DNA of 36,848 nt, from positions 1-36,848 of IMG/VR virus record IMGVR_UViG_3300031825_000400; one strand, given 5' to 3'. A model generated the notes under the pieces. The model made no database searches. It was not told where the DNA came from and saw only the letters and a list, made by a program, of their open reading frames with translations. This stretch comes from a virus. The position numbers were made by a program, and so were the translations under genes. Positions 1 through 36,848 of the stretch are shown here, piece after piece (within the stretch, counting starts at the first letter, position 1; each line of letters opens with the position of its first letter).

Positions 1-243
1 CTAGCTACTCTTCTTCGGCACCTTGATCGGTCGACCTTTCCCGGTCTGCGCCTCCGCCTTTTCCTGCCGCTGCTTCAGCAGCGCCTCCACGTCCGCCCGC
101 TTGACCAGACGCCGCACCTTTCCGTCCGCACCGATCTCCATCCGTGAGGGCAGCGCATCCGTCTGAGCGATCTGGGAGAGGCGCGACCGACCGATCCCCA
201 GCAGTTCGCCGGCCTGGTCAAAGGTGAGTTCGTCAGGTTCCAT
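1..243 (-). CDS. Small helix-turn-helix DNA-binding protein (excisionase/MerR-like)
   Basis: This 80-aa basic protein begins with a region typical of MerR/excisionase-type winged HTH proteins: a 'TFDQAGELLGIGRSRLSQ' helix-turn-helix at about residues 7-24, then a beta-wing-like stretch ending 'KRADVEALL'. Its tail is lysine-rich. Small proteins of this kind often act as excisionases (recombination directionality factors) or local repressors. In the excised circle it would lie next to the integrase, which fits a directionality role, but that is inference. A promoter (TTGGCA, 17 bp, CATACT, at 278-250) predicts transcription starting at about 243, the A of the ATG, so the mRNA may be leaderless. 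The stop codon is the first triplet of the window. It could equally be a plain transcription regulator of the divergent operon. Confidence 0.75.
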   Translation of the reverse strand: MEPDELTFDQAGELLGIGRSRLSQIAQTDALPSRMEIGADGKVRRLVKRADVEALLKQRQEKAEAQTGKGRPIKVPKKSS

Positions 244-249
244 ATCCCC

Positions 250-278
250 AGTATGAGCTATTCTTCAACACCTGCCAA
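250..278 (-). promoter_or_regulatory. Predicted leftward promoter of the 80-aa HTH gene
   Basis: On the minus strand TTGGCA (278-273) and CATACT (255-250) are separated by 17 bp. The expected start point coincides with the ATG at 243, suggesting a leaderless transcript. No Shine-Dalgarno sequence is visible. Confidence 0.5.
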
Positions 279-316
279 TATATGCTTGCCGCATTAATTA
301 ACAGGTGGTAATATAT
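269..316. repeat. Paired CA(CC/GG)TGnnAATATAT boxes, 33 bp apart
   Basis: CACCTGCCAATATAT (269-283) and CAGGTGGTAATATAT (302-316) are near-identical 15-mers spaced 33 bp, about three helical turns. They lie in an AT-rich island between divergent genes and overlap the predicted promoters of both. This is a plausible operator pair for the adjacent HTH protein (inference). Confidence 0.5.
286..314 (+). promoter_or_regulatory. Predicted rightward promoter of the 399-1394 operon
   Basis: TTGCCG (286-291) and TAATAT (309-314) are separated by 17 bp. A start near 321 would give a leader of about 78 nt carrying the 333-373 hairpin. The match to consensus is moderate (4 of 6 in each box). Confidence 0.45.
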
Positions 317-332
317 AGCTACAAGGCAAGAC

Positions 333-373
333 GAAGGGGCGCTTCCAATCCGCCAAGACAAGAGCGCCCCTTC
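333..373 (+). promoter_or_regulatory. Perfect 11-bp stem-loop in the 5' leader
   Basis: GAAGGGGCGCT (333-343) pairs perfectly with AGCGCCCCTTC (363-373) across a 19-nt loop. No U-tract follows, and the ribosome binding site GAGGAG (383-388) lies 10 nt downstream. It may be an mRNA-stabilising or regulatory leader structure. Confidence 0.55.
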
Positions 374-398
374 ACCAACCTCCGAGGAGATCACGCTC

Positions 399-821
399 AT
401 GGTAGCACAGGCAGTCCGACCCATCCACCTCTCGCCGTTGGTGAAGGCGTGCGCCCAGTTCCACGATTACCACATCGCGCCCCGCAGCCTGACCGGCAAC
501 GACTGGACGGTCATCAACAAGACGGGTGCCGAGTATGTGGTGGACGCCGACCGGCAGACCTGCACCTGTCCGGCGTTCGCCAGCCGTCACCGGCGCAACG
601 AGACCACCTGCAAGCATGTGGAAGCCGTGAAGCTCCATCGGGCTTGCGGCGATACCCCGGCGCTTCCGGGTGCCTGCCTGCCGGTAGCGCCGGAAGATGA
701 CCCATTCTCCCCGCCGTCGCTGGACGAAGAGATCCGCCTCGGCTTGCAGGACGAGGAGCGGTCCAACCGCCGCACCCTCTCCGCTGCCGAGCGCGCCGCG
801 CTGCTCTCCCTTTGGGATTGA
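399..821 (+). CDS. SWIM zinc-finger protein
   Basis: This 140-aa protein carries a clear SWIM motif CxC-x13-CxH (C55, C57, C71, H73) inside a short beta-rich context ('YVVDADRQTCTC'). SWIM fingers bind zinc and mediate DNA or protein contacts; small stand-alone versions occur in plasmids, phages and mobile elements, where their job is mostly unknown. The start is supported by GAGGAG about 10 nt upstream of the ATG, after a structured leader. The tail is acidic and ends in a helical 'LSAAERAALLSLWD' segment. It heads a three-gene plus-strand operon that converges on the late operon. A lysogeny-expressed or accessory role is possible but not shown. Confidence 0.75.
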   Translation: MVAQAVRPIHLSPLVKACAQFHDYHIAPRSLTGNDWTVINKTGAEYVVDADRQTCTCPAFASRHRRNETTCKHVEAVKLHRACGDTPALPGACLPVAPEDDPFSPPSLDEEIRLGLQDEERSNRRTLSAAERAALLSLWD

Positions 822-840
822 TCGCCCTTAAGACGACACT

Positions 841-863
841 AGCGGCCCGGTTCTCGGGCCGCT
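841..863 (+). promoter_or_regulatory. Intercistronic GC-rich hairpin
   Basis: AGCGGCCCG (841-849) and CGGGCCGCT (855-863) form a 9-bp stem with a 5-nt loop, followed by CCTTCTTCT, which is only a weak U-tract. It may be a partial terminator or processing site between the SWIM gene and the zinc-ribbon gene. Confidence 0.5.
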
Positions 864-885
864 CCTTCTTCTGGAGATCATCCCC

Positions 886-1209
886 ATGAGCCGCACGGCT
901 GTTCCCGTCGCCTCCGTCCCGTGCGACGGCTGCCCGAATCTGCTCCTCGAGTCCGAGGCCCGCGTGTCCCGCCGCGCCTACGCGGGCGAAGTCCTCTGCT
1001 GGCGTTGTCGGATCCATCACGGCACCCGCGCCACCGTGCACCAGGTGCCGCCCGGGTGCTCCGTGGTGATGGTCGGTACCGGTTACGGCATCTGGATTGC
1101 CACGCTCACAGCTCCGGACGGTCGCGAGTTCGAAGGCAGCGCCTGGACGGATCACCAGGCCCTCTCATCCGCCCGCGCGAAGGCCCGCGCCGCCGGGTTG
1201 CCGCTATGA
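886..1209 (+). CDS. Small zinc-ribbon protein, unknown function
   Basis: This 107-aa protein has two cysteine pairs near its N-terminus, 'CDGC' (residues 13-16) and 'CWRC' (about 38-41), consistent with a zinc ribbon. A predicted beta-rich second half follows ('GYGIWIATLTAPDGREFEGSAW'). The start has GGAG about 10 nt upstream. Its stop codon overlaps the start of the next gene (ATGA), so the two are probably translationally coupled. I do not recognise a family; DNA or RNA binding is only a guess from the ribbon. Confidence 0.65.
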   Translation: MSRTAVPVASVPCDGCPNLLLESEARVSRRAYAGEVLCWRCRIHHGTRATVHQVPPGCSVVMVGTGYGIWIATLTAPDGREFEGSAWTDHQALSSARAKARAAGLPL

Positions 1210-1394
1210 TGCTCCTGCTCACCCTACGGTTGGTGGCCAGCGGCTACCTGGGCCTCGTGCAGTGGTGGCTCGCGATGCAAGACGGAATCGTGACGCGCGA
1301 GGAACGGGGCGCGATCGCGCGCGCCGTGGTGACGCCGGAACTGCGCGCCGTCTCGGTAGCGCGGGAGGCGGTAGAGGGGATCCTACGCGGGTAG
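1206..1394 (+). CDS. Small hydrophobic protein, unknown
   Basis: This 62-aa protein starts at the ATG at 1206, overlapping the upstream stop by 4 nt (ATGA). The first ~23 residues ('LLLTLRLVASGYLGLVQWWL') are hydrophobic enough for one membrane helix or signal anchor. The remainder is a helix of mixed charge. The same frame extends upstream without a start that fits the gene order, so this short version is preferred. Function unknown. Confidence 0.5.
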   Translation: MMLLLTLRLVASGYLGLVQWWLAMQDGIVTREERGAIARAVVTPELRAVSVAREAVEGILRG

Positions 1395-1401
1395 GGGATC
1401 C

Positions 1402-1417
1402 TATCCCACGTGTGATA
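1402..1417. promoter_or_regulatory. Palindrome B, copy 1 (TATCCCACGTGTGATA)
   Basis: This matches the 16-bp palindrome TATCCCACGTGGGATA with one mismatch. It lies 8 bp after the stop of the plus-strand operon and 18 bp from palindrome A at 1436. The same pair recurs at 4943/4975 and 23215/23249. Confidence 0.65.
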
Positions 1418-1434
1418 AGCCCGACTGTCACCAA

Positions 1435-1454
1435 ATGTCTGCCACGGCAGACAT
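1435..1454. promoter_or_regulatory. Palindrome A, copy 1 (TGTCTGCC-AC-GGCAGACA)
   Basis: A perfect inverted repeat of 8-bp arms with a 2-bp centre, plus a flanking A/T pair. With almost no loop it suits a protein dimer on DNA better than an RNA hairpin. Other copies are at 4942-4961 and 23215-23232. Confidence 0.75.
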
Positions 1455-1464
1455 CGGAACAAAA

Positions 1465-1508
1465 AAAGAGCCCCGCGCGGTACCGGTCGATACCGCGCGG
1501 GGCTCTTT
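1465..1508. terminator. Strong bidirectional intrinsic terminator
   Basis: An 18-bp perfect stem (1465-1482 with 1491-1508) with an 8-nt loop. A run of A lies on the left side and T on the right, so it can act for the plus-strand operon ending at 1394 and for the late operon ending at 1530. Confidence 0.9.
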
Positions 1509-1524
1509 ATGGCACGTGCCATAA
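1507..1524. promoter_or_regulatory. Palindrome C, copy 1 (TTATGGCACGTGCCATAA)
   Basis: A perfect 18-bp palindrome that abuts the terminator and ends 6 bp before the stop of the late operon's last gene. A near copy lies at 26282-26297, upstream of a regulator gene. Confidence 0.65.
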
Positions 1525-1529
1525 TCGCG

Positions 1530-1928
1530 TCAGGTCAACGTCTCGCCGCTGCCGTAGAAGGTGATCGTCCCTTTCCGGAAGGAGTAGGGCTTGCCGGCGT
1601 CATTGATCCACACGCAGTCCACGTAGACCACGGTGGGCGTTTCTGGGAGCCCCGCGGTTGCCGCCGCCGGGATCAGCGCGATCGCGGTGCCTCCGGTGGG
1701 GCTGGTGATCTCGATCTCTTCCGCCACCGCGCTACTGAGGCGAAAGAGGGCGGCGGCGTCCAGGTCGGCCAGGTCCAGCTTTCCCGTGACGCGGACCACG
1801 CCCCCCGTGATGTCCTGCGCCGTCTCCGTGCCACTCTGCGTTTTAGTAACCGCGAGATCTAGCTCCAGTTGCCGACCGCGCGTCCACTCCTCGGTAAAGT
1901 CGTTCCACTTATGGCTGGTCTCACTCAT
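1530..1928 (-). CDS. Phage tail-associated beta-sandwich protein (putative)
   Basis: This 132-aa protein is the last gene of the late operon. Its pattern (an N-terminal 'FTEEWTRGRQLELDL' strand, a central 'ALFRLSS' helix, then an alanine-rich linker and the strand pair 'TVVYVDCVWIND' / 'SFRKGTITFYG') is like small Ig-like or BppU-N-like domains found beside phage tail fibres, which define allowed property/value pairs of strands. The match is by pattern only. It overlaps the upstream fibre gene by 8 nt (1921-1928), which indicates co-translation and a related structural role. Confidence 0.55.
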   Translation of the reverse strand: MSETSHKWNDFTEEWTRGRQLELDLAVTKTQSGTETAQDITGGVVRVTGKLDLADLDAAALFRLSSAVAEEIEITSPTGGTAIALIPAAATAGLPETPTVVYVDCVWINDAGKPYSFRKGTITFYGSGETLT

Positions 1929-3621
1929 CGCCGCAGATCCTCGCTCTTCCGCCGTAGCGGGTCCGAATAGTCACCGTGCCGCCGTAGGCTACCCGAATGG
2001 CCGTGCTCCCTCCGTACGCCGTCAAGACGGCCACGCTGCCGCCGTAGCAGATCGGTCCGGCGTTGGGGGTCGAGACCGTCAGCCCCGCCGGCTTACCCGC
2101 GAGGACGTACGCCCCGACCACTCCAGCCAGCCGCCGGGTGACCCGCAAGTCGGCAGCGGCGCCAGTATGCGTGAACCCACCGGCTGCAGCCGTGAAGTTG
2201 CGCCCGCGGCGAAGGGTGGCATCTGTACCGGCGAGATCCACCGCTCCAGCTTCGGCCGGCAGTCGAAGACTGCGCACCAGCCCGGCCGAAGCTCCGGAGA
2301 GCACGCAGCTCCCAGCAGCGGCCGTCAGCGTCTTACCATTGCGGAGCCCCGCGCCTTCTCCGGTGTGGGTAAACGCCCCTGCCGCTACCGCCAGGCGATG
2401 CGCCTGCAGGAGCGCGGCGGAGGACCCACTGAGGCTGAAAGCCCCGGCGTCGGTCACGATGCGCAAGCTGCGGATTAGTCCCGCACTTTGCCCCGAGAGG
2501 ACCGCCGCGCCGGCGCTGGCCGACAAGCGGCGCTCCGCCCGGAGGTTAGCTGCCGCGCCGGTCTCCGCGAAGCCGCCCGCGCCGGCTCCCAGGGTGCGCG
2601 TACTCCGCAGGGTGGCCGCTTGTCCCGACAGGGTAAACGGCCCCGTCGCGCCCGCGACCTTACGCGTCGCCACTAGACCCGCCGGCTGGCCAGTGAGAGT
2701 GACGGCCCCGGCTGCCGCGCTCACCCTCCGCGTGGCTCGGAGGGTGGCTGCCTGACCGGAGAGGGTGAACGCCCCCGCGACCGCAGGAACGCGCAGCCCC
2801 CGCTTCAAGCCCGCTGCGCTGCCGGTTTCCGCAAAGCTGCCGGCAGCCGCTGCTAGGGTGTAGTTATTGAGAGCGGTTGGCCCGGGATACCAGAGCGGCT
2901 CCTGATAGAGCCGCCACCGCCCCTCAGAGTAGAGGTCCTGCACCTGGCCAGGCGCCCACGGCGCAGCATCCTTCGCCACCCGCAGATCGGAATACCAGGC
3001 GTGGGCGTAGTTCCCGTTGAATGAGCCCGCCCGGCCCATGACCCGGTTCCCGCACGAGCTTTGCGCCGTCAAGGAGCCGGAATAGCTGGACGTGGCCCAC
3101 ACCACGCCGTTCACGTAGATCGTGATCGTCTTGGCGGTGTGATCCCGCACCACTGCGATATGGAGCAGATCGCCGGCGGTGAACGTCAGGGTAGACTGGA
3201 AGTTCGCTGCGCCCCCGCTCTGGAACCAGCCGACCTTCCCGGCGAGGATGTAGAGGCTGCCCTGGCTGTTATTGCCCGCCGCGTCGAAGTCGGCCCAGAG
3301 GTAGCCGCCGGACCCGCCGTTGGTCATCGGCCGGACCCAGAGCGACAGGTTCAGGTTGCCGGAAACGTCGAGCTTGGCGATCTTGCCAAAGTCCAGGTAC
3401 CAGCTCGTGCCGTCCGAGCGGGCCGCGGGTCCGAGCGGACCGACACCCCACTCCCGGCCGTTGGTAAACGTGCCGTCGCAGTTGTTGCCGGATAGGTCCC
3501 GAACGTTCAGGCCGTCCCGCTCAGAGAACGGGACGGCCTGAACGAGTCCGGAGGCCGTCGTATCGTCCGGCTGGAAGACCGGATCGGCCGGCTTGAGATA
3601 CCGGTCCTGCAAGAGCAGCAT
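1921..3621 (-). CDS. Tail fibre/appendage protein: LamG-like domain plus tandem repeats
   Basis: This 566-aa protein has an N-terminal stretch of about 50 residues, then a concanavalin A/LamG-like lectin domain at about residues 50-240 ('LNLSLWVRP', 'HIAVVRDHTAKTITIYVNG'). Twelve consecutive 22-residue repeats of the form 'xxAAAGxFxLTGxAAxLRxxRR' follow, and then four short [AC]YGGxxxI repeats. LamG domains bind glycans and such repeats build fibrous shafts, so a receptor-binding appendage is likely. The start has AAGGAG 6 nt upstream. Repeat number may vary among relatives. Confidence 0.75.
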   Translation of the reverse strand: MLLLQDRYLKPADPVFQPDDTTASGLVQAVPFSERDGLNVRDLSGNNCDGTFTNGREWGVGPLGPAARSDGTSWYLDFGKIAKLDVSGNLNLSLWVRPMTNGGSGGYLWADFDAAGNNSQGSLYILAGKVGWFQSGGAANFQSTLTFTAGDLLHIAVVRDHTAKTITIYVNGVVWATSSYSGSLTAQSSCGNRVMGRAGSFNGNYAHAWYSDLRVAKDAAPWAPGQVQDLYSEGRWRLYQEPLWYPGPTALNNYTLAAAAGSFAETGSAAGLKRGLRVPAVAGAFTLSGQAATLRATRRVSAAAGAVTLTGQPAGLVATRKVAGATGPFTLSGQAATLRSTRTLGAGAGGFAETGAAANLRAERRLSASAGAAVLSGQSAGLIRSLRIVTDAGAFSLSGSSAALLQAHRLAVAAGAFTHTGEGAGLRNGKTLTAAAGSCVLSGASAGLVRSLRLPAEAGAVDLAGTDATLRRGRNFTAAAGGFTHTGAAADLRVTRRLAGVVGAYVLAGKPAGLTVSTPNAGPICYGGSVAVLTAYGGSTAIRVAYGGTVTIRTRYGGRARICGDE

Positions 3622-3630
3622 GGGTGCTCC

Positions 3631-4026
3631 TTAAGCGGTGACGCCGGTCTGCTGCCGCGTCTTCACCGTGACGGTCACACTCGCGCCGCTGGCGTTCTCC
3701 ACCCGGATCTTGAACGCCCCGAAGCTGTGCGGCACCCAGAAGCCGCGGCGATGCGTGGTGCTCACCGTAAACGGCATCTCGAACCCGTAAGGCTTATCTG
3801 CCACCGCTTCGTACGTGGTGGTATCTACCTCTCGCAGCACGTAGACTTTGAGTCCCACGGTCGCGGTGGCTCCGTAGGCGGCGGCAATCGAAACCTCGGT
3901 GCCCAGCTTGGAGTTGTTGCTGAGCGCGGCCGTTTCGGCGTTGCCGGAGTTGGCGACGGCCGAGGCAGCAATCGACGTCGCCTGCCAGGCCGCCGCGCTG
4001 TCTTGGGTGGGATAGAAGCTACCCAT
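3631..4026 (-). CDS. Phage structural protein, unknown (beta-rich)
   Basis: This 131-aa protein has an alanine/serine-rich N-terminus and then beta-strand-rich sequence ending in an Ig-like 'FKIRVENASGASVTVTVKT' pattern. Proteins like this often sit among tail fibre genes as adhesin or decoration components. It overlaps the upstream gene by 8 nt and precedes the fibre gene by 9 nt, so it belongs to the same translational cluster. No specific family recognised. Confidence 0.6.
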   Translation of the reverse strand: MGSFYPTQDSAAAWQATSIAASAVANSGNAETAALSNNSKLGTEVSIAAAYGATATVGLKVYVLREVDTTTYEAVADKPYGFEMPFTVSTTHRRGFWVPHSFGAFKIRVENASGASVTVTVKTRQQTGVTA

Positions 4027-4474
4027 CGGAGTTCTCCGCGTCTCGCGCTGCGGCGAGGTCGTCTGCGTCCACCAGGCGGCCCAGCACCGCTACGGGCGCC
4101 GGCACCTCGGCCGCCCAGTCCGGGTCGGCGATTAGTTCCGCCAGTTCCGTCTGGAGCGCGGTATGCTCCGCCTCCGTGATGTGGCCCCGGGCATAACAGT
4201 AGGTGACCCACCGCTGCACCGTCACGCGTTCGCGCGCGGCGATGGCGCGGTTGATCTCCACCAGGAGGTTCGCTCCCTCCACGTGCGTCAGGCTCTCCTG
4301 CGAGAGCTTGGCGATCAGAGAGAGCGCATCCATCGGTCGCGCAAGCTCCGGGCAGGTGCCGGGACTGGGCGCGAGGGCGGCGTTGAGCGCAGTTGCCAGC
4401 GCCGCGTCATCTAGTGCCCAGTCCGTGACCTGGGCACGGAGCCAGGCCACTGCGGCGGGAGTAGGGTTTGCCAT
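4019..4474 (-). CDS. Hypothetical phage protein, helical
   Basis: This 151-aa protein appears mostly alpha-helical ('AVAWLRAQVTDWALDDAALA', 'LLVEINRAIAARE'), with a C-terminal 'ITEAEHTALQTELAEL' segment. Proteins of this type occur next to tail fibre genes, and a fibre-assembly or minor structural role is possible. It follows the 4487-4912 gene by 12 nt and overlaps the next gene by 8 nt. Function unknown. Confidence 0.6.
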   Translation of the reverse strand: MANPTPAAVAWLRAQVTDWALDDAALATALNAALAPSPGTCPELARPMDALSLIAKLSQESLTHVEGANLLVEINRAIAARERVTVQRWVTYCYARGHITEAEHTALQTELAELIADPDWAAEVPAPVAVLGRLVDADDLAAARDAENSDG

Positions 4475-4486
4475 CGGCCGACCTCC

Positions 4487-4912
4487 TTATGCCAGGGTCA
4501 GGACGCCGGTAGTGGGATCATAATCCACCGTGAAACTCTCGCCATCCGCGAGCGTGATCGAGGAGCCATAATCCCACCAGCCGATCAGCGGATCGGCGGG
4601 CGAGGTCGGCGTGTCGTTGTAAAGCACGGCGTACCGGAACGGCCCGATCGAACCACCGGAAGCCGTGAACACCACGTCGCCCAACACCAGCTTGAAGGTG
4701 CCGCTCGTCTGGACCGCGCTGGTGATGGAAGGAGCCGTTCCGCCGGCAGTGTAGCCGTTCCCCGCGGAGATCTCCGTGAGGGCGCTCTTGATCGCGTTGG
4801 TGGCTACCGGTGCGGTATTGGTGAGGAGTACCTTGAGTGTGCCGGTCGCGAGGTTGTGCACGCCCTTCGCTACGTCTTCCACGAACTGGTTGAACTTGTT
4901 AAATGCGGCCAT
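4487..4912 (-). CDS. Conserved phage virion-type protein
   Basis: This 141-aa protein starts 'MAAFNKFNQFVEDVAKG' and contains 'LKVLLTNTAPV', 'EISAGNGYTAGG' and 'FRYAVLYNDT'. I recognise this as a pattern common in tailed-phage genomes near fibre genes, usually annotated as hypothetical or minor structural. The beta-rich body ends with a Gly/Asp turn region. It lies just downstream of the A/B palindrome pair at 4942-4990, which separates it from the fibre gene at 4998-6041. Exact role unknown. Confidence 0.65.
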   Translation of the reverse strand: MAAFNKFNQFVEDVAKGVHNLATGTLKVLLTNTAPVATNAIKSALTEISAGNGYTAGGTAPSITSAVQTSGTFKLVLGDVVFTASGGSIGPFRYAVLYNDTPTSPADPLIGWWDYGSSITLADGESFTVDYDPTTGVLTLA

Positions 4913-4941
4913 CGAGCAGGGTCTCCATGAGAAAAGGGCCG

Positions 4942-4961
4942 ATGTCTGCCGTGGCAGACAT
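4942..4961. promoter_or_regulatory. Palindrome A, copy 2 (TGTCTGCC-GT-GGCAGACA)
   Basis: A perfect copy of palindrome A with flanking A/T pair, in the 85-bp gap between late genes at 4912 and 4998. It is followed 14 bp later by a degenerate palindrome B. Confidence 0.75.
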
Positions 4962-4974
4962 TCCGGCCCGGATT

Positions 4975-4990
4975 TACATCACGTGGGATA
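4975..4990. promoter_or_regulatory. Palindrome B, copy 2 (one good half-site)
   Basis: The right ten bases ACGTGGGATA match palindrome B exactly, while the left half (TACATC) has three mismatches. It is paired with palindrome A at the same 32-34 bp start-to-start spacing seen elsewhere. Confidence 0.5.
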
Positions 4991-4997
4991 GAAGCGG

Positions 4998-6041
4998 TTA
5001 CACGAAGGCGACGGCCGCGGCGGTTACCCGGCTATCCATCGCGGCCATCACGTAGAAGGCTTTCGCGGTGCTCTCGGTGAGGGTGAGCTGGATGACGCCC
5101 GAAGCGTTGCTCATCACGATCCAGTGTTTTCCGGCGGTGATCGTCTGGATGACCGTACCGACGCCGAACGTCACGCCTCCGTCCGGAGCGGCGGCGCACT
5201 CCGCGCCGAGGGAGGCGTCACCGATCCACACGCGGATCAGGCGGGCCTCGCTGGTGAGGTTCGCCGCGTATTCTTTGAGCTGGATCGTCACGGTGCGAGC
5301 GTTGGCCGCCTCCGCGGCGGCCGTCACGCCGGGCGCGCTGCCGAGGTCCTTCTGTGCCTGCGCGGAGAGGGCCAGGGTGAGGTCCGCGGTAAGCGCCCCG
5401 CCGCCCTGCATCCCCGTGCCAGCCGAGACCAGGCGGCCGGCGTGGAGGGCTTGCCCGGAGCTGGTGCCCTGTCCCAGGCCGGTGACCTTGAAGCCACCCG
5501 CCGCCAGATCGCTCCCGAGTGTCTTATTGAGGAAGGTCTGCGCCGCCGCGAGGAGCGCCACCGTGTCCGCCGCTACCGCCGGCAGCGTGTGCTGCTGGGT
5601 CGCGTTCGGCCCCACGGTGGCGGCCAGGAGCGCGGTGAGCTTCAGAGCGGTGGCGGTCCGATCGTGACTGCCCCGTACGATGTTCGTCCCATCGCTGTAG
5701 ACGACGGCGCCGTAACCCTGGGAGATCACCACGCCGGTACCGGCGGCAGTCTTCACCGTCACGGTGAAGGCGCCCGTGGTGTTGTTGAGCACCTGCCAGG
5801 CCTTCCCCCAAGCGGGCAGGATCAGTGAGAGGTTGCCGGTGAGCACGCCGGTGAGATTGAGGAAGTTCGCGCGGGCGATCGTGCTCGTGGGCGTCACGTC
5901 GGCGCTGCCCGAGAGGTCGATCTCCGTGTAGCTGCCGAGGAGTGCGTCCAGCACGTTCGCCACCAGGTCGAACCAGACATCATCCGCCGCGCCTCCGGTC
6001 ACGAAGTCATTCTTCAGGGAGAGGTTCGGGGTCACACTCAT
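4998..6041 (-). CDS. Phage tail fibre-like protein
   Basis: This 347-aa protein has features of tail fibres: a beta-rich N-terminus with 'TGNLSLILPAWGKAWQVLNNTTGAFTV' (split here by turns), an alanine-rich middle with 'GGFKVTGLGQGT', and the motif 'GTGMQGGGALTADLTLAL', widespread in fibre and spike proteins. The C-terminal ~90 residues form a separate beta domain. Its start overlaps the stop of the upstream 67-aa gene (TGATG), indicating coupling. A role in host adsorption is inferred from motifs and position after the tail hub gene. Confidence 0.7.
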   Translation of the reverse strand: MSVTPNLSLKNDFVTGGAADDVWFDLVANVLDALLGSYTEIDLSGSADVTPTSTIARANFLNLTGVLTGNLSLILPAWGKAWQVLNNTTGAFTVTVKTAAGTGVVISQGYGAVVYSDGTNIVRGSHDRTATALKLTALLAATVGPNATQQHTLPAVAADTVALLAAAQTFLNKTLGSDLAAGGFKVTGLGQGTSSGQALHAGRLVSAGTGMQGGGALTADLTLALSAQAQKDLGSAPGVTAAAEAANARTVTIQLKEYAANLTSEARLIRVWIGDASLGAECAAAPDGGVTFGVGTVIQTITAGKHWIVMSNASGVIQLTLTESTAKAFYVMAAMDSRVTAAAVAFV

Positions 6042-6244
6042 CAGCTAGTTCTCCGGGGCAGAAAGCCGTCCTTCGGTTCGGTGATCCCGACGCGACCGAA
6101 CGGGGTCCACACGTCGGCGAGGAAGATCCCGGTGGTGACGCCGTTGGGGTCCTGCGGACCGGCGGTGCGGGCAGCGCTGCTGACAGCTCCCGCCGCCCGC
6201 CGCTCCGCCTCGTTCTGGATCCGCCGCACTTCATCCGGTCGCAT
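6041..6244 (-). CDS. Small phage protein between hub and fibre genes
   Basis: This 67-aa protein starts at the ATG overlapping the stop of the upstream hub gene and ends in a TGATG overlap with the next gene, so it is tightly coupled on both sides. The first half is a charged helix ('DEVRRIQNEAERRAAGAVSSA') and the second half has 'GIFLADVWTPFGRVG'. The coupling argues that it is real. It may be a small connector or chaperone; function unknown. Confidence 0.6.
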   Translation of the reverse strand: MRPDEVRRIQNEAERRAAGAVSSAARTAGPQDPNGVTTGIFLADVWTPFGRVGITEPKDGFLPRRTS

Positions 6245-8358
6245 CAGTTGAGCCTCCGTAGTCCGACCTGCGTCTCCAGGTCCGTGTAACCCTTCCGGGT
6301 CTCCCAGGTGTGGGCGAGGGTCGTCACCACGAACTGCGTGTTATCCGGGATGCCGGCGCCCGCGAAGCCTACCAGCTCGATCTTGTCCCGCCGGCCTAAC
6401 GTCGGATCGAGCGGGAGGGACAGGTCGCCCTCGCGCTTGATCTGGAACGTCTCCTGCGCGAGGCTCTGGCAGTGCCCGGTAACCAGGCCATCGTCCGGCG
6501 TGCCGGAGAGCTCCCGCAGTCGGCACTCCGTCCAGGGGCAGAACCGCGAGCTTCCGGCATCCGTCTCCGCCGTGCTGTCGACGTCGTAGCGGAACACCAG
6601 CTGCCCGCCTTCGTTCGTGCCGTAGACGAACGCCGCGGTGCCGGCCTCTTTCCAGTCCACCCGGTAACCCAGGTTGCGGACGGTATCCCACACGGCGGAG
6701 GTGGCGTCGCCGGCGCTGAAGGTCCGCGTCACCGTGCTGGCGACGTAGTCTTTCGGCAGGGTGTAGATGACGCCGGTGTCGTCCACCCCCACCTCCTGGT
6801 TGCGCTCGGCCATGATGCGCTTCAGGGTTTCCCACGGGAGCTCCGTGGGTTTCGTCAACTCGTTCGGGTCCTCGGCGCTGCCGGGCGAGATCGCTCCGGA
6901 CGCGCCCCACACGAACCAGGAGCGATAGGCCGCATTCAGGCCGCGCGCCGCCAGGATCTCGTCCGCCGCCGCATTCGGGGTCTGCCCCGCGAGGGGCAAC
7001 TGCAGGAAGGGCGTCCAGGGCGAGCGCTTGAACCGGGCGCTCCCGTTGTGGAGGTGGAAGGTCACCAGGACCTTGTTCAGCTCCGCGCCGCCCCAGGCAG
7101 CCTCGAACCCTTCCGCGTAGCCCACGAACGAGGAATAGGTCTCCAGGCTGTCGTCCGAGAGCCGCCACCCCAACCACACTTCCATGCGGCGCCACCGGTA
7201 GGGCTCGAAGTCGTTGGGCTCGAACGCGTCCACGGCGAACGTGAACGAGGCGTTGCCCCCGTCCAGGTCGGGAGGCTTGGTGATCCCGGCCCGGATCAGT
7301 CGGCTGTCGAACGGCGTGGTAGAAGTGGTGCCCGTGGTCTGCACCACCGGCGGGATCCGGTAATGGACCGCGCGCACACTGCCGCCAAAGTACCACGTGA
7401 ACGGCGTGCCGGCCTGGAAGCCCGGCGTCAGCGTGATCCGGTAGCGCGCCTGCTTCGCCAGGGGGACGCCGAGGTCACTGAACACCACGCTGCCGCCCGT
7501 GCCGAGCGGAGCGGTAGAACGAGACTTCGCAAAGCTCACCGTCCAGCTGGCCCGGGCCCGCTCCAGAAGCTTCGTAAAACTATCGAACGTCGCCGTGTAG
7601 AGGCGGAGCTGGTGGACCCCCACCGTGGGGCCGGTGCCGCGCCCGCGGAAGGTGATCGCGCCCGCCGCCAGGGTCACCGTTTCGCCCGGCGGTGCGTACC
7701 AGGTGTAGCTGTTCCCGAAGTCCGAGGAGACGCCGAGCTGGCCCTCTTCCACGCGGACGAACAGCGTCATCTCCTGCTCGTCCGCAAAGCCCTGCGACTT
7801 CGGAGGAGTGGGGAGGTCCTGCACGGCGCGCCAGGCGCCCGCCACGTAGCGCACCAGGAAGGTGCCATCCCCCACGAACTCGATACCCCATTCGGTGTTG
7901 AGCTCGATCCGGAAGAACGGCACGTAGGTGGTATAGTCCCACGTGCTCGGCGTGTCCGGCAGCTTCACCGTAAAGGCGACGGGGGCGTTGAGCGGCCGGT
8001 GGTACGTGGTGGCGGCAGACCAGCTCGTCGCCGTTTCCGCGTGGTCGTACTGGGTGAGCTTGTAGACCCGCCGCCCGCCGACGCTCTGCCGCTCCTCTTC
8101 CCACGTGGCGGGCGTCGTGGTGAACTGCGCCAGGCGCGTGTCCTGCGGGATCAAGAACGCGCGGTGGATCAGGCCGGTTTCCGGGAAGCTCTGCAGGTAG
8201 GAGCGCCCGCGCGCGTCCACCGAAGACGTCCCGGCCTCCCACTCCTTGCTCAGGATGGAATACCAGCCGAGGCCCGGGTCCGTGCAGAGCGGGTCCCCGT
8301 GCGCGGGCTCGAACACCTTGATGGAGGCGAACGCATACTTGCGAGTCGGTGCCGGCAT
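6244..8358 (-). CDS. Large distal tail protein (putative hub/baseplate component)
   Basis: This 704-aa protein is assigned the ATG at 8358, two bases after the upstream stop and with GGAG 8 nt before it; an upstream in-frame start at 8403 would overlap the preceding gene. The sequence is beta-rich throughout, with segments such as 'MTLFVRVEEGQLGVSSDFGNSY' (broken by turns) and a C-terminal region 'DKIELVGFAGAGIPDNTQFVVTT' like phage tail hub or baseplate proteins. Position two genes after the tape measure fits a tail-tip protein. Family membership is not certain. Confidence 0.6.
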   Translation of the reverse strand: MPAPTRKYAFASIKVFEPAHGDPLCTDPGLGWYSILSKEWEAGTSSVDARGRSYLQSFPETGLIHRAFLIPQDTRLAQFTTTPATWEEERQSVGGRRVYKLTQYDHAETATSWSAATTYHRPLNAPVAFTVKLPDTPSTWDYTTYVPFFRIELNTEWGIEFVGDGTFLVRYVAGAWRAVQDLPTPPKSQGFADEQEMTLFVRVEEGQLGVSSDFGNSYTWYAPPGETVTLAAGAITFRGRGTGPTVGVHQLRLYTATFDSFTKLLERARASWTVSFAKSRSTAPLGTGGSVVFSDLGVPLAKQARYRITLTPGFQAGTPFTWYFGGSVRAVHYRIPPVVQTTGTTSTTPFDSRLIRAGITKPPDLDGGNASFTFAVDAFEPNDFEPYRWRRMEVWLGWRLSDDSLETYSSFVGYAEGFEAAWGGAELNKVLVTFHLHNGSARFKRSPWTPFLQLPLAGQTPNAAADEILAARGLNAAYRSWFVWGASGAISPGSAEDPNELTKPTELPWETLKRIMAERNQEVGVDDTGVIYTLPKDYVASTVTRTFSAGDATSAVWDTVRNLGYRVDWKEAGTAAFVYGTNEGGQLVFRYDVDSTAETDAGSSRFCPWTECRLRELSGTPDDGLVTGHCQSLAQETFQIKREGDLSLPLDPTLGRRDKIELVGFAGAGIPDNTQFVVTTLAHTWETRKGYTDLETQVGLRRLN

Positions 8359-8360
8359 CG

Positions 8361-9620
8361 TTAGCTCCAGGTTCCCGCGCCCGTGTTGGACAGGCTCTTG
8401 CAACGGATGATCGCCACCTGGCTGCTGCTGTTCACGTGGGTGAGGGTAAACCCACCGTCCGGGTCTGCCGTGACACCGGCCGCGTTATTGCCGGTGCCGA
8501 GGGCGATCTGCACGGGCGTACTCCACGTGCCGATGGCCCCAGTGCTGTCCAGGCCGGCGATGGTCACGAACCAATTGCTCGTGGTGGTCGACTGCATCAC
8601 CACCACGAAGCGCTGCCGCTGCTTGTCGTACGCGTGCGTGGGGTTGCGGTAGCCGCTGGCTGCTACGGTCACGGCCGCACCATACGTCCTTCCCCGGTCT
8701 TTACTCGTCTTGAGCTTGATCGGTCCGTTGTGGCTGTAGACGACATCGAGCCACTGGCAGGGGCGAGTGGTGATCGACGCCTGATCGGTGGTTCCGGTGT
8801 CCAGCGAGAGCGCCTGCACCAGCACCGGAGGGAGGGCATCCGAATACCGGCGGGAGAAGATCTGTCCGCCGCTGGTGCCGTCCGCCAGCACCAGCCGGCC
8901 CGTGTTGGTCCGGGTATGCCGCACGCTGCGGACCGCGGGGGGCGCCGCGGTGGGGAGGATGACCTGCACGGCGATCCAACCGTAGATCTGCCCGCCTCCG
9001 GACGCGCCGGTCTGGGTGAAGGTGGTGTTGACGCCGGAGGGGACCGTGTCCACCCAGACGGCTTCCGAGTTGTGCCCCGTGAAGCCGGCCGCCACCCAGT
9101 CGTGATTTGCGACGTCTCCCGAACCCGTGTGGATGAGAGTGAGCGCGCCTCCCGCCCGCACGAAGAGCATCAAGCCGAGGACTAGCCCCCCGTTCGCGAG
9201 CACCCCGGAGCTCTGCGAGAACGACACGGGCGGGGTGATGCCGTCCACGAAGGTGCCGCCGCCGGCCGCGCCCGCGCTGACGGCCGTGACGCCGGTGTCG
9301 TTGTCCGAGGTCCACACCTGGACCCACGCTTCCCCTGAAGAGAAGGGGAAGATCTGGAGGGTGTCGCCCGCGCTGACCGCCACCGTGAGCTTGCAGTGCA
9401 GGATCGCGACGCTGCCGGCGTTATTGCTCCGGTTGATGACGGAGTAGACGTTGCCCCGGCTATCCGTGACGGTGGAACTGAAACCCGCCGACCACAGTGC
9501 GGTGCCCGTCGCCATGGTGAACAGCAGCCGCGTCCCCACGCCGTAGCCGGCGCCATACGTGTAGAGGTTGGTGCTGCCGACGAACGGGTAGTAGAGCGAG
9601 TCAACGAGGGAAAGCGCCAT
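8361..9620 (-). CDS. Tail protein with an Asp-box (sialidase-like) region
   Basis: This 419-aa protein directly follows the tape measure gene: its ATG comes immediately after the upstream TAG, and GGGAGGGAG provides the ribosome site. The N-terminal half is a Gly/Ala-rich beta region. The C-terminal part holds an Asp-box-like 'SKDRGRTYG' and repeated strands ('FVVVMQSTT', 'WFVTIAGLDSTG', 'GGFTLTHVNSSSQ'), as in BNR beta-propellers. Such domains can bind or cleave glycans, but catalytic residues were not identified. A distal tail or tail-tip role is inferred from position. Confidence 0.6.
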   Translation of the reverse strand: MALSLVDSLYYPFVGSTNLYTYGAGYGVGTRLLFTMATGTALWSAGFSSTVTDSRGNVYSVINRSNNAGSVAILHCKLTVAVSAGDTLQIFPFSSGEAWVQVWTSDNDTGVTAVSAGAAGGGTFVDGITPPVSFSQSSGVLANGGLVLGLMLFVRAGGALTLIHTGSGDVANHDWVAAGFTGHNSEAVWVDTVPSGVNTTFTQTGASGGGQIYGWIAVQVILPTAAPPAVRSVRHTRTNTGRLVLADGTSGGQIFSRRYSDALPPVLVQALSLDTGTTDQASITTRPCQWLDVVYSHNGPIKLKTSKDRGRTYGAAVTVAASGYRNPTHAYDKQRQRFVVVMQSTTTSNWFVTIAGLDSTGAIGTWSTPVQIALGTGNNAAGVTADPDGGFTLTHVNSSSQVAIIRCKSLSNTGAGTWS

Positions 9621-12600
9621 CTATCTCCCTCCCCAGCCCGAGCCTCCCGCCGGCGCCAGGTTCCCCGTGTTCCGGTTCTGCTGGCGCTGCAGTTGCTCGA
9701 ACGCCTGCGCGATCTTGGCCGGCGACGGGTCGGTGAGGATCACCTGCCCGACGAACGTGCCGCCTGTCTTCGCTTCCGCCGCCTTTGCCGCGCGGTGCGC
9801 CTCGGCGAGTTGCTGCTGGGAAGACGCTAGGCCAGCGCTCTGCCGGGCCATCTGCTCCAACTGCCGCGCGGCGATCTGCAGGTTAAGCCGCCCGCCGCCC
9901 TGCGCCCGGATGTTTTCGAAGATGGACGACTTGATCTGCTCTGCCTCGATCATCCGTTGCCGCTGATCGAGCGCGTTCTCCCCCGGCACCGCCTGGCGCG
10001 CGGCCACATACTGCCGAGCGAGGAGCAGGCTCCCGGCCGCCTTCCGCTGGCGCTCGGTAAGGGTGGGGTCGTTCTTGAGCTGCAGTTCGATCAGGCGGGT
10101 GTCGGCGTCCAGGAGCTGCCGGCGCTCCCGGATCGACTTCCGGGTGTCTTCCGCCGCCTTCTTCTGCTGCGCGATCTGCTCTTTCGCCGCGGACTGCTCC
10201 AGCTTCGCGAGGTCCCGCTTGCTCCGCTCGATCTCCGCGACCGCCTTCCAGTAGTCTTCCGTCCCTACTTTGTAGTTCTGGAGGTCGGCGATCAGCGCGT
10301 TTTGCTCTTGCTCCAAGACCGGCGTTAGCTCATTCACCAGTCCGCGCGCTTCGTAGCCCGGCATGGCTTCGGAAGCCCGCGCGACCGCCTGATCTTTGGA
10401 GATCTGGAGCTGTGCTTTGAAAGCTTTCGTCGCTTCCTGGCCGGCCTTCTTCTGCTGCGCGGCTTCAGCCTTCGACGCCCCCGCGGCGAGGGTGCCCTTC
10501 TGGATCTCCAGGTTCCAGAAGTCCTGTTCGAGCTGCTGGTACTCTCGGACCGTCTCCGCATCCCGCTTGCCGGAAGCGATCAGCGCCCGGGCCTGTGCCG
10601 TGAGGTCGCCCTGCTTGGCCGTGAGCACCGGCCGCATGATCTCGTTCTCGCGGATCGCCTTCTTGTTGGGGTCGCCGTCTTCCCCCTCGCCCCGGGCCGC
10701 ACTGGCCGCGCGGGCTGCCAGCACGCTGTTATCGAGCGCCTGGCTATGGAGGGCGAACTGCTCCCGCTGGCTCTGCTTGGCCTTTGCCGCGGCCTTCTTC
10801 TGGTTGTCGGCCGCCTCTTTCGCGGCCCGCTGCTTCAGCTCTTCCGCCTGGTCCTGGGTCTGGGTCTGCTCCTTAACCAGCTTCCAGTACTTTGCGGCAC
10901 TGTCCGCATCCGTCTTGATGAGCGGCTCGAGCTCCTTCGCCTTCGCTGCGAGGTCGGCCTGGTGAGCGGCCAGGAGGGGCAGGAGCGCCCGCGCTTCCCG
11001 CTGCGCTTTGGTTTGCTCGTCACCCACCCGGATCGAGGCTTTGGCACTCTCCACCAGCGAGTCATACTGAGCATCCGCCGCGGCGGCGAACTTCTTCTTG
11101 TCCTTCTCGGACTGGGCCTTATCGGCCTCCGCCGGCTTATCGCTCCCGGTGCGCCGAATGTCCGCGATCTCCTTCCCCAGAGCTGCCAGCCGCTTCTCGG
11201 CGTCCGAGCCTTTCGTGTCCCGGCCCGTTGCCGCAAGGGAGTCCAGCGTAGCCCGAAGGCGCTTCTCCTGTGCCTTCAGCTCCTGGATCCGCTTCAGGGC
11301 CGGGTTTTTTGCCAGCATCGCGTCCGTGGCCTGGTTCGTCTCGGCGGCCTGTCGTTCTGCGCCCCCGATAGACGGCCCACCGTCGAAGCTCACTTTGTCG
11401 TTGAGTTCGGAGCCGATCCCGTAGCCCACCATGCCGGCGGTGATTGCCGCTCCCGCTACAGCTCCTGCACCGAGGCCGGTACCCAGGAACCCCGTTCCGG
11501 CGCTGGCGCCTCCGATACCGAACCCGCCGGCGCCAATACCGCCCGCCGCCAGTCGACCGGTTCGCATAGCAGCGGATGTCGCTCCGGTAGCCTGCCCGGC
11601 CGCGACCGCATCCGCGCCCGCGCGCACGGCCATCGCGTTATCCAGCTCCGCCTTGCTATTCGCCTCCAGCGCCCGGTATTCGTCCCACAGAGCCCGAGTA
11701 TGGGCCTGGCGGGAAAGCTCCGCCGTCTTCTCGGCACCCGCCGCAAGAACGGTGGCATCCATCTCGATCGTCTTGGCGGAAGCGACGGCCACGGCGGTCT
11801 CCGTGGCCGCCACGGCTTTCGCTTTGAACGCTCCGGTCACGACCGCGCGCAGGTCGCCGAGCGCCTGCCAGCCGTCGCGCACCTTCGAGGTTCCTTCGAC
11901 TACGGCTCCGAGCGCCAGCACGGTTGGGCCCGCTACCGCTACCGTCCCAGCTACAGCCAGGAGCCCAGCCTGAACGGGTGGAGACAGCTCGCTGTAGCTA
12001 TCCGCGAGGGTGTTTACGGCCGGCGCTACGACGTTGATGATGGTGGACGCAGCCGGGACCAGAGACGCGCCGACCTTCGCTCCGGACTGCTGGATGGTGT
12101 CTGTGAGGTTCTCGAAATCGTTCTTGATCCCCCCGGTAACCGGCGGGATCTTGGCCAACTCCGCCGTGAGCTTACCAACGAAGACCTCCGCGCTGATACC
12201 GGACTTCTGCAAGACCTCGGTGTCGGCCGTGCCGAAGGCGGCCTGCATCGCCTTCCGGACCTGCGGCACTCGCTCGGAAAGCTGGTTGATCTCTTCCGCC
12301 GAAATCTTGCCCTTGCTGGCGATCTGTGTGAGTGCCAGCGTTACCCCGTCCAGTTCCGCTTTACCACCGCCGACAGAGGCGATGGCGTTGCCGAACGCGG
12401 ACAGGCTCTTCTCCGCCTGGTTGGCGCTGAAGCCGGCCGCCTGCAGGCGGATGCTGCCCTGGACAGCTTCGTTGAACCCCAGGCCGGGAAGTTTGGCGAT
12501 CTCACGCAGGCGCGTGAGTTGCTGCTCCGCTTCTCCGCTGGAGCCGGCCACCGAGATCAGCCCGCGCTTCAGCGAATCGAGGTCTGCCGCCGCCTTCAGG

Positions 12601-12833
12601 GAGCCTGCACCAACCGCCAGAATGGGCGCGGTAAGCCCCACGGACATAACCTGGCCAGCGCCCTGCAACTTACCGCCGAGGTCGTCCAGGTCGTCCCCGA
12701 ACTTCTTGACCTTCTTGCCCGACCGCTCCGCATGCTCGCCTACCTCGTCCAGGCGATCGAGCGCCCGGGGCACCCCGGCGGCTAACTCGGCGTCATCAAG
12801 ATCGATTTTGGCGCTGAGGTCGTAAGTGGACAT
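9621..12833 (-). CDS. Tail tape measure protein
   Basis: This 1070-aa protein is the longest tail gene. Residues 1-250 match the conserved tape-measure N-terminal domain, including 'KISAEEINQLSERVPQVRKA' at about 175-194. Hydrophobic segments at about 275-320 and 425-480 ('AVAGAAITAGMVGYGIG') could insert into membranes during DNA injection. The remaining ~550 residues are charged coiled-coil (Lys/Glu/Gln/Ala-rich). By the usual ~1.5 angstrom per residue rule, the tail would be roughly 160 nm (inference). It follows the frameshifted chaperone genes as expected for a siphophage, with a plus-strand gene inserted between. Confidence 0.92.
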   Translation of the reverse strand: MSTYDLSAKIDLDDAELAAGVPRALDRLDEVGEHAERSGKKVKKFGDDLDDLGGKLQGAGQVMSVGLTAPILAVGAGSLKAAADLDSLKRGLISVAGSSGEAEQQLTRLREIAKLPGLGFNEAVQGSIRLQAAGFSANQAEKSLSAFGNAIASVGGGKAELDGVTLALTQIASKGKISAEEINQLSERVPQVRKAMQAAFGTADTEVLQKSGISAEVFVGKLTAELAKIPPVTGGIKNDFENLTDTIQQSGAKVGASLVPAASTIINVVAPAVNTLADSYSELSPPVQAGLLAVAGTVAVAGPTVLALGAVVEGTSKVRDGWQALGDLRAVVTGAFKAKAVAATETAVAVASAKTIEMDATVLAAGAEKTAELSRQAHTRALWDEYRALEANSKAELDNAMAVRAGADAVAAGQATGATSAAMRTGRLAAGGIGAGGFGIGGASAGTGFLGTGLGAGAVAGAAITAGMVGYGIGSELNDKVSFDGGPSIGGAERQAAETNQATDAMLAKNPALKRIQELKAQEKRLRATLDSLAATGRDTKGSDAEKRLAALGKEIADIRRTGSDKPAEADKAQSEKDKKKFAAAADAQYDSLVESAKASIRVGDEQTKAQREARALLPLLAAHQADLAAKAKELEPLIKTDADSAAKYWKLVKEQTQTQDQAEELKQRAAKEAADNQKKAAAKAKQSQREQFALHSQALDNSVLAARAASAARGEGEDGDPNKKAIRENEIMRPVLTAKQGDLTAQARALIASGKRDAETVREYQQLEQDFWNLEIQKGTLAAGASKAEAAQQKKAGQEATKAFKAQLQISKDQAVARASEAMPGYEARGLVNELTPVLEQEQNALIADLQNYKVGTEDYWKAVAEIERSKRDLAKLEQSAAKEQIAQQKKAAEDTRKSIRERRQLLDADTRLIELQLKNDPTLTERQRKAAGSLLLARQYVAARQAVPGENALDQRQRMIEAEQIKSSIFENIRAQGGGRLNLQIAARQLEQMARQSAGLASSQQQLAEAHRAAKAAEAKTGGTFVGQVILTDPSPAKIAQAFEQLQRQQNRNTGNLAPAGGSGWGGR

Positions 12834-12902
12834 GGGAGGACTCCAGACCGTGCCGCAACCAACCGAAGAGAGATTCGTTTAGCAGTGCGGAGGATGTTCG
12901 AG

Positions 12903-13397
12903 ATGGCAACGATTGTTAGCCACTGCATTGGTTGCAGGCGCCCAGTGGACGGGAACCGGACAATGTGCAGCGCTTGCGCTGCACACGCGCCAAGTGCTGC
13001 AAAGAAGGCTAAGAGCGAGTTTGGCCCCCTTCAGGCACTACTTATGGTGGTGGTAGTGGTTGGCGGGTTCTTCGGACTGCTCTTCGGGTTCTTCTGGATC
13101 ATTGATCCGATCCACCAACCGGGCAATCACAGGGGACCAGGTACAGCCGCCTCATACACTCACGTGGTGGGTCGCCTCTACCCGGGGATCAAGCTATACG
13201 TGGGCAACCCCCCGGACAACCTGACCGAGTTGGGCACGGTCACGGAACTCGCGTACGATCGGCCCGATTTCAAGAGCGGGAAAGGCGTGCTGGTCCATCG
13301 CTATGATGGGAAGGATGTCTGGTTCGACCGGGAACAGATCCTCGGTAACGCCTACTGGATGCATGCTGACGACCCGGCCGCGAAGCCAGGGCGTTAG
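12903..13397 (+). CDS. Inserted membrane protein with N-terminal zinc ribbon (moron-like)
   Basis: This gene runs against the late operon, between the tail chaperones and the tape measure. The ATG at 12903 is preferred because GGAGG lies 7-9 nt upstream; GTG/ATG starts at 12885 and 12894 overlap that site. The 164-aa product has a zinc ribbon ('CIGC' and 'CSAC', about residues 8-26), a very hydrophobic single membrane helix (about 48-72), and a ~90-aa soluble C-terminal domain with 'GIKLYVGNPPDNL' and 'VLVHRYDGKDVWFDREQILG'. The ribbon would lie on one side of the membrane and the domain on the other. Opposite orientation and its own ribosome site suggest independent expression, as for lysogenic-conversion or superinfection-exclusion genes (inference). 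Confidence 0.75.
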   Translation: MATIVSHCIGCRRPVDGNRTMCSACAAHAPSAAKKAKSEFGPLQALLMVVVVVGGFFGLLFGFFWIIDPIHQPGNHRGPGTAASYTHVVGRLYPGIKLYVGNPPDNLTELGTVTELAYDRPDFKSGKGVLVHRYDGKDVWFDREQILGNAYWMHADDPAAKPGR

Positions 13398-13621
13398 CCC
13401 CGGTTTCGCTTCCAGATCTCGACCTGCGCTTCCGCCTCCGTCGCCTCCACCAACACGCCCCACCGCAGCCACAGGCCTGGATCCCGCAGGACCGGCCAGG
13501 CCGGGAGCAGGTCCCAGGGCCGACAGCCCAGATAGCGCGCGGTGCGGATCACCGTATACATGAGCGGACACCGCCCGCGCGCGCCGCCGCTTACGAGGAA
13601 GCGGAAGAGCTCGTCGGCCAC
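13394..13621 (-). CDS. Tail assembly chaperone, frameshift extension (gpT-like)
   Basis: This 75-aa frame (GTG at 13621 if started separately) overlaps the 3' end of the first chaperone gene and lies in its -1 frame. No stop separates it from the CCCAAAC heptamer at 13633-13627, so it is more likely made as a C-terminal extension of the upstream protein than from its own start. The order tail tube, short chaperone, frameshifted extension, tape measure is standard in long-tailed phages. The sequence has 'YLGCRPWDLLPAWPVL', consistent with the second chaperone half. It ends 4 bp inside the convergent plus-strand gene. Confidence 0.7.
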   Translation of the reverse strand: MADELFRFLVSGGARGRCPLMYTVIRTARYLGCRPWDLLPAWPVLRDPGLWLRWGVLVEATEAEAQVEIWKRNRG

Positions 13622-13914
13622 CTCAGGTTTGGGTCGAAGTCTCCGAGGATGCTGTTCCAGATGGCCCGCTGAATGGCGTAGGGCACGGTAGCTATAGCCT
13701 CCGCGGTGATCGGAATAGGCTGACCGCCGCGCTCCAGGCCCCAGGCCGCCACGAGCTTTACCAGCGCGTCCGGGAGCGGCATGCCAGCGTCCAGCAGTTC
13801 CGGGGTGTACTCGCTCGCGCGATAGATCACATCCAGCTGCCGGCCGGAGATCTCCACCTTCACCGGTGCCAGCAGGGCCTCATCCAGCGAGATGACGTTC
13901 TTTTCTTCACTCAC
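13591..13914 (-). CDS. Tail assembly chaperone (gpG-like)
   Basis: This protein of about 107 aa is assigned the GTG start at 13914 (then SEEKNVISLDEALLAPV), because GGAG lies 9 nt upstream; the ATG at 13929 has no ribosome site and sits next to a terminator-like hairpin. The acidic/helical small protein placed before the tape measure gene fits the first tail chaperone, which coats the tape measure protein during tail assembly. It ends soon after the CCCAAAC slippery site, giving short and frameshift-extended products. Confidence 0.75.
   Translation of the reverse strand: MSEEKNVISLDEALLAPVKVEISGRQLDVIYRASEYTPELLDAGMPLPDALVKLVAAWGLERGGQPIPITAEAIATVPYAIQRAIWNSILGDFDPNLRWPTSSSASS
13627..13633 (-). 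promoter_or_regulatory. Programmed -1 frameshift site (CCCAAAC)
   Basis: In the zero frame the mRNA reads GAC CCA AAC CTG, so C-CCA-AAC is a canonical X-XXY-YYZ heptamer in the correct phase. Slipping back one base enters the open -1 frame that encodes the 13394-13621 product. Confidence 0.75.
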
Positions 13915-13934
13915 GGGGATAGTCTCCATGAAAG

Positions 13935-13961
13935 AGGAGCCCGCCAGTGTGGCGGGCTCCT
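13935..13961 (-). terminator. Hairpin between membrane protein and tail chaperone
   Basis: AGGAGCCCGCC and GGCGGGCTCCT form an 11-bp perfect stem with a 5-nt loop, followed on the minus strand by CTTTC. It is a probable partial terminator that lowers chaperone expression relative to the tail tube gene. Confidence 0.65.
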
Positions 13962-13968
13962 GGCGCGA

Positions 13969-14175
13969 TTATTTGCGATGTTTCCAGTAGGCGGTTCGCA
14001 TCGCCGACAGAATCACCCACGGCCAGAAGGCCAGCAGGTAGAGATAGACCCAGCCCCGGAGGCGCTGGTATTCCCCGCGCGCCTCCGGGTGCTCTTGTGT
14101 AGCTTTCGGGATGTTCCACCACGTTAGGAAGCAGTAGAGCAACCCCAGCGCCAGGTAGACGACAAGCCAGAACAT
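13969..14175 (-). CDS. Small two-helix membrane protein in the tail operon
   Basis: This 68-aa protein has two strongly hydrophobic segments (about residues 1-21 'MFWLVVYLALGLLYCFLTWW' and 41-59 'GWVYLYLLAFWPWVILSAM') joined by a charged loop and ending in a basic tail. Its ribosome site AAGGAG starts right at the stop of the tail tube gene. A membrane protein is not a usual part of this tail module. Possible roles include a small holin-like or exclusion protein, but no family was recognised. Confidence 0.65.
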   Translation of the reverse strand: MFWLVVYLALGLLYCFLTWWNIPKATQEHPEARGEYQRLRGWVYLYLLAFWPWVILSAMRTAYWKHRK

Positions 14176-14184
14176 GGGCGCTCC

Positions 14185-15123
14185 TTAAGCGTTGGTAAGG
14201 ATCAGTTCCATGAACCCGTCGAAGTCGGCATCGTAGGCCATGACCAGGTTGACGGTGGTGGCGACCGCGTTCTCCGCCTCGCCGCTGGTGTCGGGCATCT
14301 GCACCCGGCACATCGCGGTCAACTGGAAGTCATAGAACTCGCCGGCAGCGAACTCCAGGGCCGAGGTGGCCTTGATCCGGATGCACCGCAGCTCCTTCGC
14401 GCGCGCCGCCGCGATGAGGTCCGCGATAGCCGCGGCCGAGGTAAGAGTAAGCTGGATCGTGTGTTCGTTGGCTACCTTCGCCGGCTCCTCGAAGCTCTCG
14501 TCGGTGCCATTGCCTTCGAAGTGCGGCGCCCAGCGGTCGGCCACCGTCACTTCCATTTCCTGCCACTTGGTGACCGCCAGGCCGCCTTCATCCACGCCGA
14601 GGTAGAGGTCTACCTTCTTCGGGTCGAGCGGGATGCAGGGCACCTTCGTGGGCGTGGCGGTGAGCGTGCTGCCCGTGGTCAACTTCCGGGCAAACCCCGT
14701 GAAGTTGAAGCTGGTGTCCTTCTGCACGAACCGCAGCTTGAACCCTTTGACCACACCGTAAGCGGCCTTCTCGGCCCCGGCGGCGGAGCCCTTCTGCACG
14801 GACAGCGTCTTCAGCGTGTCCACCCCGAAGTTGGACGGCTTCCAGGTATAGGGACTGGCCGCCTGGTAACCGAGACACGCGTTCAGGAACCGGGGCAGGG
14901 TCATGTAACAGACCGGACCCTCGCCGTCGAACTCGGAGTGTACCTTCTCCTGGCTCTCGCCATTGGAAGTCTCGCTGCCGACGCCGCGATACTGGGTCTT
15001 CGGCTCCATCCCCTTGAGGTTGAACTTCGTGAGCCCGAGGAACTGCTCACCACCGGGCACCTCGGTGCCGGCCGTCGCCTCAGCCCCAAACTGGGCCGTC
15101 TCAATTGCTTTGTGCCGTAGCAT
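14185..15123 (-). CDS. Major tail tube protein
   Basis: This 312-aa beta-rich protein is placed after the tail terminator and before the tail chaperones, the usual place for the tail tube protein of a siphophage. It begins 'MLRHKAIETAQFGAEATAGTEV', a start typical of phage tail tube proteins that build hexameric rings, and contains alternating beta-strand segments such as 'HTIQLTLTSAAAIADLI' and 'CRVQMPDTSGEAEN'. The length is a little above the common 150-250 aa, so an extra Ig-like or surface domain may be present. Assignment rests mainly on gene order. Confidence 0.75.
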   Translation of the reverse strand: MLRHKAIETAQFGAEATAGTEVPGGEQFLGLTKFNLKGMEPKTQYRGVGSETSNGESQEKVHSEFDGEGPVCYMTLPRFLNACLGYQAASPYTWKPSNFGVDTLKTLSVQKGSAAGAEKAAYGVVKGFKLRFVQKDTSFNFTGFARKLTTGSTLTATPTKVPCIPLDPKKVDLYLGVDEGGLAVTKWQEMEVTVADRWAPHFEGNGTDESFEEPAKVANEHTIQLTLTSAAAIADLIAAARAKELRCIRIKATSALEFAAGEFYDFQLTAMCRVQMPDTSGEAENAVATTVNLVMAYDADFDGFMELILTNA

Positions 15124-15132
15124 GATCAGCTC

Positions 15133-15570
15133 CTATAAGATCGCGTAAGTGGGAGTGCGGTAGTAGCCGCCCGCGTTGATGTAAAACTCGCCATCCGCGC
15201 CGTCGCCGGCTCGCTCCACCGGTCCGTCCCGGTAAACGGAGAGGACGTGGTAGTCCTGATCGTCAATGGTGACGACCGCCGAGGAACCCACGAGCGCCGT
15301 GTCGATCGCACTGGCGATCCGCCGCGCGAGGTCGGCGTCGTTCTGGTCCAGGAACACCAGCACCAACCAGCGGCACTCGACCACCAGACGGGCCGTGCTG
15401 CCGCCCGTGGGCTGATCCGTGCCCGGGACGGGGGAGTAAGTGGCAAAGGGGTAAGCCGCTTCCCGCGGCGCCGCGCCGTAGAAGAAGCGGTCCTCAATGA
15501 AGGCTTGCACCGTCTCGCTCGCCTTCGCGGTGTCCACCAGGTGGCGGGCCGCAGCTCCGGTCTCGTTCAT
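15133..15570 (-). CDS. Tail terminator / tail completion protein (DUF3168-like)
   Basis: This 145-aa protein has the order helix ('TVQAFIEDRFFYG'), strand ('YPFATYSPVPGT'), a long strand region ('ARLVVECRWLVLVFLDQND'), helix ('ADLARRIASAIDTAL') and final strands, matching tail terminator proteins that cap the tail tube. Placement between the gp10-like gene and the tail tube gene supports it. Its ATG overlaps the previous gene's stop by 4 nt. Confidence 0.7.
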   Translation of the reverse strand: MNETGAAARHLVDTAKASETVQAFIEDRFFYGAAPREAAYPFATYSPVPGTDQPTGGSTARLVVECRWLVLVFLDQNDADLARRIASAIDTALVGSSAVVTIDDQDYHVLSVYRDGPVERAGDGADGEFYINAGGYYRTPTYAIL

Positions 15571-16064
15571 GGGATGGCCCTCTTGATCGCCAGGTCTACC
15601 GCTGCCTCGAACCCGGGGCGCACCTCGGCCACCGCTTTACTGAGGAACGGTCGCGCGGCGATCTTGCCATCCAGGGAGCCCAGTTCTAGCGTCTCGCCAT
15701 ACTCGGCGCCGACGTTTACCTCGGCGGATAACCGGCCCGTCGAGCGGGTCTGGATGCTGCTCACCAGCAAGCCTTCGTCGGTGGCCGGCGCTTCGCCCGG
15801 GGCGCTCGCCTGGTGGGTCCGCGACTTCTTCCCCTTGCGGGCGGTGAAGGCGACCTGCTTCCCGCTCTTCGTGGTGAAACTGACTTCGCGTTCACCCTTT
15901 TCGTAGATCCGGCCCGTCTTCGGTCCGTCCATGATGGCCAGCTTGGCCTGCGCTTCCACCTGGTGGGCAGCCACCGACACCACGGCGGCGAGTTGGTCCC
16001 GCACGCGCTGCGGCAGGCCGGTGAGCCGATCCTTCGTCACCGTCAGGGTGAAGCTCGCGGGCAT
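15567..16064 (-). CDS. HK97 gp10-like neck / head-tail protein
   Basis: This 165-aa protein is assigned the ATG at 16064, which overlaps the upstream stop (TAATG); a longer in-frame start lies inside the upstream gene. The helix 'RVRDQLAAVVSVAAHQVEAQAKLAI', the 'GRIYEKG' segment, and the C-terminal pattern 'YGETLELGS...ARPFLSKAV' are typical of the HK97-gp10 family, which acts at the head-tail junction. The order with flanking connectors is conserved in siphophages. Confidence 0.8.
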   Translation of the reverse strand: MPASFTLTVTKDRLTGLPQRVRDQLAAVVSVAAHQVEAQAKLAIMDGPKTGRIYEKGEREVSFTTKSGKQVAFTARKGKKSRTHQASAPGEAPATDEGLLVSSIQTRSTGRLSAEVNVGAEYGETLELGSLDGKIAARPFLSKAVAEVRPGFEAAVDLAIKRAIP

Positions 16065-16435
16065 TAGAGGGTCCTGCAGGTGCAGTCCAAAGAGGTGTCC
16101 CACGCCTTCGCGGGGGGCACGGTTAAAACCTGAAAGGTGGTCCCGTTCACCCGAAGTCGCTGCCTGGACGTAACGGGCGTGCCGTAAGGGAGCCGCACGA
16201 TATACCGCAGCTCGCTCACGGCCTTGCCGCCTTCGATCCGCTCCCCGGGCGCCGCAGCATCCATCAGGAAGCAGGCCAGCGGTTCCGACTCCGCGGCGTG
16301 GTCCCAGTCGTCTTTCCAGCCGCCCGCCTGACCGGTTACCCGGGGTGCGGTCAGGATCACGGCCGTGTCCGGCATCGCCTCTTCCACACAGGCGCGCATC
16401 GAGGCGAGCTGATCAGCATCCAGCATTGATGTCAC
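16064..16435 (-). CDS. Head closure / head-tail connector protein
   Basis: This 123-aa protein shows the pattern of small phage head-closure proteins: a short N-terminal helix 'ASMRACVEEAMPDTAVIL', a mostly beta body 'VSELRYIVRLPYGTPV', and 'LRVNGTTFQVLTVPP' near the C-terminus, as in SPP1 gp16-like and related families. It overlaps the upstream connector gene by 23 nt and the next gene by the TAATG junction. Assignment rests on length, fold pattern and order. Confidence 0.7.
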   Translation of the reverse strand: MTSMLDADQLASMRACVEEAMPDTAVILTAPRVTGQAGGWKDDWDHAAESEPLACFLMDAAAPGERIEGGKAVSELRYIVRLPYGTPVTSRQRLRVNGTTFQVLTVPPAKAWDTSLDCTCRTL

Positions 16436-16973
16436 TCCGGGTCAGGTGCGCGATCTCCGGGCGCTGCTGGGCGCGGTACTGCGCGGCCGTGGTCAGGATC
16501 ATCGCATGCTGCTGGGAGCGCACGAACTGCCCGCTGCCGGGTCCGAAGGTGAACTCCAGCTTCTTGGCCGCCGCCCACTTCTCCAGCACATCCGCCGCGG
16601 CGGCGTAGAGATCGTAGGTCTTGCCGATCAGGTAAACCGGCGGAAGGGTGTCGCTCGCGAACGTCCAGTGCCCGGTCTCCAGGTCGCTGGCGGCCGGGGT
16701 GAGCTCGTTATAGGCGCTGTCATACAGCTTGGCGTCCGCTTCCCAGTCACCGAGCCCGGCGTAGTAGTCCAGGTAGGCCACCCCGCCACCCGGCAGCCGG
16801 AACTCTTCCGGGTCCAGGGAGAGATACCGCACCACCTGGCGCCGCCGGTCCAGCGCGGTCTGCAGCTGATCGTTCGAGAAGACCGGCTTCCGGCCGCCCG
16901 TGGGGACCACGGGATCGCTGATCAGGTCGCGCAGCCGGGTCACGAGGCCGGCGCAAGTGGTGCGGTAGCTCAT
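16413..16973 (-). CDS. Head-tail adaptor (connector) protein
   Basis: This 186-aa protein lies at the first connector position after the capsid. It starts 'MSYRTTCAGLVTRLRDLISD' and contains 'VFSNDQLQTALDRRRQVVRY' and a helix 'LYAAAADVLEKWAAAKKLEF', a layout resembling gp6/gp15-type adaptors that bind the portal. The ATG is just downstream of the 65-aa gene's stop. Family assignment is by pattern and gene order. Confidence 0.7.
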   Translation of the reverse strand: MSYRTTCAGLVTRLRDLISDPVVPTGGRKPVFSNDQLQTALDRRRQVVRYLSLDPEEFRLPGGGVAYLDYYAGLGDWEADAKLYDSAYNELTPAASDLETGHWTFASDTLPPVYLIGKTYDLYAAAADVLEKWAAAKKLEFTFGPGSGQFVRSQQHAMILTTAAQYRAQQRPEIAHLTRSDINAGC

Positions 16974-16976
16974 GGG

Positions 16977-17174
16977 TTACTCCGTGGGCGGCTGGTCGTC
17001 GCCGGTCTTCTCGCCGACCTTCTTCGCGGGCTTCGGCACTTCGAGGCCCTGCGCCGCGTACCAGCCGGCGATTTCATTGTCGGTGGCCAGGCGGCAACCC
17101 TGACCCAGCAACTCTTTCGCGCGGTCGTCTTCCACGGTGTGAACCCCGCCGCGCTTGTTCGTAATGAACTTCAT
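16977..17174 (-). CDS. Small basic phage protein after the capsid gene
   Basis: This 65-aa protein begins 'MKFITNKRGGVHTVEDDRAKELL' (broken here by turns) and ends in a charged, disordered tail. Short proteins of this type are common between capsid and connector genes, sometimes as minor head components. It is separated from the major capsid gene by a 32-bp perfect palindrome. Function unknown. Confidence 0.6.
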   Translation of the reverse strand: MKFITNKRGGVHTVEDDRAKELLGQGCRLATDNEIAGWYAAQGLEVPKPAKKVGEKTGDDQPPTE

Positions 17175-17203
17175 CGATCCGTCCTGCTTTCCGTCGGGAA
17201 CGG

Positions 17204-17235
17204 GCCGGGTTTATCCCACGTGGGATAAACCCGGC
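17204..17235. promoter_or_regulatory. Perfect 32-bp palindrome containing palindrome B
   Basis: The core TTTATCCCACGTGGGATAAA (17210-17229) is extended by perfectly paired GCCGGG/CCCGGC flanks. It lies between the major capsid stop and the next gene. With no loop it could be a dimer-binding site, or an RNA hairpin marking mRNA processing after the capsid gene. Confidence 0.75.
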
Positions 17236-17243
17236 GAGAGAGA

Positions 17244-18155
17244 CTAGGAGAGGACAACCACCCCGGACGCGTCCCGCAGCTCCGCCACCCCGTAGAGGAT
17301 GTCGAAGCCGATGCGGTGGCCGCGGGCGTTCATGTCGTAGCTCTTCAGCACGCGGATCGCGAGGCCGCTGTCCGGGTCGACGATGGTCGTCGCCATGACG
17401 CCGCTGCCCGCCTCGGGAGACTGGAAGGGGCGAGTGGCCAGGATGAAGGCATCCTTCCGGAAGGCCAGGTTCTTCGTACTGTTCGGGCTGCCGGCGACCA
17501 CCGGGACCGCCTGCGAGACGAACAGGTTGAAGCCGTAGAGCTTCCCGATCGCGCCTTCGGCGTAGCCATCCGGCTTGCTGTTGGCGAAGTACGTCTGGAG
17601 GCTACTGTCTGCGAGCAGGGCGATCTCATCCTTGGTGGAGATCACCAGGTTGCGGCCCTCTTGCGGCTGCTTGGCGTCGGTGAGCGTCTTGCGCGCGGTC
17701 CGGATCACCGCCGGGGTGAGGTCGGTGCCGCTCGTGCCGATGCTGGTGGAGAGGCCGCTATAGAGCGCGAAGAGGTCGTCTTCCACCTTCTCGGCGAGCG
17801 CGATCGCGGCCGGCTCGACCCACTGGTCCAGGAGCTCCACACTCGCCTGCGCGCGGCCAAAGTCCTCGATGATGAAGTCGACGTACTTGTGGTTGGAGAG
17901 CGTGACCGGCATGGACGTGCCGCCGGTCGGAGTCTGGACCGTCGCGTTGGTGTCTTCCGACTTGCTGGATGCGGTGAACGTGCCCGGGTAGGGGATGTTC
18001 AGGGTCTTGCCCTTGAAGCCCGGTTCGTAGTCGGTGTCGCGCGCCACGAGCTTCGCCAGAACGATGTTCTTGCGGAGCACGGTGAGGGCGCGCTGGGCCC
18101 ACATCTCCGGGATGAACCCGGAGGTGCCGGCCAGGGTGCGCGTGATATTGCTCAT
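17244..18155 (-). CDS. Major capsid protein (HK97-fold)
   Basis: This 303-aa protein follows the scaffold gene. It shows capsid features: 'PEMWAQRALTVLRKNIVLAKLV' near the N-terminus, 'GKTLNIPYPGTF', the 'KYVDFIIEDFGRAQ' E-loop/spine-helix region, and a C-terminal 'GHRIGFDILYGVAELRD' segment, as in P22-coat-like HK97-fold capsids. It assembles into the icosahedral head with the scaffold upstream. The stop is 9 bp before the 32-bp palindrome. Confidence 0.85.
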   Translation of the reverse strand: MSNITRTLAGTSGFIPEMWAQRALTVLRKNIVLAKLVARDTDYEPGFKGKTLNIPYPGTFTASSKSEDTNATVQTPTGGTSMPVTLSNHKYVDFIIEDFGRAQASVELLDQWVEPAAIALAEKVEDDLFALYSGLSTSIGTSGTDLTPAVIRTARKTLTDAKQPQEGRNLVISTKDEIALLADSSLQTYFANSKPDGYAEGAIGKLYGFNLFVSQAVPVVAGSPNSTKNLAFRKDAFILATRPFQSPEAGSGVMATTIVDPDSGLAIRVLKSYDMNARGHRIGFDILYGVAELRDASGVVVLS

Positions 18156-18161
18156 CGTCTA

Positions 18162-18788
18162 TTACCCTTCGGTGATGCGCCCCTCGGCGAAGGCCCGGTG
18201 AATAGCGGCCTCGTTCGCCGTGTAGAAAGCGCGGTCGGCGATCTGGGAGCGGGTGAAGGTCTGGCCTCCGCCCGCGCGTCGGTTCCCCGGTGCCCCCGGA
18301 GAGGAGGGGTCTTCGACGGACCTGCCGTCTCCAACCAGGTAAGGCTTGTCGGTCACGAGCTTCTTCAGCAGGTCCGCGACATTCTTGGGCTCGCCGTCCG
18401 CGTCGAACTCGATGTCGTCCTTGATCAGCCGGTAGGCTGCATCCGGATCGATGATCTTCGCGTCCACCGCAGCGACTTTGACTTCCGCCCGAGCGATTCG
18501 CGTCTTGGCGGCGGAAACGGATTTCTCCGCTTCTTCCGCGCGCTTCTGTAGCTTCTCGGTGTCCGAAAGCTTGGCGTCTTCCAGCTCCTTGAGCCGCTTC
18601 TCTGCCGCGGTCGCTCGAGTGCGGTGGGAAGCGTTCTCTTCCCGCAGGCTCTTGACGTAGGCCTCGTCAAAGGTCTTTGGGGTGGCTGGGTCCGCGGGAG
18701 GCGCGGCCGGATCAGCCGGCGGAGCCCCGGGAGGCGGATCGTCCGGAGCGAAGTAGATACCTAGCAGACGGTCGCTGAACCTGTGCAT
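18162..18788 (-). CDS. Capsid scaffolding protein
   Basis: This 208-aa acidic/basic protein is disordered and Pro/Ala-rich at the N-terminus ('PPGAPPADPAAPPADP'), coiled-coil in the centre ('EENASHRTRATAAEKRLKEL' and on through 'AEEAEKSVSAA'), and helical at the C-terminus ('IADRAFYTANEAAIHRAF'). This is the usual layout of siphophage scaffolds, which direct capsid assembly and leave before packaging. The gene lies directly before the major capsid. Confidence 0.85.
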   Translation of the reverse strand: MHRFSDRLLGIYFAPDDPPPGAPPADPAAPPADPATPKTFDEAYVKSLREENASHRTRATAAEKRLKELEDAKLSDTEKLQKRAEEAEKSVSAAKTRIARAEVKVAAVDAKIIDPDAAYRLIKDDIEFDADGEPKNVADLLKKLVTDKPYLVGDGRSVEDPSSPGAPGNRRAGGGQTFTRSQIADRAFYTANEAAIHRAFAEGRITEG

Positions 18789-18885
18789 CTCGTGTTCCTA
18801 TCTCCCGCCGGCGCCTGGCCGGCTGGGGGTGTGGGGATCAACCCCGTACGCAGAACGGGCCGACCCCGAAGAGCCGGCCCATAGA

Positions 18886-19947
18886 TCAGTTGAGTGGGAG
18901 CGCCTTGAACGGCAACTCCCAGCGTACCGGACCCCATTTGGGATCCTCGCGGTAGCCCACCAGGTCTCGGAGACGCAAGCGGCTGTCCTGGTACGCCTCG
19001 TACTTCTGCCGTCCCAACGTCTTCCGCTGGAACGCTTCGGGTTGCCGCGCGAACCACTCCTCGCCTCTCTCCCGCTTCGGTCGAGTGTCCGGGATCGATG
19101 GATCTCCGAGCAGCTCCGCAAAGCTCTTGACTACCGGCACCGGCGTACACCGGCAGTTCACGTGGCTTCCGAAGTGCTCGGTAACCGGGAACTCTTGCCC
19201 GTCCATCGCGAGGCACATGGCGCAGGTGCGGCCCGAACGGCTCGCCGTCCAGCGCCACTTCTCGACCACTTCCGCGTTGGCCTGGAAACCCCGGATGGAG
19301 CTCTCCCGGTAGGCGCGCAGCGTCTCCGTTCGCGAGATCCGGAGCGCCCGCACCAGGTCTCCGCCGAGGTCCTCCTGGATCAGCTTTGCCGTGCGCTTGA
19401 TGCCGCGCCCGGTGGCCACCCCCTGGATCAGGTGCTTGCGGACGCTCTCACTCGCCGAGGGCCCGAGCTCGTCCAGGAGCTTGCGGAGCGGGGTTCCGTC
19501 CCCGGTGTAGCCCACTAGCTCTTTGAGCGCTGCCTTCGGGAGCCGCTGGAAAGAGACGCTCACCCCTGCCGGCGCGTCGGCGGTCTGGAGCTGCACCAGT
19601 TGCGCCGCGTGGGACTGGGCAGCTTCCACCGCGGTGGCCTGCTCGGCGGTGATCGTCGCGTCAGCGAACTCCACGAAGGTGAGGAGCTGGGCTTCTACCT
19701 CGCGGAGCAGGTTCTCCAAGCGGGATCGCTCCCGGTCGTCATCCGTCTCCGCCTCGGTATCGCGGCCGAGGAGCCAGAGAATGCCGCCTTCTTTCGCCTT
19801 CGCTCGCCGCGCTTCCAGAGCGTCCAGCCGGGCCCGGATCTCCGTCCAGGACTGCCCGTAAGCCCGAACCAGGCGGCCCGTGGCCTGCGCGTCCCGCGCG
19901 ACTACTTCATCATGGAAGCGGTCCGCCGCCGCGTAGAGATCGGACAC
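18886..19947 (-). CDS. MuF / SPP1 gp7-like minor head protein
   Basis: This 353-aa protein starts at the GTG at 19947, 3 bases after the portal stop. It contains the MuF C-terminal core: 'ISRTETLRAYRES', then 'CAMCLAMDGQEFPV' and 'HVNCRCTPVPV', with the conserved Cys pairs and His. Proteins of this class sit inside or at the portal of the head and are injected or aid ejection. The N-terminal ~150 residues are helical. Placement between portal and scaffold is canonical. Confidence 0.88.
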   Translation of the reverse strand: MSDLYAAADRFHDEVVARDAQATGRLVRAYGQSWTEIRARLDALEARRAKAKEGGILWLLGRDTEAETDDDRERSRLENLLREVEAQLLTFVEFADATITAEQATAVEAAQSHAAQLVQLQTADAPAGVSVSFQRLPKAALKELVGYTGDGTPLRKLLDELGPSASESVRKHLIQGVATGRGIKRTAKLIQEDLGGDLVRALRISRTETLRAYRESSIRGFQANAEVVEKWRWTASRSGRTCAMCLAMDGQEFPVTEHFGSHVNCRCTPVPVVKSFAELLGDPSIPDTRPKRERGEEWFARQPEAFQRKTLGRQKYEAYQDSRLRLRDLVGYREDPKWGPVRWELPFKALPLN

Positions 19948-19950
19948 GGA

Positions 19951-21372
19951 TTACCCTCCTGCCGGGTCCGCATTCGGATCGGCGCCCGGGTCCTGCCCCT
20001 TATCGAAGCCGTCCAGCAGGCCGGCGCCCAGCGCTTTGGCGTCCGCCTTCTCCTTGGCCCGCTTCGCCGCCTCGTCCGCCGGGTTGTAGCCACGCTTGGT
20101 CAGCAGGGTATCCGTCGACGCGCCCAACTGCTGATCGAGGAGCGCGGTCTCAGCATCGCTCTTCGGGTCGGAAGGCAGCAGGGCCGGCCAGTGGATCTTC
20201 ACCAGGTGGTTCGCGCTCTTCCGCCAGAGCTGCAGCAGCGCCACGGACACGTTGATCAGCAACTCCCCGTACAGGATCCGCTTGTCCCGGGTCTTCTCCA
20301 GGAGCGGCTGATAGAGGATCTGCAGCGCGAGTCCGGAGAGCTGGCCGAGATCGCTCACCTTCCCGGTCGCGACTTCCGGTATGCGCGAGATCTCGTGGAA
20401 GAGACTCTTCAGCTCTCGGTAGAACTCGATACTGGAGGCGAGGTCGCTCTGCATCTCCAGGTTCCAGACTTTTGCGTCCGGGTTGGCCAGCTTGATTACG
20501 CCGTCCGCGCCAATGTCGAACGGCTTCACCCCGGCCGAGGCCATCGCTCGCTGCCCCGGAGAGTTCGGCGCGATCAGTGGCGCGTTGATGCCGGTAACCA
20601 CCGTCTTCGGGTGGGCGTGGTGCCGGAGGATGCGCCCGGTGTTGCTCACGTTGAAGTTGAGGGCCTTGTTCAGGTCCACCAGCGCCGACTCCAGATCGCT
20701 GTACCCGTGGTAGGAGTTCGGCGCCGGGAGGTTCTGGCAGTGAAAGATCGGCGCCCAGTCATACGGCCAGGGGGTGGGCTCGCGGCGGACGATCCACTGC
20801 CCGCCGGTCGCACCTTCGTAATCGGTAATCGTCCAGCGCGTGGAGTCGGCGTCGTCTCGCTCGATCACCTGCCGCCGCACGACCGGCTTCCGGGTGGCGT
20901 GGCTGATGGTGTTCCACTGGTTGACGTAGGCCAACACCTCGGTGTAGTCGTCTTCGTCCGTGACCACCGTGATGTTGGCCGGGTCCAGGACCACCACCCG
21001 CGGGAAGGTGGAGGCGCTCTTCGCCGGCTTCAGCCGCAAGAACACATCGCCGCACACCCCGCCGTTGGTGCCGATGTCGAGGAGCGTGCTCATCAGCCGG
21101 TTGGAATCCCAGCACGCCTTCAGCCAGGTGTCGGCGTCGCTCTTCGCCTGGCCGTCCACCTCGAAGCTGATCCCGTCCGGGAAGAGGAAGCTGCGGCCCT
21201 TCTCGACCACCGTCTGCCCGAAGCCGAGGAGGATGTTATCGTCCGGCGTCCCGGGCTCCACTTTCAGCGGCTTCGGGAGCTGGTTCTCGTACGCCCGCCA
21301 CGCATTCATAATGCGGGTGCGGCGCTCGTGATCGGCCAGGTAGGCCTGTTCTAGGTAGAGTTGGTCGATCAT
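19951..21372 (-). CDS. Portal protein
   Basis: This 473-aa protein matches SPP1 gp6-like portals: 'RIMNAWRAYENQLPKPLKV' near the N-terminus, 'LDIGTNGGVCGDVFLRL', 'NPDAKVWNLEMQSDL' and the helical 'LSGLALQILYQPLLEKT' segment that forms the channel. It makes the dodecameric ring used for packaging and tail attachment. Its ATG overlaps the terminase stop (ATGA). The acidic, Gly/Pro-rich C-terminus is probably disordered. Confidence 0.9.
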   Translation of the reverse strand: MIDQLYLEQAYLADHERRTRIMNAWRAYENQLPKPLKVEPGTPDDNILLGFGQTVVEKGRSFLFPDGISFEVDGQAKSDADTWLKACWDSNRLMSTLLDIGTNGGVCGDVFLRLKPAKSASTFPRVVVLDPANITVVTDEDDYTEVLAYVNQWNTISHATRKPVVRRQVIERDDADSTRWTITDYEGATGGQWIVRREPTPWPYDWAPIFHCQNLPAPNSYHGYSDLESALVDLNKALNFNVSNTGRILRHHAHPKTVVTGINAPLIAPNSPGQRAMASAGVKPFDIGADGVIKLANPDAKVWNLEMQSDLASSIEFYRELKSLFHEISRIPEVATGKVSDLGQLSGLALQILYQPLLEKTRDKRILYGELLINVSVALLQLWRKSANHLVKIHWPALLPSDPKSDAETALLDQQLGASTDTLLTKRGYNPADEAAKRAKEKADAKALGAGLLDGFDKGQDPGADPNADPAGG

Positions 21373-22676
21373 GAGTAGATAGAGGGTCCGTAGCTGACTT
21401 CTTCCAGGCCGAGGGCGGGAGCCACGTAGCGCAGAGCATCGGCCAGGTGGAACTTGCTCTTGTCGGCGATCTCGTCCGTGGGCAGGCCCTGCTTGTCGAG
21501 CTTACGCTTGTAGTTGAGCAGGTCGCCGCGGAGCCCGCGGCAGCTCTCGAACACGTACAGCCGGCGCATCTTGAGCAGCGCGTAAACGCGATCAATCCCG
21601 GCTTCTACGTCCGCGACGTAGGGCTGCGCCATCGGCACACCGGCGGCGCCCCAATCCATCCGCTGTTGCGTCTCCGAGGGGCTGCCGCCGTACCAGCCGA
21701 TCACGTTTTCGGCCCCTGCAAGTTCCAGGGCAGCGCCCGCGTGCTCCGGAGAACTCTGGCCACCACCATGGCTCTCCCGGTAGGCATAGAACAGGCCGGT
21801 TTCGGGGTTCTCGGCGACCCACACGAGCGCCGTGTTCACCGCACCGAAGTCGGTGCCGACCTGGCGCGGCCAGTGCGGCGGAAGCGGGAAATCCTTCACC
21901 ACGTGACCGCCGATCTCGTCTATGTAGCAGTCGTAGATCGCGCCCGCGGGCCGGGTAAAGATCCCTCGATACATCATGTTGAAGCGCCAGGCGGGCATAC
22001 TCGCCTGGCGCTCTTCGAACTCCTCGCGGCTGAATGCAGGGTTCTCCGTGCTGTCGAACTGCACGATGTCTATGGTGGGGTCGAGGGCGACCCACTTGTC
22101 GTAGATGTTGACCTTCAGCCACCCCAGGTCATAGATTGTGGTCGCGCCCAGTGCCCGACCGCGAAACAGTGAGAGCCGGCGCAGGATCGCTTCCCAGATC
22201 TCCAGCGAGTATTCCCGCTGCCCGCACTCGTCCAGCAGCGCCGCCTTCGCAGTGGCGCTCTCCAGGTTGGACGGCGCCGACGCGGAGCAGAGCATGATCC
22301 GTCCCCACATCGGATCATCCGGGGTTTTCGCCCAAAACTTCCCGGTACTCGGATCCCGCAACTCGATCACGCGGGCCGACTTGTGGTAGCGCCCGATCTT
22401 CAGCACGTGCACGAAGACCGCAAGCATTTCCGGGAGCAGCTTCTTCTGGAAGAGCGCGAAGGAACTGGTCACGGCTAGGTAGTCGTTCAGTTCGCCGGGC
22501 TTGGCCGTACGCTGGATCTCGCGCCACAGCCACCACGGCCCCCAGCTCGTCTTTCCGCCCTGCGTGCCGGCCAAGACGAAGACAAAGCGCCGTTCCGAGT
22601 CCCAAGCTCGCTGCTGTCCGGAGTGGAAGGAGAGAACGAGCTTACCTCGCTCAACTCGCCAGAGGTTCTTTGCCAT
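21369..22676 (-). CDS. Terminase large subunit
   Basis: This 435-aa protein has the packaging ATPase motifs: Walker A 'GTQGGKT' (residues 37-43) and Walker B 'ALLDE' (D149, E150). The C-terminal RNase H-like nuclease is marked by 'VGTDFGAVNT' (D276) and a late 'FHLADALRYV' segment with another acidic residue. It cuts and pumps DNA into the head. It overlaps the small subunit by 26 nt and the portal by 4 nt. Confidence 0.94.
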   Translation of the reverse strand: MAKNLWRVERGKLVLSFHSGQQRAWDSERRFVFVLAGTQGGKTSWGPWWLWREIQRTAKPGELNDYLAVTSSFALFQKKLLPEMLAVFVHVLKIGRYHKSARVIELRDPSTGKFWAKTPDDPMWGRIMLCSASAPSNLESATAKAALLDECGQREYSLEIWEAILRRLSLFRGRALGATTIYDLGWLKVNIYDKWVALDPTIDIVQFDSTENPAFSREEFEERQASMPAWRFNMMYRGIFTRPAGAIYDCYIDEIGGHVVKDFPLPPHWPRQVGTDFGAVNTALVWVAENPETGLFYAYRESHGGGQSSPEHAGAALELAGAENVIGWYGGSPSETQQRMDWGAAGVPMAQPYVADVEAGIDRVYALLKMRRLYVFESCRGLRGDLLNYKRKLDKQGLPTDEIADKSKFHLADALRYVAPALGLEEVSYGPSIYS

Positions 22677-23199
22677 CAGCCGGGCTCATTCTCTCCACCA
22701 CCACTTCAGTGATAGGCAACTCCCCGCGCTGTCCGTCCGCGCCTTCATGAGTAACGCTGTCGCCCCACTCCTCGCGACGCCGTCTCTTGAGCCAGGACTC
22801 ACCCGCTCGCCAGTCGAACTCCCGGCGTCGGGTCACGGTGCGGGAGGTTACCTCTACCGCTACCGGCTCTTCCACCGTGCGCCCGTCCGGATGCCGCGTC
22901 TTCTTCATGCGGATCTCGGTCTTGGTGGTCTCGGAGATCTCCTCCACGTCCACGCCGAGGGCCGCGTCCTGAATGACCTTTGTAAACTGCAGCTCCACGT
23001 CGGCTTCGGCCTGGTGGACGGCCTCACGGAAGCCCCGGTAGGGACCGGTGAGTTCATCCTCGCCCCGCTGCATCCATTCCAGGTAGGTAGTGAACGAGAT
23101 CCCGCCCGCTTCGACCGACGCCTTACGGGTGGCGCCCAGACGCAGGGCGGAGACGATCCGCTCCTGCACTTTGGGGGTTAGCTTGGTCGGACGGGCCAT
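22651..23199 (-). CDS. Terminase small subunit (putative)
   Basis: This 182-aa protein lies directly upstream of the large subunit and starts 'MARPTKLTPKVQERIVSALR', followed by an HTH 'GATRKASVEAGGISFTTYLEWM', typical of small terminase subunits that recognise the packaging site. The middle is a helical oligomerisation region and the C-terminus is charged. The A/B palindrome pair lies just upstream of its start. Confidence 0.85.
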   Translation of the reverse strand: MARPTKLTPKVQERIVSALRLGATRKASVEAGGISFTTYLEWMQRGEDELTGPYRGFREAVHQAEADVELQFTKVIQDAALGVDVEEISETTKTEIRMKKTRHPDGRTVEEPVAVEVTSRTVTRRREFDWRAGESWLKRRRREEWGDSVTHEGADGQRGELPITEVVVERMSPADGKEPLAS

Positions 23200-23214
23200 C
23201 AGCGTAGGTTCCGG

Positions 23215-23232
23215 TGTCTGCCGTGGCAGACA
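23215..23232. promoter_or_regulatory. Palindrome A, copy 3 (TGTCTGCC-GT-GGCAGACA)
   Basis: A perfect copy 16 bp upstream of the small terminase start, in the gap following the 23248-23874 gene. It is paired with palindrome B at 23247-23266, 14-16 bp away. Confidence 0.75.
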
Positions 23233-23246
23233 TTTGAGCCAGGCGG

Positions 23247-23266
23247 TTTATCCCACGTGGGATAAA
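23247..23266. promoter_or_regulatory. Palindrome B, copy 4 (TTTATCCCACGTGGGATAAA)
   Basis: A perfect 20-bp palindrome, identical to the core at 17210-17229. Its right part encodes the last residues of the upstream gene and its left part contains that gene's stop codon. Confidence 0.75.
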
Positions 23267-23874
23267 GTCACGGCATCCAACAGCCAGTAGAGGAAGCGCT
23301 GCTGTCCGCTTGCTTTGCACGCCGCGTAGAACTGCAGCCAAGGTGTACCACCCCAGCCACCCCAGATGACCTGACACGCCGCCGAATTGGGGCCGACCAC
23401 CGCGGAACTACCGCCCGCGTGAATGTTTAGGCCGATGACGCCGCGCCGTACCAGCTGCTCGGGAACCGTGCCGTCCCGGATCCCGTCGCGATCGAGGTCG
23501 CGCCAGAAGGGGAACGAGGCAGCCTGCCGGAGCGCAGGGTGACCCTTGTGTGGGCCGAGTTCGAAAGCGTAGGGCCCACCGTTCAACAGGTGGGCGCAGC
23601 CGTCCGGATGCAGAGGCTTCTCGGTGTACCAGACGCCCGGATCGACGGAGCCCCGGAAGCTCTCCAGCCGCGTGCCGAAGAGGACCAGGCTGTCGTCGTA
23701 ATGGTCCGGCCGGTTGCCGTCGAGAGTGAGCGTGTCACCGCCGATGTCGCCACCCACCGGGACCGCGCCTCGAATGCCGAGAATATGAAGCTGCCCCGGT
23801 GCCGGCGCGCCATAGCCCGCCGCCCGGATCGCTTGGCGGATCAGGTCGTTGTTGAGGGTGATCGTACGGCGCAT
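23248..23874 (-). CDS. Putative peptidoglycan-active protein (YkuD-like C-terminus)
   Basis: This 208-aa protein ends in 'GLNIHAGGSS', 'SAACQVIWGGW' and 'RFLYWLLDA'. The spacing of His with a following S-x-x-C resembles the H...S(R/H)GC active site of YkuD-type L,D-transpeptidases and of phage wall hydrolase-like proteins; the usual Gly before Cys is Ala here. An N-terminal helix ('DLIRQAIRAAGYG') may bind the wall. It lies near a holin-like gene, so an endolysin role is possible. Activity is not established. Confidence 0.5.
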   Translation of the reverse strand: MRRTITLNNDLIRQAIRAAGYGAPAPGQLHILGIRGAVPVGGDIGGDTLTLDGNRPDHYDDSLVLFGTRLESFRGSVDPGVWYTEKPLHPDGCAHLLNGGPYAFELGPHKGHPALRQAASFPFWRDLDRDGIRDGTVPEQLVRRGVIGLNIHAGGSSAVVGPNSAACQVIWGGWGGTPWLQFYAACKASGQQRFLYWLLDAVTLSHVG

Positions 23875-23969
23875 GTAGCTGCTCCCATTACTGTTCGGGA
23901 CTAAGGGCCGAGGGTCGGCGAAGAAAAGGGACCCATCGTTCCGCGTTACTGATCGCAGGAGCGCCTACA

Positions 23970-24035
23970 ATGAGTTCACTGGTGAAGCTGTTGGATCGAC
24001 CAATTCCCACCCAGCGCGAAAGGGGCGGAGATTGA
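23970..24035 (+). CDS. 21-aa leader peptide ORF
   Basis: A short ORF (MSSLVKLLDRPIPTQRERGGD) has AGGAG 9 nt before its ATG. Its stop TGA overlaps the TTG start of the next gene (TTGA), so the two may be translationally coupled. It may be only a coupling leader. Confidence 0.4.
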   Translation: MSSLVKLLDRPIPTQRERGGD

Positions 24036-24328
24036 TCCCAACCGAGGAGATGGACGAGCTAGTCCTGACGATAAGTGCAGCGTTTGACCTGGCAGCCGAT
24101 GGCCGCCTAACCCGAGGCTACGCTCTCCTGCTCAAGGGCCTGGATGCGGCCAGCGTTTCGCGGGCGCCCTACGCAGCCGACCTCCGAGATGCCTGGCTTT
24201 TAGCCCTGCAGCGCTTCAAAGTGACATTTCCGAGCGAGTGGTATCAGCCAGATCCGAAACCGGTTAGAACACCAGGCGGCTGGCGTCAATCACCGGCGGC
24301 GGAGAACTCGCTCGGAAATAGCAGTTAA
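24032..24328 (+). CDS. Small plus-strand protein in the lysis region
   Basis: This 98-aa protein is read from a TTG overlapping the 21-aa ORF stop, with GGGGCGGAG just upstream; an ATG at 24050 is an alternative. The N-terminal half is helical ('DELVLTISAAFDLAADGRL' and 'RDAWLLALQRFKV'), and the tail is Pro/Ser-rich. The orientation, opposite to the lysis and late genes, marks it as an inserted, separately expressed (moron-like) gene. I do not recognise a family. Confidence 0.55.
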   Translation: MIPTEEMDELVLTISAAFDLAADGRLTRGYALLLKGLDAASVSRAPYAADLRDAWLLALQRFKVTFPSEWYQPDPKPVRTPGGWRQSPAAENSLGNSS

Positions 24329-24360
24329 GACTGGCTCGCGGCGTGGGCACCGTAAATGAG

Positions 24361-24609
24361 ATGAGTAGCCGTATTCACGACCCCTACCAAATGGCTGTCG
24401 AAATCTGTCGGACGTCACATGACCTCTGCGGGATTGCCCAGGCAGAGAGACGACGGGCAGCAGAGTTGCGCCAAGCGAGAGCAGAGCTTGGAAGGGAAGC
24501 TCAAGAGGTGTTCGGGCGGGTCGGCTCGCCCGAAGTGGCCACGTGTTTTCGCTGTTCCGGTGCACGTTCAAGAACAGCCGTGGGGCCGACTCCGCCCGAA
24601 CTTGGTTAG
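24361..24609 (+). CDS. Small plus-strand protein, unknown
   Basis: This 82-aa product starts at the ATG at 24361 (an upstream in-frame GTG at 24343 is an alternative); no clear ribosome site is visible. The middle is a charged helix ('QAERRRAAELRQARAELGRE') that could form a coiled coil, and one Cys pair 'CFRC' lies near the end. It ends 1 bp past the convergent stop of the minus-strand gene at 24606. Real or spurious status is uncertain. Confidence 0.4.
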   Translation: MSSRIHDPYQMAVEICRTSHDLCGIAQAERRRAAELRQARAELGREAQEVFGRVGSPEVATCFRCSGARSRTAVGPTPPELG

Positions 24610-25007
24610 CTGCCCGGAATGACGGCAGCCAGATCTCGCTTCACCTGCGCGGTCCCGGCGTCCCGCAACTCTCGCGCTGCCTTCAACGTCTCCGGTTTCG
24701 CGTTATCCGCCTTCGCGCGGACCACCGCTTCCTGCCGAGCCGCGTAGTTGATGACCGTCTGGCCCGCTGCCGCCAGCGCGAGAGCAATCTGCTCCGCCAC
24801 TGCATGTCCGGCCGCGATGGCCTGATCCGTGGTTAGGTTGGCGCCGTGCGCTTCCATCAGGCCGTCCACGGTCTCGCAGAGGCCTCGGCCCAACACCTTC
24901 CCGCCCGCCTCGGCCGCTTCATGATCGAGCGCGCCGCGCAGGGTCCGGAGCGCCTGGCCTTCCAGGTCACCGAGCCCGGCCTCTTCCAGCAAGTCTTTCA
25001 GTTTCAC
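24606..25007 (-). CDS. Lysis-region protein of unknown function
   Basis: This 133-aa protein is helical and alanine-rich and starts at a GTG overlapping the holin-like gene's stop (GTGA), so the two are coupled. Features include 'MKLKDLLEEAGLGDLEGQAL' and a long 'AEQIALALAAAGQTVINYAA' helix. No membrane helix or enzyme motif is evident. It may be a structural or lysis-accessory protein. Confidence 0.6.
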   Translation of the reverse strand: MKLKDLLEEAGLGDLEGQALRTLRGALDHEAAEAGGKVLGRGLCETVDGLMEAHGANLTTDQAIAAGHAVAEQIALALAAAGQTVINYAARQEAVVRAKADNAKPETLKAARELRDAGTAQVKRDLAAVIPGS

Positions 25008-25360
25008 AGTTGCTTCCCGCTTTCCGGCTGCATCTCCGGCAGCCCGCCCACCTTGAACCCTGCCAGTGTCAGCACGCGCTCTTGGAGTAGCGTCATCACC
25101 GAGGAGCCCGCGTAGCCCGCCACCATTCCCCAGGCCAGCGCGTTTTCCGGCCGCGTGTCGAAGTAGATCGCCAGGGCGCTACCCAGGAAGGGCGAGGAGA
25201 GGAAGCCCACGTCGATCCACTTGGAGACGCGTCCATCCTTCTCGCGCACGCTGTGGAGCCGGGGCAGCTCCAGCCGCCGGTTCTTGCTCATCAGACCGAT
25301 CACACCGCCAATGAAGCCCCAGGCAGCGTATTCGAAGATCTTCACATAAGCCGGGCTCAT
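25004..25360 (-). CDS. Holin-like membrane protein
   Basis: This protein of about 118 aa is assigned the ATG at 25360 (GGAG 9 nt upstream). It has an N-terminal membrane helix ('EYAAWGFIGGVIGLM'), a second hydrophobic stretch ('FLSSPFLGSALAIYF'), a third possible helix ('AWGMVAGYAGSSVMTLL'), basic residues between them and a polar C-terminus. This matches small phage holins. It is the first gene after the late promoter-terminator switch and is followed by the coupled 24606 gene and the YkuD-like gene. Confidence 0.65.
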   Translation of the reverse strand: MSPAYVKIFEYAAWGFIGGVIGLMSKNRRLELPRLHSVREKDGRVSKWIDVGFLSSPFLGSALAIYFDTRPENALAWGMVAGYAGSSVMTLLQERVLTLAGFKVGGLPEMQPESGKQL

Positions 25361-25385
25361 CGGCACGTACTCCAGAAACGACGAA

Positions 25386-25412
25386 CGGCCGGAGCGCGGA
25401 TGCTCACGGCCG
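25386..25412 (-). promoter_or_regulatory. Second hairpin in the late leader
   Basis: CGGCCGGAGC (25386-25395) pairs with GCTCACGGCCG (25402-25412), 10 bp with one bulged base. It follows the terminator on the minus strand and precedes the holin ribosome site, so the late leader carries two consecutive structures. Confidence 0.5.
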
Positions 25413-25416
25413 GTAC

Positions 25417-25448
25417 AACAAAAACGCCCCGCCTACAGAGGCGAGACG
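25417..25448 (-). terminator. Early-leader intrinsic terminator (late switch)
   Basis: On the minus strand CGTCTCGCC and GGCGGGGCG pair over 9 bp (two G-U pairs) with a 6-nt loop, followed by TTTTTGTTG. It lies only about 16 nt after the predicted start of the strong leftward promoter, so by default that promoter should make an RNA of roughly 48 nt. Confidence 0.8.
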
Positions 25449-25470
25449 CACTTTTGGTAAAGGACAGTCG

Positions 25471-25500
25471 ATTGTAGGCAGACGCGCCGCCGCTTGTCAA
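25471..25500 (-). promoter_or_regulatory. Strong sigma-70 leftward (late) promoter
   Basis: TTGACA (25500-25495) is a perfect -35 box and TACAAT (25476-25471) a 5/6 -10 box, separated by 18 bp. It points into the lysis and structural operon. Combined with the terminator just downstream it resembles lambda pR'-tR' (established by analogy). Confidence 0.85.
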
Positions 25501-25509
25501 CTGGCTATT

Positions 25510-25797
25510 TTAGGGGGCTGTTGCTGACCGAGCAGCTTCCACGCAGCGCCGCAGTTCCGACACCTGCTCGTGGATCTGCTCCCGCCACGCCGCGCGACGC
25601 ACGTTCTCGCGGATGCGCTTGCCGGCGTTGGATATGTGGCAGTTCACGGCGTTGCGCGAGATCCCCAGCCGGGCCGCGGTCTCGTCACGTGACCACCCGT
25701 CTCCATAGTGGGCCATCATTACCGAGCTCTCCATCCGGGTGAGCCCTGCTTCCAGGCAGAGCACTGCCAGGTTCCCGCGCTCATTACTCGGCGTCAT
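25510..25797 (-). CDS. Sigma-region-4-like HTH regulator (candidate late activator/antiterminator)
   Basis: This 95-aa protein matches sigma-70 region 4: 'LTRMESSVMMAHYGDGWSRDETAARLGISRNAVNCHISNAGKR' (broken by helices), with the turn 'TAARLGISRNAV' as recognition HTH. It starts at the ATG at 25797 with AAGGGG about 8 nt upstream, overlapping the previous gene by 14 nt, and ends 10 nt before the strong late promoter. Several phages use such small proteins (for example ArpU/RinA-like) to activate late genes; this is inference from position. Confidence 0.7.
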   Translation of the reverse strand: MTPSNERGNLAVLCLEAGLTRMESSVMMAHYGDGWSRDETAARLGISRNAVNCHISNAGKRIRENVRRAAWREQIHEQVSELRRCVEAARSATAP

Positions 25798-26266
25798 CGG
25801 CCTGCCCCTTCCGTGCCTGCCGCCGCAGCGCCTTACCCTGCTGGGCAGCCTCCACCGGTGACACCGCCCGCCAGCGCTTCTCTCCGAACGCCAGGTCCTC
25901 TGCAGTCAGGATCGTCGCGCGCGTGGCTACTGCCTGGGCGTACTCGGCCGTGTGCGGATGGTCCGGCACGAAGCCGATCTGCGGCGCTGCCGGCGCGTTG
26001 GGCCGCGGGCCGCGCATCACTGCCAGCAGTTCGCGGTAAGCCTGCTCTGCCGAAGTAGGCCAATCGTGCGCCGACAGTCGTTCCGCCGCTCGCATTAGCA
26101 CTTGCTGCACCTCGCCTGGCGACAGATCAGCGGAGCGCGCCAGGGTCTCCAGGGGCAGCCCATCCACCAGGAAGGCGCGGAGACACTGGCATTCGGTCTC
26201 GTGGACCGTGAGCCCTACCTCTGCCGCCAACCAGTCGAAGTCTTCTGCCAGCATCAACCCACGCAT
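25784..26266 (-). CDS. Second HTH regulator with sigma-region-4-like N-terminus
   Basis: This 160-aa protein is assigned the ATG at 26266, with GAGGTGA about 6 nt upstream; the longer frame to 26443 has no ribosome site and overlaps the primase end and palindrome C. Residues ~17-60 ('GLTVHETECQCLRAFLVDGL' and 'LARSADLSPGEVQQVLMRAAERL') look like a sigma-4 HTH. The remainder is helical and ends in a basic 'ALRRQARKGQ' tail. With its neighbour it forms an overlapping regulator pair immediately upstream of the late switch. Confidence 0.6.
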   Translation of the reverse strand: MRGLMLAEDFDWLAAEVGLTVHETECQCLRAFLVDGLPLETLARSADLSPGEVQQVLMRAAERLSAHDWPTSAEQAYRELLAVMRGPRPNAPAAPQIGFVPDHPHTAEYAQAVATRATILTAEDLAFGEKRWRAVSPVEAAQQGKALRRQARKGQADDAE

Positions 26267-26281
26267 CGCTTCACCTCGCTT

Positions 26282-26297
26282 TATGGCACGCGCCATA
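26282..26297. promoter_or_regulatory. Palindrome C, copy 2 (TATGGCACGCGCCATA)
   Basis: A 16-bp palindrome with one central mismatch relative to the copy at 1507-1524. It lies 16 bp upstream of the regulator ATG at 26266, a typical operator position. A second small palindrome TCACGCGCGTGA lies at 26337-26348. Confidence 0.6.
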
Positions 26298-26375
26298 GAA
26301 CGTAACTGTCCATTCAAACCTGCCGAGCGCTCACTTTCACGCGCGTGAGACGGTGCGGAAATTGCGGAAACAGCA

Positions 26376-29300
26376 TCAGAGCTGCCAGTGCCGTGGCCCT
26401 TCATCGTGGCCCTCTCCGGCATCGTCACGTGGGAAGAGGTCATCGAGCGCGCTGTAGTCGTCGTCCAGGTCGTCTAGACCGTCCGGGCCGTCCACGGAGG
26501 GTTGGGGAGGGTTAGGAGGGTTCCAGCCGCCGTTTACAGGTGCAGAAAAAACATGGTCTTCTGGATCGTCAGAGCCATCAGAAGCGGTATTTTTTTCGCT
26601 CCCCGTATCCGCTGAAAAACCCTCCCAACCCTCCTTAACCCTCCTACCCTCCTGATTAATGGGGATTTGACTGGTATCCGTGGCTACACCAGAGCAAGCA
26701 AGCGCGTCGTCTAGTAAGGAGGGTTGGGCCGGAGGGTTGGGAGTTGGCCGCGTAAACCCTCCTGACGCATCGCAGAGCTTAAGCTGATAGCGGTTGCCAT
26801 GATTTGACTTGCCTTCGTCCTTCAGAATGAGAAGGGTGAACGGCTGGTCGTTCTCATCGTGGAAGGTGTACCGGCGCTCTCGCTCTTTCTTGACGATGAA
26901 GCCCAACCGGGTCCGGCGGCTGCTCTCGTTGCCATTGCCAAGTTGCAGTTCCAGATCCTCATTCGCGACGATCTCTTCCCAAAGCTCTTTAGTGGTGACC
27001 AGGCGCTCACCGAACCTGCCCCACCACAAGCCGATGAAGGTCCGGATAGCGGCCCCTTCCGCATCCGCAGAGGCGCGCAGAGCATTAATGTTTTCGAGGA
27101 AGCCCGGAATGCCGGCGACCTTCAGCAGCCCGCCCATTGCCCGCGACCAGCCTTCATACATCCCGAGGGTGGGATGGTAGGAAAGCGGTTTACCGGCAGC
27201 GATCCAGGCCTGGCAAAGGGTCAGGATCGACGCCACCAGCTCCCCCCGGTGCTCCTGCGCCCAGCCTTTCAGGTCCTTGTGCCGGAAGCTCTCCGCGGGC
27301 CGGAGTTGGGGTTGATCCATCTTCGCGTCCATGCGGATGCGGGCAACACGGCGGGTCATTTCGTCCGAGAGGGTGATGTTGTTCCCGGTCCCGATCCAGC
27401 CGCACTTGACCGAGATCCGGGCCATTCTGGACGTGCAGAGGGCGCGGTCTTCCCACACACCGACCGTGAGCGCCAGGGCCAGTGAGCCGGAGTCTACGCG
27501 CTTCCGGATGTTGTCGATGACGACGATGGAAGGCCCCTCTATCAGCTTTGCCGTGATGCGCTTCCGCCATTCGTCGTCGCTTTCGCCCTCGGTCATCATC
27601 GCGACTTCGTGTCCCAAGATGATCTGGGAGAGCACGTCCACCAGGAGCGTGGCGCCAGTGCCGGGGCCGGGCTTATCCACCAGGTAAAGGGGTGTCGGGC
27701 CGACGATTAATTCCCGGATGAAAGGCAGCACCAGGAAAGAGACAGCGTGGGCGCGTTCGGCATCGGAGACGAAGGGGAAGTCTCCCAGCACTTCCACCAG
27801 GAGCATGTTCCGCGCGTGCTCGATCTCGGCTGCCGAGGGGTTGGCGGGGATCTCGGGGATTTCCAGCCCCGAGGCCGGCGCAAAGTAAGTGCGGGAGCTC
27901 GGATGATAGCCGGGCTCGGTCATCACCTTCCCGTCAGCCCCGAAGACCGGTGCTTCTACCAATCGATAAAGAGACGGGAACGGCAGCACCTCATGTGCCA
28001 GCAGATCCTCGCACACGTAGCCCGGTGGCAGGGCCGGCTTCTCGATGACCTCATCCTCGATCACCTGCGAGGTGTACCAGTTCGCCACTCGGGCCAGGAT
28101 GTAGCGCATCCGGTCTTCGGTGATCTCTTCCAGCTTGATCCGCTCTTCCCCGTCCCGAAAGAGGCGCTGCGGCACGCCGCTGCTAATGAAGAGAAACGGA
28201 GGCTCGTTCTGCGCGCGGATCGCGTCGAGCGCTTGCCCGGATACTACCGGGAGGTCCTGGTTGTTGGCTTCGATGCGCGGCAGATCGCCCCGCCCGGCTT
28301 CGTTCCGGATCGTGTCCCGGCGCTCGGCTGCCGCCTTGATCTTCTCGGCGCGCTGGCTCTGCTTCTGCGCCTTCGCCAGCTCTTTGAACGCGGTTTTCCC
28401 GATGAAGCCGGCCACCTTCAGCTTGTCGCCCCACAGGTCGATCAGATCCGGCGCCCGTGCCACCGACCGGGCCAACTGGCGGATGAGTTCCACCCGGGCG
28501 CCTTCGTCCGCTTCGACCGCCGCCGCGAAAATCTCACTCGGTTCGGCGCTGGGCGCGAGGCCGCTCCGGGTTAGTTGGGCCGTCAACCCAGAACGATCGA
28601 TACCCGTCGCCTTTCGGATCTCGTCCCAGAAGAACTGATCCAGTTCCGCGGCCCGTGTCGTCGGGGTAGTCTGGGCGAAGGCCGCAGCGCTGCGGAGGGT
28701 CTTCTCCAGGGTGGTGTCCGTCCATTCGCTATCGCCCCGCTGCCCCTGCACCAGCTCGCGGGCCAGGTGCCTGAAGGCATGCTCGCTCTGGGCAATGTGC
28801 CCCCTCCAGGCTTCGATACCCCGGGCGATCACGAATTCATCCGGGTCTTGACCGTCCGGGAGTTGCGGCGCCACGTAGGCGATGATACCTACTTCGTCCA
28901 GGCTCTTGATGCAGGAGCGGACCCCGGACTCTCCCCCTTTGTCCGGGTCCAGGCAGATGACCACCCGCTCAACGCCGTGCCGGGTGAGGCAGGCCGCCTG
29001 CTCACGCGAGAGCTGCGCCGCCACGCAAGCGATGACGTTGGTCTCGCCACCCGCTTGCAGGATCGCCGCATCCAGCACGCCTTCCACTAGGACCAGGCTC
29101 TTGTGATGAGCTTTGAGCGCGCGGTCGAGATAGAGCGGGCTTTGTTTGGTGCGCGGTCCGGGCAGGGCTACCGTCTTTGGGAGGAAGGGCTCAATCCACG
29201 GTCCCCGGGTTTCCTCTGGCGTGTCACTCCAGAGCTTCCCCAGGCGCTCGCGCTTCGCCAGCCAACCCGGATGCGACTGCATCAATGGCGGCTTCTGCTT

Positions 29301-29984
29301 GTGCCAGCGACCGTACAGGGTGAGCGGTCGCCCGCGTTCATCAAACCAGGGGATAATAACAAAGCCTTCCAGAGACTTCGCCGTGATCCCCATTTCCCGG
29401 GCTTCCTTGAGATCGTGGCCGGCCTGCTTGAGTGCGTGCTCGATCTCCTCTCGGTCCCAGAAGTAGCCGAAGCCGAGTTCATGCATCGCCGCTTCGCTGA
29501 AGCCCCGCTGCTCCATGAACTCACGCGCGGCGAATCCTACTTCATCCCAGAAGGAGCGTTGCGCGGCCTCGATCACTACGGTGAGCATGGCCCGCCGCGT
29601 CTCCCAGGCTTGCGCCTGCGCCCGCTGCTCGGCGGTCAACTCCCGCGTAGGCAGGTCCAGGTTTACCAGGTGCGCCAAGTCCCGCACGGCCTCCACGAAG
29701 GCGTCACCGCGGGGCGATGACTGCGGGGCATGCTTGAGCCAGTAGCGGTATTGGATGGCGCTTCCGCCGGCGCCACAAGCCGGACACCACCATTCGAGCG
29801 AGCGCGGGTTCACGACGAACGCCGTGCCGCTCTTGCTGTTGTGGTGCGGGCAGCCGCCGCGCCATTTATCCGCTTCCTTCTGGAATTGGTGCGAGGGGTG
29901 CGTGAAGACTTGCTCCGGGGTGAGCCGGGGCATAATCTCGCGGTCCAGGAAGTCGCCGAGGCTACCCGTCCACCCGGCACTCAC
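26376..29984 (-). CDS. Large primase-helicase fusion
   Basis: This 1202-aa protein starts with a CHC2-type zinc finger ('CPHH' near residue 41, 'CPAC' near 70), then a TOPRIM domain ('LVLVEGVLDAAIL' near 296, 'VVICLDPDKGGESGV' near 345). A linker with Lys/Glu-rich coils leads to a C-terminal AAA+/SF3-like ATPase ('KPGPGTGATLL' near 770, 'SIVVIDNI' near 820, 'RRVARIRM' near 877). The P-loop has Ala instead of the expected Lys. The final ~120 residues are Pro/Asp-rich. It primes and unwinds phage DNA. It overlaps the SF2 helicase gene by 4 nt. Confidence 0.88.
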   Translation of the reverse strand: MSAGWTGSLGDFLDREIMPRLTPEQVFTHPSHQFQKEADKWRGGCPHHNSKSGTAFVVNPRSLEWWCPACGAGGSAIQYRYWLKHAPQSSPRGDAFVEAVRDLAHLVNLDLPTRELTAEQRAQAQAWETRRAMLTVVIEAAQRSFWDEVGFAAREFMEQRGFSEAAMHELGFGYFWDREEIEHALKQAGHDLKEAREMGITAKSLEGFVIIPWFDERGRPLTLYGRWHKQKPPLMQSHPGWLAKRERLGKLWSDTPEETRGPWIEPFLPKTVALPGPRTKQSPLYLDRALKAHHKSLVLVEGVLDAAILQAGGETNVIACVAAQLSREQAACLTRHGVERVVICLDPDKGGESGVRSCIKSLDEVGIIAYVAPQLPDGQDPDEFVIARGIEAWRGHIAQSEHAFRHLARELVQGQRGDSEWTDTTLEKTLRSAAAFAQTTPTTRAAELDQFFWDEIRKATGIDRSGLTAQLTRSGLAPSAEPSEIFAAAVEADEGARVELIRQLARSVARAPDLIDLWGDKLKVAGFIGKTAFKELAKAQKQSQRAEKIKAAAERRDTIRNEAGRGDLPRIEANNQDLPVVSGQALDAIRAQNEPPFLFISSGVPQRLFRDGEERIKLEEITEDRMRYILARVANWYTSQVIEDEVIEKPALPPGYVCEDLLAHEVLPFPSLYRLVEAPVFGADGKVMTEPGYHPSSRTYFAPASGLEIPEIPANPSAAEIEHARNMLLVEVLGDFPFVSDAERAHAVSFLVLPFIRELIVGPTPLYLVDKPGPGTGATLLVDVLSQIILGHEVAMMTEGESDDEWRKRITAKLIEGPSIVVIDNIRKRVDSGSLALALTVGVWEDRALCTSRMARISVKCGWIGTGNNITLSDEMTRRVARIRMDAKMDQPQLRPAESFRHKDLKGWAQEHRGELVASILTLCQAWIAAGKPLSYHPTLGMYEGWSRAMGGLLKVAGIPGFLENINALRASADAEGAAIRTFIGLWWGRFGERLVTTKELWEEIVANEDLELQLGNGNESSRRTRLGFIVKKERERRYTFHDENDQPFTLLILKDEGKSNHGNRYQLKLCDASGGFTRPTPNPPAQPSLLDDALACSGVATDTSQIPINQEGRRVKEGWEGFSADTGSEKNTASDGSDDPEDHVFSAPVNGGWNPPNPPQPSVDGPDGLDDLDDDYSALDDLFPRDDAGEGHDEGPRHWQL
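26496..26762. repeat. GGAGGGTT iteron cluster (eight copies, both orientations)
   Basis: GGAGGGTT occurs at 26496, 26506, 26515, 26718 and 26731, and its complement AACCCTCC at 26628, 26638 and 26755. AT-rich stretches (for example 26540-26620 with long A and T runs) lie among them. Copies in both orientations within one gene suggest a DNA-level signal, possibly a replication origin (inference), not just a protein repeat. Confidence 0.6.
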
Positions 29985-31678
29985 AGGTCACCCCCGCGCC
30001 GCTGTCCGTGGAGTTGGTTGAGCAGGTCCGACGCCTCGCCGCAGTTAGCAAGCCGCTGAATGATGGCCGGCGCTACTCCGAACCGCTGGAGGGCCTTGGC
30101 CTGCTTATCGCTGACAGGGCGATCCCGCCAGGGCGCGTTTTGGTCGGCCAAACAGCCAGCGTCAGGCCAGCGGGCTAGGACTGACTGATCAGCCCAGAGA
30201 AGAGCGCCGACGAGGTTGTTGGCCAGGCGCCCCGGGCACACCGCGGCACCCTCTACCCGCCCGCCCATGACGTAAGCCAACTGCCACTGGACACCCGTAT
30301 GCCAGAGCATGGCTTCGCGCTCCATTCCCAACCGGGCGCGGTCCCGGCGCTCGGTCCCGCAGCGGACCCGGTATCCGTTCTCTCCCCGGCGTTCCCACGA
30401 GAGCCGACAGCCAGCCTGCCGCACTTCATCCGGTGGTCCCACGTTCGCGAGCAGGTCGATCTGCTCCAAGAGCGTGTCGAGGGTCTCCACGCAGGGCACC
30501 TCTGACGGGTCGATCTTCTCCAGGCGTTCGGCCAGCTGCTCCAGTTTCTCGGCGGCTTGGAGCAGAGACGTCCCCTGCAGATCGAGGTTTGCCGGTAAGC
30601 CGAGCATTGCCGGTACCGTGGCGAGGGAGTGCCGGCCGGTGTTGTCTACCACGTCGATCACCACCAGGTCGCTCTTACCGGGCACCGGGCAGTTGAAACC
30701 GCCGCGGGTGCCCCGGCCCACACATTGGACATAGAGCGCCCAACTCTGGGTAGGGCGGAGCATGACGACGCAGGACACCGGCGGATGGTCGAAACCCTCC
30801 GTCAGGATCTCCACGTTAACGAGAACCTGCGTCTCCCCGTTCTTGAAGCGAGCAATCACGGCCCGCCGCTCCTCCGGCTTCATCGTGCCGTCGATCCACT
30901 CCGCAGTGACCCCGATGTCCTGCCAGGCTTCGGCCGCGTGCTCCGCGTGCGCTACCGTGACGCAGAAGACGATGGTGGGGCGGTCGGCGGCAACTTCCTG
31001 CCAATGCCGCACCGCCGCGCGTGTGCGCTCGATCTCGTCTACGGCTGCCGCGAGCTCGCTCTTATTGAAGTCATCGCCCACTCGGTGCACGCGGGAGAGG
31101 TCCACCTGGGAGCGAACCCGGAAGCCGCGCACGTCCGACAACCAGCCGTCTTCAATGGCCTCCCGAATGCTGTAGGTGAAGACCTGTTCTTCGAAGATGT
31201 GACCAAGTGCAATGCCGTCCAGCCGCTTCGGCGTAGCCGTGCAGCCCACCAGGAACGGGCCGTGCTCTTCCCAGCATCCGAACCGCTCGAGCACACTGCG
31301 GAAGGACGGTGCCGGCGCGTGGTGTGCTTCGTCCACGATTACCAGGCGCGGGCGGAACCAGTCCAGCCGGTTACCCCGATAAAGGGTCTGGATACTGGCG
31401 CACACCACCTCAGCACGCCGGTCGGCCCATTGGTCGGCCTGCTCGATGTCCACCAGGAGCCCAGGGTTGAGTGACTGGAAGCGTTGCGCGGCCTGCTCCA
31501 GCAACTCGCCGCGATGGGCGAGCACCAGGGCCGGACCGCCGAGGGTGCGCTGAATGCCGCAGAAGATCTGCGTCTTACCGGTACCGGTGGGGCTGCAGTA
31601 AAGGACGCGACGGCGCCCCTGCAACCGGGCGGTGCGGACCGCCGTCACTGCGCGTTCTTGATAGGGTCGCAGCTTCAT
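29981..31678 (-). CDS. SF2 (DEAD/DEAH-type) DNA helicase
   Basis: This 565-aa protein (start at the second ATG, 31678) has the SF2 motifs: Walker A 'SPTGTGKTQ' (K36, T37), motif II 'VDEAH' (D117-H120), motif III 'CTATPKR', motif V 'LTEGFDHP' and motif VI 'VQCVGRGTRGG'. The C-terminal ~150 residues are a separate domain with 'ARWPDAGCLADQ'. It resembles Rad25/XPB-like and phage UvsW-like helicases that remodel branched DNA or act in replication. It is coupled to the primase-helicase by an ATGA overlap. Confidence 0.88.
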   Translation of the reverse strand: MKLRPYQERAVTAVRTARLQGRRRVLYCSPTGTGKTQIFCGIQRTLGGPALVLAHRGELLEQAAQRFQSLNPGLLVDIEQADQWADRRAEVVCASIQTLYRGNRLDWFRPRLVIVDEAHHAPAPSFRSVLERFGCWEEHGPFLVGCTATPKRLDGIALGHIFEEQVFTYSIREAIEDGWLSDVRGFRVRSQVDLSRVHRVGDDFNKSELAAAVDEIERTRAAVRHWQEVAADRPTIVFCVTVAHAEHAAEAWQDIGVTAEWIDGTMKPEERRAVIARFKNGETQVLVNVEILTEGFDHPPVSCVVMLRPTQSWALYVQCVGRGTRGGFNCPVPGKSDLVVIDVVDNTGRHSLATVPAMLGLPANLDLQGTSLLQAAEKLEQLAERLEKIDPSEVPCVETLDTLLEQIDLLANVGPPDEVRQAGCRLSWERRGENGYRVRCGTERRDRARLGMEREAMLWHTGVQWQLAYVMGGRVEGAAVCPGRLANNLVGALLWADQSVLARWPDAGCLADQNAPWRDRPVSDKQAKALQRFGVAPAIIQRLANCGEASDLLNQLHGQRRGGDL

Positions 31679-31743
31679 CAAGGGAGCTTCATCTCCGGTT
31701 CGTGCGAGAGCTATCCCTGTGAGCCCTCGCCTGCTTTGGCGGT

Positions 31744-31774
31744 AAAGAAGAAGCCCCGGCCCGAAGACCGGGGC
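31744..31774 (-). terminator. Hairpin terminator inside the early operon
   Basis: GCCCCGG (31753-31759) and CCGGGGC (31768-31774) pair with an 8-nt loop, followed on the minus strand by TTCTTCTTTA. It lies between the upstream gene's stop and the helicase, so helicase and primase expression may need readthrough. Confidence 0.7.
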
Positions 31775-31786
31775 AGAACGATCGGG

Positions 31787-32230
31787 CTACGCTTCCAGCG
31801 TGCGAGTTCGGAGGTGACCGCCGTGGGAAGTGTCCAGGCAGGCCACGCCCCTGCCTTCCCGGCGCAGACTGATCTCGCCGACCTCCGCTCCCGCGAATAA
31901 CTCCACCCGCGCGTGGTCGCTCATCTCGTCCTCCGGCTTGTTCGCGTGCACCGAGACGGGGCCGCCCTCGCCGTTGTCCACTAGCGACACCAGGTCTTTG
32001 CCGTGGGCGCTCTGCAGGTAGAGTGCGGTCCCCATTTCACGGTCAGCAGAGAGCTCGAAGGCTGGCTTTCCCTCGTAATCGAAGAGGCGCAGCACGGGTC
32101 CGGTCTTTCCGAGTTCCAGCGCCAACAGGACCGTGCCGTCCGGGTGCCGGATCTGGAATGGAGCCGTCACGAAGGAGATGGTCTCCTGTTGGGTGGGCGC
32201 TTCCAGGCTGCCGAGGAATTCAGGCTGCAT
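31787..32230 (-). CDS. Early protein of unknown function (beta-rich)
   Basis: This 147-aa protein is assigned the ATG at 32230, overlapping the upstream stop by 11 nt; residues further upstream in the frame are shadows of the neighbouring gene. It is rich in beta strands with pairs such as 'GPVLRLFDYEGKPAFELSA' and 'GEISLRREGRGVACL', perhaps a small beta-sandwich. No enzyme motif recognised. Confidence 0.6.
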   Translation of the reverse strand: MQPEFLGSLEAPTQQETISFVTAPFQIRHPDGTVLLALELGKTGPVLRLFDYEGKPAFELSADREMGTALYLQSAHGKDLVSLVDNGEGGPVSVHANKPEDEMSDHARVELFAGAEVGEISLRREGRGVACLDTSHGGHLRTRTLEA

Positions 32231-32921
32231 TGGCGAGGCCCTCCGCTTGCGCTTCCGTGGCTTCCACCCGCAAGCGCCAGTGCAGGCTGGAGCAATGCGG
32301 ATTGTCCAGCTTCTCCGGGTCATCCGCATCTCGCCCAACACAGAGCCCTTCACAGAAGGCGTCCACCAGGTAGGAGCAGAGCTGTAGGGCGGCGTCACGC
32401 TCGGCCGGCGTGGCGATGAAGCCGGCCAGCTGCGACCGTACCAAAGTGCCCAGCGCTCGGACCCGGACCACTACCGGGTCAAGCTCCCGGGCTGCCTGCA
32501 CCGTCAGCCTGTGCATTGCTTCGTGATCCGCTTCGACCAGGGGAGCTTTGTCGTAGTACGGATCCATCTGCGTTTGAGTGCGGAGTGCTCGCTGAATGCT
32601 GGCACTCTCCGCCTCGGTCAGCGGAGCTTCGGGGGCAGCCTCCGGGTAGAGGAAGAGGGTCAGTCCGCGGATGTTGATCAGGTAGGTGTCGGCCAGATCA
32701 CCAGTGCGGGCGCCTACCTGGTCCGGATACCGCGCCTCCAGTGCCTTTGCTTCGGCGAGGGTGGGGAAGTGATCCAAGCCAAGGGGGGCCAGCAGTGTTA
32801 GGGCTCGCGGGTCAGGGCTCCGGAACAATGCGTCCTGCGAAGCCGAAAAAATCCTCGAACCCGCCGTATCCTTTCGGGACTTGTCCCCGTTGGATACACT
32901 AGTAGAGGAAGGGTCTTTCAT
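32220..32921 (-). CDS. Early protein of unknown function (helical)
   Basis: This 233-aa protein has AAAGGA about 8 nt before its ATG. The N-terminal third is polar ('KDPSSTSVSNGDKSRKD'), followed by 'LINIRGLTLFLYPEAAPEAP' and then a helical region ('LTEAESASIQRAL', 'MHRLTVQAARELDPVVVRVR', 'ALQLCSYLVDAFCEGL'). No known family recognised. Its place just after the immunity genes suggests an early function. Confidence 0.6.
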   Translation of the reverse strand: MKDPSSTSVSNGDKSRKDTAGSRIFSASQDALFRSPDPRALTLLAPLGLDHFPTLAEAKALEARYPDQVGARTGDLADTYLINIRGLTLFLYPEAAPEAPLTEAESASIQRALRTQTQMDPYYDKAPLVEADHEAMHRLTVQAARELDPVVVRVRALGTLVRSQLAGFIATPAERDAALQLCSYLVDAFCEGLCVGRDADDPEKLDNPHCSSLHWRLRVEATEAQAEGLANAA

Positions 32922-32947
32922 CAGTGGGTCCTTTCGAAGTGACTTGC

Positions 32948-33016
32948 CCGGAACTGCGAATTCCGGACGGTTAACAGCGGGCTGCCCTCTGGCGCTGCGA
33001 ACGCCTTGGGTAGCCC
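32948..33016 (-). other. Untranslated gap with two tandem hairpins
   Basis: The 106-nt gap between 32921 and 33035 holds CCGGAA/TTCCGG (32948-32966) and a longer stem GGGCTGCCC/GGGTAGCCC (32979-33016) with an inner GGCG/CGCC. No U-tract follows either. They may be processing or antitermination-type RNA elements. Confidence 0.5.
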
Positions 33017-33034
33017 GTTCGTGCGTACGGCCGC

Positions 33035-33241
33035 TTACGCGGCCTGCTCCTGGTGGTCATCGACCACCGCCAACACCGGCGGCTTGCTTCTCGGGATGAA
33101 AAGCTGTCCGCCGCCCTCGGTCTCCGGCACGCCCAGCAGGTAGCGGACGGCTGCGAGCATCCGCGCTCGATCCGGGGCGTACTCCCGCACGATGGTGTAC
33201 GAGGGGCTCTGCCTACGCTTTTGCTTTACAGCCTGTTCCAA
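33035..33241 (-). CDS. Small basic early protein
   Basis: This 68-aa protein starts at a TTG directly after the upstream TAA (TAATTG), with GAGGGG 8 nt before it, so it is coupled to the Cro-like gene. It is basic at the N-terminus ('QAVKQKRRQSPSYTIVREY') and helical in the centre. A DNA-binding or regulatory accessory role is possible; unknown. Confidence 0.55.
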   Translation of the reverse strand: MEQAVKQKRRQSPSYTIVREYAPDRARMLAAVRYLLGVPETEGGGQLFIPRSKPPVLAVVDDHQEQAA

Positions 33242-33508
33242 TTACAGGCCCCTCAATCTCGCGCCTGCTGCTTCGAGGAGTACTCGGGCGCGAGACCTTG
33301 AAACCGCTAGCTCGCTTGTTGCTTTTTCAACCGCGATCTCTGCCAGTGCGGCGCGAAACCTCGGTTCAAAATCCGCCGGCATCCGGATGTCGCCGCCGAG
33401 GATTTTGGAAAGCCGCGACTTATGCATCCCCAGTCTGGTAGCCACCGTCTTCTGCCGAATGCCGGTGGCTGCCAGGAGCGCGCGCAGGTCAGATAGAGTT
33501 TGGTCCAT
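33242..33508 (-). CDS. Cro-like XRE-family HTH protein
   Basis: This 88-aa protein, started at the ATG at 33508, has a clear XRE HTH ('ALLAATGIRQKTVATRLGMHKSRLSKIL', residues ~10-37) followed by a short helical C-terminus. It is the first gene of the early operon, directly under the operator array, and lacks any cleavage domain, which fits a Cro-type lytic regulator. The longer frame to 33529 would overlap the first operator. Confidence 0.75.
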   Translation of the reverse strand: MDQTLSDLRALLAATGIRQKTVATRLGMHKSRLSKILGGDIRMPADFEPRFRAALAEIAVEKATSELAVSRSRARVLLEAAGARLRGL

Positions 33509-33518
33509 CGATCTCTCT

Positions 33519-33539
33519 GGTGGTGGCAATACTGTTACC
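33519..33539. promoter_or_regulatory. Operator O1
   Basis: A 21-bp degenerate inverted repeat starting GGTGGTG and ending GTTACC, related to the two operators at 33557 and 33617. It lies at the predicted early transcript start, so binding would block leftward initiation. Confidence 0.6.
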
Positions 33540-33544
33540 AGGAG

Positions 33545-33573
33545 ATTATAGCGGTCGGTGGTGATAGTGTCAC
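33545..33573 (-). promoter_or_regulatory. Early leftward promoter
   Basis: GTGACA (33573-33568) and a perfect TATAAT (33550-33545) are separated by 17 bp. It drives the Cro-like gene and the early operon. O2 overlaps its -35 box and spacer, and O1 its start region. Confidence 0.85.
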
Positions 33574-33577
33574 CACC
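33557..33577. promoter_or_regulatory. Operator O2 (best palindrome)
   Basis: A 21-bp inverted repeat with perfect 8-bp arms, GGTGGTGA and TCACCACC, around a 5-bp centre. It overlaps the -35 box of the early promoter. Confidence 0.75.
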
Positions 33578-33616
33578 GATTTGCGATTTTTTGCATGCTG
33601 GCGTATCCAGAGGTGC

Positions 33617-33637
33617 GGTGGTGATGTTATCACTACC
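33617..33637. promoter_or_regulatory. Operator O3
   Basis: A 21-bp inverted repeat with arms GGTGGTGAT and ATCACTACC. It ends 2 bp before the ATG of the repressor gene, so binding would control the repressor itself. Confidence 0.75.
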
Positions 33638-33639
33638 AT

Positions 33640-34143
33640 ATGCGTCGAATAGCGAACGAGGAATTTGGGCGCCGGGTCCGCGACGTGCTAAGTAAGCACG
33701 GTAGCGAAGGCGCGCCGATGTCGAACCGCGGGGCTGATCGCAAGACCCAAGTCAACTACGTAACCATCGGGCGAATGGCCGAGGGCTACGTGCCTGAAAT
33801 GGAGTCTGTGGTCAAGTTCGCGCAGGGCTTCGGCCTTGATGTGAACGAATGGCTAGAGCTTGCTGGCTACGAACGGGTAGAGGATCCGGCGATGAAGCAA
33901 GCCCTTGATGCAGTCAGCGTCCTGATGCGGGGGCTCCGTGAACTCCAGGCTGAGTTTCCAGGGCAGGTCGTGCCCATCCCGCGCTTCCCCGGAGACGCGC
34001 GGTCACTCACCTTGGAGCAGGTTAGGTCAGTACTTGACGACATCCGGCGAAGGTTGGCTGCAAGCGAACCATGTCACTTCGAGGACCACGCCGTTACCGG
34101 AGCGCTGTTTATGCCCCCGGCCCGCGTTGAACAGGAGCGATAG
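33640..34143 (+). CDS. XRE-family phage repressor
   Basis: This 167-aa protein has an N-terminal XRE HTH ('TIGRMAEGYVPEMESVVKFAQGFGLDVNEWLELAGY', broken by turns, residues ~42-77) and a helical C-terminus ending near 'DDIRRRLAAS'. It lacks an S24/LexA-type self-cleaving domain, so induction would not be by RecA cleavage of itself. It diverges from the Cro-like gene across the operator array. No ribosome site is seen, so a leaderless mRNA like lambda cI from pRM is possible. The stop is 2 bp before the pseudo-ImmA gene. Confidence 0.75.
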   Translation: MRRIANEEFGRRVRDVLSKHGSEGAPMSNRGADRKTQVNYVTIGRMAEGYVPEMESVVKFAQGFGLDVNEWLELAGYERVEDPAMKQALDAVSVLMRGLRELQAEFPGQVVPIPRFPGDARSLTLEQVRSVLDDIRRRLAASEPCHFEDHAVTGALFMPPARVEQER

Positions 34144-34145
34144 CA

Positions 34146-35189
34146 TTGGAGCAGGGACTTCACTTCGACGGACCGGCTGACAATGTCGTGAACCGGTATC
34201 GGGCCAGGTACCAATCCGCAGATTGGCCAAAGGCGCCTTCGTCACTCGAAGTTATCGCTCTAGCGCGTGCGCTCGATCAGGCAGGCAAGATTAAATACGA
34301 AATAGCGACCGTGGCCTGCCCATATTGCCTTCCTGATGGTGATCATCGCTGGCTCGTGGTCTTACCGGATCTTGATTTCACTTTCGAGTGGCGGCTGAAT
34401 GCGCTCAAGTCGATTGGCCTTGCGATCATAAATAGCGTGGCAGACCCGAAGCCTTTATATTTGCCCGAGAGAACGGCATCCGCCGAGATATTAATCGAAG
34501 AATACTCCCAGGCAAGCCAGTTCGCAGAGGAATTTGCGCTCGCTTGGCTATTTCCAGTGGAACTTATGTTCTCTGGGCTGAGTGACGAGGGGATATGTGG
34601 GTTTGCAGAGTGCCCCGCAGAGTATGTGCAACGCAGATGGCGAATGCTTAAACGCGATGCGCTCGTGAAACATCCAGTGATTGCGTCCAACGTCATCAAT
34701 TCAGTTCGAGCGAAGCGCATACTCCTGCGACGACGTTCCAGTGGCGCAATACCCGTGGCGCCCAGACCATCGGTTCTTATGACGGCCTACTGGATCACTG
34801 TTAGTGGACTTGCTCTTGCCTCGTTTGGCCGGGTCATTACAATTTTCCTACTAATGTGCTCGGATGCATATAGATCAGTTTCAGTGATGCCAATTACGGA
34901 TCTGCGAGTGGCGGCATATTTATTGCTAATCTACGGCCTAACTGCAGGTGCGTACATTTTGCTCGCGTTGTTCCATTCAGATCCGAAACGCAGGCGTAGG
35001 GTGAAAGCGAAATCGGGATTTGAGCGGTTCTTTCAGAATTCAATGTCCAGCACGGCTGGACGGTTGACCGCGATGTTCGTCTTCATATCAGCATCCTATT
35101 CGTTGCCCTTTTTCGCTGCGGTGATAAAGCGCATAGGTGAAGTGCGTGCGTTGCCAGCGCAGGCCATCAGTTCCCCACTGAAGCGCTAA
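34146..35189 (+). CDS. Membrane-anchored ImmA/IrrE-like protein with degenerate active site
   Basis: This 347-aa protein starts from a TTG 2 bp after the repressor stop. Residues ~60-175 resemble the ImmA/IrrE peptidase fold: 'RLNALKSIGLAII' (83-95) aligns with the usual R-F-T-L-A-H-E-L-G-H pattern, but K88/S89/L92 replace H/E/H, and 'FALAWLFP' (130-137) matches the conserved FAxxLLxP. Three C-terminal membrane helices follow (about 210-238, 254-276, 308-327). The coding region is less GC-rich than its neighbours. It may bind or anchor the repressor rather than cut it (inference). Confidence 0.55.
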   Translation: MEQGLHFDGPADNVVNRYRARYQSADWPKAPSSLEVIALARALDQAGKIKYEIATVACPYCLPDGDHRWLVVLPDLDFTFEWRLNALKSIGLAIINSVADPKPLYLPERTASAEILIEEYSQASQFAEEFALAWLFPVELMFSGLSDEGICGFAECPAEYVQRRWRMLKRDALVKHPVIASNVINSVRAKRILLRRRSSGAIPVAPRPSVLMTAYWITVSGLALASFGRVITIFLLMCSDAYRSVSVMPITDLRVAAYLLLIYGLTAGAYILLALFHSDPKRRRRVKAKSGFERFFQNSMSSTAGRLTAMFVFISASYSLPFFAAVIKRIGEVRALPAQAISSPLKR

Positions 35190-35219
35190 CCGCAATTCCC
35201 AGCAACGGAAAGCCTGGAC

Positions 35220-36848
35220 ATGCCGCCTGTCCCAAGAGTCGCTCTATCCGGGGTCGCCCTCTATTGCCGTGTCTCCGGCGACGAACAGCGAGAGCGCCAG
35301 ACCATCAAGACGCAGGTCGAATTCGGGCAGCGCATGGCCGACCTGCAGGGCGTCTCGTTGGTGGACGTTTTCGCTGATGACGGGGTCCGCGGCGTGGTGC
35401 CCTTCGGCGAGCGCCCGGAAGGTGCCCGCCTGCTGCGCGAGGCGCGCGCGGGCCGGGTGACCCAGGTTTGGCTGTACAAGCTGGACCGGCTCGGGCGCGC
35501 TATCCGGGTGATCCTGGCGGCCGTCGATCAACTGGAGGAAGCGGGCTGCACCGTGCGAAGCCTGACCGAGCCGTTCGACACCTCCACGCCCGCCGGCCGG
35601 TTCCAACTCACCATGATGGCCGGCGCGGCCGAGCTCGAGCGCGACAACATCGCCGATCGTACCCGTGAGGGGATCGAACGCGCGGCCCGGAATGGGGTCT
35701 GGCTGAGCAGTGAACGGCTCTACGGTTACCAGATCGCCGGGAAGGGCCGGCACGCCACGCTGGTGGTGGACGAGGTGGAAGCCGAGGTGGTGCGGTTAAT
35801 CTTCCGGCTCTACGTGGAGCAGGACCTCTCCTGCGAGTCCGTAGCCGATTACCTGAACGCGGCGGGGATACCCACGATGTACGCGGCCGGCTCTCGGATC
35901 GAGCGCACCAGCGGCCGACCCACCTCCGGCCGCTGGTCCGAGGGGCGCATTCACAACATGCTGAAGACGCGCGCCTACTGCGGGACGCACGAATGGGGCA
36001 AAGAGAGCAAGGCGCCGGGCCGCGAGATCATCCGCCGCCCCGTGCCGGCGCTGGTGGACGTGGAGATCTGGGAGCGCGCCCAAGAAGTGATGGACAAGAG
36101 GAGGACTTATGCCCTCCGGAGCAGTCGTCATTCGTACCTGCTCCGCGGGCTGGTCTGGTGCGGGTGCTGTGGCCGCCCCTACTACGGCTCCACCCTCGGC
36201 GGGTATCGCTACTACCGGTGCCAGGCGAAGCAGCCGGGCCGGTGCACCGAGCCGACGACGCTCTGCCCGTCGAAGTCACTTCCGGGCTCTGTCGAAGAGG
36301 AGATCTGGTCCGACATCGAGGGCTTCTTGCGCAATCCCGCTCCGGTGGTCGAGGAACTGCGCGGCATTCTGGCCGCGCAAGGTGAAACCCAGTTCGACCG
36401 CACGAAGGAGCTGCAGCAGATCGAGACCGCCGTTGCCGCCAACGCCGGCGAACGGGCGCGGGTCCTGACCATCTACCGCAAGGGCTGGATCAACGATGAC
36501 GACCTGGAGTCGCAGCTGGCCGCCATCGAGAAGGAAGAGAACGCCCTGGCGGTCCAGCGGGAGCACACCCGGCGCCAGGTGGAAGCCGTAACCGAAGCTC
36601 GGGAGCGGTTGCTCCAGGCCGGCGGGCTACTGCAGACACTCGGCACCAGGTTGGGCGAGGAGATCTCCTTCGAAGAGAAGCGCCACCTGGTGGAGCGCCT
36701 CGTAGAGCGGATCGACGTGGAGACCCACGGCACCGGCCGGGCTGCTAAAGCACTCGTCCGGGTACGGTATTGCTTCCAAGCTGCCCCGGAAACGGGTGCC
36801 AGTTGCTTTAGCGACAACTCACTGGTAGCGCGAAGTGGATCTCCCTGA
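35220..36848 (+). CDS. Large serine recombinase (phage integrase)
   Basis: This 542-aa protein has the N-terminal resolvase domain with the catalytic serine in 'ALYCRVSGDEQRERQ' (S19), the conserved 'LYKLDRLGRAIR' and 'AELERDNIADRTREGI' segments. The recombinase domain follows, then a zinc ribbon ('CGCCGRPYYGS' near 313, with later Cys) and a coiled-coil insertion ('RTKELQQIETAVAAN' onward). It integrates the phage at attP/attB and would excise it with a directionality factor. The window ends exactly at its stop codon. An imperfect inverted repeat (CCAGTTG...CAACTCACTGG) lies in its last ~50 bp. Confidence 0.95.
   Translation: MPPVPRVALSGVALYCRVSGDEQRERQTIKTQVEFGQRMADLQGVSLVDVFADDGVRGVVPFGERPEGARLLREARAGRVTQVWLYKLDRLGRAIRVILAAVDQLEEAGCTVRSLTEPFDTSTPAGRFQLTMMAGAAELERDNIADRTREGIERAARNGVWLSSERLYGYQIAGKGRHATLVVDEVEAEVVRLIFRLYVEQDLSCESVADYLNAAGIPTMYAAGSRIERTSGRPTSGRWSEGRIHNMLKTRAYCGTHEWGKESKAPGREIIRRPVPALVDVEIWERAQEVMDKRRTYALRSSRHSYLLRGLVWCGCCGRPYYGSTLGGYRYYRCQAKQPGRCTEPTTLCPSKSLPGSVEEEIWSDIEGFLRNPAPVVEELRGILAAQGETQFDRTKELQQIETAVAANAGERARVLTIYRKGWINDDDLESQLAAIEKEENALAVQREHTRRQVEAVTEARERLLQAGGLLQTLGTRLGEEISFEEKRHLVERLVERIDVETHGTGRAAKALVRVRYCFQAAPETGASCFSDNSLVARSGSP

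Follow-up and report, generated by a model that had tools for sequence, protein, structure and literature searches.

Two palindromes, A (TGTCTGCC-NN-GGCAGACA) and B (TATCCCACGTGGGATA), stand together at three gene borders in a bacterial virus, as three copies of one oriented element of about 59 bp in which a stop codon is followed by B and then by A. The tentative interpretation is that a putative dimeric DNA-binding protein recognises A and B by their sequence at late-gene borders, where phages of one host may exchange modules too. The sequence analysed, hereafter called the window, is the complete 36,848-nt IMG/VR record IMGVR_UViG_3300031825_000400.

Distribution of palindromes A and B

A pattern search of the window revealed three exact copies of A, at positions 1436, 4943 and 23215 (shuffled sequences: mean 0.20, largest 2), and no further copy was found in the window with a tolerance of up to 3 mismatches. 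B was found in four copies, at 1402 (1 mismatch), 4975 (3 mismatches), 17212 and 23249 (0 mismatch in both cases), for a mean of 0.05 and a largest value of 2 in the shuffled window. The joint presence of A and B at three gene junctions, on which the original prediction was based, is thus real, with an exact A and a copy of B at each of them. The description of B had to be amended: the fourth copy, perfect and located at 17212, had been overlooked, and the copy at 4975 is only a half palindrome, TATCCCACGTG being the portion common to all four. The sites and the adjoining hairpin are as follows.

1402 to 1417, plus strand: B of site 1, one mismatch; the stop codon of the plus-strand gene ending at 1394 is 7 nt before
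1436 to 1453, plus strand: A of site 1, exact, 18 bp past B and followed by the terminator at 1465-1508
1465 to 1508, no strand assigned: strong hairpin with A/T tails adjoining site 1, a two-way terminator
4943 to 4960, minus strand: A of site 2, exact, in sense 14 bp past B
4975 to 4990, minus strand: B of site 2, half palindrome with three mismatches, 7 nt past the stop codon of gene 4998-6041
17204 to 17235, minus strand: B without A, a perfect 32-bp palindrome with the B core at 17212-17227, 8 nt past the stop codon of the major capsid gene
23215 to 23232, minus strand: A of site 3, exact, in sense 16 bp past B
23249 to 23264, minus strand: B of site 3, a perfect copy that overlaps gene 23248-23874 at its stop codon

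At site 2, A is lengthened by a GGGCCG/CGGCCC stem followed by TTTTC, and at site 3 the gene of the terminase small subunit (23199) starts 15 nt beyond A. All three pairs are located at gene borders, as proposed, and the spacing first given (14-18 bp between the palindromes, 32-34 bp from start to start) agrees with the measured intervals of 18, 14 and 16 bp and start-to-start distances of 34, 32 and 34 bp for sites 1, 2 and 3, respectively.

Site 1 lies behind a plus-strand gene, sites 2 and 3 behind minus-strand genes. The statement that A and B occur in either order only holds when the plus strand is considered; along transcription, the order is the same in the three cases, i.e. stop codon, B, 14-18 nt and A with AC as centre. 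In a self-blastn of the window, segment 23208-23264 matched 1402-1460 in inverted orientation (86% over 59 bp, E 2e-10) and segment 23211-23264 matched 4939-4990 (80% over 54). Since the apparent change of order is a strand effect, the three sites are considered as copies of a single element of about 59 bp, and the argument that a spacing near three helical turns points to proteins bound side by side is weakened accordingly.

In the proposed mechanism, A and B would each be a dyad recognised by a dimeric DNA-binding protein and retained at late-gene borders; joined as the oriented stop codon-B-A element, they would have been copied to three borders, B standing alone at a fourth. The putative dimeric protein bound to these sites may hinder the polymerase or silence prophage late operons, and the sites may serve in addition as a short shared sequence for module exchange between co-resident phages. 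No binding protein was found: ParB_N gave no match in the window, G001, G002, G005 and G010, and the sole repressor-like gene seen has other operators. Candidates for the protein are the HTH_17 proteins (window 1-243; 38427-38642 of phage contig C24, see below), the repressor-like protein 33640-34143 and the sigma-r4-like protein 25510-25797.

Palindrome A in related phage contigs

Exact A was detected in 14 IMG/VR contigs, three of which (G001, G002 and L008) come from metagenome 3300031825. G002 and L008 are relatives of the window (83% for the SWIM gene and 90% for the capsid, respectively). In the six copies (three in the window and one in each of these contigs), both 8-bp arms of A are letter-perfect and the variation is confined to the centre (AC, GT or AT). 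A is intergenic in two of the three contigs and intragenic in L008, where homology to the window flanks it on both sides and the corresponding window sequence is three codons shorter. Such a location within a gene fits a DNA site better than a hairpin at the end of an mRNA. In G002, the stem flanks of the element are kept next to genes without homology to the window, and the counterpart of the lower stem and TTTTC of site 2 is a stem followed by CTTCC. The homology between the window and G002 stops at 1367, shortly before site 1, and A is absent from the equivalent junction of G002. Neither A nor B is present in L024, whose large terminase is 68% identical to that of the window, and B was not found in the relatives. 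The expected conservation in related phages is verified for A and not for B.

Relaxed motif scans yielded 74 stretches for B, at least 119 for A with position five left free and 7 for a third palindrome. No new contig of metagenome 3300031825 appeared among the matches listed, and 4 of the 189 loci among them showed homology to window genes. One of these four, G010 (head genes 29-37% identical to those of the window), contains three to five palindromes of the TGTCCGCC type, the majority of them intragenic; it carries little weight because it was picked by the motif match itself.

RNA folding, terminators and promoters

All A/B sites fold in sense as stable RNA hairpins (z of -3.2, -3.2, -4.3 and -6.6). 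Each gap of at least 30 nt in the late operon also folds into some hairpin, including unrelated ones such as that at 13935-13961, so that an RNA role is possible. The sites could then be hairpins ending late genes as terminators, 3'-end protectors or processing sites, the repeats being a copied cassette. This is compatible with the start of B, which at the three pair sites overlaps the stop codon or lies at most 8 nt past it, with the agreement of order and strand with transcription in three cases out of three, and with the lower stem of site 2 and its G002 counterpart. However, the hairpin is not followed by a U-tract at sites 1, 3 and 17204 or at the six sites of phage contig C24 (see below), site 2 alone having TTTTC, and a terminator scan of the window called no A or B site. 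As the majority of the sites have no U-tract, a function as intrinsic terminators was rejected. Furthermore, the arms of A are invariant beyond what mere pairing implies, the pairing of B at site 2 is broken without compensation, and the palindromes of L008 and G010 mentioned above are intragenic. A hairpin function is therefore judged rather unlikely. A sigma-70 promoter scan gave no promoter-like match at the A or B sites.

An analogous palindrome in Chloroflexota prophages

In three Chloroflexota genomes, distant relatives bear another palindrome, likewise repeated and in the same kind of location: CACTTGGGAA-W-TTCCCAAGTG (site also labelled CACTTGGGAAWTTCCCAAGTG). In genome G127, six of the seven copies are on a single, probably circular, phage contig (C24). 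Exact copies number 11, in three of nine family genomes; all are on contigs homologous to the C24 phage, and all on phage or phage-like stretches. As this analogue is found only on such stretches, the protein binding A and B would be phage-encoded.

Four of the six C24 palindromes are located less than 100 bp from a homology breakpoint (3, 32, 2 and 90 bp), for a random mean of 0.47 (p = 0.0003), and the remaining two are far from any. Junctions near a breakpoint represent 3 of the 5 with a palindrome versus 5 of the 64 without (Fisher p = 0.0095). Moreover, three pairs of copies, two of which are not independent, are one-sidedly homologous (scores of 38, 38 and 32 versus -8, -10 and -2). The suggestion that the palindromes are module boundaries is thus supported for the analogous palindrome, found at homology edges in distant relatives; in the window itself, site 1 alone has a breakpoint close by.

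These data, together with the end of the G002 homology before site 1 and the stem flanks retained in G002 between non-homologous neighbours, are also in agreement with linker or module-border sequences without regulatory role, which would offer short homology for recombination or adjoin inserted cassettes, in the manner suggested for PeSL cassettes. This explanation is doubtful, since the breakpoints of mosaic phages fall on gene borders regardless, two of the six C24 sites are distant from breakpoints, the intragenic A of L008 has homology on both sides and a homology patch does not require exact dyad symmetry.

Phage genomes are mosaic and what sets their seams is largely open. The presence of A in the 3300031825 phages and of another palindrome in distant relatives is suggestive of a common site of control or gene swapping. 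A palindrome common to phages of one population that otherwise differ, and replaced by another in the same role in distant relatives, would provide a concrete seam marker that can be tested, or else dispersed silencing sites of a new type. It would also give a handle on poorly known Chloroflexota phages should our guess on the host (see below) hold. There is also a slim chance that the phages of one host population have a private junction palindrome behind their genes, differing between populations, as a mark of the places where modules join. This "phage docking code" would have a dimeric reader protein of its own; module exchange would then be kept within the group and late genes silenced as units.

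Host genomes and literature

In the genomes of 84,980 species, A gave 108 scattered single matches, mainly bare 8-bp arms, a number near the random-sequence expectation, and B was absent from 400 Chloroflexota genomes. A is thus not a common repeat in any genome searched, nor B in those 400, in keeping with the original prediction. Ordinary REP-like host repeats taken up by the phage would be intergenic palindromes, as these sites are, but no multicopy occurrence was found in the genomes searched, which need not include the true host, and this origin is highly improbable. A large-terminase search for the host gave matches in 6 of 400 Chloroflexota and 0 of 396 Acidobacteriota genomes; from these sequence matches, the host phylum is guessed to be Chloroflexota. 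The Rfam search gave no match. No described system with the A/B pair was found in searches of the open-licence PMC literature, and a search of it with the motif sequence returned only unrelated papers among the matches listed.

Comparison with partition sites

The IR centromere sites of plasmid prophage N15 are dispersed across its genome, and A and B could be similar centromere-like sites for a partition protein. B is identical to the parS variant TGTTCCACGTGGAACA at 12 of 16 positions, to the chromosomal parS consensus at 10 and to NBS at 10, and was not retained as a chromosomal parS with 10/16. The consensus, TGTTTCACGTGAAACA, has the CACGTG centre in common with B (PMC7383237). According to the oligonucleotide table of PMC7205306, the N15 IRs consist of an 8-bp arm ending in CC, a 2-bp centre (AC, AT or TC) and then GG. 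As listed there, the sites of N15 and of sopC of F are, like A, palindromic and 18 bp long, with a 2-bp centre between arms of 8 bp; A, present in three places, shares this geometry and multicopy character, and neither B nor the C24 palindrome has this geometry. In addition, C24 encodes an actin-like protein with a palindrome just upstream. The N15 and F sites nevertheless need SopB/ParB, and their arm sequence differs from that of A (7 to 8 of 18 identical). ParB_N (PF02195), which matched 11 of 14 control genomes, gave no match in the window, G001, G002, G005 and G010, on which ground the ParB/parS idea was rejected; in G127, its matches are on contigs other than C24. The window also encodes an integrase-type recombinase, so that the phage probably integrates. 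A centromere function is accordingly very unlikely.

Comparison with repeated phage sites

SPBRE of SPbeta, like A and B, is a repeated element found at several intergenic prophage places whose binder was long not known; it is bound by MrpR (YopR), a tyrosine-recombinase-like repressor. As far as PMC10516654 details it, SPBRE is a 15-bp motif within gene promoter regions, whereas A and B follow stop codons of late genes, where the sigma-70 scan was negative. The PeSL cassettes of T4-type phages, in the portion of PMC4503421 devoted to them, are likewise repeated stem-loops at gene junctions tied to module shuffling; they include an early promoter, unlike the A/B stem-loops, which have none in a sigma-70-type scan.

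The repressor region of the window contains one further feature.

33557 to 33637, no strand assigned: two operator-like dyads GGTGGTGATNNTNTCACNACC (at 33557 and 33617) adjoining the repressor-like gene 33640-34143, with a motif unlike A and B

This motif was found nowhere else in the window, and the dyads would be operators of the adjoining repressor-like protein. The stoperators of L5-type (cluster A) mycobacteriophages, to which A and B had been likened, are also short and repeated, and occupy small gaps between the genes of a temperate phage. Repressor bound to a stoperator halts transcript elongation. In the sections of PMC9283540 describing them, they are 13-bp, asymmetric, present in more than 20 copies and alike in sequence to the operators, the repressor binding both. 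In contrast with these, A and B are palindromic, present in three and four copies, and different from the operator-like dyads. The parallel fails on a defining test, because the repressor-type operators at 33.56-33.64 kb carry another motif, and it was abandoned. The individual palindromes are not asymmetric sites aligned with transcription, as stoperators are; it is the complete B-A element that has an orientation, at all three sites.

A and B form one oriented element

A search of the whole window located exact A at 1436, 4943 and 23215, with no further copy at up to three mismatches, and B at 1402 (one mismatch), 4975 (three), 17212 and 23249 (none). Both counts greatly exceed those in shuffled sequence, and A/B is a real repeated, conserved feature. 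In the self-comparison of the window, 23208-23264 matched 1402-1460 in inverted orientation (86% over 59 bp, E 2e-10), while a direct match joined 23211-23264 to 4939-4990 (80% over 54); the match between copies 1 and 3 runs from the outer boundary of B to a few bases past A. The preceding gene lies on the plus strand at site 1 and on the minus strand at sites 2 and 3. Read in sense, all three sites run from stop codon to B, spacer, A (centre AC) and YCGG, with B, respectively, 7 nt after, 7 nt after and overlapping the stop codon, and spacers of 18, 14 and 16 nt. The A-B spacing of the original prediction was correct, whereas its "either order" becomes, in sense, one constant order, stop-B-A. 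The B-A pair is one oriented element in the window. One B stands alone:

17212, lone B within a perfect palindrome of 32 bp that follows the capsid gene by 8 nt

The window, a virus record of 36,848 bases, has its capsid, portal, terminase and tape-measure genes on the minus strand, with an integrase-type recombinase gene ending at the final base, and is thus probably a provirus that has been trimmed. A third palindrome, TTATGGCACGTGCCATAA, and its near copy TTATGGCACGCGCCATAG were observed at 1507-1524 and 26281-26298, the latter position shortly upstream of a likely gene start; its core occurs in seven viral contigs, none of them related to the window by homology to its genes.

Occurrence in viral contigs and bacterial genomes

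Among 2.9 million viral contigs scanned, 14 contained exact A. Three come from metagenome 3300031825 (G001, G002 and L008), and the remaining 11 look like chance occurrences, since the contexts of A there are unlike the window sites. G002 is homologous to the window in genes 399-821 (83%) and 886-1209 (70%) and in tail genes; its A is intergenic, with stem flanks identical to window site 2, between genes without homology to the flanking genes in the window. G001 shares DNA with G002 and none detectable with the window, and its A lies 6 nt past a stop codon and 12 nt ahead of the following start. L008 is homologous to the window in capsid (90%), portal (68%) and the window gene 18886-19947 (78%); its A is within a gene and, compared by eye with the window sequence, resembles a three-codon addition completing the dyad.

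An origin of A/B as a host repeat, which the original prediction had named as grounds against itself, is very unlikely from the genomes searched: A gave 108 scattered stretches in genomes of 84,980 species (64 being bare 8-bp arms) and B was found in none of the 400 Chloroflexota genomes sampled. Large-terminase relatives were found in 6 of 400 Chloroflexota versus 0 of 396 Acidobacteriota genomes, other phyla being covered by single genomes only.

An analogous palindrome in Chloroflexota prophages

Three of these Chloroflexota genomes with a large-terminase relative (G059, G068 and G127; about 45% identical), out of nine genomes in their family, have in common CACTTGGGAA-W-TTCCCAAGTG, in one, three and seven copies, respectively. 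Six of the seven are on C24 (L393, L406, L407), a phage contig of about 46.5-46.6 kb encoding an actin-like protein, DnaB helicase and terminase, and probably circular, as the same 127 bases stand at both of its ends. The copies off C24 lie in C24-homologous prophages or in stretches locally homologous to C24. According to mechanical gene calls, four of the six C24 sites follow a stop codon by 2 to 20 nt, one follows at 142 nt with a hairpin in between, and one is 26 nt ahead of the actin-like gene; one precedes the small terminase gene, like window site 3.

A/B may also be a linker at module borders, a less probable second choice which could hold together with DNA binding. Four of the six C24 sites are within 100 bp of a homology breakpoint with other elements, and homology is downstream only in three copy pairs (C24 11417/G068 and C24 11417/G059, which are not independent, and C24 2671/another G068 contig). 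The G068/G059 pair is homologous on both sides of the palindrome, and the other pairs have the palindrome in common in surroundings without clear homology.

DNA sites or RNA hairpins

Our first, tentative choice is that A/B would be putative site-specific DNA-binding sites with a role in late-gene control; action as an RNA hairpin is an unlikely third choice. Every A/B site folds as an RNA hairpin, as palindromes necessarily do, and each late-region gap of at least 30 nt folds into some hairpin. A U-tract follows site 2 only in the window and none of the six C24 sites; neither the terminator scan nor the sigma-70 scan of the window gave a prediction at A or B; the arms of A are identical in six copies (three in the window and one each in G001, G002 and L008), and B of site 2 has lost its pairing while retaining TATCCCACGTG. 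These features favour, without proof, recognition as DNA sequence. Against the reading as DNA sites, A and B are both missing from L024, the closest large-terminase relative (68%), which has its own related palindromes ahead of the small terminase gene:

L024 3781-3862, palindrome pair with arms ACCATTTT, 24 bp apart, with a tRNA-like sequence on one side and the small terminase gene on the other

A ten-pair hairpin with a UUCG loop was also seen between two late genes (18857-18880, minus strand).

Candidate binding proteins and known systems

The window encodes three candidates:

1-243, HTH_17 protein
25510-25797, sigma-region-4-like protein
33640-34143, repressor-like protein

Dyads of its own, at 33557 and 33617, accompany the repressor-like gene, and C24 likewise encodes an HTH_17 protein; no binder of A/B could be named among the window and C24 proteins. 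A ParB-type binder was attractive by site layout, A having that of the N15 sites (PMC7205306) and B the CACGTG centre of parS (PMC7383237), but is very unlikely: neither the window nor any of four further phage records contains ParB_N, in a search positive in 11 of 14 controls. A/B are like L5 stoperators, N15 centromere sites and PeSL cassettes of T4-type phages in differing respects, yet for each of the three one or more of the defining features tested is lacking; A/B also resemble SPBRE of SPbeta in part.

Other palindromes were observed. Gapless perfect ones occur in G001 (18348-18379, 32 bp), G002 (29898-29929, 32 bp) and L018 (7137-7176, 40 bp), the core CCCACGTGGG being common to B and those of G001 and L018. 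The viral contig G004, which also carries two copies of A, has many interspersed palindromes at 5834-11563 (L174), e.g. GGGCAGACCTGTGTGTCTGCCC and GGGCGAATAATCATTCGCCC. G010, a distant relative by head genes, has TGTCCGCC-NN-GGCGGACA and variants in five places (17852, 18688, 24320, 27560 and 30198), four of which fall inside late genes and share one reading frame, as worked out by hand.

Follow-up and report, generated by a model that had tools for sequence, protein, structure and literature searches.

What could a near-consensus promoter be good for if the polymerase that leaves it meets an intrinsic terminator almost at once? The question is raised by a locus in the window, by which we mean the whole stretch of DNA analysed here, the 36,848 bases (G+C 65%) of virus record IMGVR_UViG_3300031825_000400. 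The minus strand carries most genes of the window, beginning with early/replication genes and regulators and continuing through lysis, packaging and structural genes to about 1.5 kb (Table 1); among the late genes that follow the portal gene are those for the scaffold, P22-type coat and tape measure proteins. On the opposite strand lies a gene for a serine recombinase, which suggests that the phage is temperate. Promoter and terminator sit precisely at the junction of the replication/regulator genes with the lysis/packaging genes. The most likely reading, and in our opinion probably the correct one, is that they form a late switch of the pR'-tR' type of a temperate phage, which is released by processive antitermination.

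Table 1. Features of the window and of related IMG/VR loci (L numbers; positions are those of the respective locus).
Feature	Position	Strand	Remarks
Serine recombinase	35220-36848	plus	
HTH gene	33242-33529	minus	upstream of early genes
Helicase	29981-31681	minus	
Primase-like protein	26376-29984	minus	
219-aa protein, possible partner	25784-26443	minus	weak sigma region 4-like HTH
95-aa sigma-70 region 4-like HTH protein, candidate antiterminator	25510-25797	minus	adjoins late promoter
-35 element TTGACA	25495-25500	minus	6 of 6 match
-10 element TACAAT	25471-25476	minus	5 of 6 match; spacer 18
Transcription start, predicted from spacing	25464-25465	minus	6-7 nt past -10
Intrinsic terminator hairpin	25424-25449	minus	11 pairs; -17.6 kcal/mol for hairpin
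U-tract TTTTGTTG	25416-25423	minus	after last paired T of hairpin
Second hairpin, 5' leader	25386-25412	minus	-18.3 kcal/mol; no U-tract
Small membrane protein, holin-like by eye	25004-25366	minus	first gene past terminator
Terminator-like site, late operon, weaker	23931-23975	minus	intergenic; -13.7 kcal/mol
Endolysin-like protein	23248-23874	minus	phrog_3000 E 4.5e-28; phrog_33083 endolysin E 3.5e-6
Small terminase	22651-23199	minus	phrog_4102 E 6.8e-19
Large terminase	21369-22676	minus	tblastn to annotated terminases; query for relatives
Portal	19951-21372	minus	
Terminator, late operon	13936-13960	minus	intergenic, wholly non-coding; -23.1 kcal/mol
Terminator, late operon	4936-4969	minus	intergenic, wholly non-coding; -24.1 kcal/mol
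Very strong terminator	1465-1508	minus	-40.8 kcal/mol
L009, promoter	6746		gap 3 nt; next gene 6820-7563, amidase-like by eye
L070, promoter	2251		gap 21 nt
L090, promoter	49		gap 12 nt; near contig end
L030, weaker promoter	8285		gap 48 nt
Hairpins without U-tract	L106 1932-2000; L083 1728-1790; L027 6637-6700; L044 816-880		

An earlier note on this DNA had described the two promoter elements, with an 18-bp spacer, as pointing into the lysis and structural genes. This description holds, on the minus strand, and the promoter matches the consensus hexamers at 11 of 12 positions overall. The -10 element and the hairpin are 21 nt apart, and the stem begins at about +16 from the predicted start, the distance that the note had given. 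The terminator and its U-run are likewise present, but the stem comprises 11 pairs (7 G-C, 3 G-U and 1 A-U, with a loop of 4 and TTTTTGTTG directly after it) instead of 9, and the short RNA that would result, with its 3' end near 25416, is computed at about 49-50 rather than about 48 nt. For this leader RNA, taken as 50 nt, the folding energy is -20.1 kcal/mol (z -3.9), which none of 200 shuffles equalled. The second hairpin that had been noted behind the first is equally unmatched in stability by 200 shuffles, but because it lacks a U-tract it is not a terminator. Beyond it lies the gene of the small membrane protein, whose ATG at 25360 has GGAG 9 nt upstream and whose product was without match in the family libraries searched.

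How often would such an arrangement arise by chance? Promoters matching at least 11 of 12 positions occurred at 0.009 per strand in random sequence of the window's length and dinucleotide make-up (1853 strands), whereas two are present in the window, at 25500 and 33573. A terminator 8-60 nt past a promoter of at least 10/12 was found behind none of 339 simulated promoters (1522 strands), as compared to one case in the window; the pair scanner used for this count takes perfect stems with up to 3 G-U pairs, and with a maximum of 2 the same rule misses the window's own terminator. A simple scanner run over the whole region gives no excess of either element (terminators 5 versus 5.2 expected, promoters 2 versus 1.1 expected). 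What stands out is the strength of the promoter, its pairing with a terminator and the intergenic position of the two, not the number of sites.

The switch that we propose would work as follows. Host polymerase carrying the housekeeping sigma factor would start constitutively at 25500-25471, since a promoter so near to consensus needs no activator, and would halt at the terminator (25449-25416), so that the leader RNA is made and the late genes are barely expressed. Transcription of the leftward early operon would then yield a factor from its distal end, most likely the 95-aa protein, perhaps together with the product of 25784-26443. It would bind a site in the promoter DNA and, presumably with the aid of a pause element, engage the polymerase ahead of hairpin formation. 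The polymerase thus modified would read through the intergenic terminators of the late operon until it reaches the strong one at about 1.5 kb, which is likely the end of this operon. Having been made resistant once at the promoter, it would pass 25449-25424, 23975-23931, 13960-13936 and 4969-4936 in turn. When terminators of -13 kcal/mol or lower are counted, 5 of 9 on the transcribed strand are non-coding as against 3 of 12 on the other strand, with non-coding DNA making up 10.6% of positions 1-33600.

Late antitermination has been worked out in a few proteobacterial phages and elements, and the factors concerned (lambda Q, 21Q, 82Q, AlpA and GafZ) are largely non-homologous. In lambda, P22 and phi80 the order is the same as in the window, namely a sigma-70 promoter, a terminator and holin/lysis genes, the gene of a regulator lying immediately before them. 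The likeness to lambda pR'-tR' drawn by the earlier note therefore stands as regards anatomy; lambda is not the closest match, however, as P22 and phi80 fit better by the length of the gap between -10 element and hairpin, which is about 35 nt in P22, about 50 nt in phi80 and about 142 nt in lambda as compared to 21 nt here. Different from all three, the window contains no recognised Q homologue and no recognised pause element. Over the first transcribed bases the best hexamers match a -10 element at 3 of 6 positions (for example AAAAGT at about +10), a score also reached by AlpA's own pause element, CACGAT. Wider spacing is known as well: Pseudomonas phage YA3 is reported to have a Q gene and to carry its terminator at a distance of 224 nt from the late promoter (PMC7326022). 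AlpA, in turn, is reported to give read-through of terminators starting at +26 and +54 (PMC7969949).

But which protein would release the switch? No match to the Q families PF03589 (that of lambda Q), PF06530 (that of 21Q) and PF06323 was found at E 0.5, 0.1 or 0.01 in a Pfam scan of 25 window proteins, a selection from its ORFs that comprises all early and regulatory genes named, whereas lambda Q, run as a control, was found at once; the earlier statement that there is no recognised Q gene is thus borne out for this set. The 95-aa protein, whose ATG is preceded by GGAAGGGG, matches the sigma-70 region 4 families PF08281 (E 1.2e-6) and PF04545 (E 3.5e-6), both above cut-off, and among the PHROGs it matches sigma factors, the anti-termination Q-like family phrog_79 following only at E 0.1. 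The match of the 219-aa protein to PF04545 lies below cut-off (E 0.15). The fold of 21Q is reported to be in part that of sigma region 4 (PMC6606751), the likeness of lambda Q to 21Q and sigma region 4 is confined to the HTH (PMC7171158), and GafZ is predicted to carry a sigma-like HTH (PMC11150451). With the HTHs of these factors being sigma-like, a sigma region 4-like protein is a sensible candidate, which is no proof; a sigma-like HTH is common to many other proteins.

The structure of the candidate adds little to this. Its single-sequence model has a pLDDT of 74, and Foldseek returned nothing for it at E 0.001; a second structural comparison listed sigma region 4 chains amid unrelated helical chains, and phmmer of the protein against the PDB gave nothing below E 0.04. 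The fold of AlpA is reported to resemble that of 21Q (PMC9371919), and the AlpA type is 21Q-like with two added helices; the window candidate has only 95 residues and no sequence match to either protein. For the 219-aa protein the model was too poor for use, and no relatives were found in the family libraries searched. Nor do the known binding sites recur: the direct-repeat site TGAGCA of 21Q and the AlpA site GGGACG are both absent from the 18-bp spacer AGCGGCGGCGCGTCTGCC. The longest repeat in the promoter is GCGGCG, an overlapping direct repeat located in the spacer, and a perfect inverted repeat of at least 5 was not found within 25510-25455. The gene transfer agent of Caulobacter, with GafZ and GafY, resembles the window in combining a phage-like late cluster with two neighbouring regulator genes. 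It is reported to differ in that GafZ has as its site a near-perfect palindrome placed between the -35 and -10 elements, of which none was found here, that its terminator lies past the first gene and that GafY activates the promoter. We regard the 95-aa protein as the best candidate for the antitermination factor, with a chance of being so that falls a little short of even. It is a good deal more speculative, and on balance rather doubtful, that this protein founds a new antiterminator family consisting of little more than a sigma region 4-like DNA-binding and polymerase-docking domain and that promoter-proximal termination is at the same time a general late timer in uncultured temperate phages across a broad clade that lacks any known Q.

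Does the layout recur in other phages? Sixty-six IMG/VR loci were collected by alignment of the large terminase and 36 by a scan with the terminase of L009, many of them on the same contigs. A promoter followed by a terminator ahead of lysis/packaging genes is found in L009, L070 and L090 (perfect -35) and in L030 (weaker), all of them distantly related, and because their leader sequences are unlike each other it is the layout, not the sequence, that is shared. Strong late-side promoters with an immediate hairpin that lacks a U-tract occur in L027/L028, L044, L083 and L106. Between L009 and L106, whose endolysins are 80% identical, the position of the leader hairpin is kept and the U-tract is lost in L106; the divergence of their DNA is too great for covarying pairs to be counted. 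Most other loci do not have the layout, among them the nearest terminase relative, L008, which has a promoter of only 9/12, no terminator at this place and an HTH protein of no demonstrable kinship to that of the window; a search with the small terminase yielded three weak loci, all without it. Relatives of the immediate region, which would allow a covariation test at the window's own site, were not found: blastn of 23000-27000 gave none, pattern scans of IMG/VR confirmed none for the 95-aa, the holin-like or the primase protein, and tblastn in phage records found none for the 95-aa or holin-like protein and only distant partial matches for the primase. The terminase relatives in MAG contigs bear labels from several phyla, which may reflect misbinning. 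In L070 the promoter is immediately preceded by a 667-aa ORF (156-2159) whose product, judged by eye, resembles a protein carrying an intein-like insert.

To put numbers on the recurrence we used an energy-based scan, as the pair scanner allowing 3 G-U pairs misses the terminators of L009 and L070, the stems of which are interrupted or outside its rule; the further layout carriers which it proposed (L027/L028, L035 and L072) were not convincing. Under a loose rule, 10 of 43 late-side promoters are followed by a terminator as against 10 of 143 others and 5.4% of random positions. In the later counts loci with near-identical leaders were entered once. For promoters of at least 10/12 with a terminator starting within 50 nt the numbers are 7/36 late-side and 7/134 elsewhere (p 0.012), and for strong promoters (perfect -35 or 11/12) 6/17 and 2/46 (p 0.0035), the 6 including L057 and L059. 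These two were then dropped, as their promoters are directed away from the leftward genes between which they lie, which leaves 4/15 versus 2/46 (p 0.028), or 3/14 without the window (p 0.078); the orientation check behind the 4/15 extended gene by gene to only some of the 15 and to none of the 46. The enrichment of terminators behind strong late promoters is thus modest, and as the rule was shaped after the examples were known we take it as an indication, not as proof. The sites in L057 (5278-5350) and L059 (3690-3770), each a strong promoter and then a terminator in a gap between leftward genes, are possible short antisense RNA genes, a layout presumably comparable with that of the lambda oop RNA.

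Could the terminator merely end the early operon, with the promoter lying before it by accident and leakage sufficing for late expression, so that the switch is passive and does without an antiterminator? The upstream gene does end at 25510, about 60 nt ahead of the hairpin, 3 of the 11 stem pairs are G-U, and most relatives are without such a terminator. However, an 11/12 promoter placed upstream of a terminator would be senseless for plain late expression, and the same order is seen again in L009, L070 and L090; we hold this explanation to be unlikely. Even less can be said for a 5' stabiliser or pause hairpin of the late mRNA, in which the U-tract would be incidental and timing would come from an HTH-protein activator at the promoter. 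Sigma region 4-like HTH proteins can also be activators, and the late promoters of L027, L044, L083 and L106 do have hairpins without a U-tract. Yet the hairpin of the window has one, a promoter near consensus leaves little for an activator to do, and models of the late activators RinA and ArpU were absent from the 19 NCBIfam families matched at E 0.5, all of which makes this reading distinctly improbable.

The remaining alternatives concern the RNA itself. Transcripts of the early operon would contain GCCTACA (25480-25474) from the -10 region, whose complement TGTAGGC (25438-25432) lies in a terminator arm; pairing of the two would oppose the terminator, and transcripts from the late promoter would be without GCCTACA. 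For an RNA spanning 25530-25410 both folds, terminator and alternative, indeed come to -42.7 kcal/mol, with pair probabilities of 0.60 and 0.21, respectively. Against such an RNA-based choice, a complementarity of 7 bases was reached by 162 of 5000 shuffles, the arms of the terminator are nearer to each other and form first, and the mechanism would not open the late promoter, so that it appears very unlikely. The earlier note had also considered that the tiny RNA may act in trans. A precedent is StxS, a small RNA from pR'-tR' of Shiga toxin phages, which resembles the window RNA in being a short transcript between a late promoter and its terminator (PMC7873438), and a constitutive promoter would make such an RNA in the lysogen. 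StxS is bound by Hfq, processed by RNase E and has known targets, whereas the RNA of the window is predicted from sequence. The latter would moreover be nearly all terminator hairpin with about 15 nt single-stranded, and it has neither an Rfam match nor relatives that show conservation. Beyond the precedent we found nothing in support of a role in trans, and we give it hardly any credit.

We therefore return to the late switch released by antitermination as the preferred reading. If it is true, a compact switch with a 95-aa candidate factor in an uncultured phage without recognisable Q, together with a layout that is repeated in related contigs, would suggest that the antitermination circuit re-evolves with new proteins and is detectable from the anatomy of the DNA alone. 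Our searches of the open-licence literature brought up no paper on the phage of the window or on such a switch in its terminase clade.

Two further sites on the minus strand belong to the early region. The other near-consensus promoter of the window, GTGACA-17-TATAAT within 33584-33545, precedes the HTH gene 33242-33529 and overlaps the palindrome GGTCGGTGGTGATAGTGTCACCACCGATT, which is likely an operator of the immunity region. Finally, the early operon itself contains a strong terminator (31774-31753; 9 pairs, 8 of them G-C), placed between 31787-32398 and the gene of the helicase, and by analogy with lambda tR1 and N this operon may require read-through too.

Follow-up and report, generated by a model that had tools for sequence, protein, structure and literature searches.

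In a temperate phage genome, the gene directly behind the repressor encodes a 347-aa protein that joins a degenerate domain, very probably derived from an ImmA/IrrE metallopeptidase, to a membrane domain of three predicted helices. We tentatively propose that this catalytically dead, membrane-anchored relative of ImmA binds the phage repressor and holds it at the membrane, with a possible effect on induction. Besides RecA-driven self-cleavage, ImmA-type proteases provide a major alternative route by which mobile elements are induced. An intact natural fusion of a dead ImmA domain with a membrane anchor in a repressor operon would suggest that the ImmA fold can regulate through binding without cleavage, and that the membrane can be the site of a phage switch. 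The features on which this proposal draws are collected in Table 1.

Table 1. Features of the switch region and of the 347-aa gene (positions in the window; aa, residues of the 347-aa protein).
Feature	Position	Strand	Basis
Cro-like 95-aa HTH protein, encoded first in the lytic direction	33242..33529	-	Pfam HTH_31 5e-6; PHROG regulators
Operator-like palindrome 1, GGTGGCAATACTGTTACCAGG	33522..33542		Palindrome search; 0 expected in shuffles
Operator-like palindrome 2, GGTGGTGATAGTGTCACCACC	33557..33577		Palindrome search
Operator-like palindrome 3, GGTGGTGATGTTATCACTACC	33617..33637		Palindrome search
cI-type repressor, 167 aa, with an HTH, a short helical C-terminal region and no S24 peptidase domain	33640..34143	+	phrog_3949 1e-4
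Shine-Dalgarno-like AGGAG within the repressor gene end, 8 nt ahead of the TTG start	34133..34137	+	Read directly
347-aa gene, degenerate ImmA/IrrE-like domain and three transmembrane helices (predicted)	34146..35189	+	ORF list, hydropathy, profile alignment
ImmA/IrrE-like domain, aa 33-170	34242..34655	+	Glocal profile alignment; MAFFT
Site matching HExxH, occupied by KSIGL, at aa 88-92; catalytic residues replaced	34407..34421	+	54-sequence ImmA alignment, profile alignment
Site matching ExxAxxFAxxLLMP, occupied by SQFAEEFALAWLFP, at aa 124-137; no E as third metal ligand, structural residues retained	34515..34556	+	MAFFT ImmA alignment
Predicted transmembrane helix 1, aa 219-237	34800..34856	+	Kyte-Doolittle
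Predicted transmembrane helix 2, aa 258-276	34917..34973	+	Kyte-Doolittle
Predicted transmembrane helix 3, aa 309-327	35070..35126	+	Kyte-Doolittle
Large serine recombinase (integrase), 542 aa	35220..36848	+	Pfam Resolvase 2e-33, Recombinase, Zn_ribbon_recom

The Switch Region and the Gene behind the Repressor

The DNA analysed here (the window) comprises 36,848 bases and is a linear virus record from IMG/VR. Because its positions 1 and 36848 each fall exactly on an open-frame boundary, the record was probably trimmed to gene boundaries out of a provirus, which accounts for the absence of attachment sites and neighbouring host genes. The minus strand carries the structural genes, with matches to tail, portal and terminase proteins. 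The relatives of the large terminase (~36-57% identity) come mostly from Armatimonadota and Chloroflexota assemblies, so the host likely belongs to one of these two groups.

The right end of the window has the layout of a classical switch, in which a Cro-like gene runs leftward and the repressor rightward, followed by the 347-aa gene and then by the integrase. Three related 21-bp palindromes (33522-33637) sit between the divergent promoters of the Cro-like gene and the repressor; they resemble an OR-like operator set, and none would be expected by chance. The repressor has homologues in Armatimonadota and weak matches to PHROG repressor families, and a Pfam search gave no match to it. Neither Pfam nor PHROG revealed an S24 peptidase domain, in agreement with an earlier sequence-only reading of this DNA, according to which the repressor lacks a self-cleaving domain. 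That reading went on to state that another induction route is needed, which does not follow, because the protease of another element, or plain titration, may serve; the Listeria phage phi10403S, for instance, depends on another element's protease (PMC6872733).

The 347-aa gene, for which the sequence-only reading had given the correct coordinates, starts with TTG only 2 bp past the repressor stop codon (34141-34143). Since its AGGAG box falls within the 3' end of the repressor gene, translation of the two genes is probably coupled. The gene is real: an open frame of 352 codons has a p of ~2e-7 at the local base composition and did not arise in any of 2000 shuffles. Its GC3 is 0.55, vs. 0.62-0.91 in the other genes tested, which makes it an island of foreign composition within the lysogeny operon, and on account of this deviation it was probably recently imported.

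With the Kyte-Doolittle scale (19-residue window, peaks of at least 1.9), three hydrophobic helices were found within the C-terminal 140 residues, behind a soluble N-terminal domain, which bears out the fused membrane domain of the earlier reading. Arginine-rich segments precede the first helix and separate the second from the third, and their position flanking the helices suggests, by the positive-inside rule, that the N-terminal domain is cytosolic.

Resemblance to ImmA/IrrE and Loss of the Catalytic Residues

Profiles of ImmA were built from 30 Armatimonadota loci and 80 viral loci, and the combined profile comprises 114 ImmA/IrrE domains. The profile HMM used its own position-specific gap costs, and its four catalytic columns were masked so that they neither helped nor hurt. 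Aligned glocally to this profile, the core of the 347-aa protein scored 18.9, vs. maxima of 15.0 among 6000 shuffles and 12.5 among 3982 real ORF segments, and thus no shuffle and no real segment reached it. The limits of the core were set after the alignment had been seen; in the full-length test, which is independent of those limits, 1/6000 shuffles and 0/3982 real ORF segments scored at or above the 347-aa protein. A viral-only profile likewise gave no shuffle and no real segment at or above the query, and an Armatimonadota-only profile gave 8/6000 and 3/3982, respectively. Among the 166 ORFs of the window, the protein ranked first against the ImmA profile (18.9; runner-up, 2.4). The fit is collinear from the N-terminal helix through the final VSxxAxxxRL-like helix, and it reproduces over residues 33-170 the exact register in which the sequence-only reading had aligned the N-terminal half with ImmA/IrrE. 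Because the masked profile score exceeds those of both shuffles and real ORF segments, this region very probably derives from an ImmA/IrrE domain; a chance resemblance is very unlikely, judging from these profile tests, though general-purpose searches miss it.

In a 54-sequence ImmA alignment, the HExxH columns are occupied by K88, S89 and L92, exactly the replacements that the sequence-only reading had named, and the third metal ligand has been lost as well, so that none of the four catalytic or ligand residues remains (H88K, E89S, H92L, E124S). The protein therefore departs from PF06114 in having KSIGL for HExxH and S124 for the ligand E, and otherwise fits the family profile by glocal HMM. 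In the second motif, A127, F130, A131, L135 and P137 are kept. This retention of structural residues, alongside the loss of the catalytic ones, points to constraint on the fold.

A Proposed Role in Holding the Repressor

With a fold that appears to be kept, a chemistry that is lost, a gene coupled to that of the repressor and a membrane anchor, the simplest role for the protein would be to bind and hold the repressor. In a lysogen, this dead relative of ImmA/IrrE would be made together with the repressor from one operon, with its three C-terminal helices serving as the anchor and its ImmA-like domain lying in the cytosol. We infer that the pseudo-protease domain retains a repressor-binding surface and cannot cut, and that part of the repressor would be held at the inner membrane face. 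The protein may then set the supply of repressor to the three operators, or it may shield the repressor from the active ImmA of another element. We consider such tethering plausible.

The genes behind related repressors bear on this proposal. A profile of the window repressor and three weak relatives identified 28 Armatimonadota loci of distant repressor relatives, and an intact ImmA lies directly downstream in 12 of them, a count that is biased because two rows of the profile were taken from ImmA loci. One further locus of the 28 has a divergent ImmA-like gene downstream. At L213:1937-2548, a divergent ImmA-like protein with HELAE replacing HExxH overlaps the gene of a repressor that belongs to the family of the window repressor. 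No ImmA was found behind the three closest repressor relatives (L214, L221 and L218). A phage contig shares the module order, i.e., Cro and repressor, two genes, an intact ImmA and a serine integrase. This active counterpart (L123:2190-5913) encodes, between the repressor and ImmA, a protein that we take to be DUF4236-like and a small zinc-ribbon protein with two transmembrane helices. More generally, temperate phages typically carry a protease anti-repressor directly downstream of the repressor (PMC6872733).

Tethering is favoured by the profile fit, the replacement of the catalytic residues, the coupled start after 2 bp, the 12/28 loci, the gene order of L123, the operators and the predicted cytosolic location of the N-terminal domain. 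It is weakened by the lack of ImmA behind the closest repressor relatives, by a GC3 that points to recent import and not to co-evolution with the repressor, by the location of ImmA-membrane pairs in related elements mostly away from repressors, and by the failure of curated models to detect the domain, the marginal results of cruder alignments and the lack of relatives, as described below.

Alternative Explanations and ImmA Genes Paired with Membrane Proteins

A different role, possible though somewhat doubtful, is that of a lysogenic-conversion membrane protein, acting in superinfection exclusion or abortive infection and expressed from the repressor operon, with the ImmA-like domain as a sensor or scaffold that does not target the phage repressor. 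Given the low GC3 and the position between repressor and integrase, such a role is nearly as likely as tethering: deviant composition marks imported cargo, and Streptococcus thermophilus phages such as TP-J34 keep exclusion genes between the repressor/protease and the integrase (PMC3952083). It also agrees with the neighbourhoods of viral ImmA genes. Among the 72 with usable neighbourhoods, a gene for a membrane protein lies just downstream in 28 and just upstream in 14, and thus adjoins ImmA in 42/72 loci, above the background for other ORFs (downstream 20/133, ~15%; upstream 19/153, ~12%). The genes on either side of these pairs, where a family could be assigned, mostly encode phage structural proteins, integrases and S24 repressors, and the pairs mostly lie away from a recognised HTH repressor that could be their partner. 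Against an exclusion role, PHROG and PADLOC contain no known exclusion or defence family that matches the 347-aa protein, its C-terminal domain has no similarity to the two-helix partner families, and translational coupling to the repressor is equally a trait of anti-repressors.

In prophage-like contigs (L124-L202; e.g., L124:3947-4810, L133, L143, L154, L175 and L186), ImmA is often directly followed or preceded by the gene of a small, mostly two-helix membrane protein, and these proteins group into four families (14, 13, 9 and 8 members) with no clear Pfam matches. Four contigs (L141, L144, L146 and L193) carry triads of a two-helix protein, ImmA and a ~345-aa protein like Pfam Beta_protein; one member of the latter has a weak PF14350 match over its first 30 aa. 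The association of small membrane proteins with the ImmA fold is thus a recurrent one, and the 347-aa gene points to this broader pattern in prophages, in which an ImmA gene has a small membrane protein as its partner. Our literature search found no description of such pairs, which possibly constitute an undescribed accessory or defence module. The idea that the membrane part of the 347-aa protein is a fused two-helix partner found no support at the sequence level, as neither BLAST nor profiles detected similarity to any of the four partner families; calling the protein a fused ImmA-membrane pair is an analogy.

It is unlikely that the N-terminal domain has another origin altogether, i.e., that an orphan soluble domain sits on a membrane protein and resembles ImmA through the coincidence of two short helical motifs. 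The resemblance does fade with cruder alignments, for which p is about 0.03-0.2: results were marginal with fixed gap costs (query score equalled or exceeded by 13/200 shuffles and 22/300 real proteins), with global hhalign (7/240 and 6/240) and with MAFFT-add (24/120 and 16/120). Family searches were empty at any threshold, with no credible match in Pfam, NCBIfam, PHROG, PADLOC or PDB sequences and none to the curated PF06114 model (Peptidase_M78) at E up to 10. Relatives of the protein were not found in viral contigs, genome contigs, or phage and plasmid collections, nor among the terminase relatives (37 phage records, 19 genomes), nor in 291 Armatimonadota and 400 Chloroflexota genomes. The best Chloroflexota match (L120) was rejected as a chance hit antisense to an oxidoreductase-like gene. 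The lysogeny modules flanking the terminase relatives contain no matching switch, and none of about 50 Armatimonadota ImmA-domain proteins has a C-terminal membrane extension, so the ImmA-membrane fusion is locally uncommon. Against coincidence stand the outcome of the full profile test, the collinearity of the fit along the domain, the first rank among the ORFs of the window and the location of the gene in a slot where ImmA often sits.

Structure prediction, which the sequence-only reading had suggested as a check, contributes little on this point. From the single sequence, AF2 gave no confident fold (pLDDT 40), and with 53 ImmA rows the N-terminal domain reached a pLDDT of 67 and a pTM of 0.60 in a model driven by its alignment. 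When this model was compared with solved structures by VIA, CapP, PprI, IrrE and a Mycobacterium tuberculosis regulator had Z of 5.9-8.4 and the rest at most 3.5; in Foldseek, the best chain, the same M. tuberculosis regulator, had an E of 0.84. This regulator presumably carries an IrrE-like domain, and no non-ImmA family stood out in the comparison. The model is compatible with an ImmA fold and is no proof of it, since it follows the alignment.

Less probable still is a variant in which the dead ImmA domain binds the repressor and the three helices form a membrane sensor that modulates binding according to membrane state or phage entry; if true, induction or immunity would be coupled to an envelope signal instead of DNA damage. 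Least likely is a decaying remnant, i.e., an ImmA-membrane fusion that was imported, became inactive and now drifts without present function, as the loss of all four residues, the lack of relatives and the atypical composition might suggest, but the frame runs intact through 347 codons and has a ribosome site and a coupled start, and the second motif points to constraint on the fold.

Comparison with Known Systems

In the literature searched, we found no precedent for a phage pseudo-protease or for membrane-anchored anti-repressors, and the closest systems share parts of the arrangement proposed here. ImmR/ImmA of ICEBs1 and ImmRA of TnSmu1 each combine a repressor with an M78 metalloprotease (PMC10233336). 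As in the window, an HTH repressor is followed by an ImmA-like protein in one operon of a mobile element (PMC10233336), and the 347-aa gene lies directly downstream of its HTH repressor, across the 2-bp gap. However, ImmA of ICEBs1 and TnSmu1 is a soluble protein with HExxH that cleaves the repressor, whereas the window protein has lost the catalytic residues and is fused to a membrane domain; site-specific cleavage of the repressor by it is predicted to be absent.

The Listeria monocin and A118-type phages also have a divergent switch, in which a DUF955 protein immediately follows a cI-like repressor (PMC6872733). Their MpaR is an active protease for which no membrane domain is described, in contrast to the membrane-fused window protein without catalytic residues. 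The H54A mutant of MpaR loses cleavage (PMC6872733), and the window protein is, by the same token, predicted to be unable to cut. The nearest solved structures, both to the domain profile and to the alignment-driven model, are Deinococcus IrrE/PprI and CapP of CBASS; these are active metalloproteases with extra sensor domains and are not membrane proteins, whereas the window protein appears to be dead and membrane-anchored.

The S. thermophilus phage TP-J34 has the order int, ltp, metallo-proteinase, cI and cro (PMC3952083), and Sfi21-type modules similarly place a membrane or lipoprotein exclusion gene and a metallo-proteinase between the integrase and cI-cro (PMC3952083). Like Ltp, the 347-aa protein is encoded between repressor and integrase and, judging from its predicted helices, is membrane-bound. 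In the TP-J34/Sfi21-type module, however, exclusion protein and protease each have a gene of their own, whereas in the window the membrane and ImmA-like parts are joined in one polypeptide.
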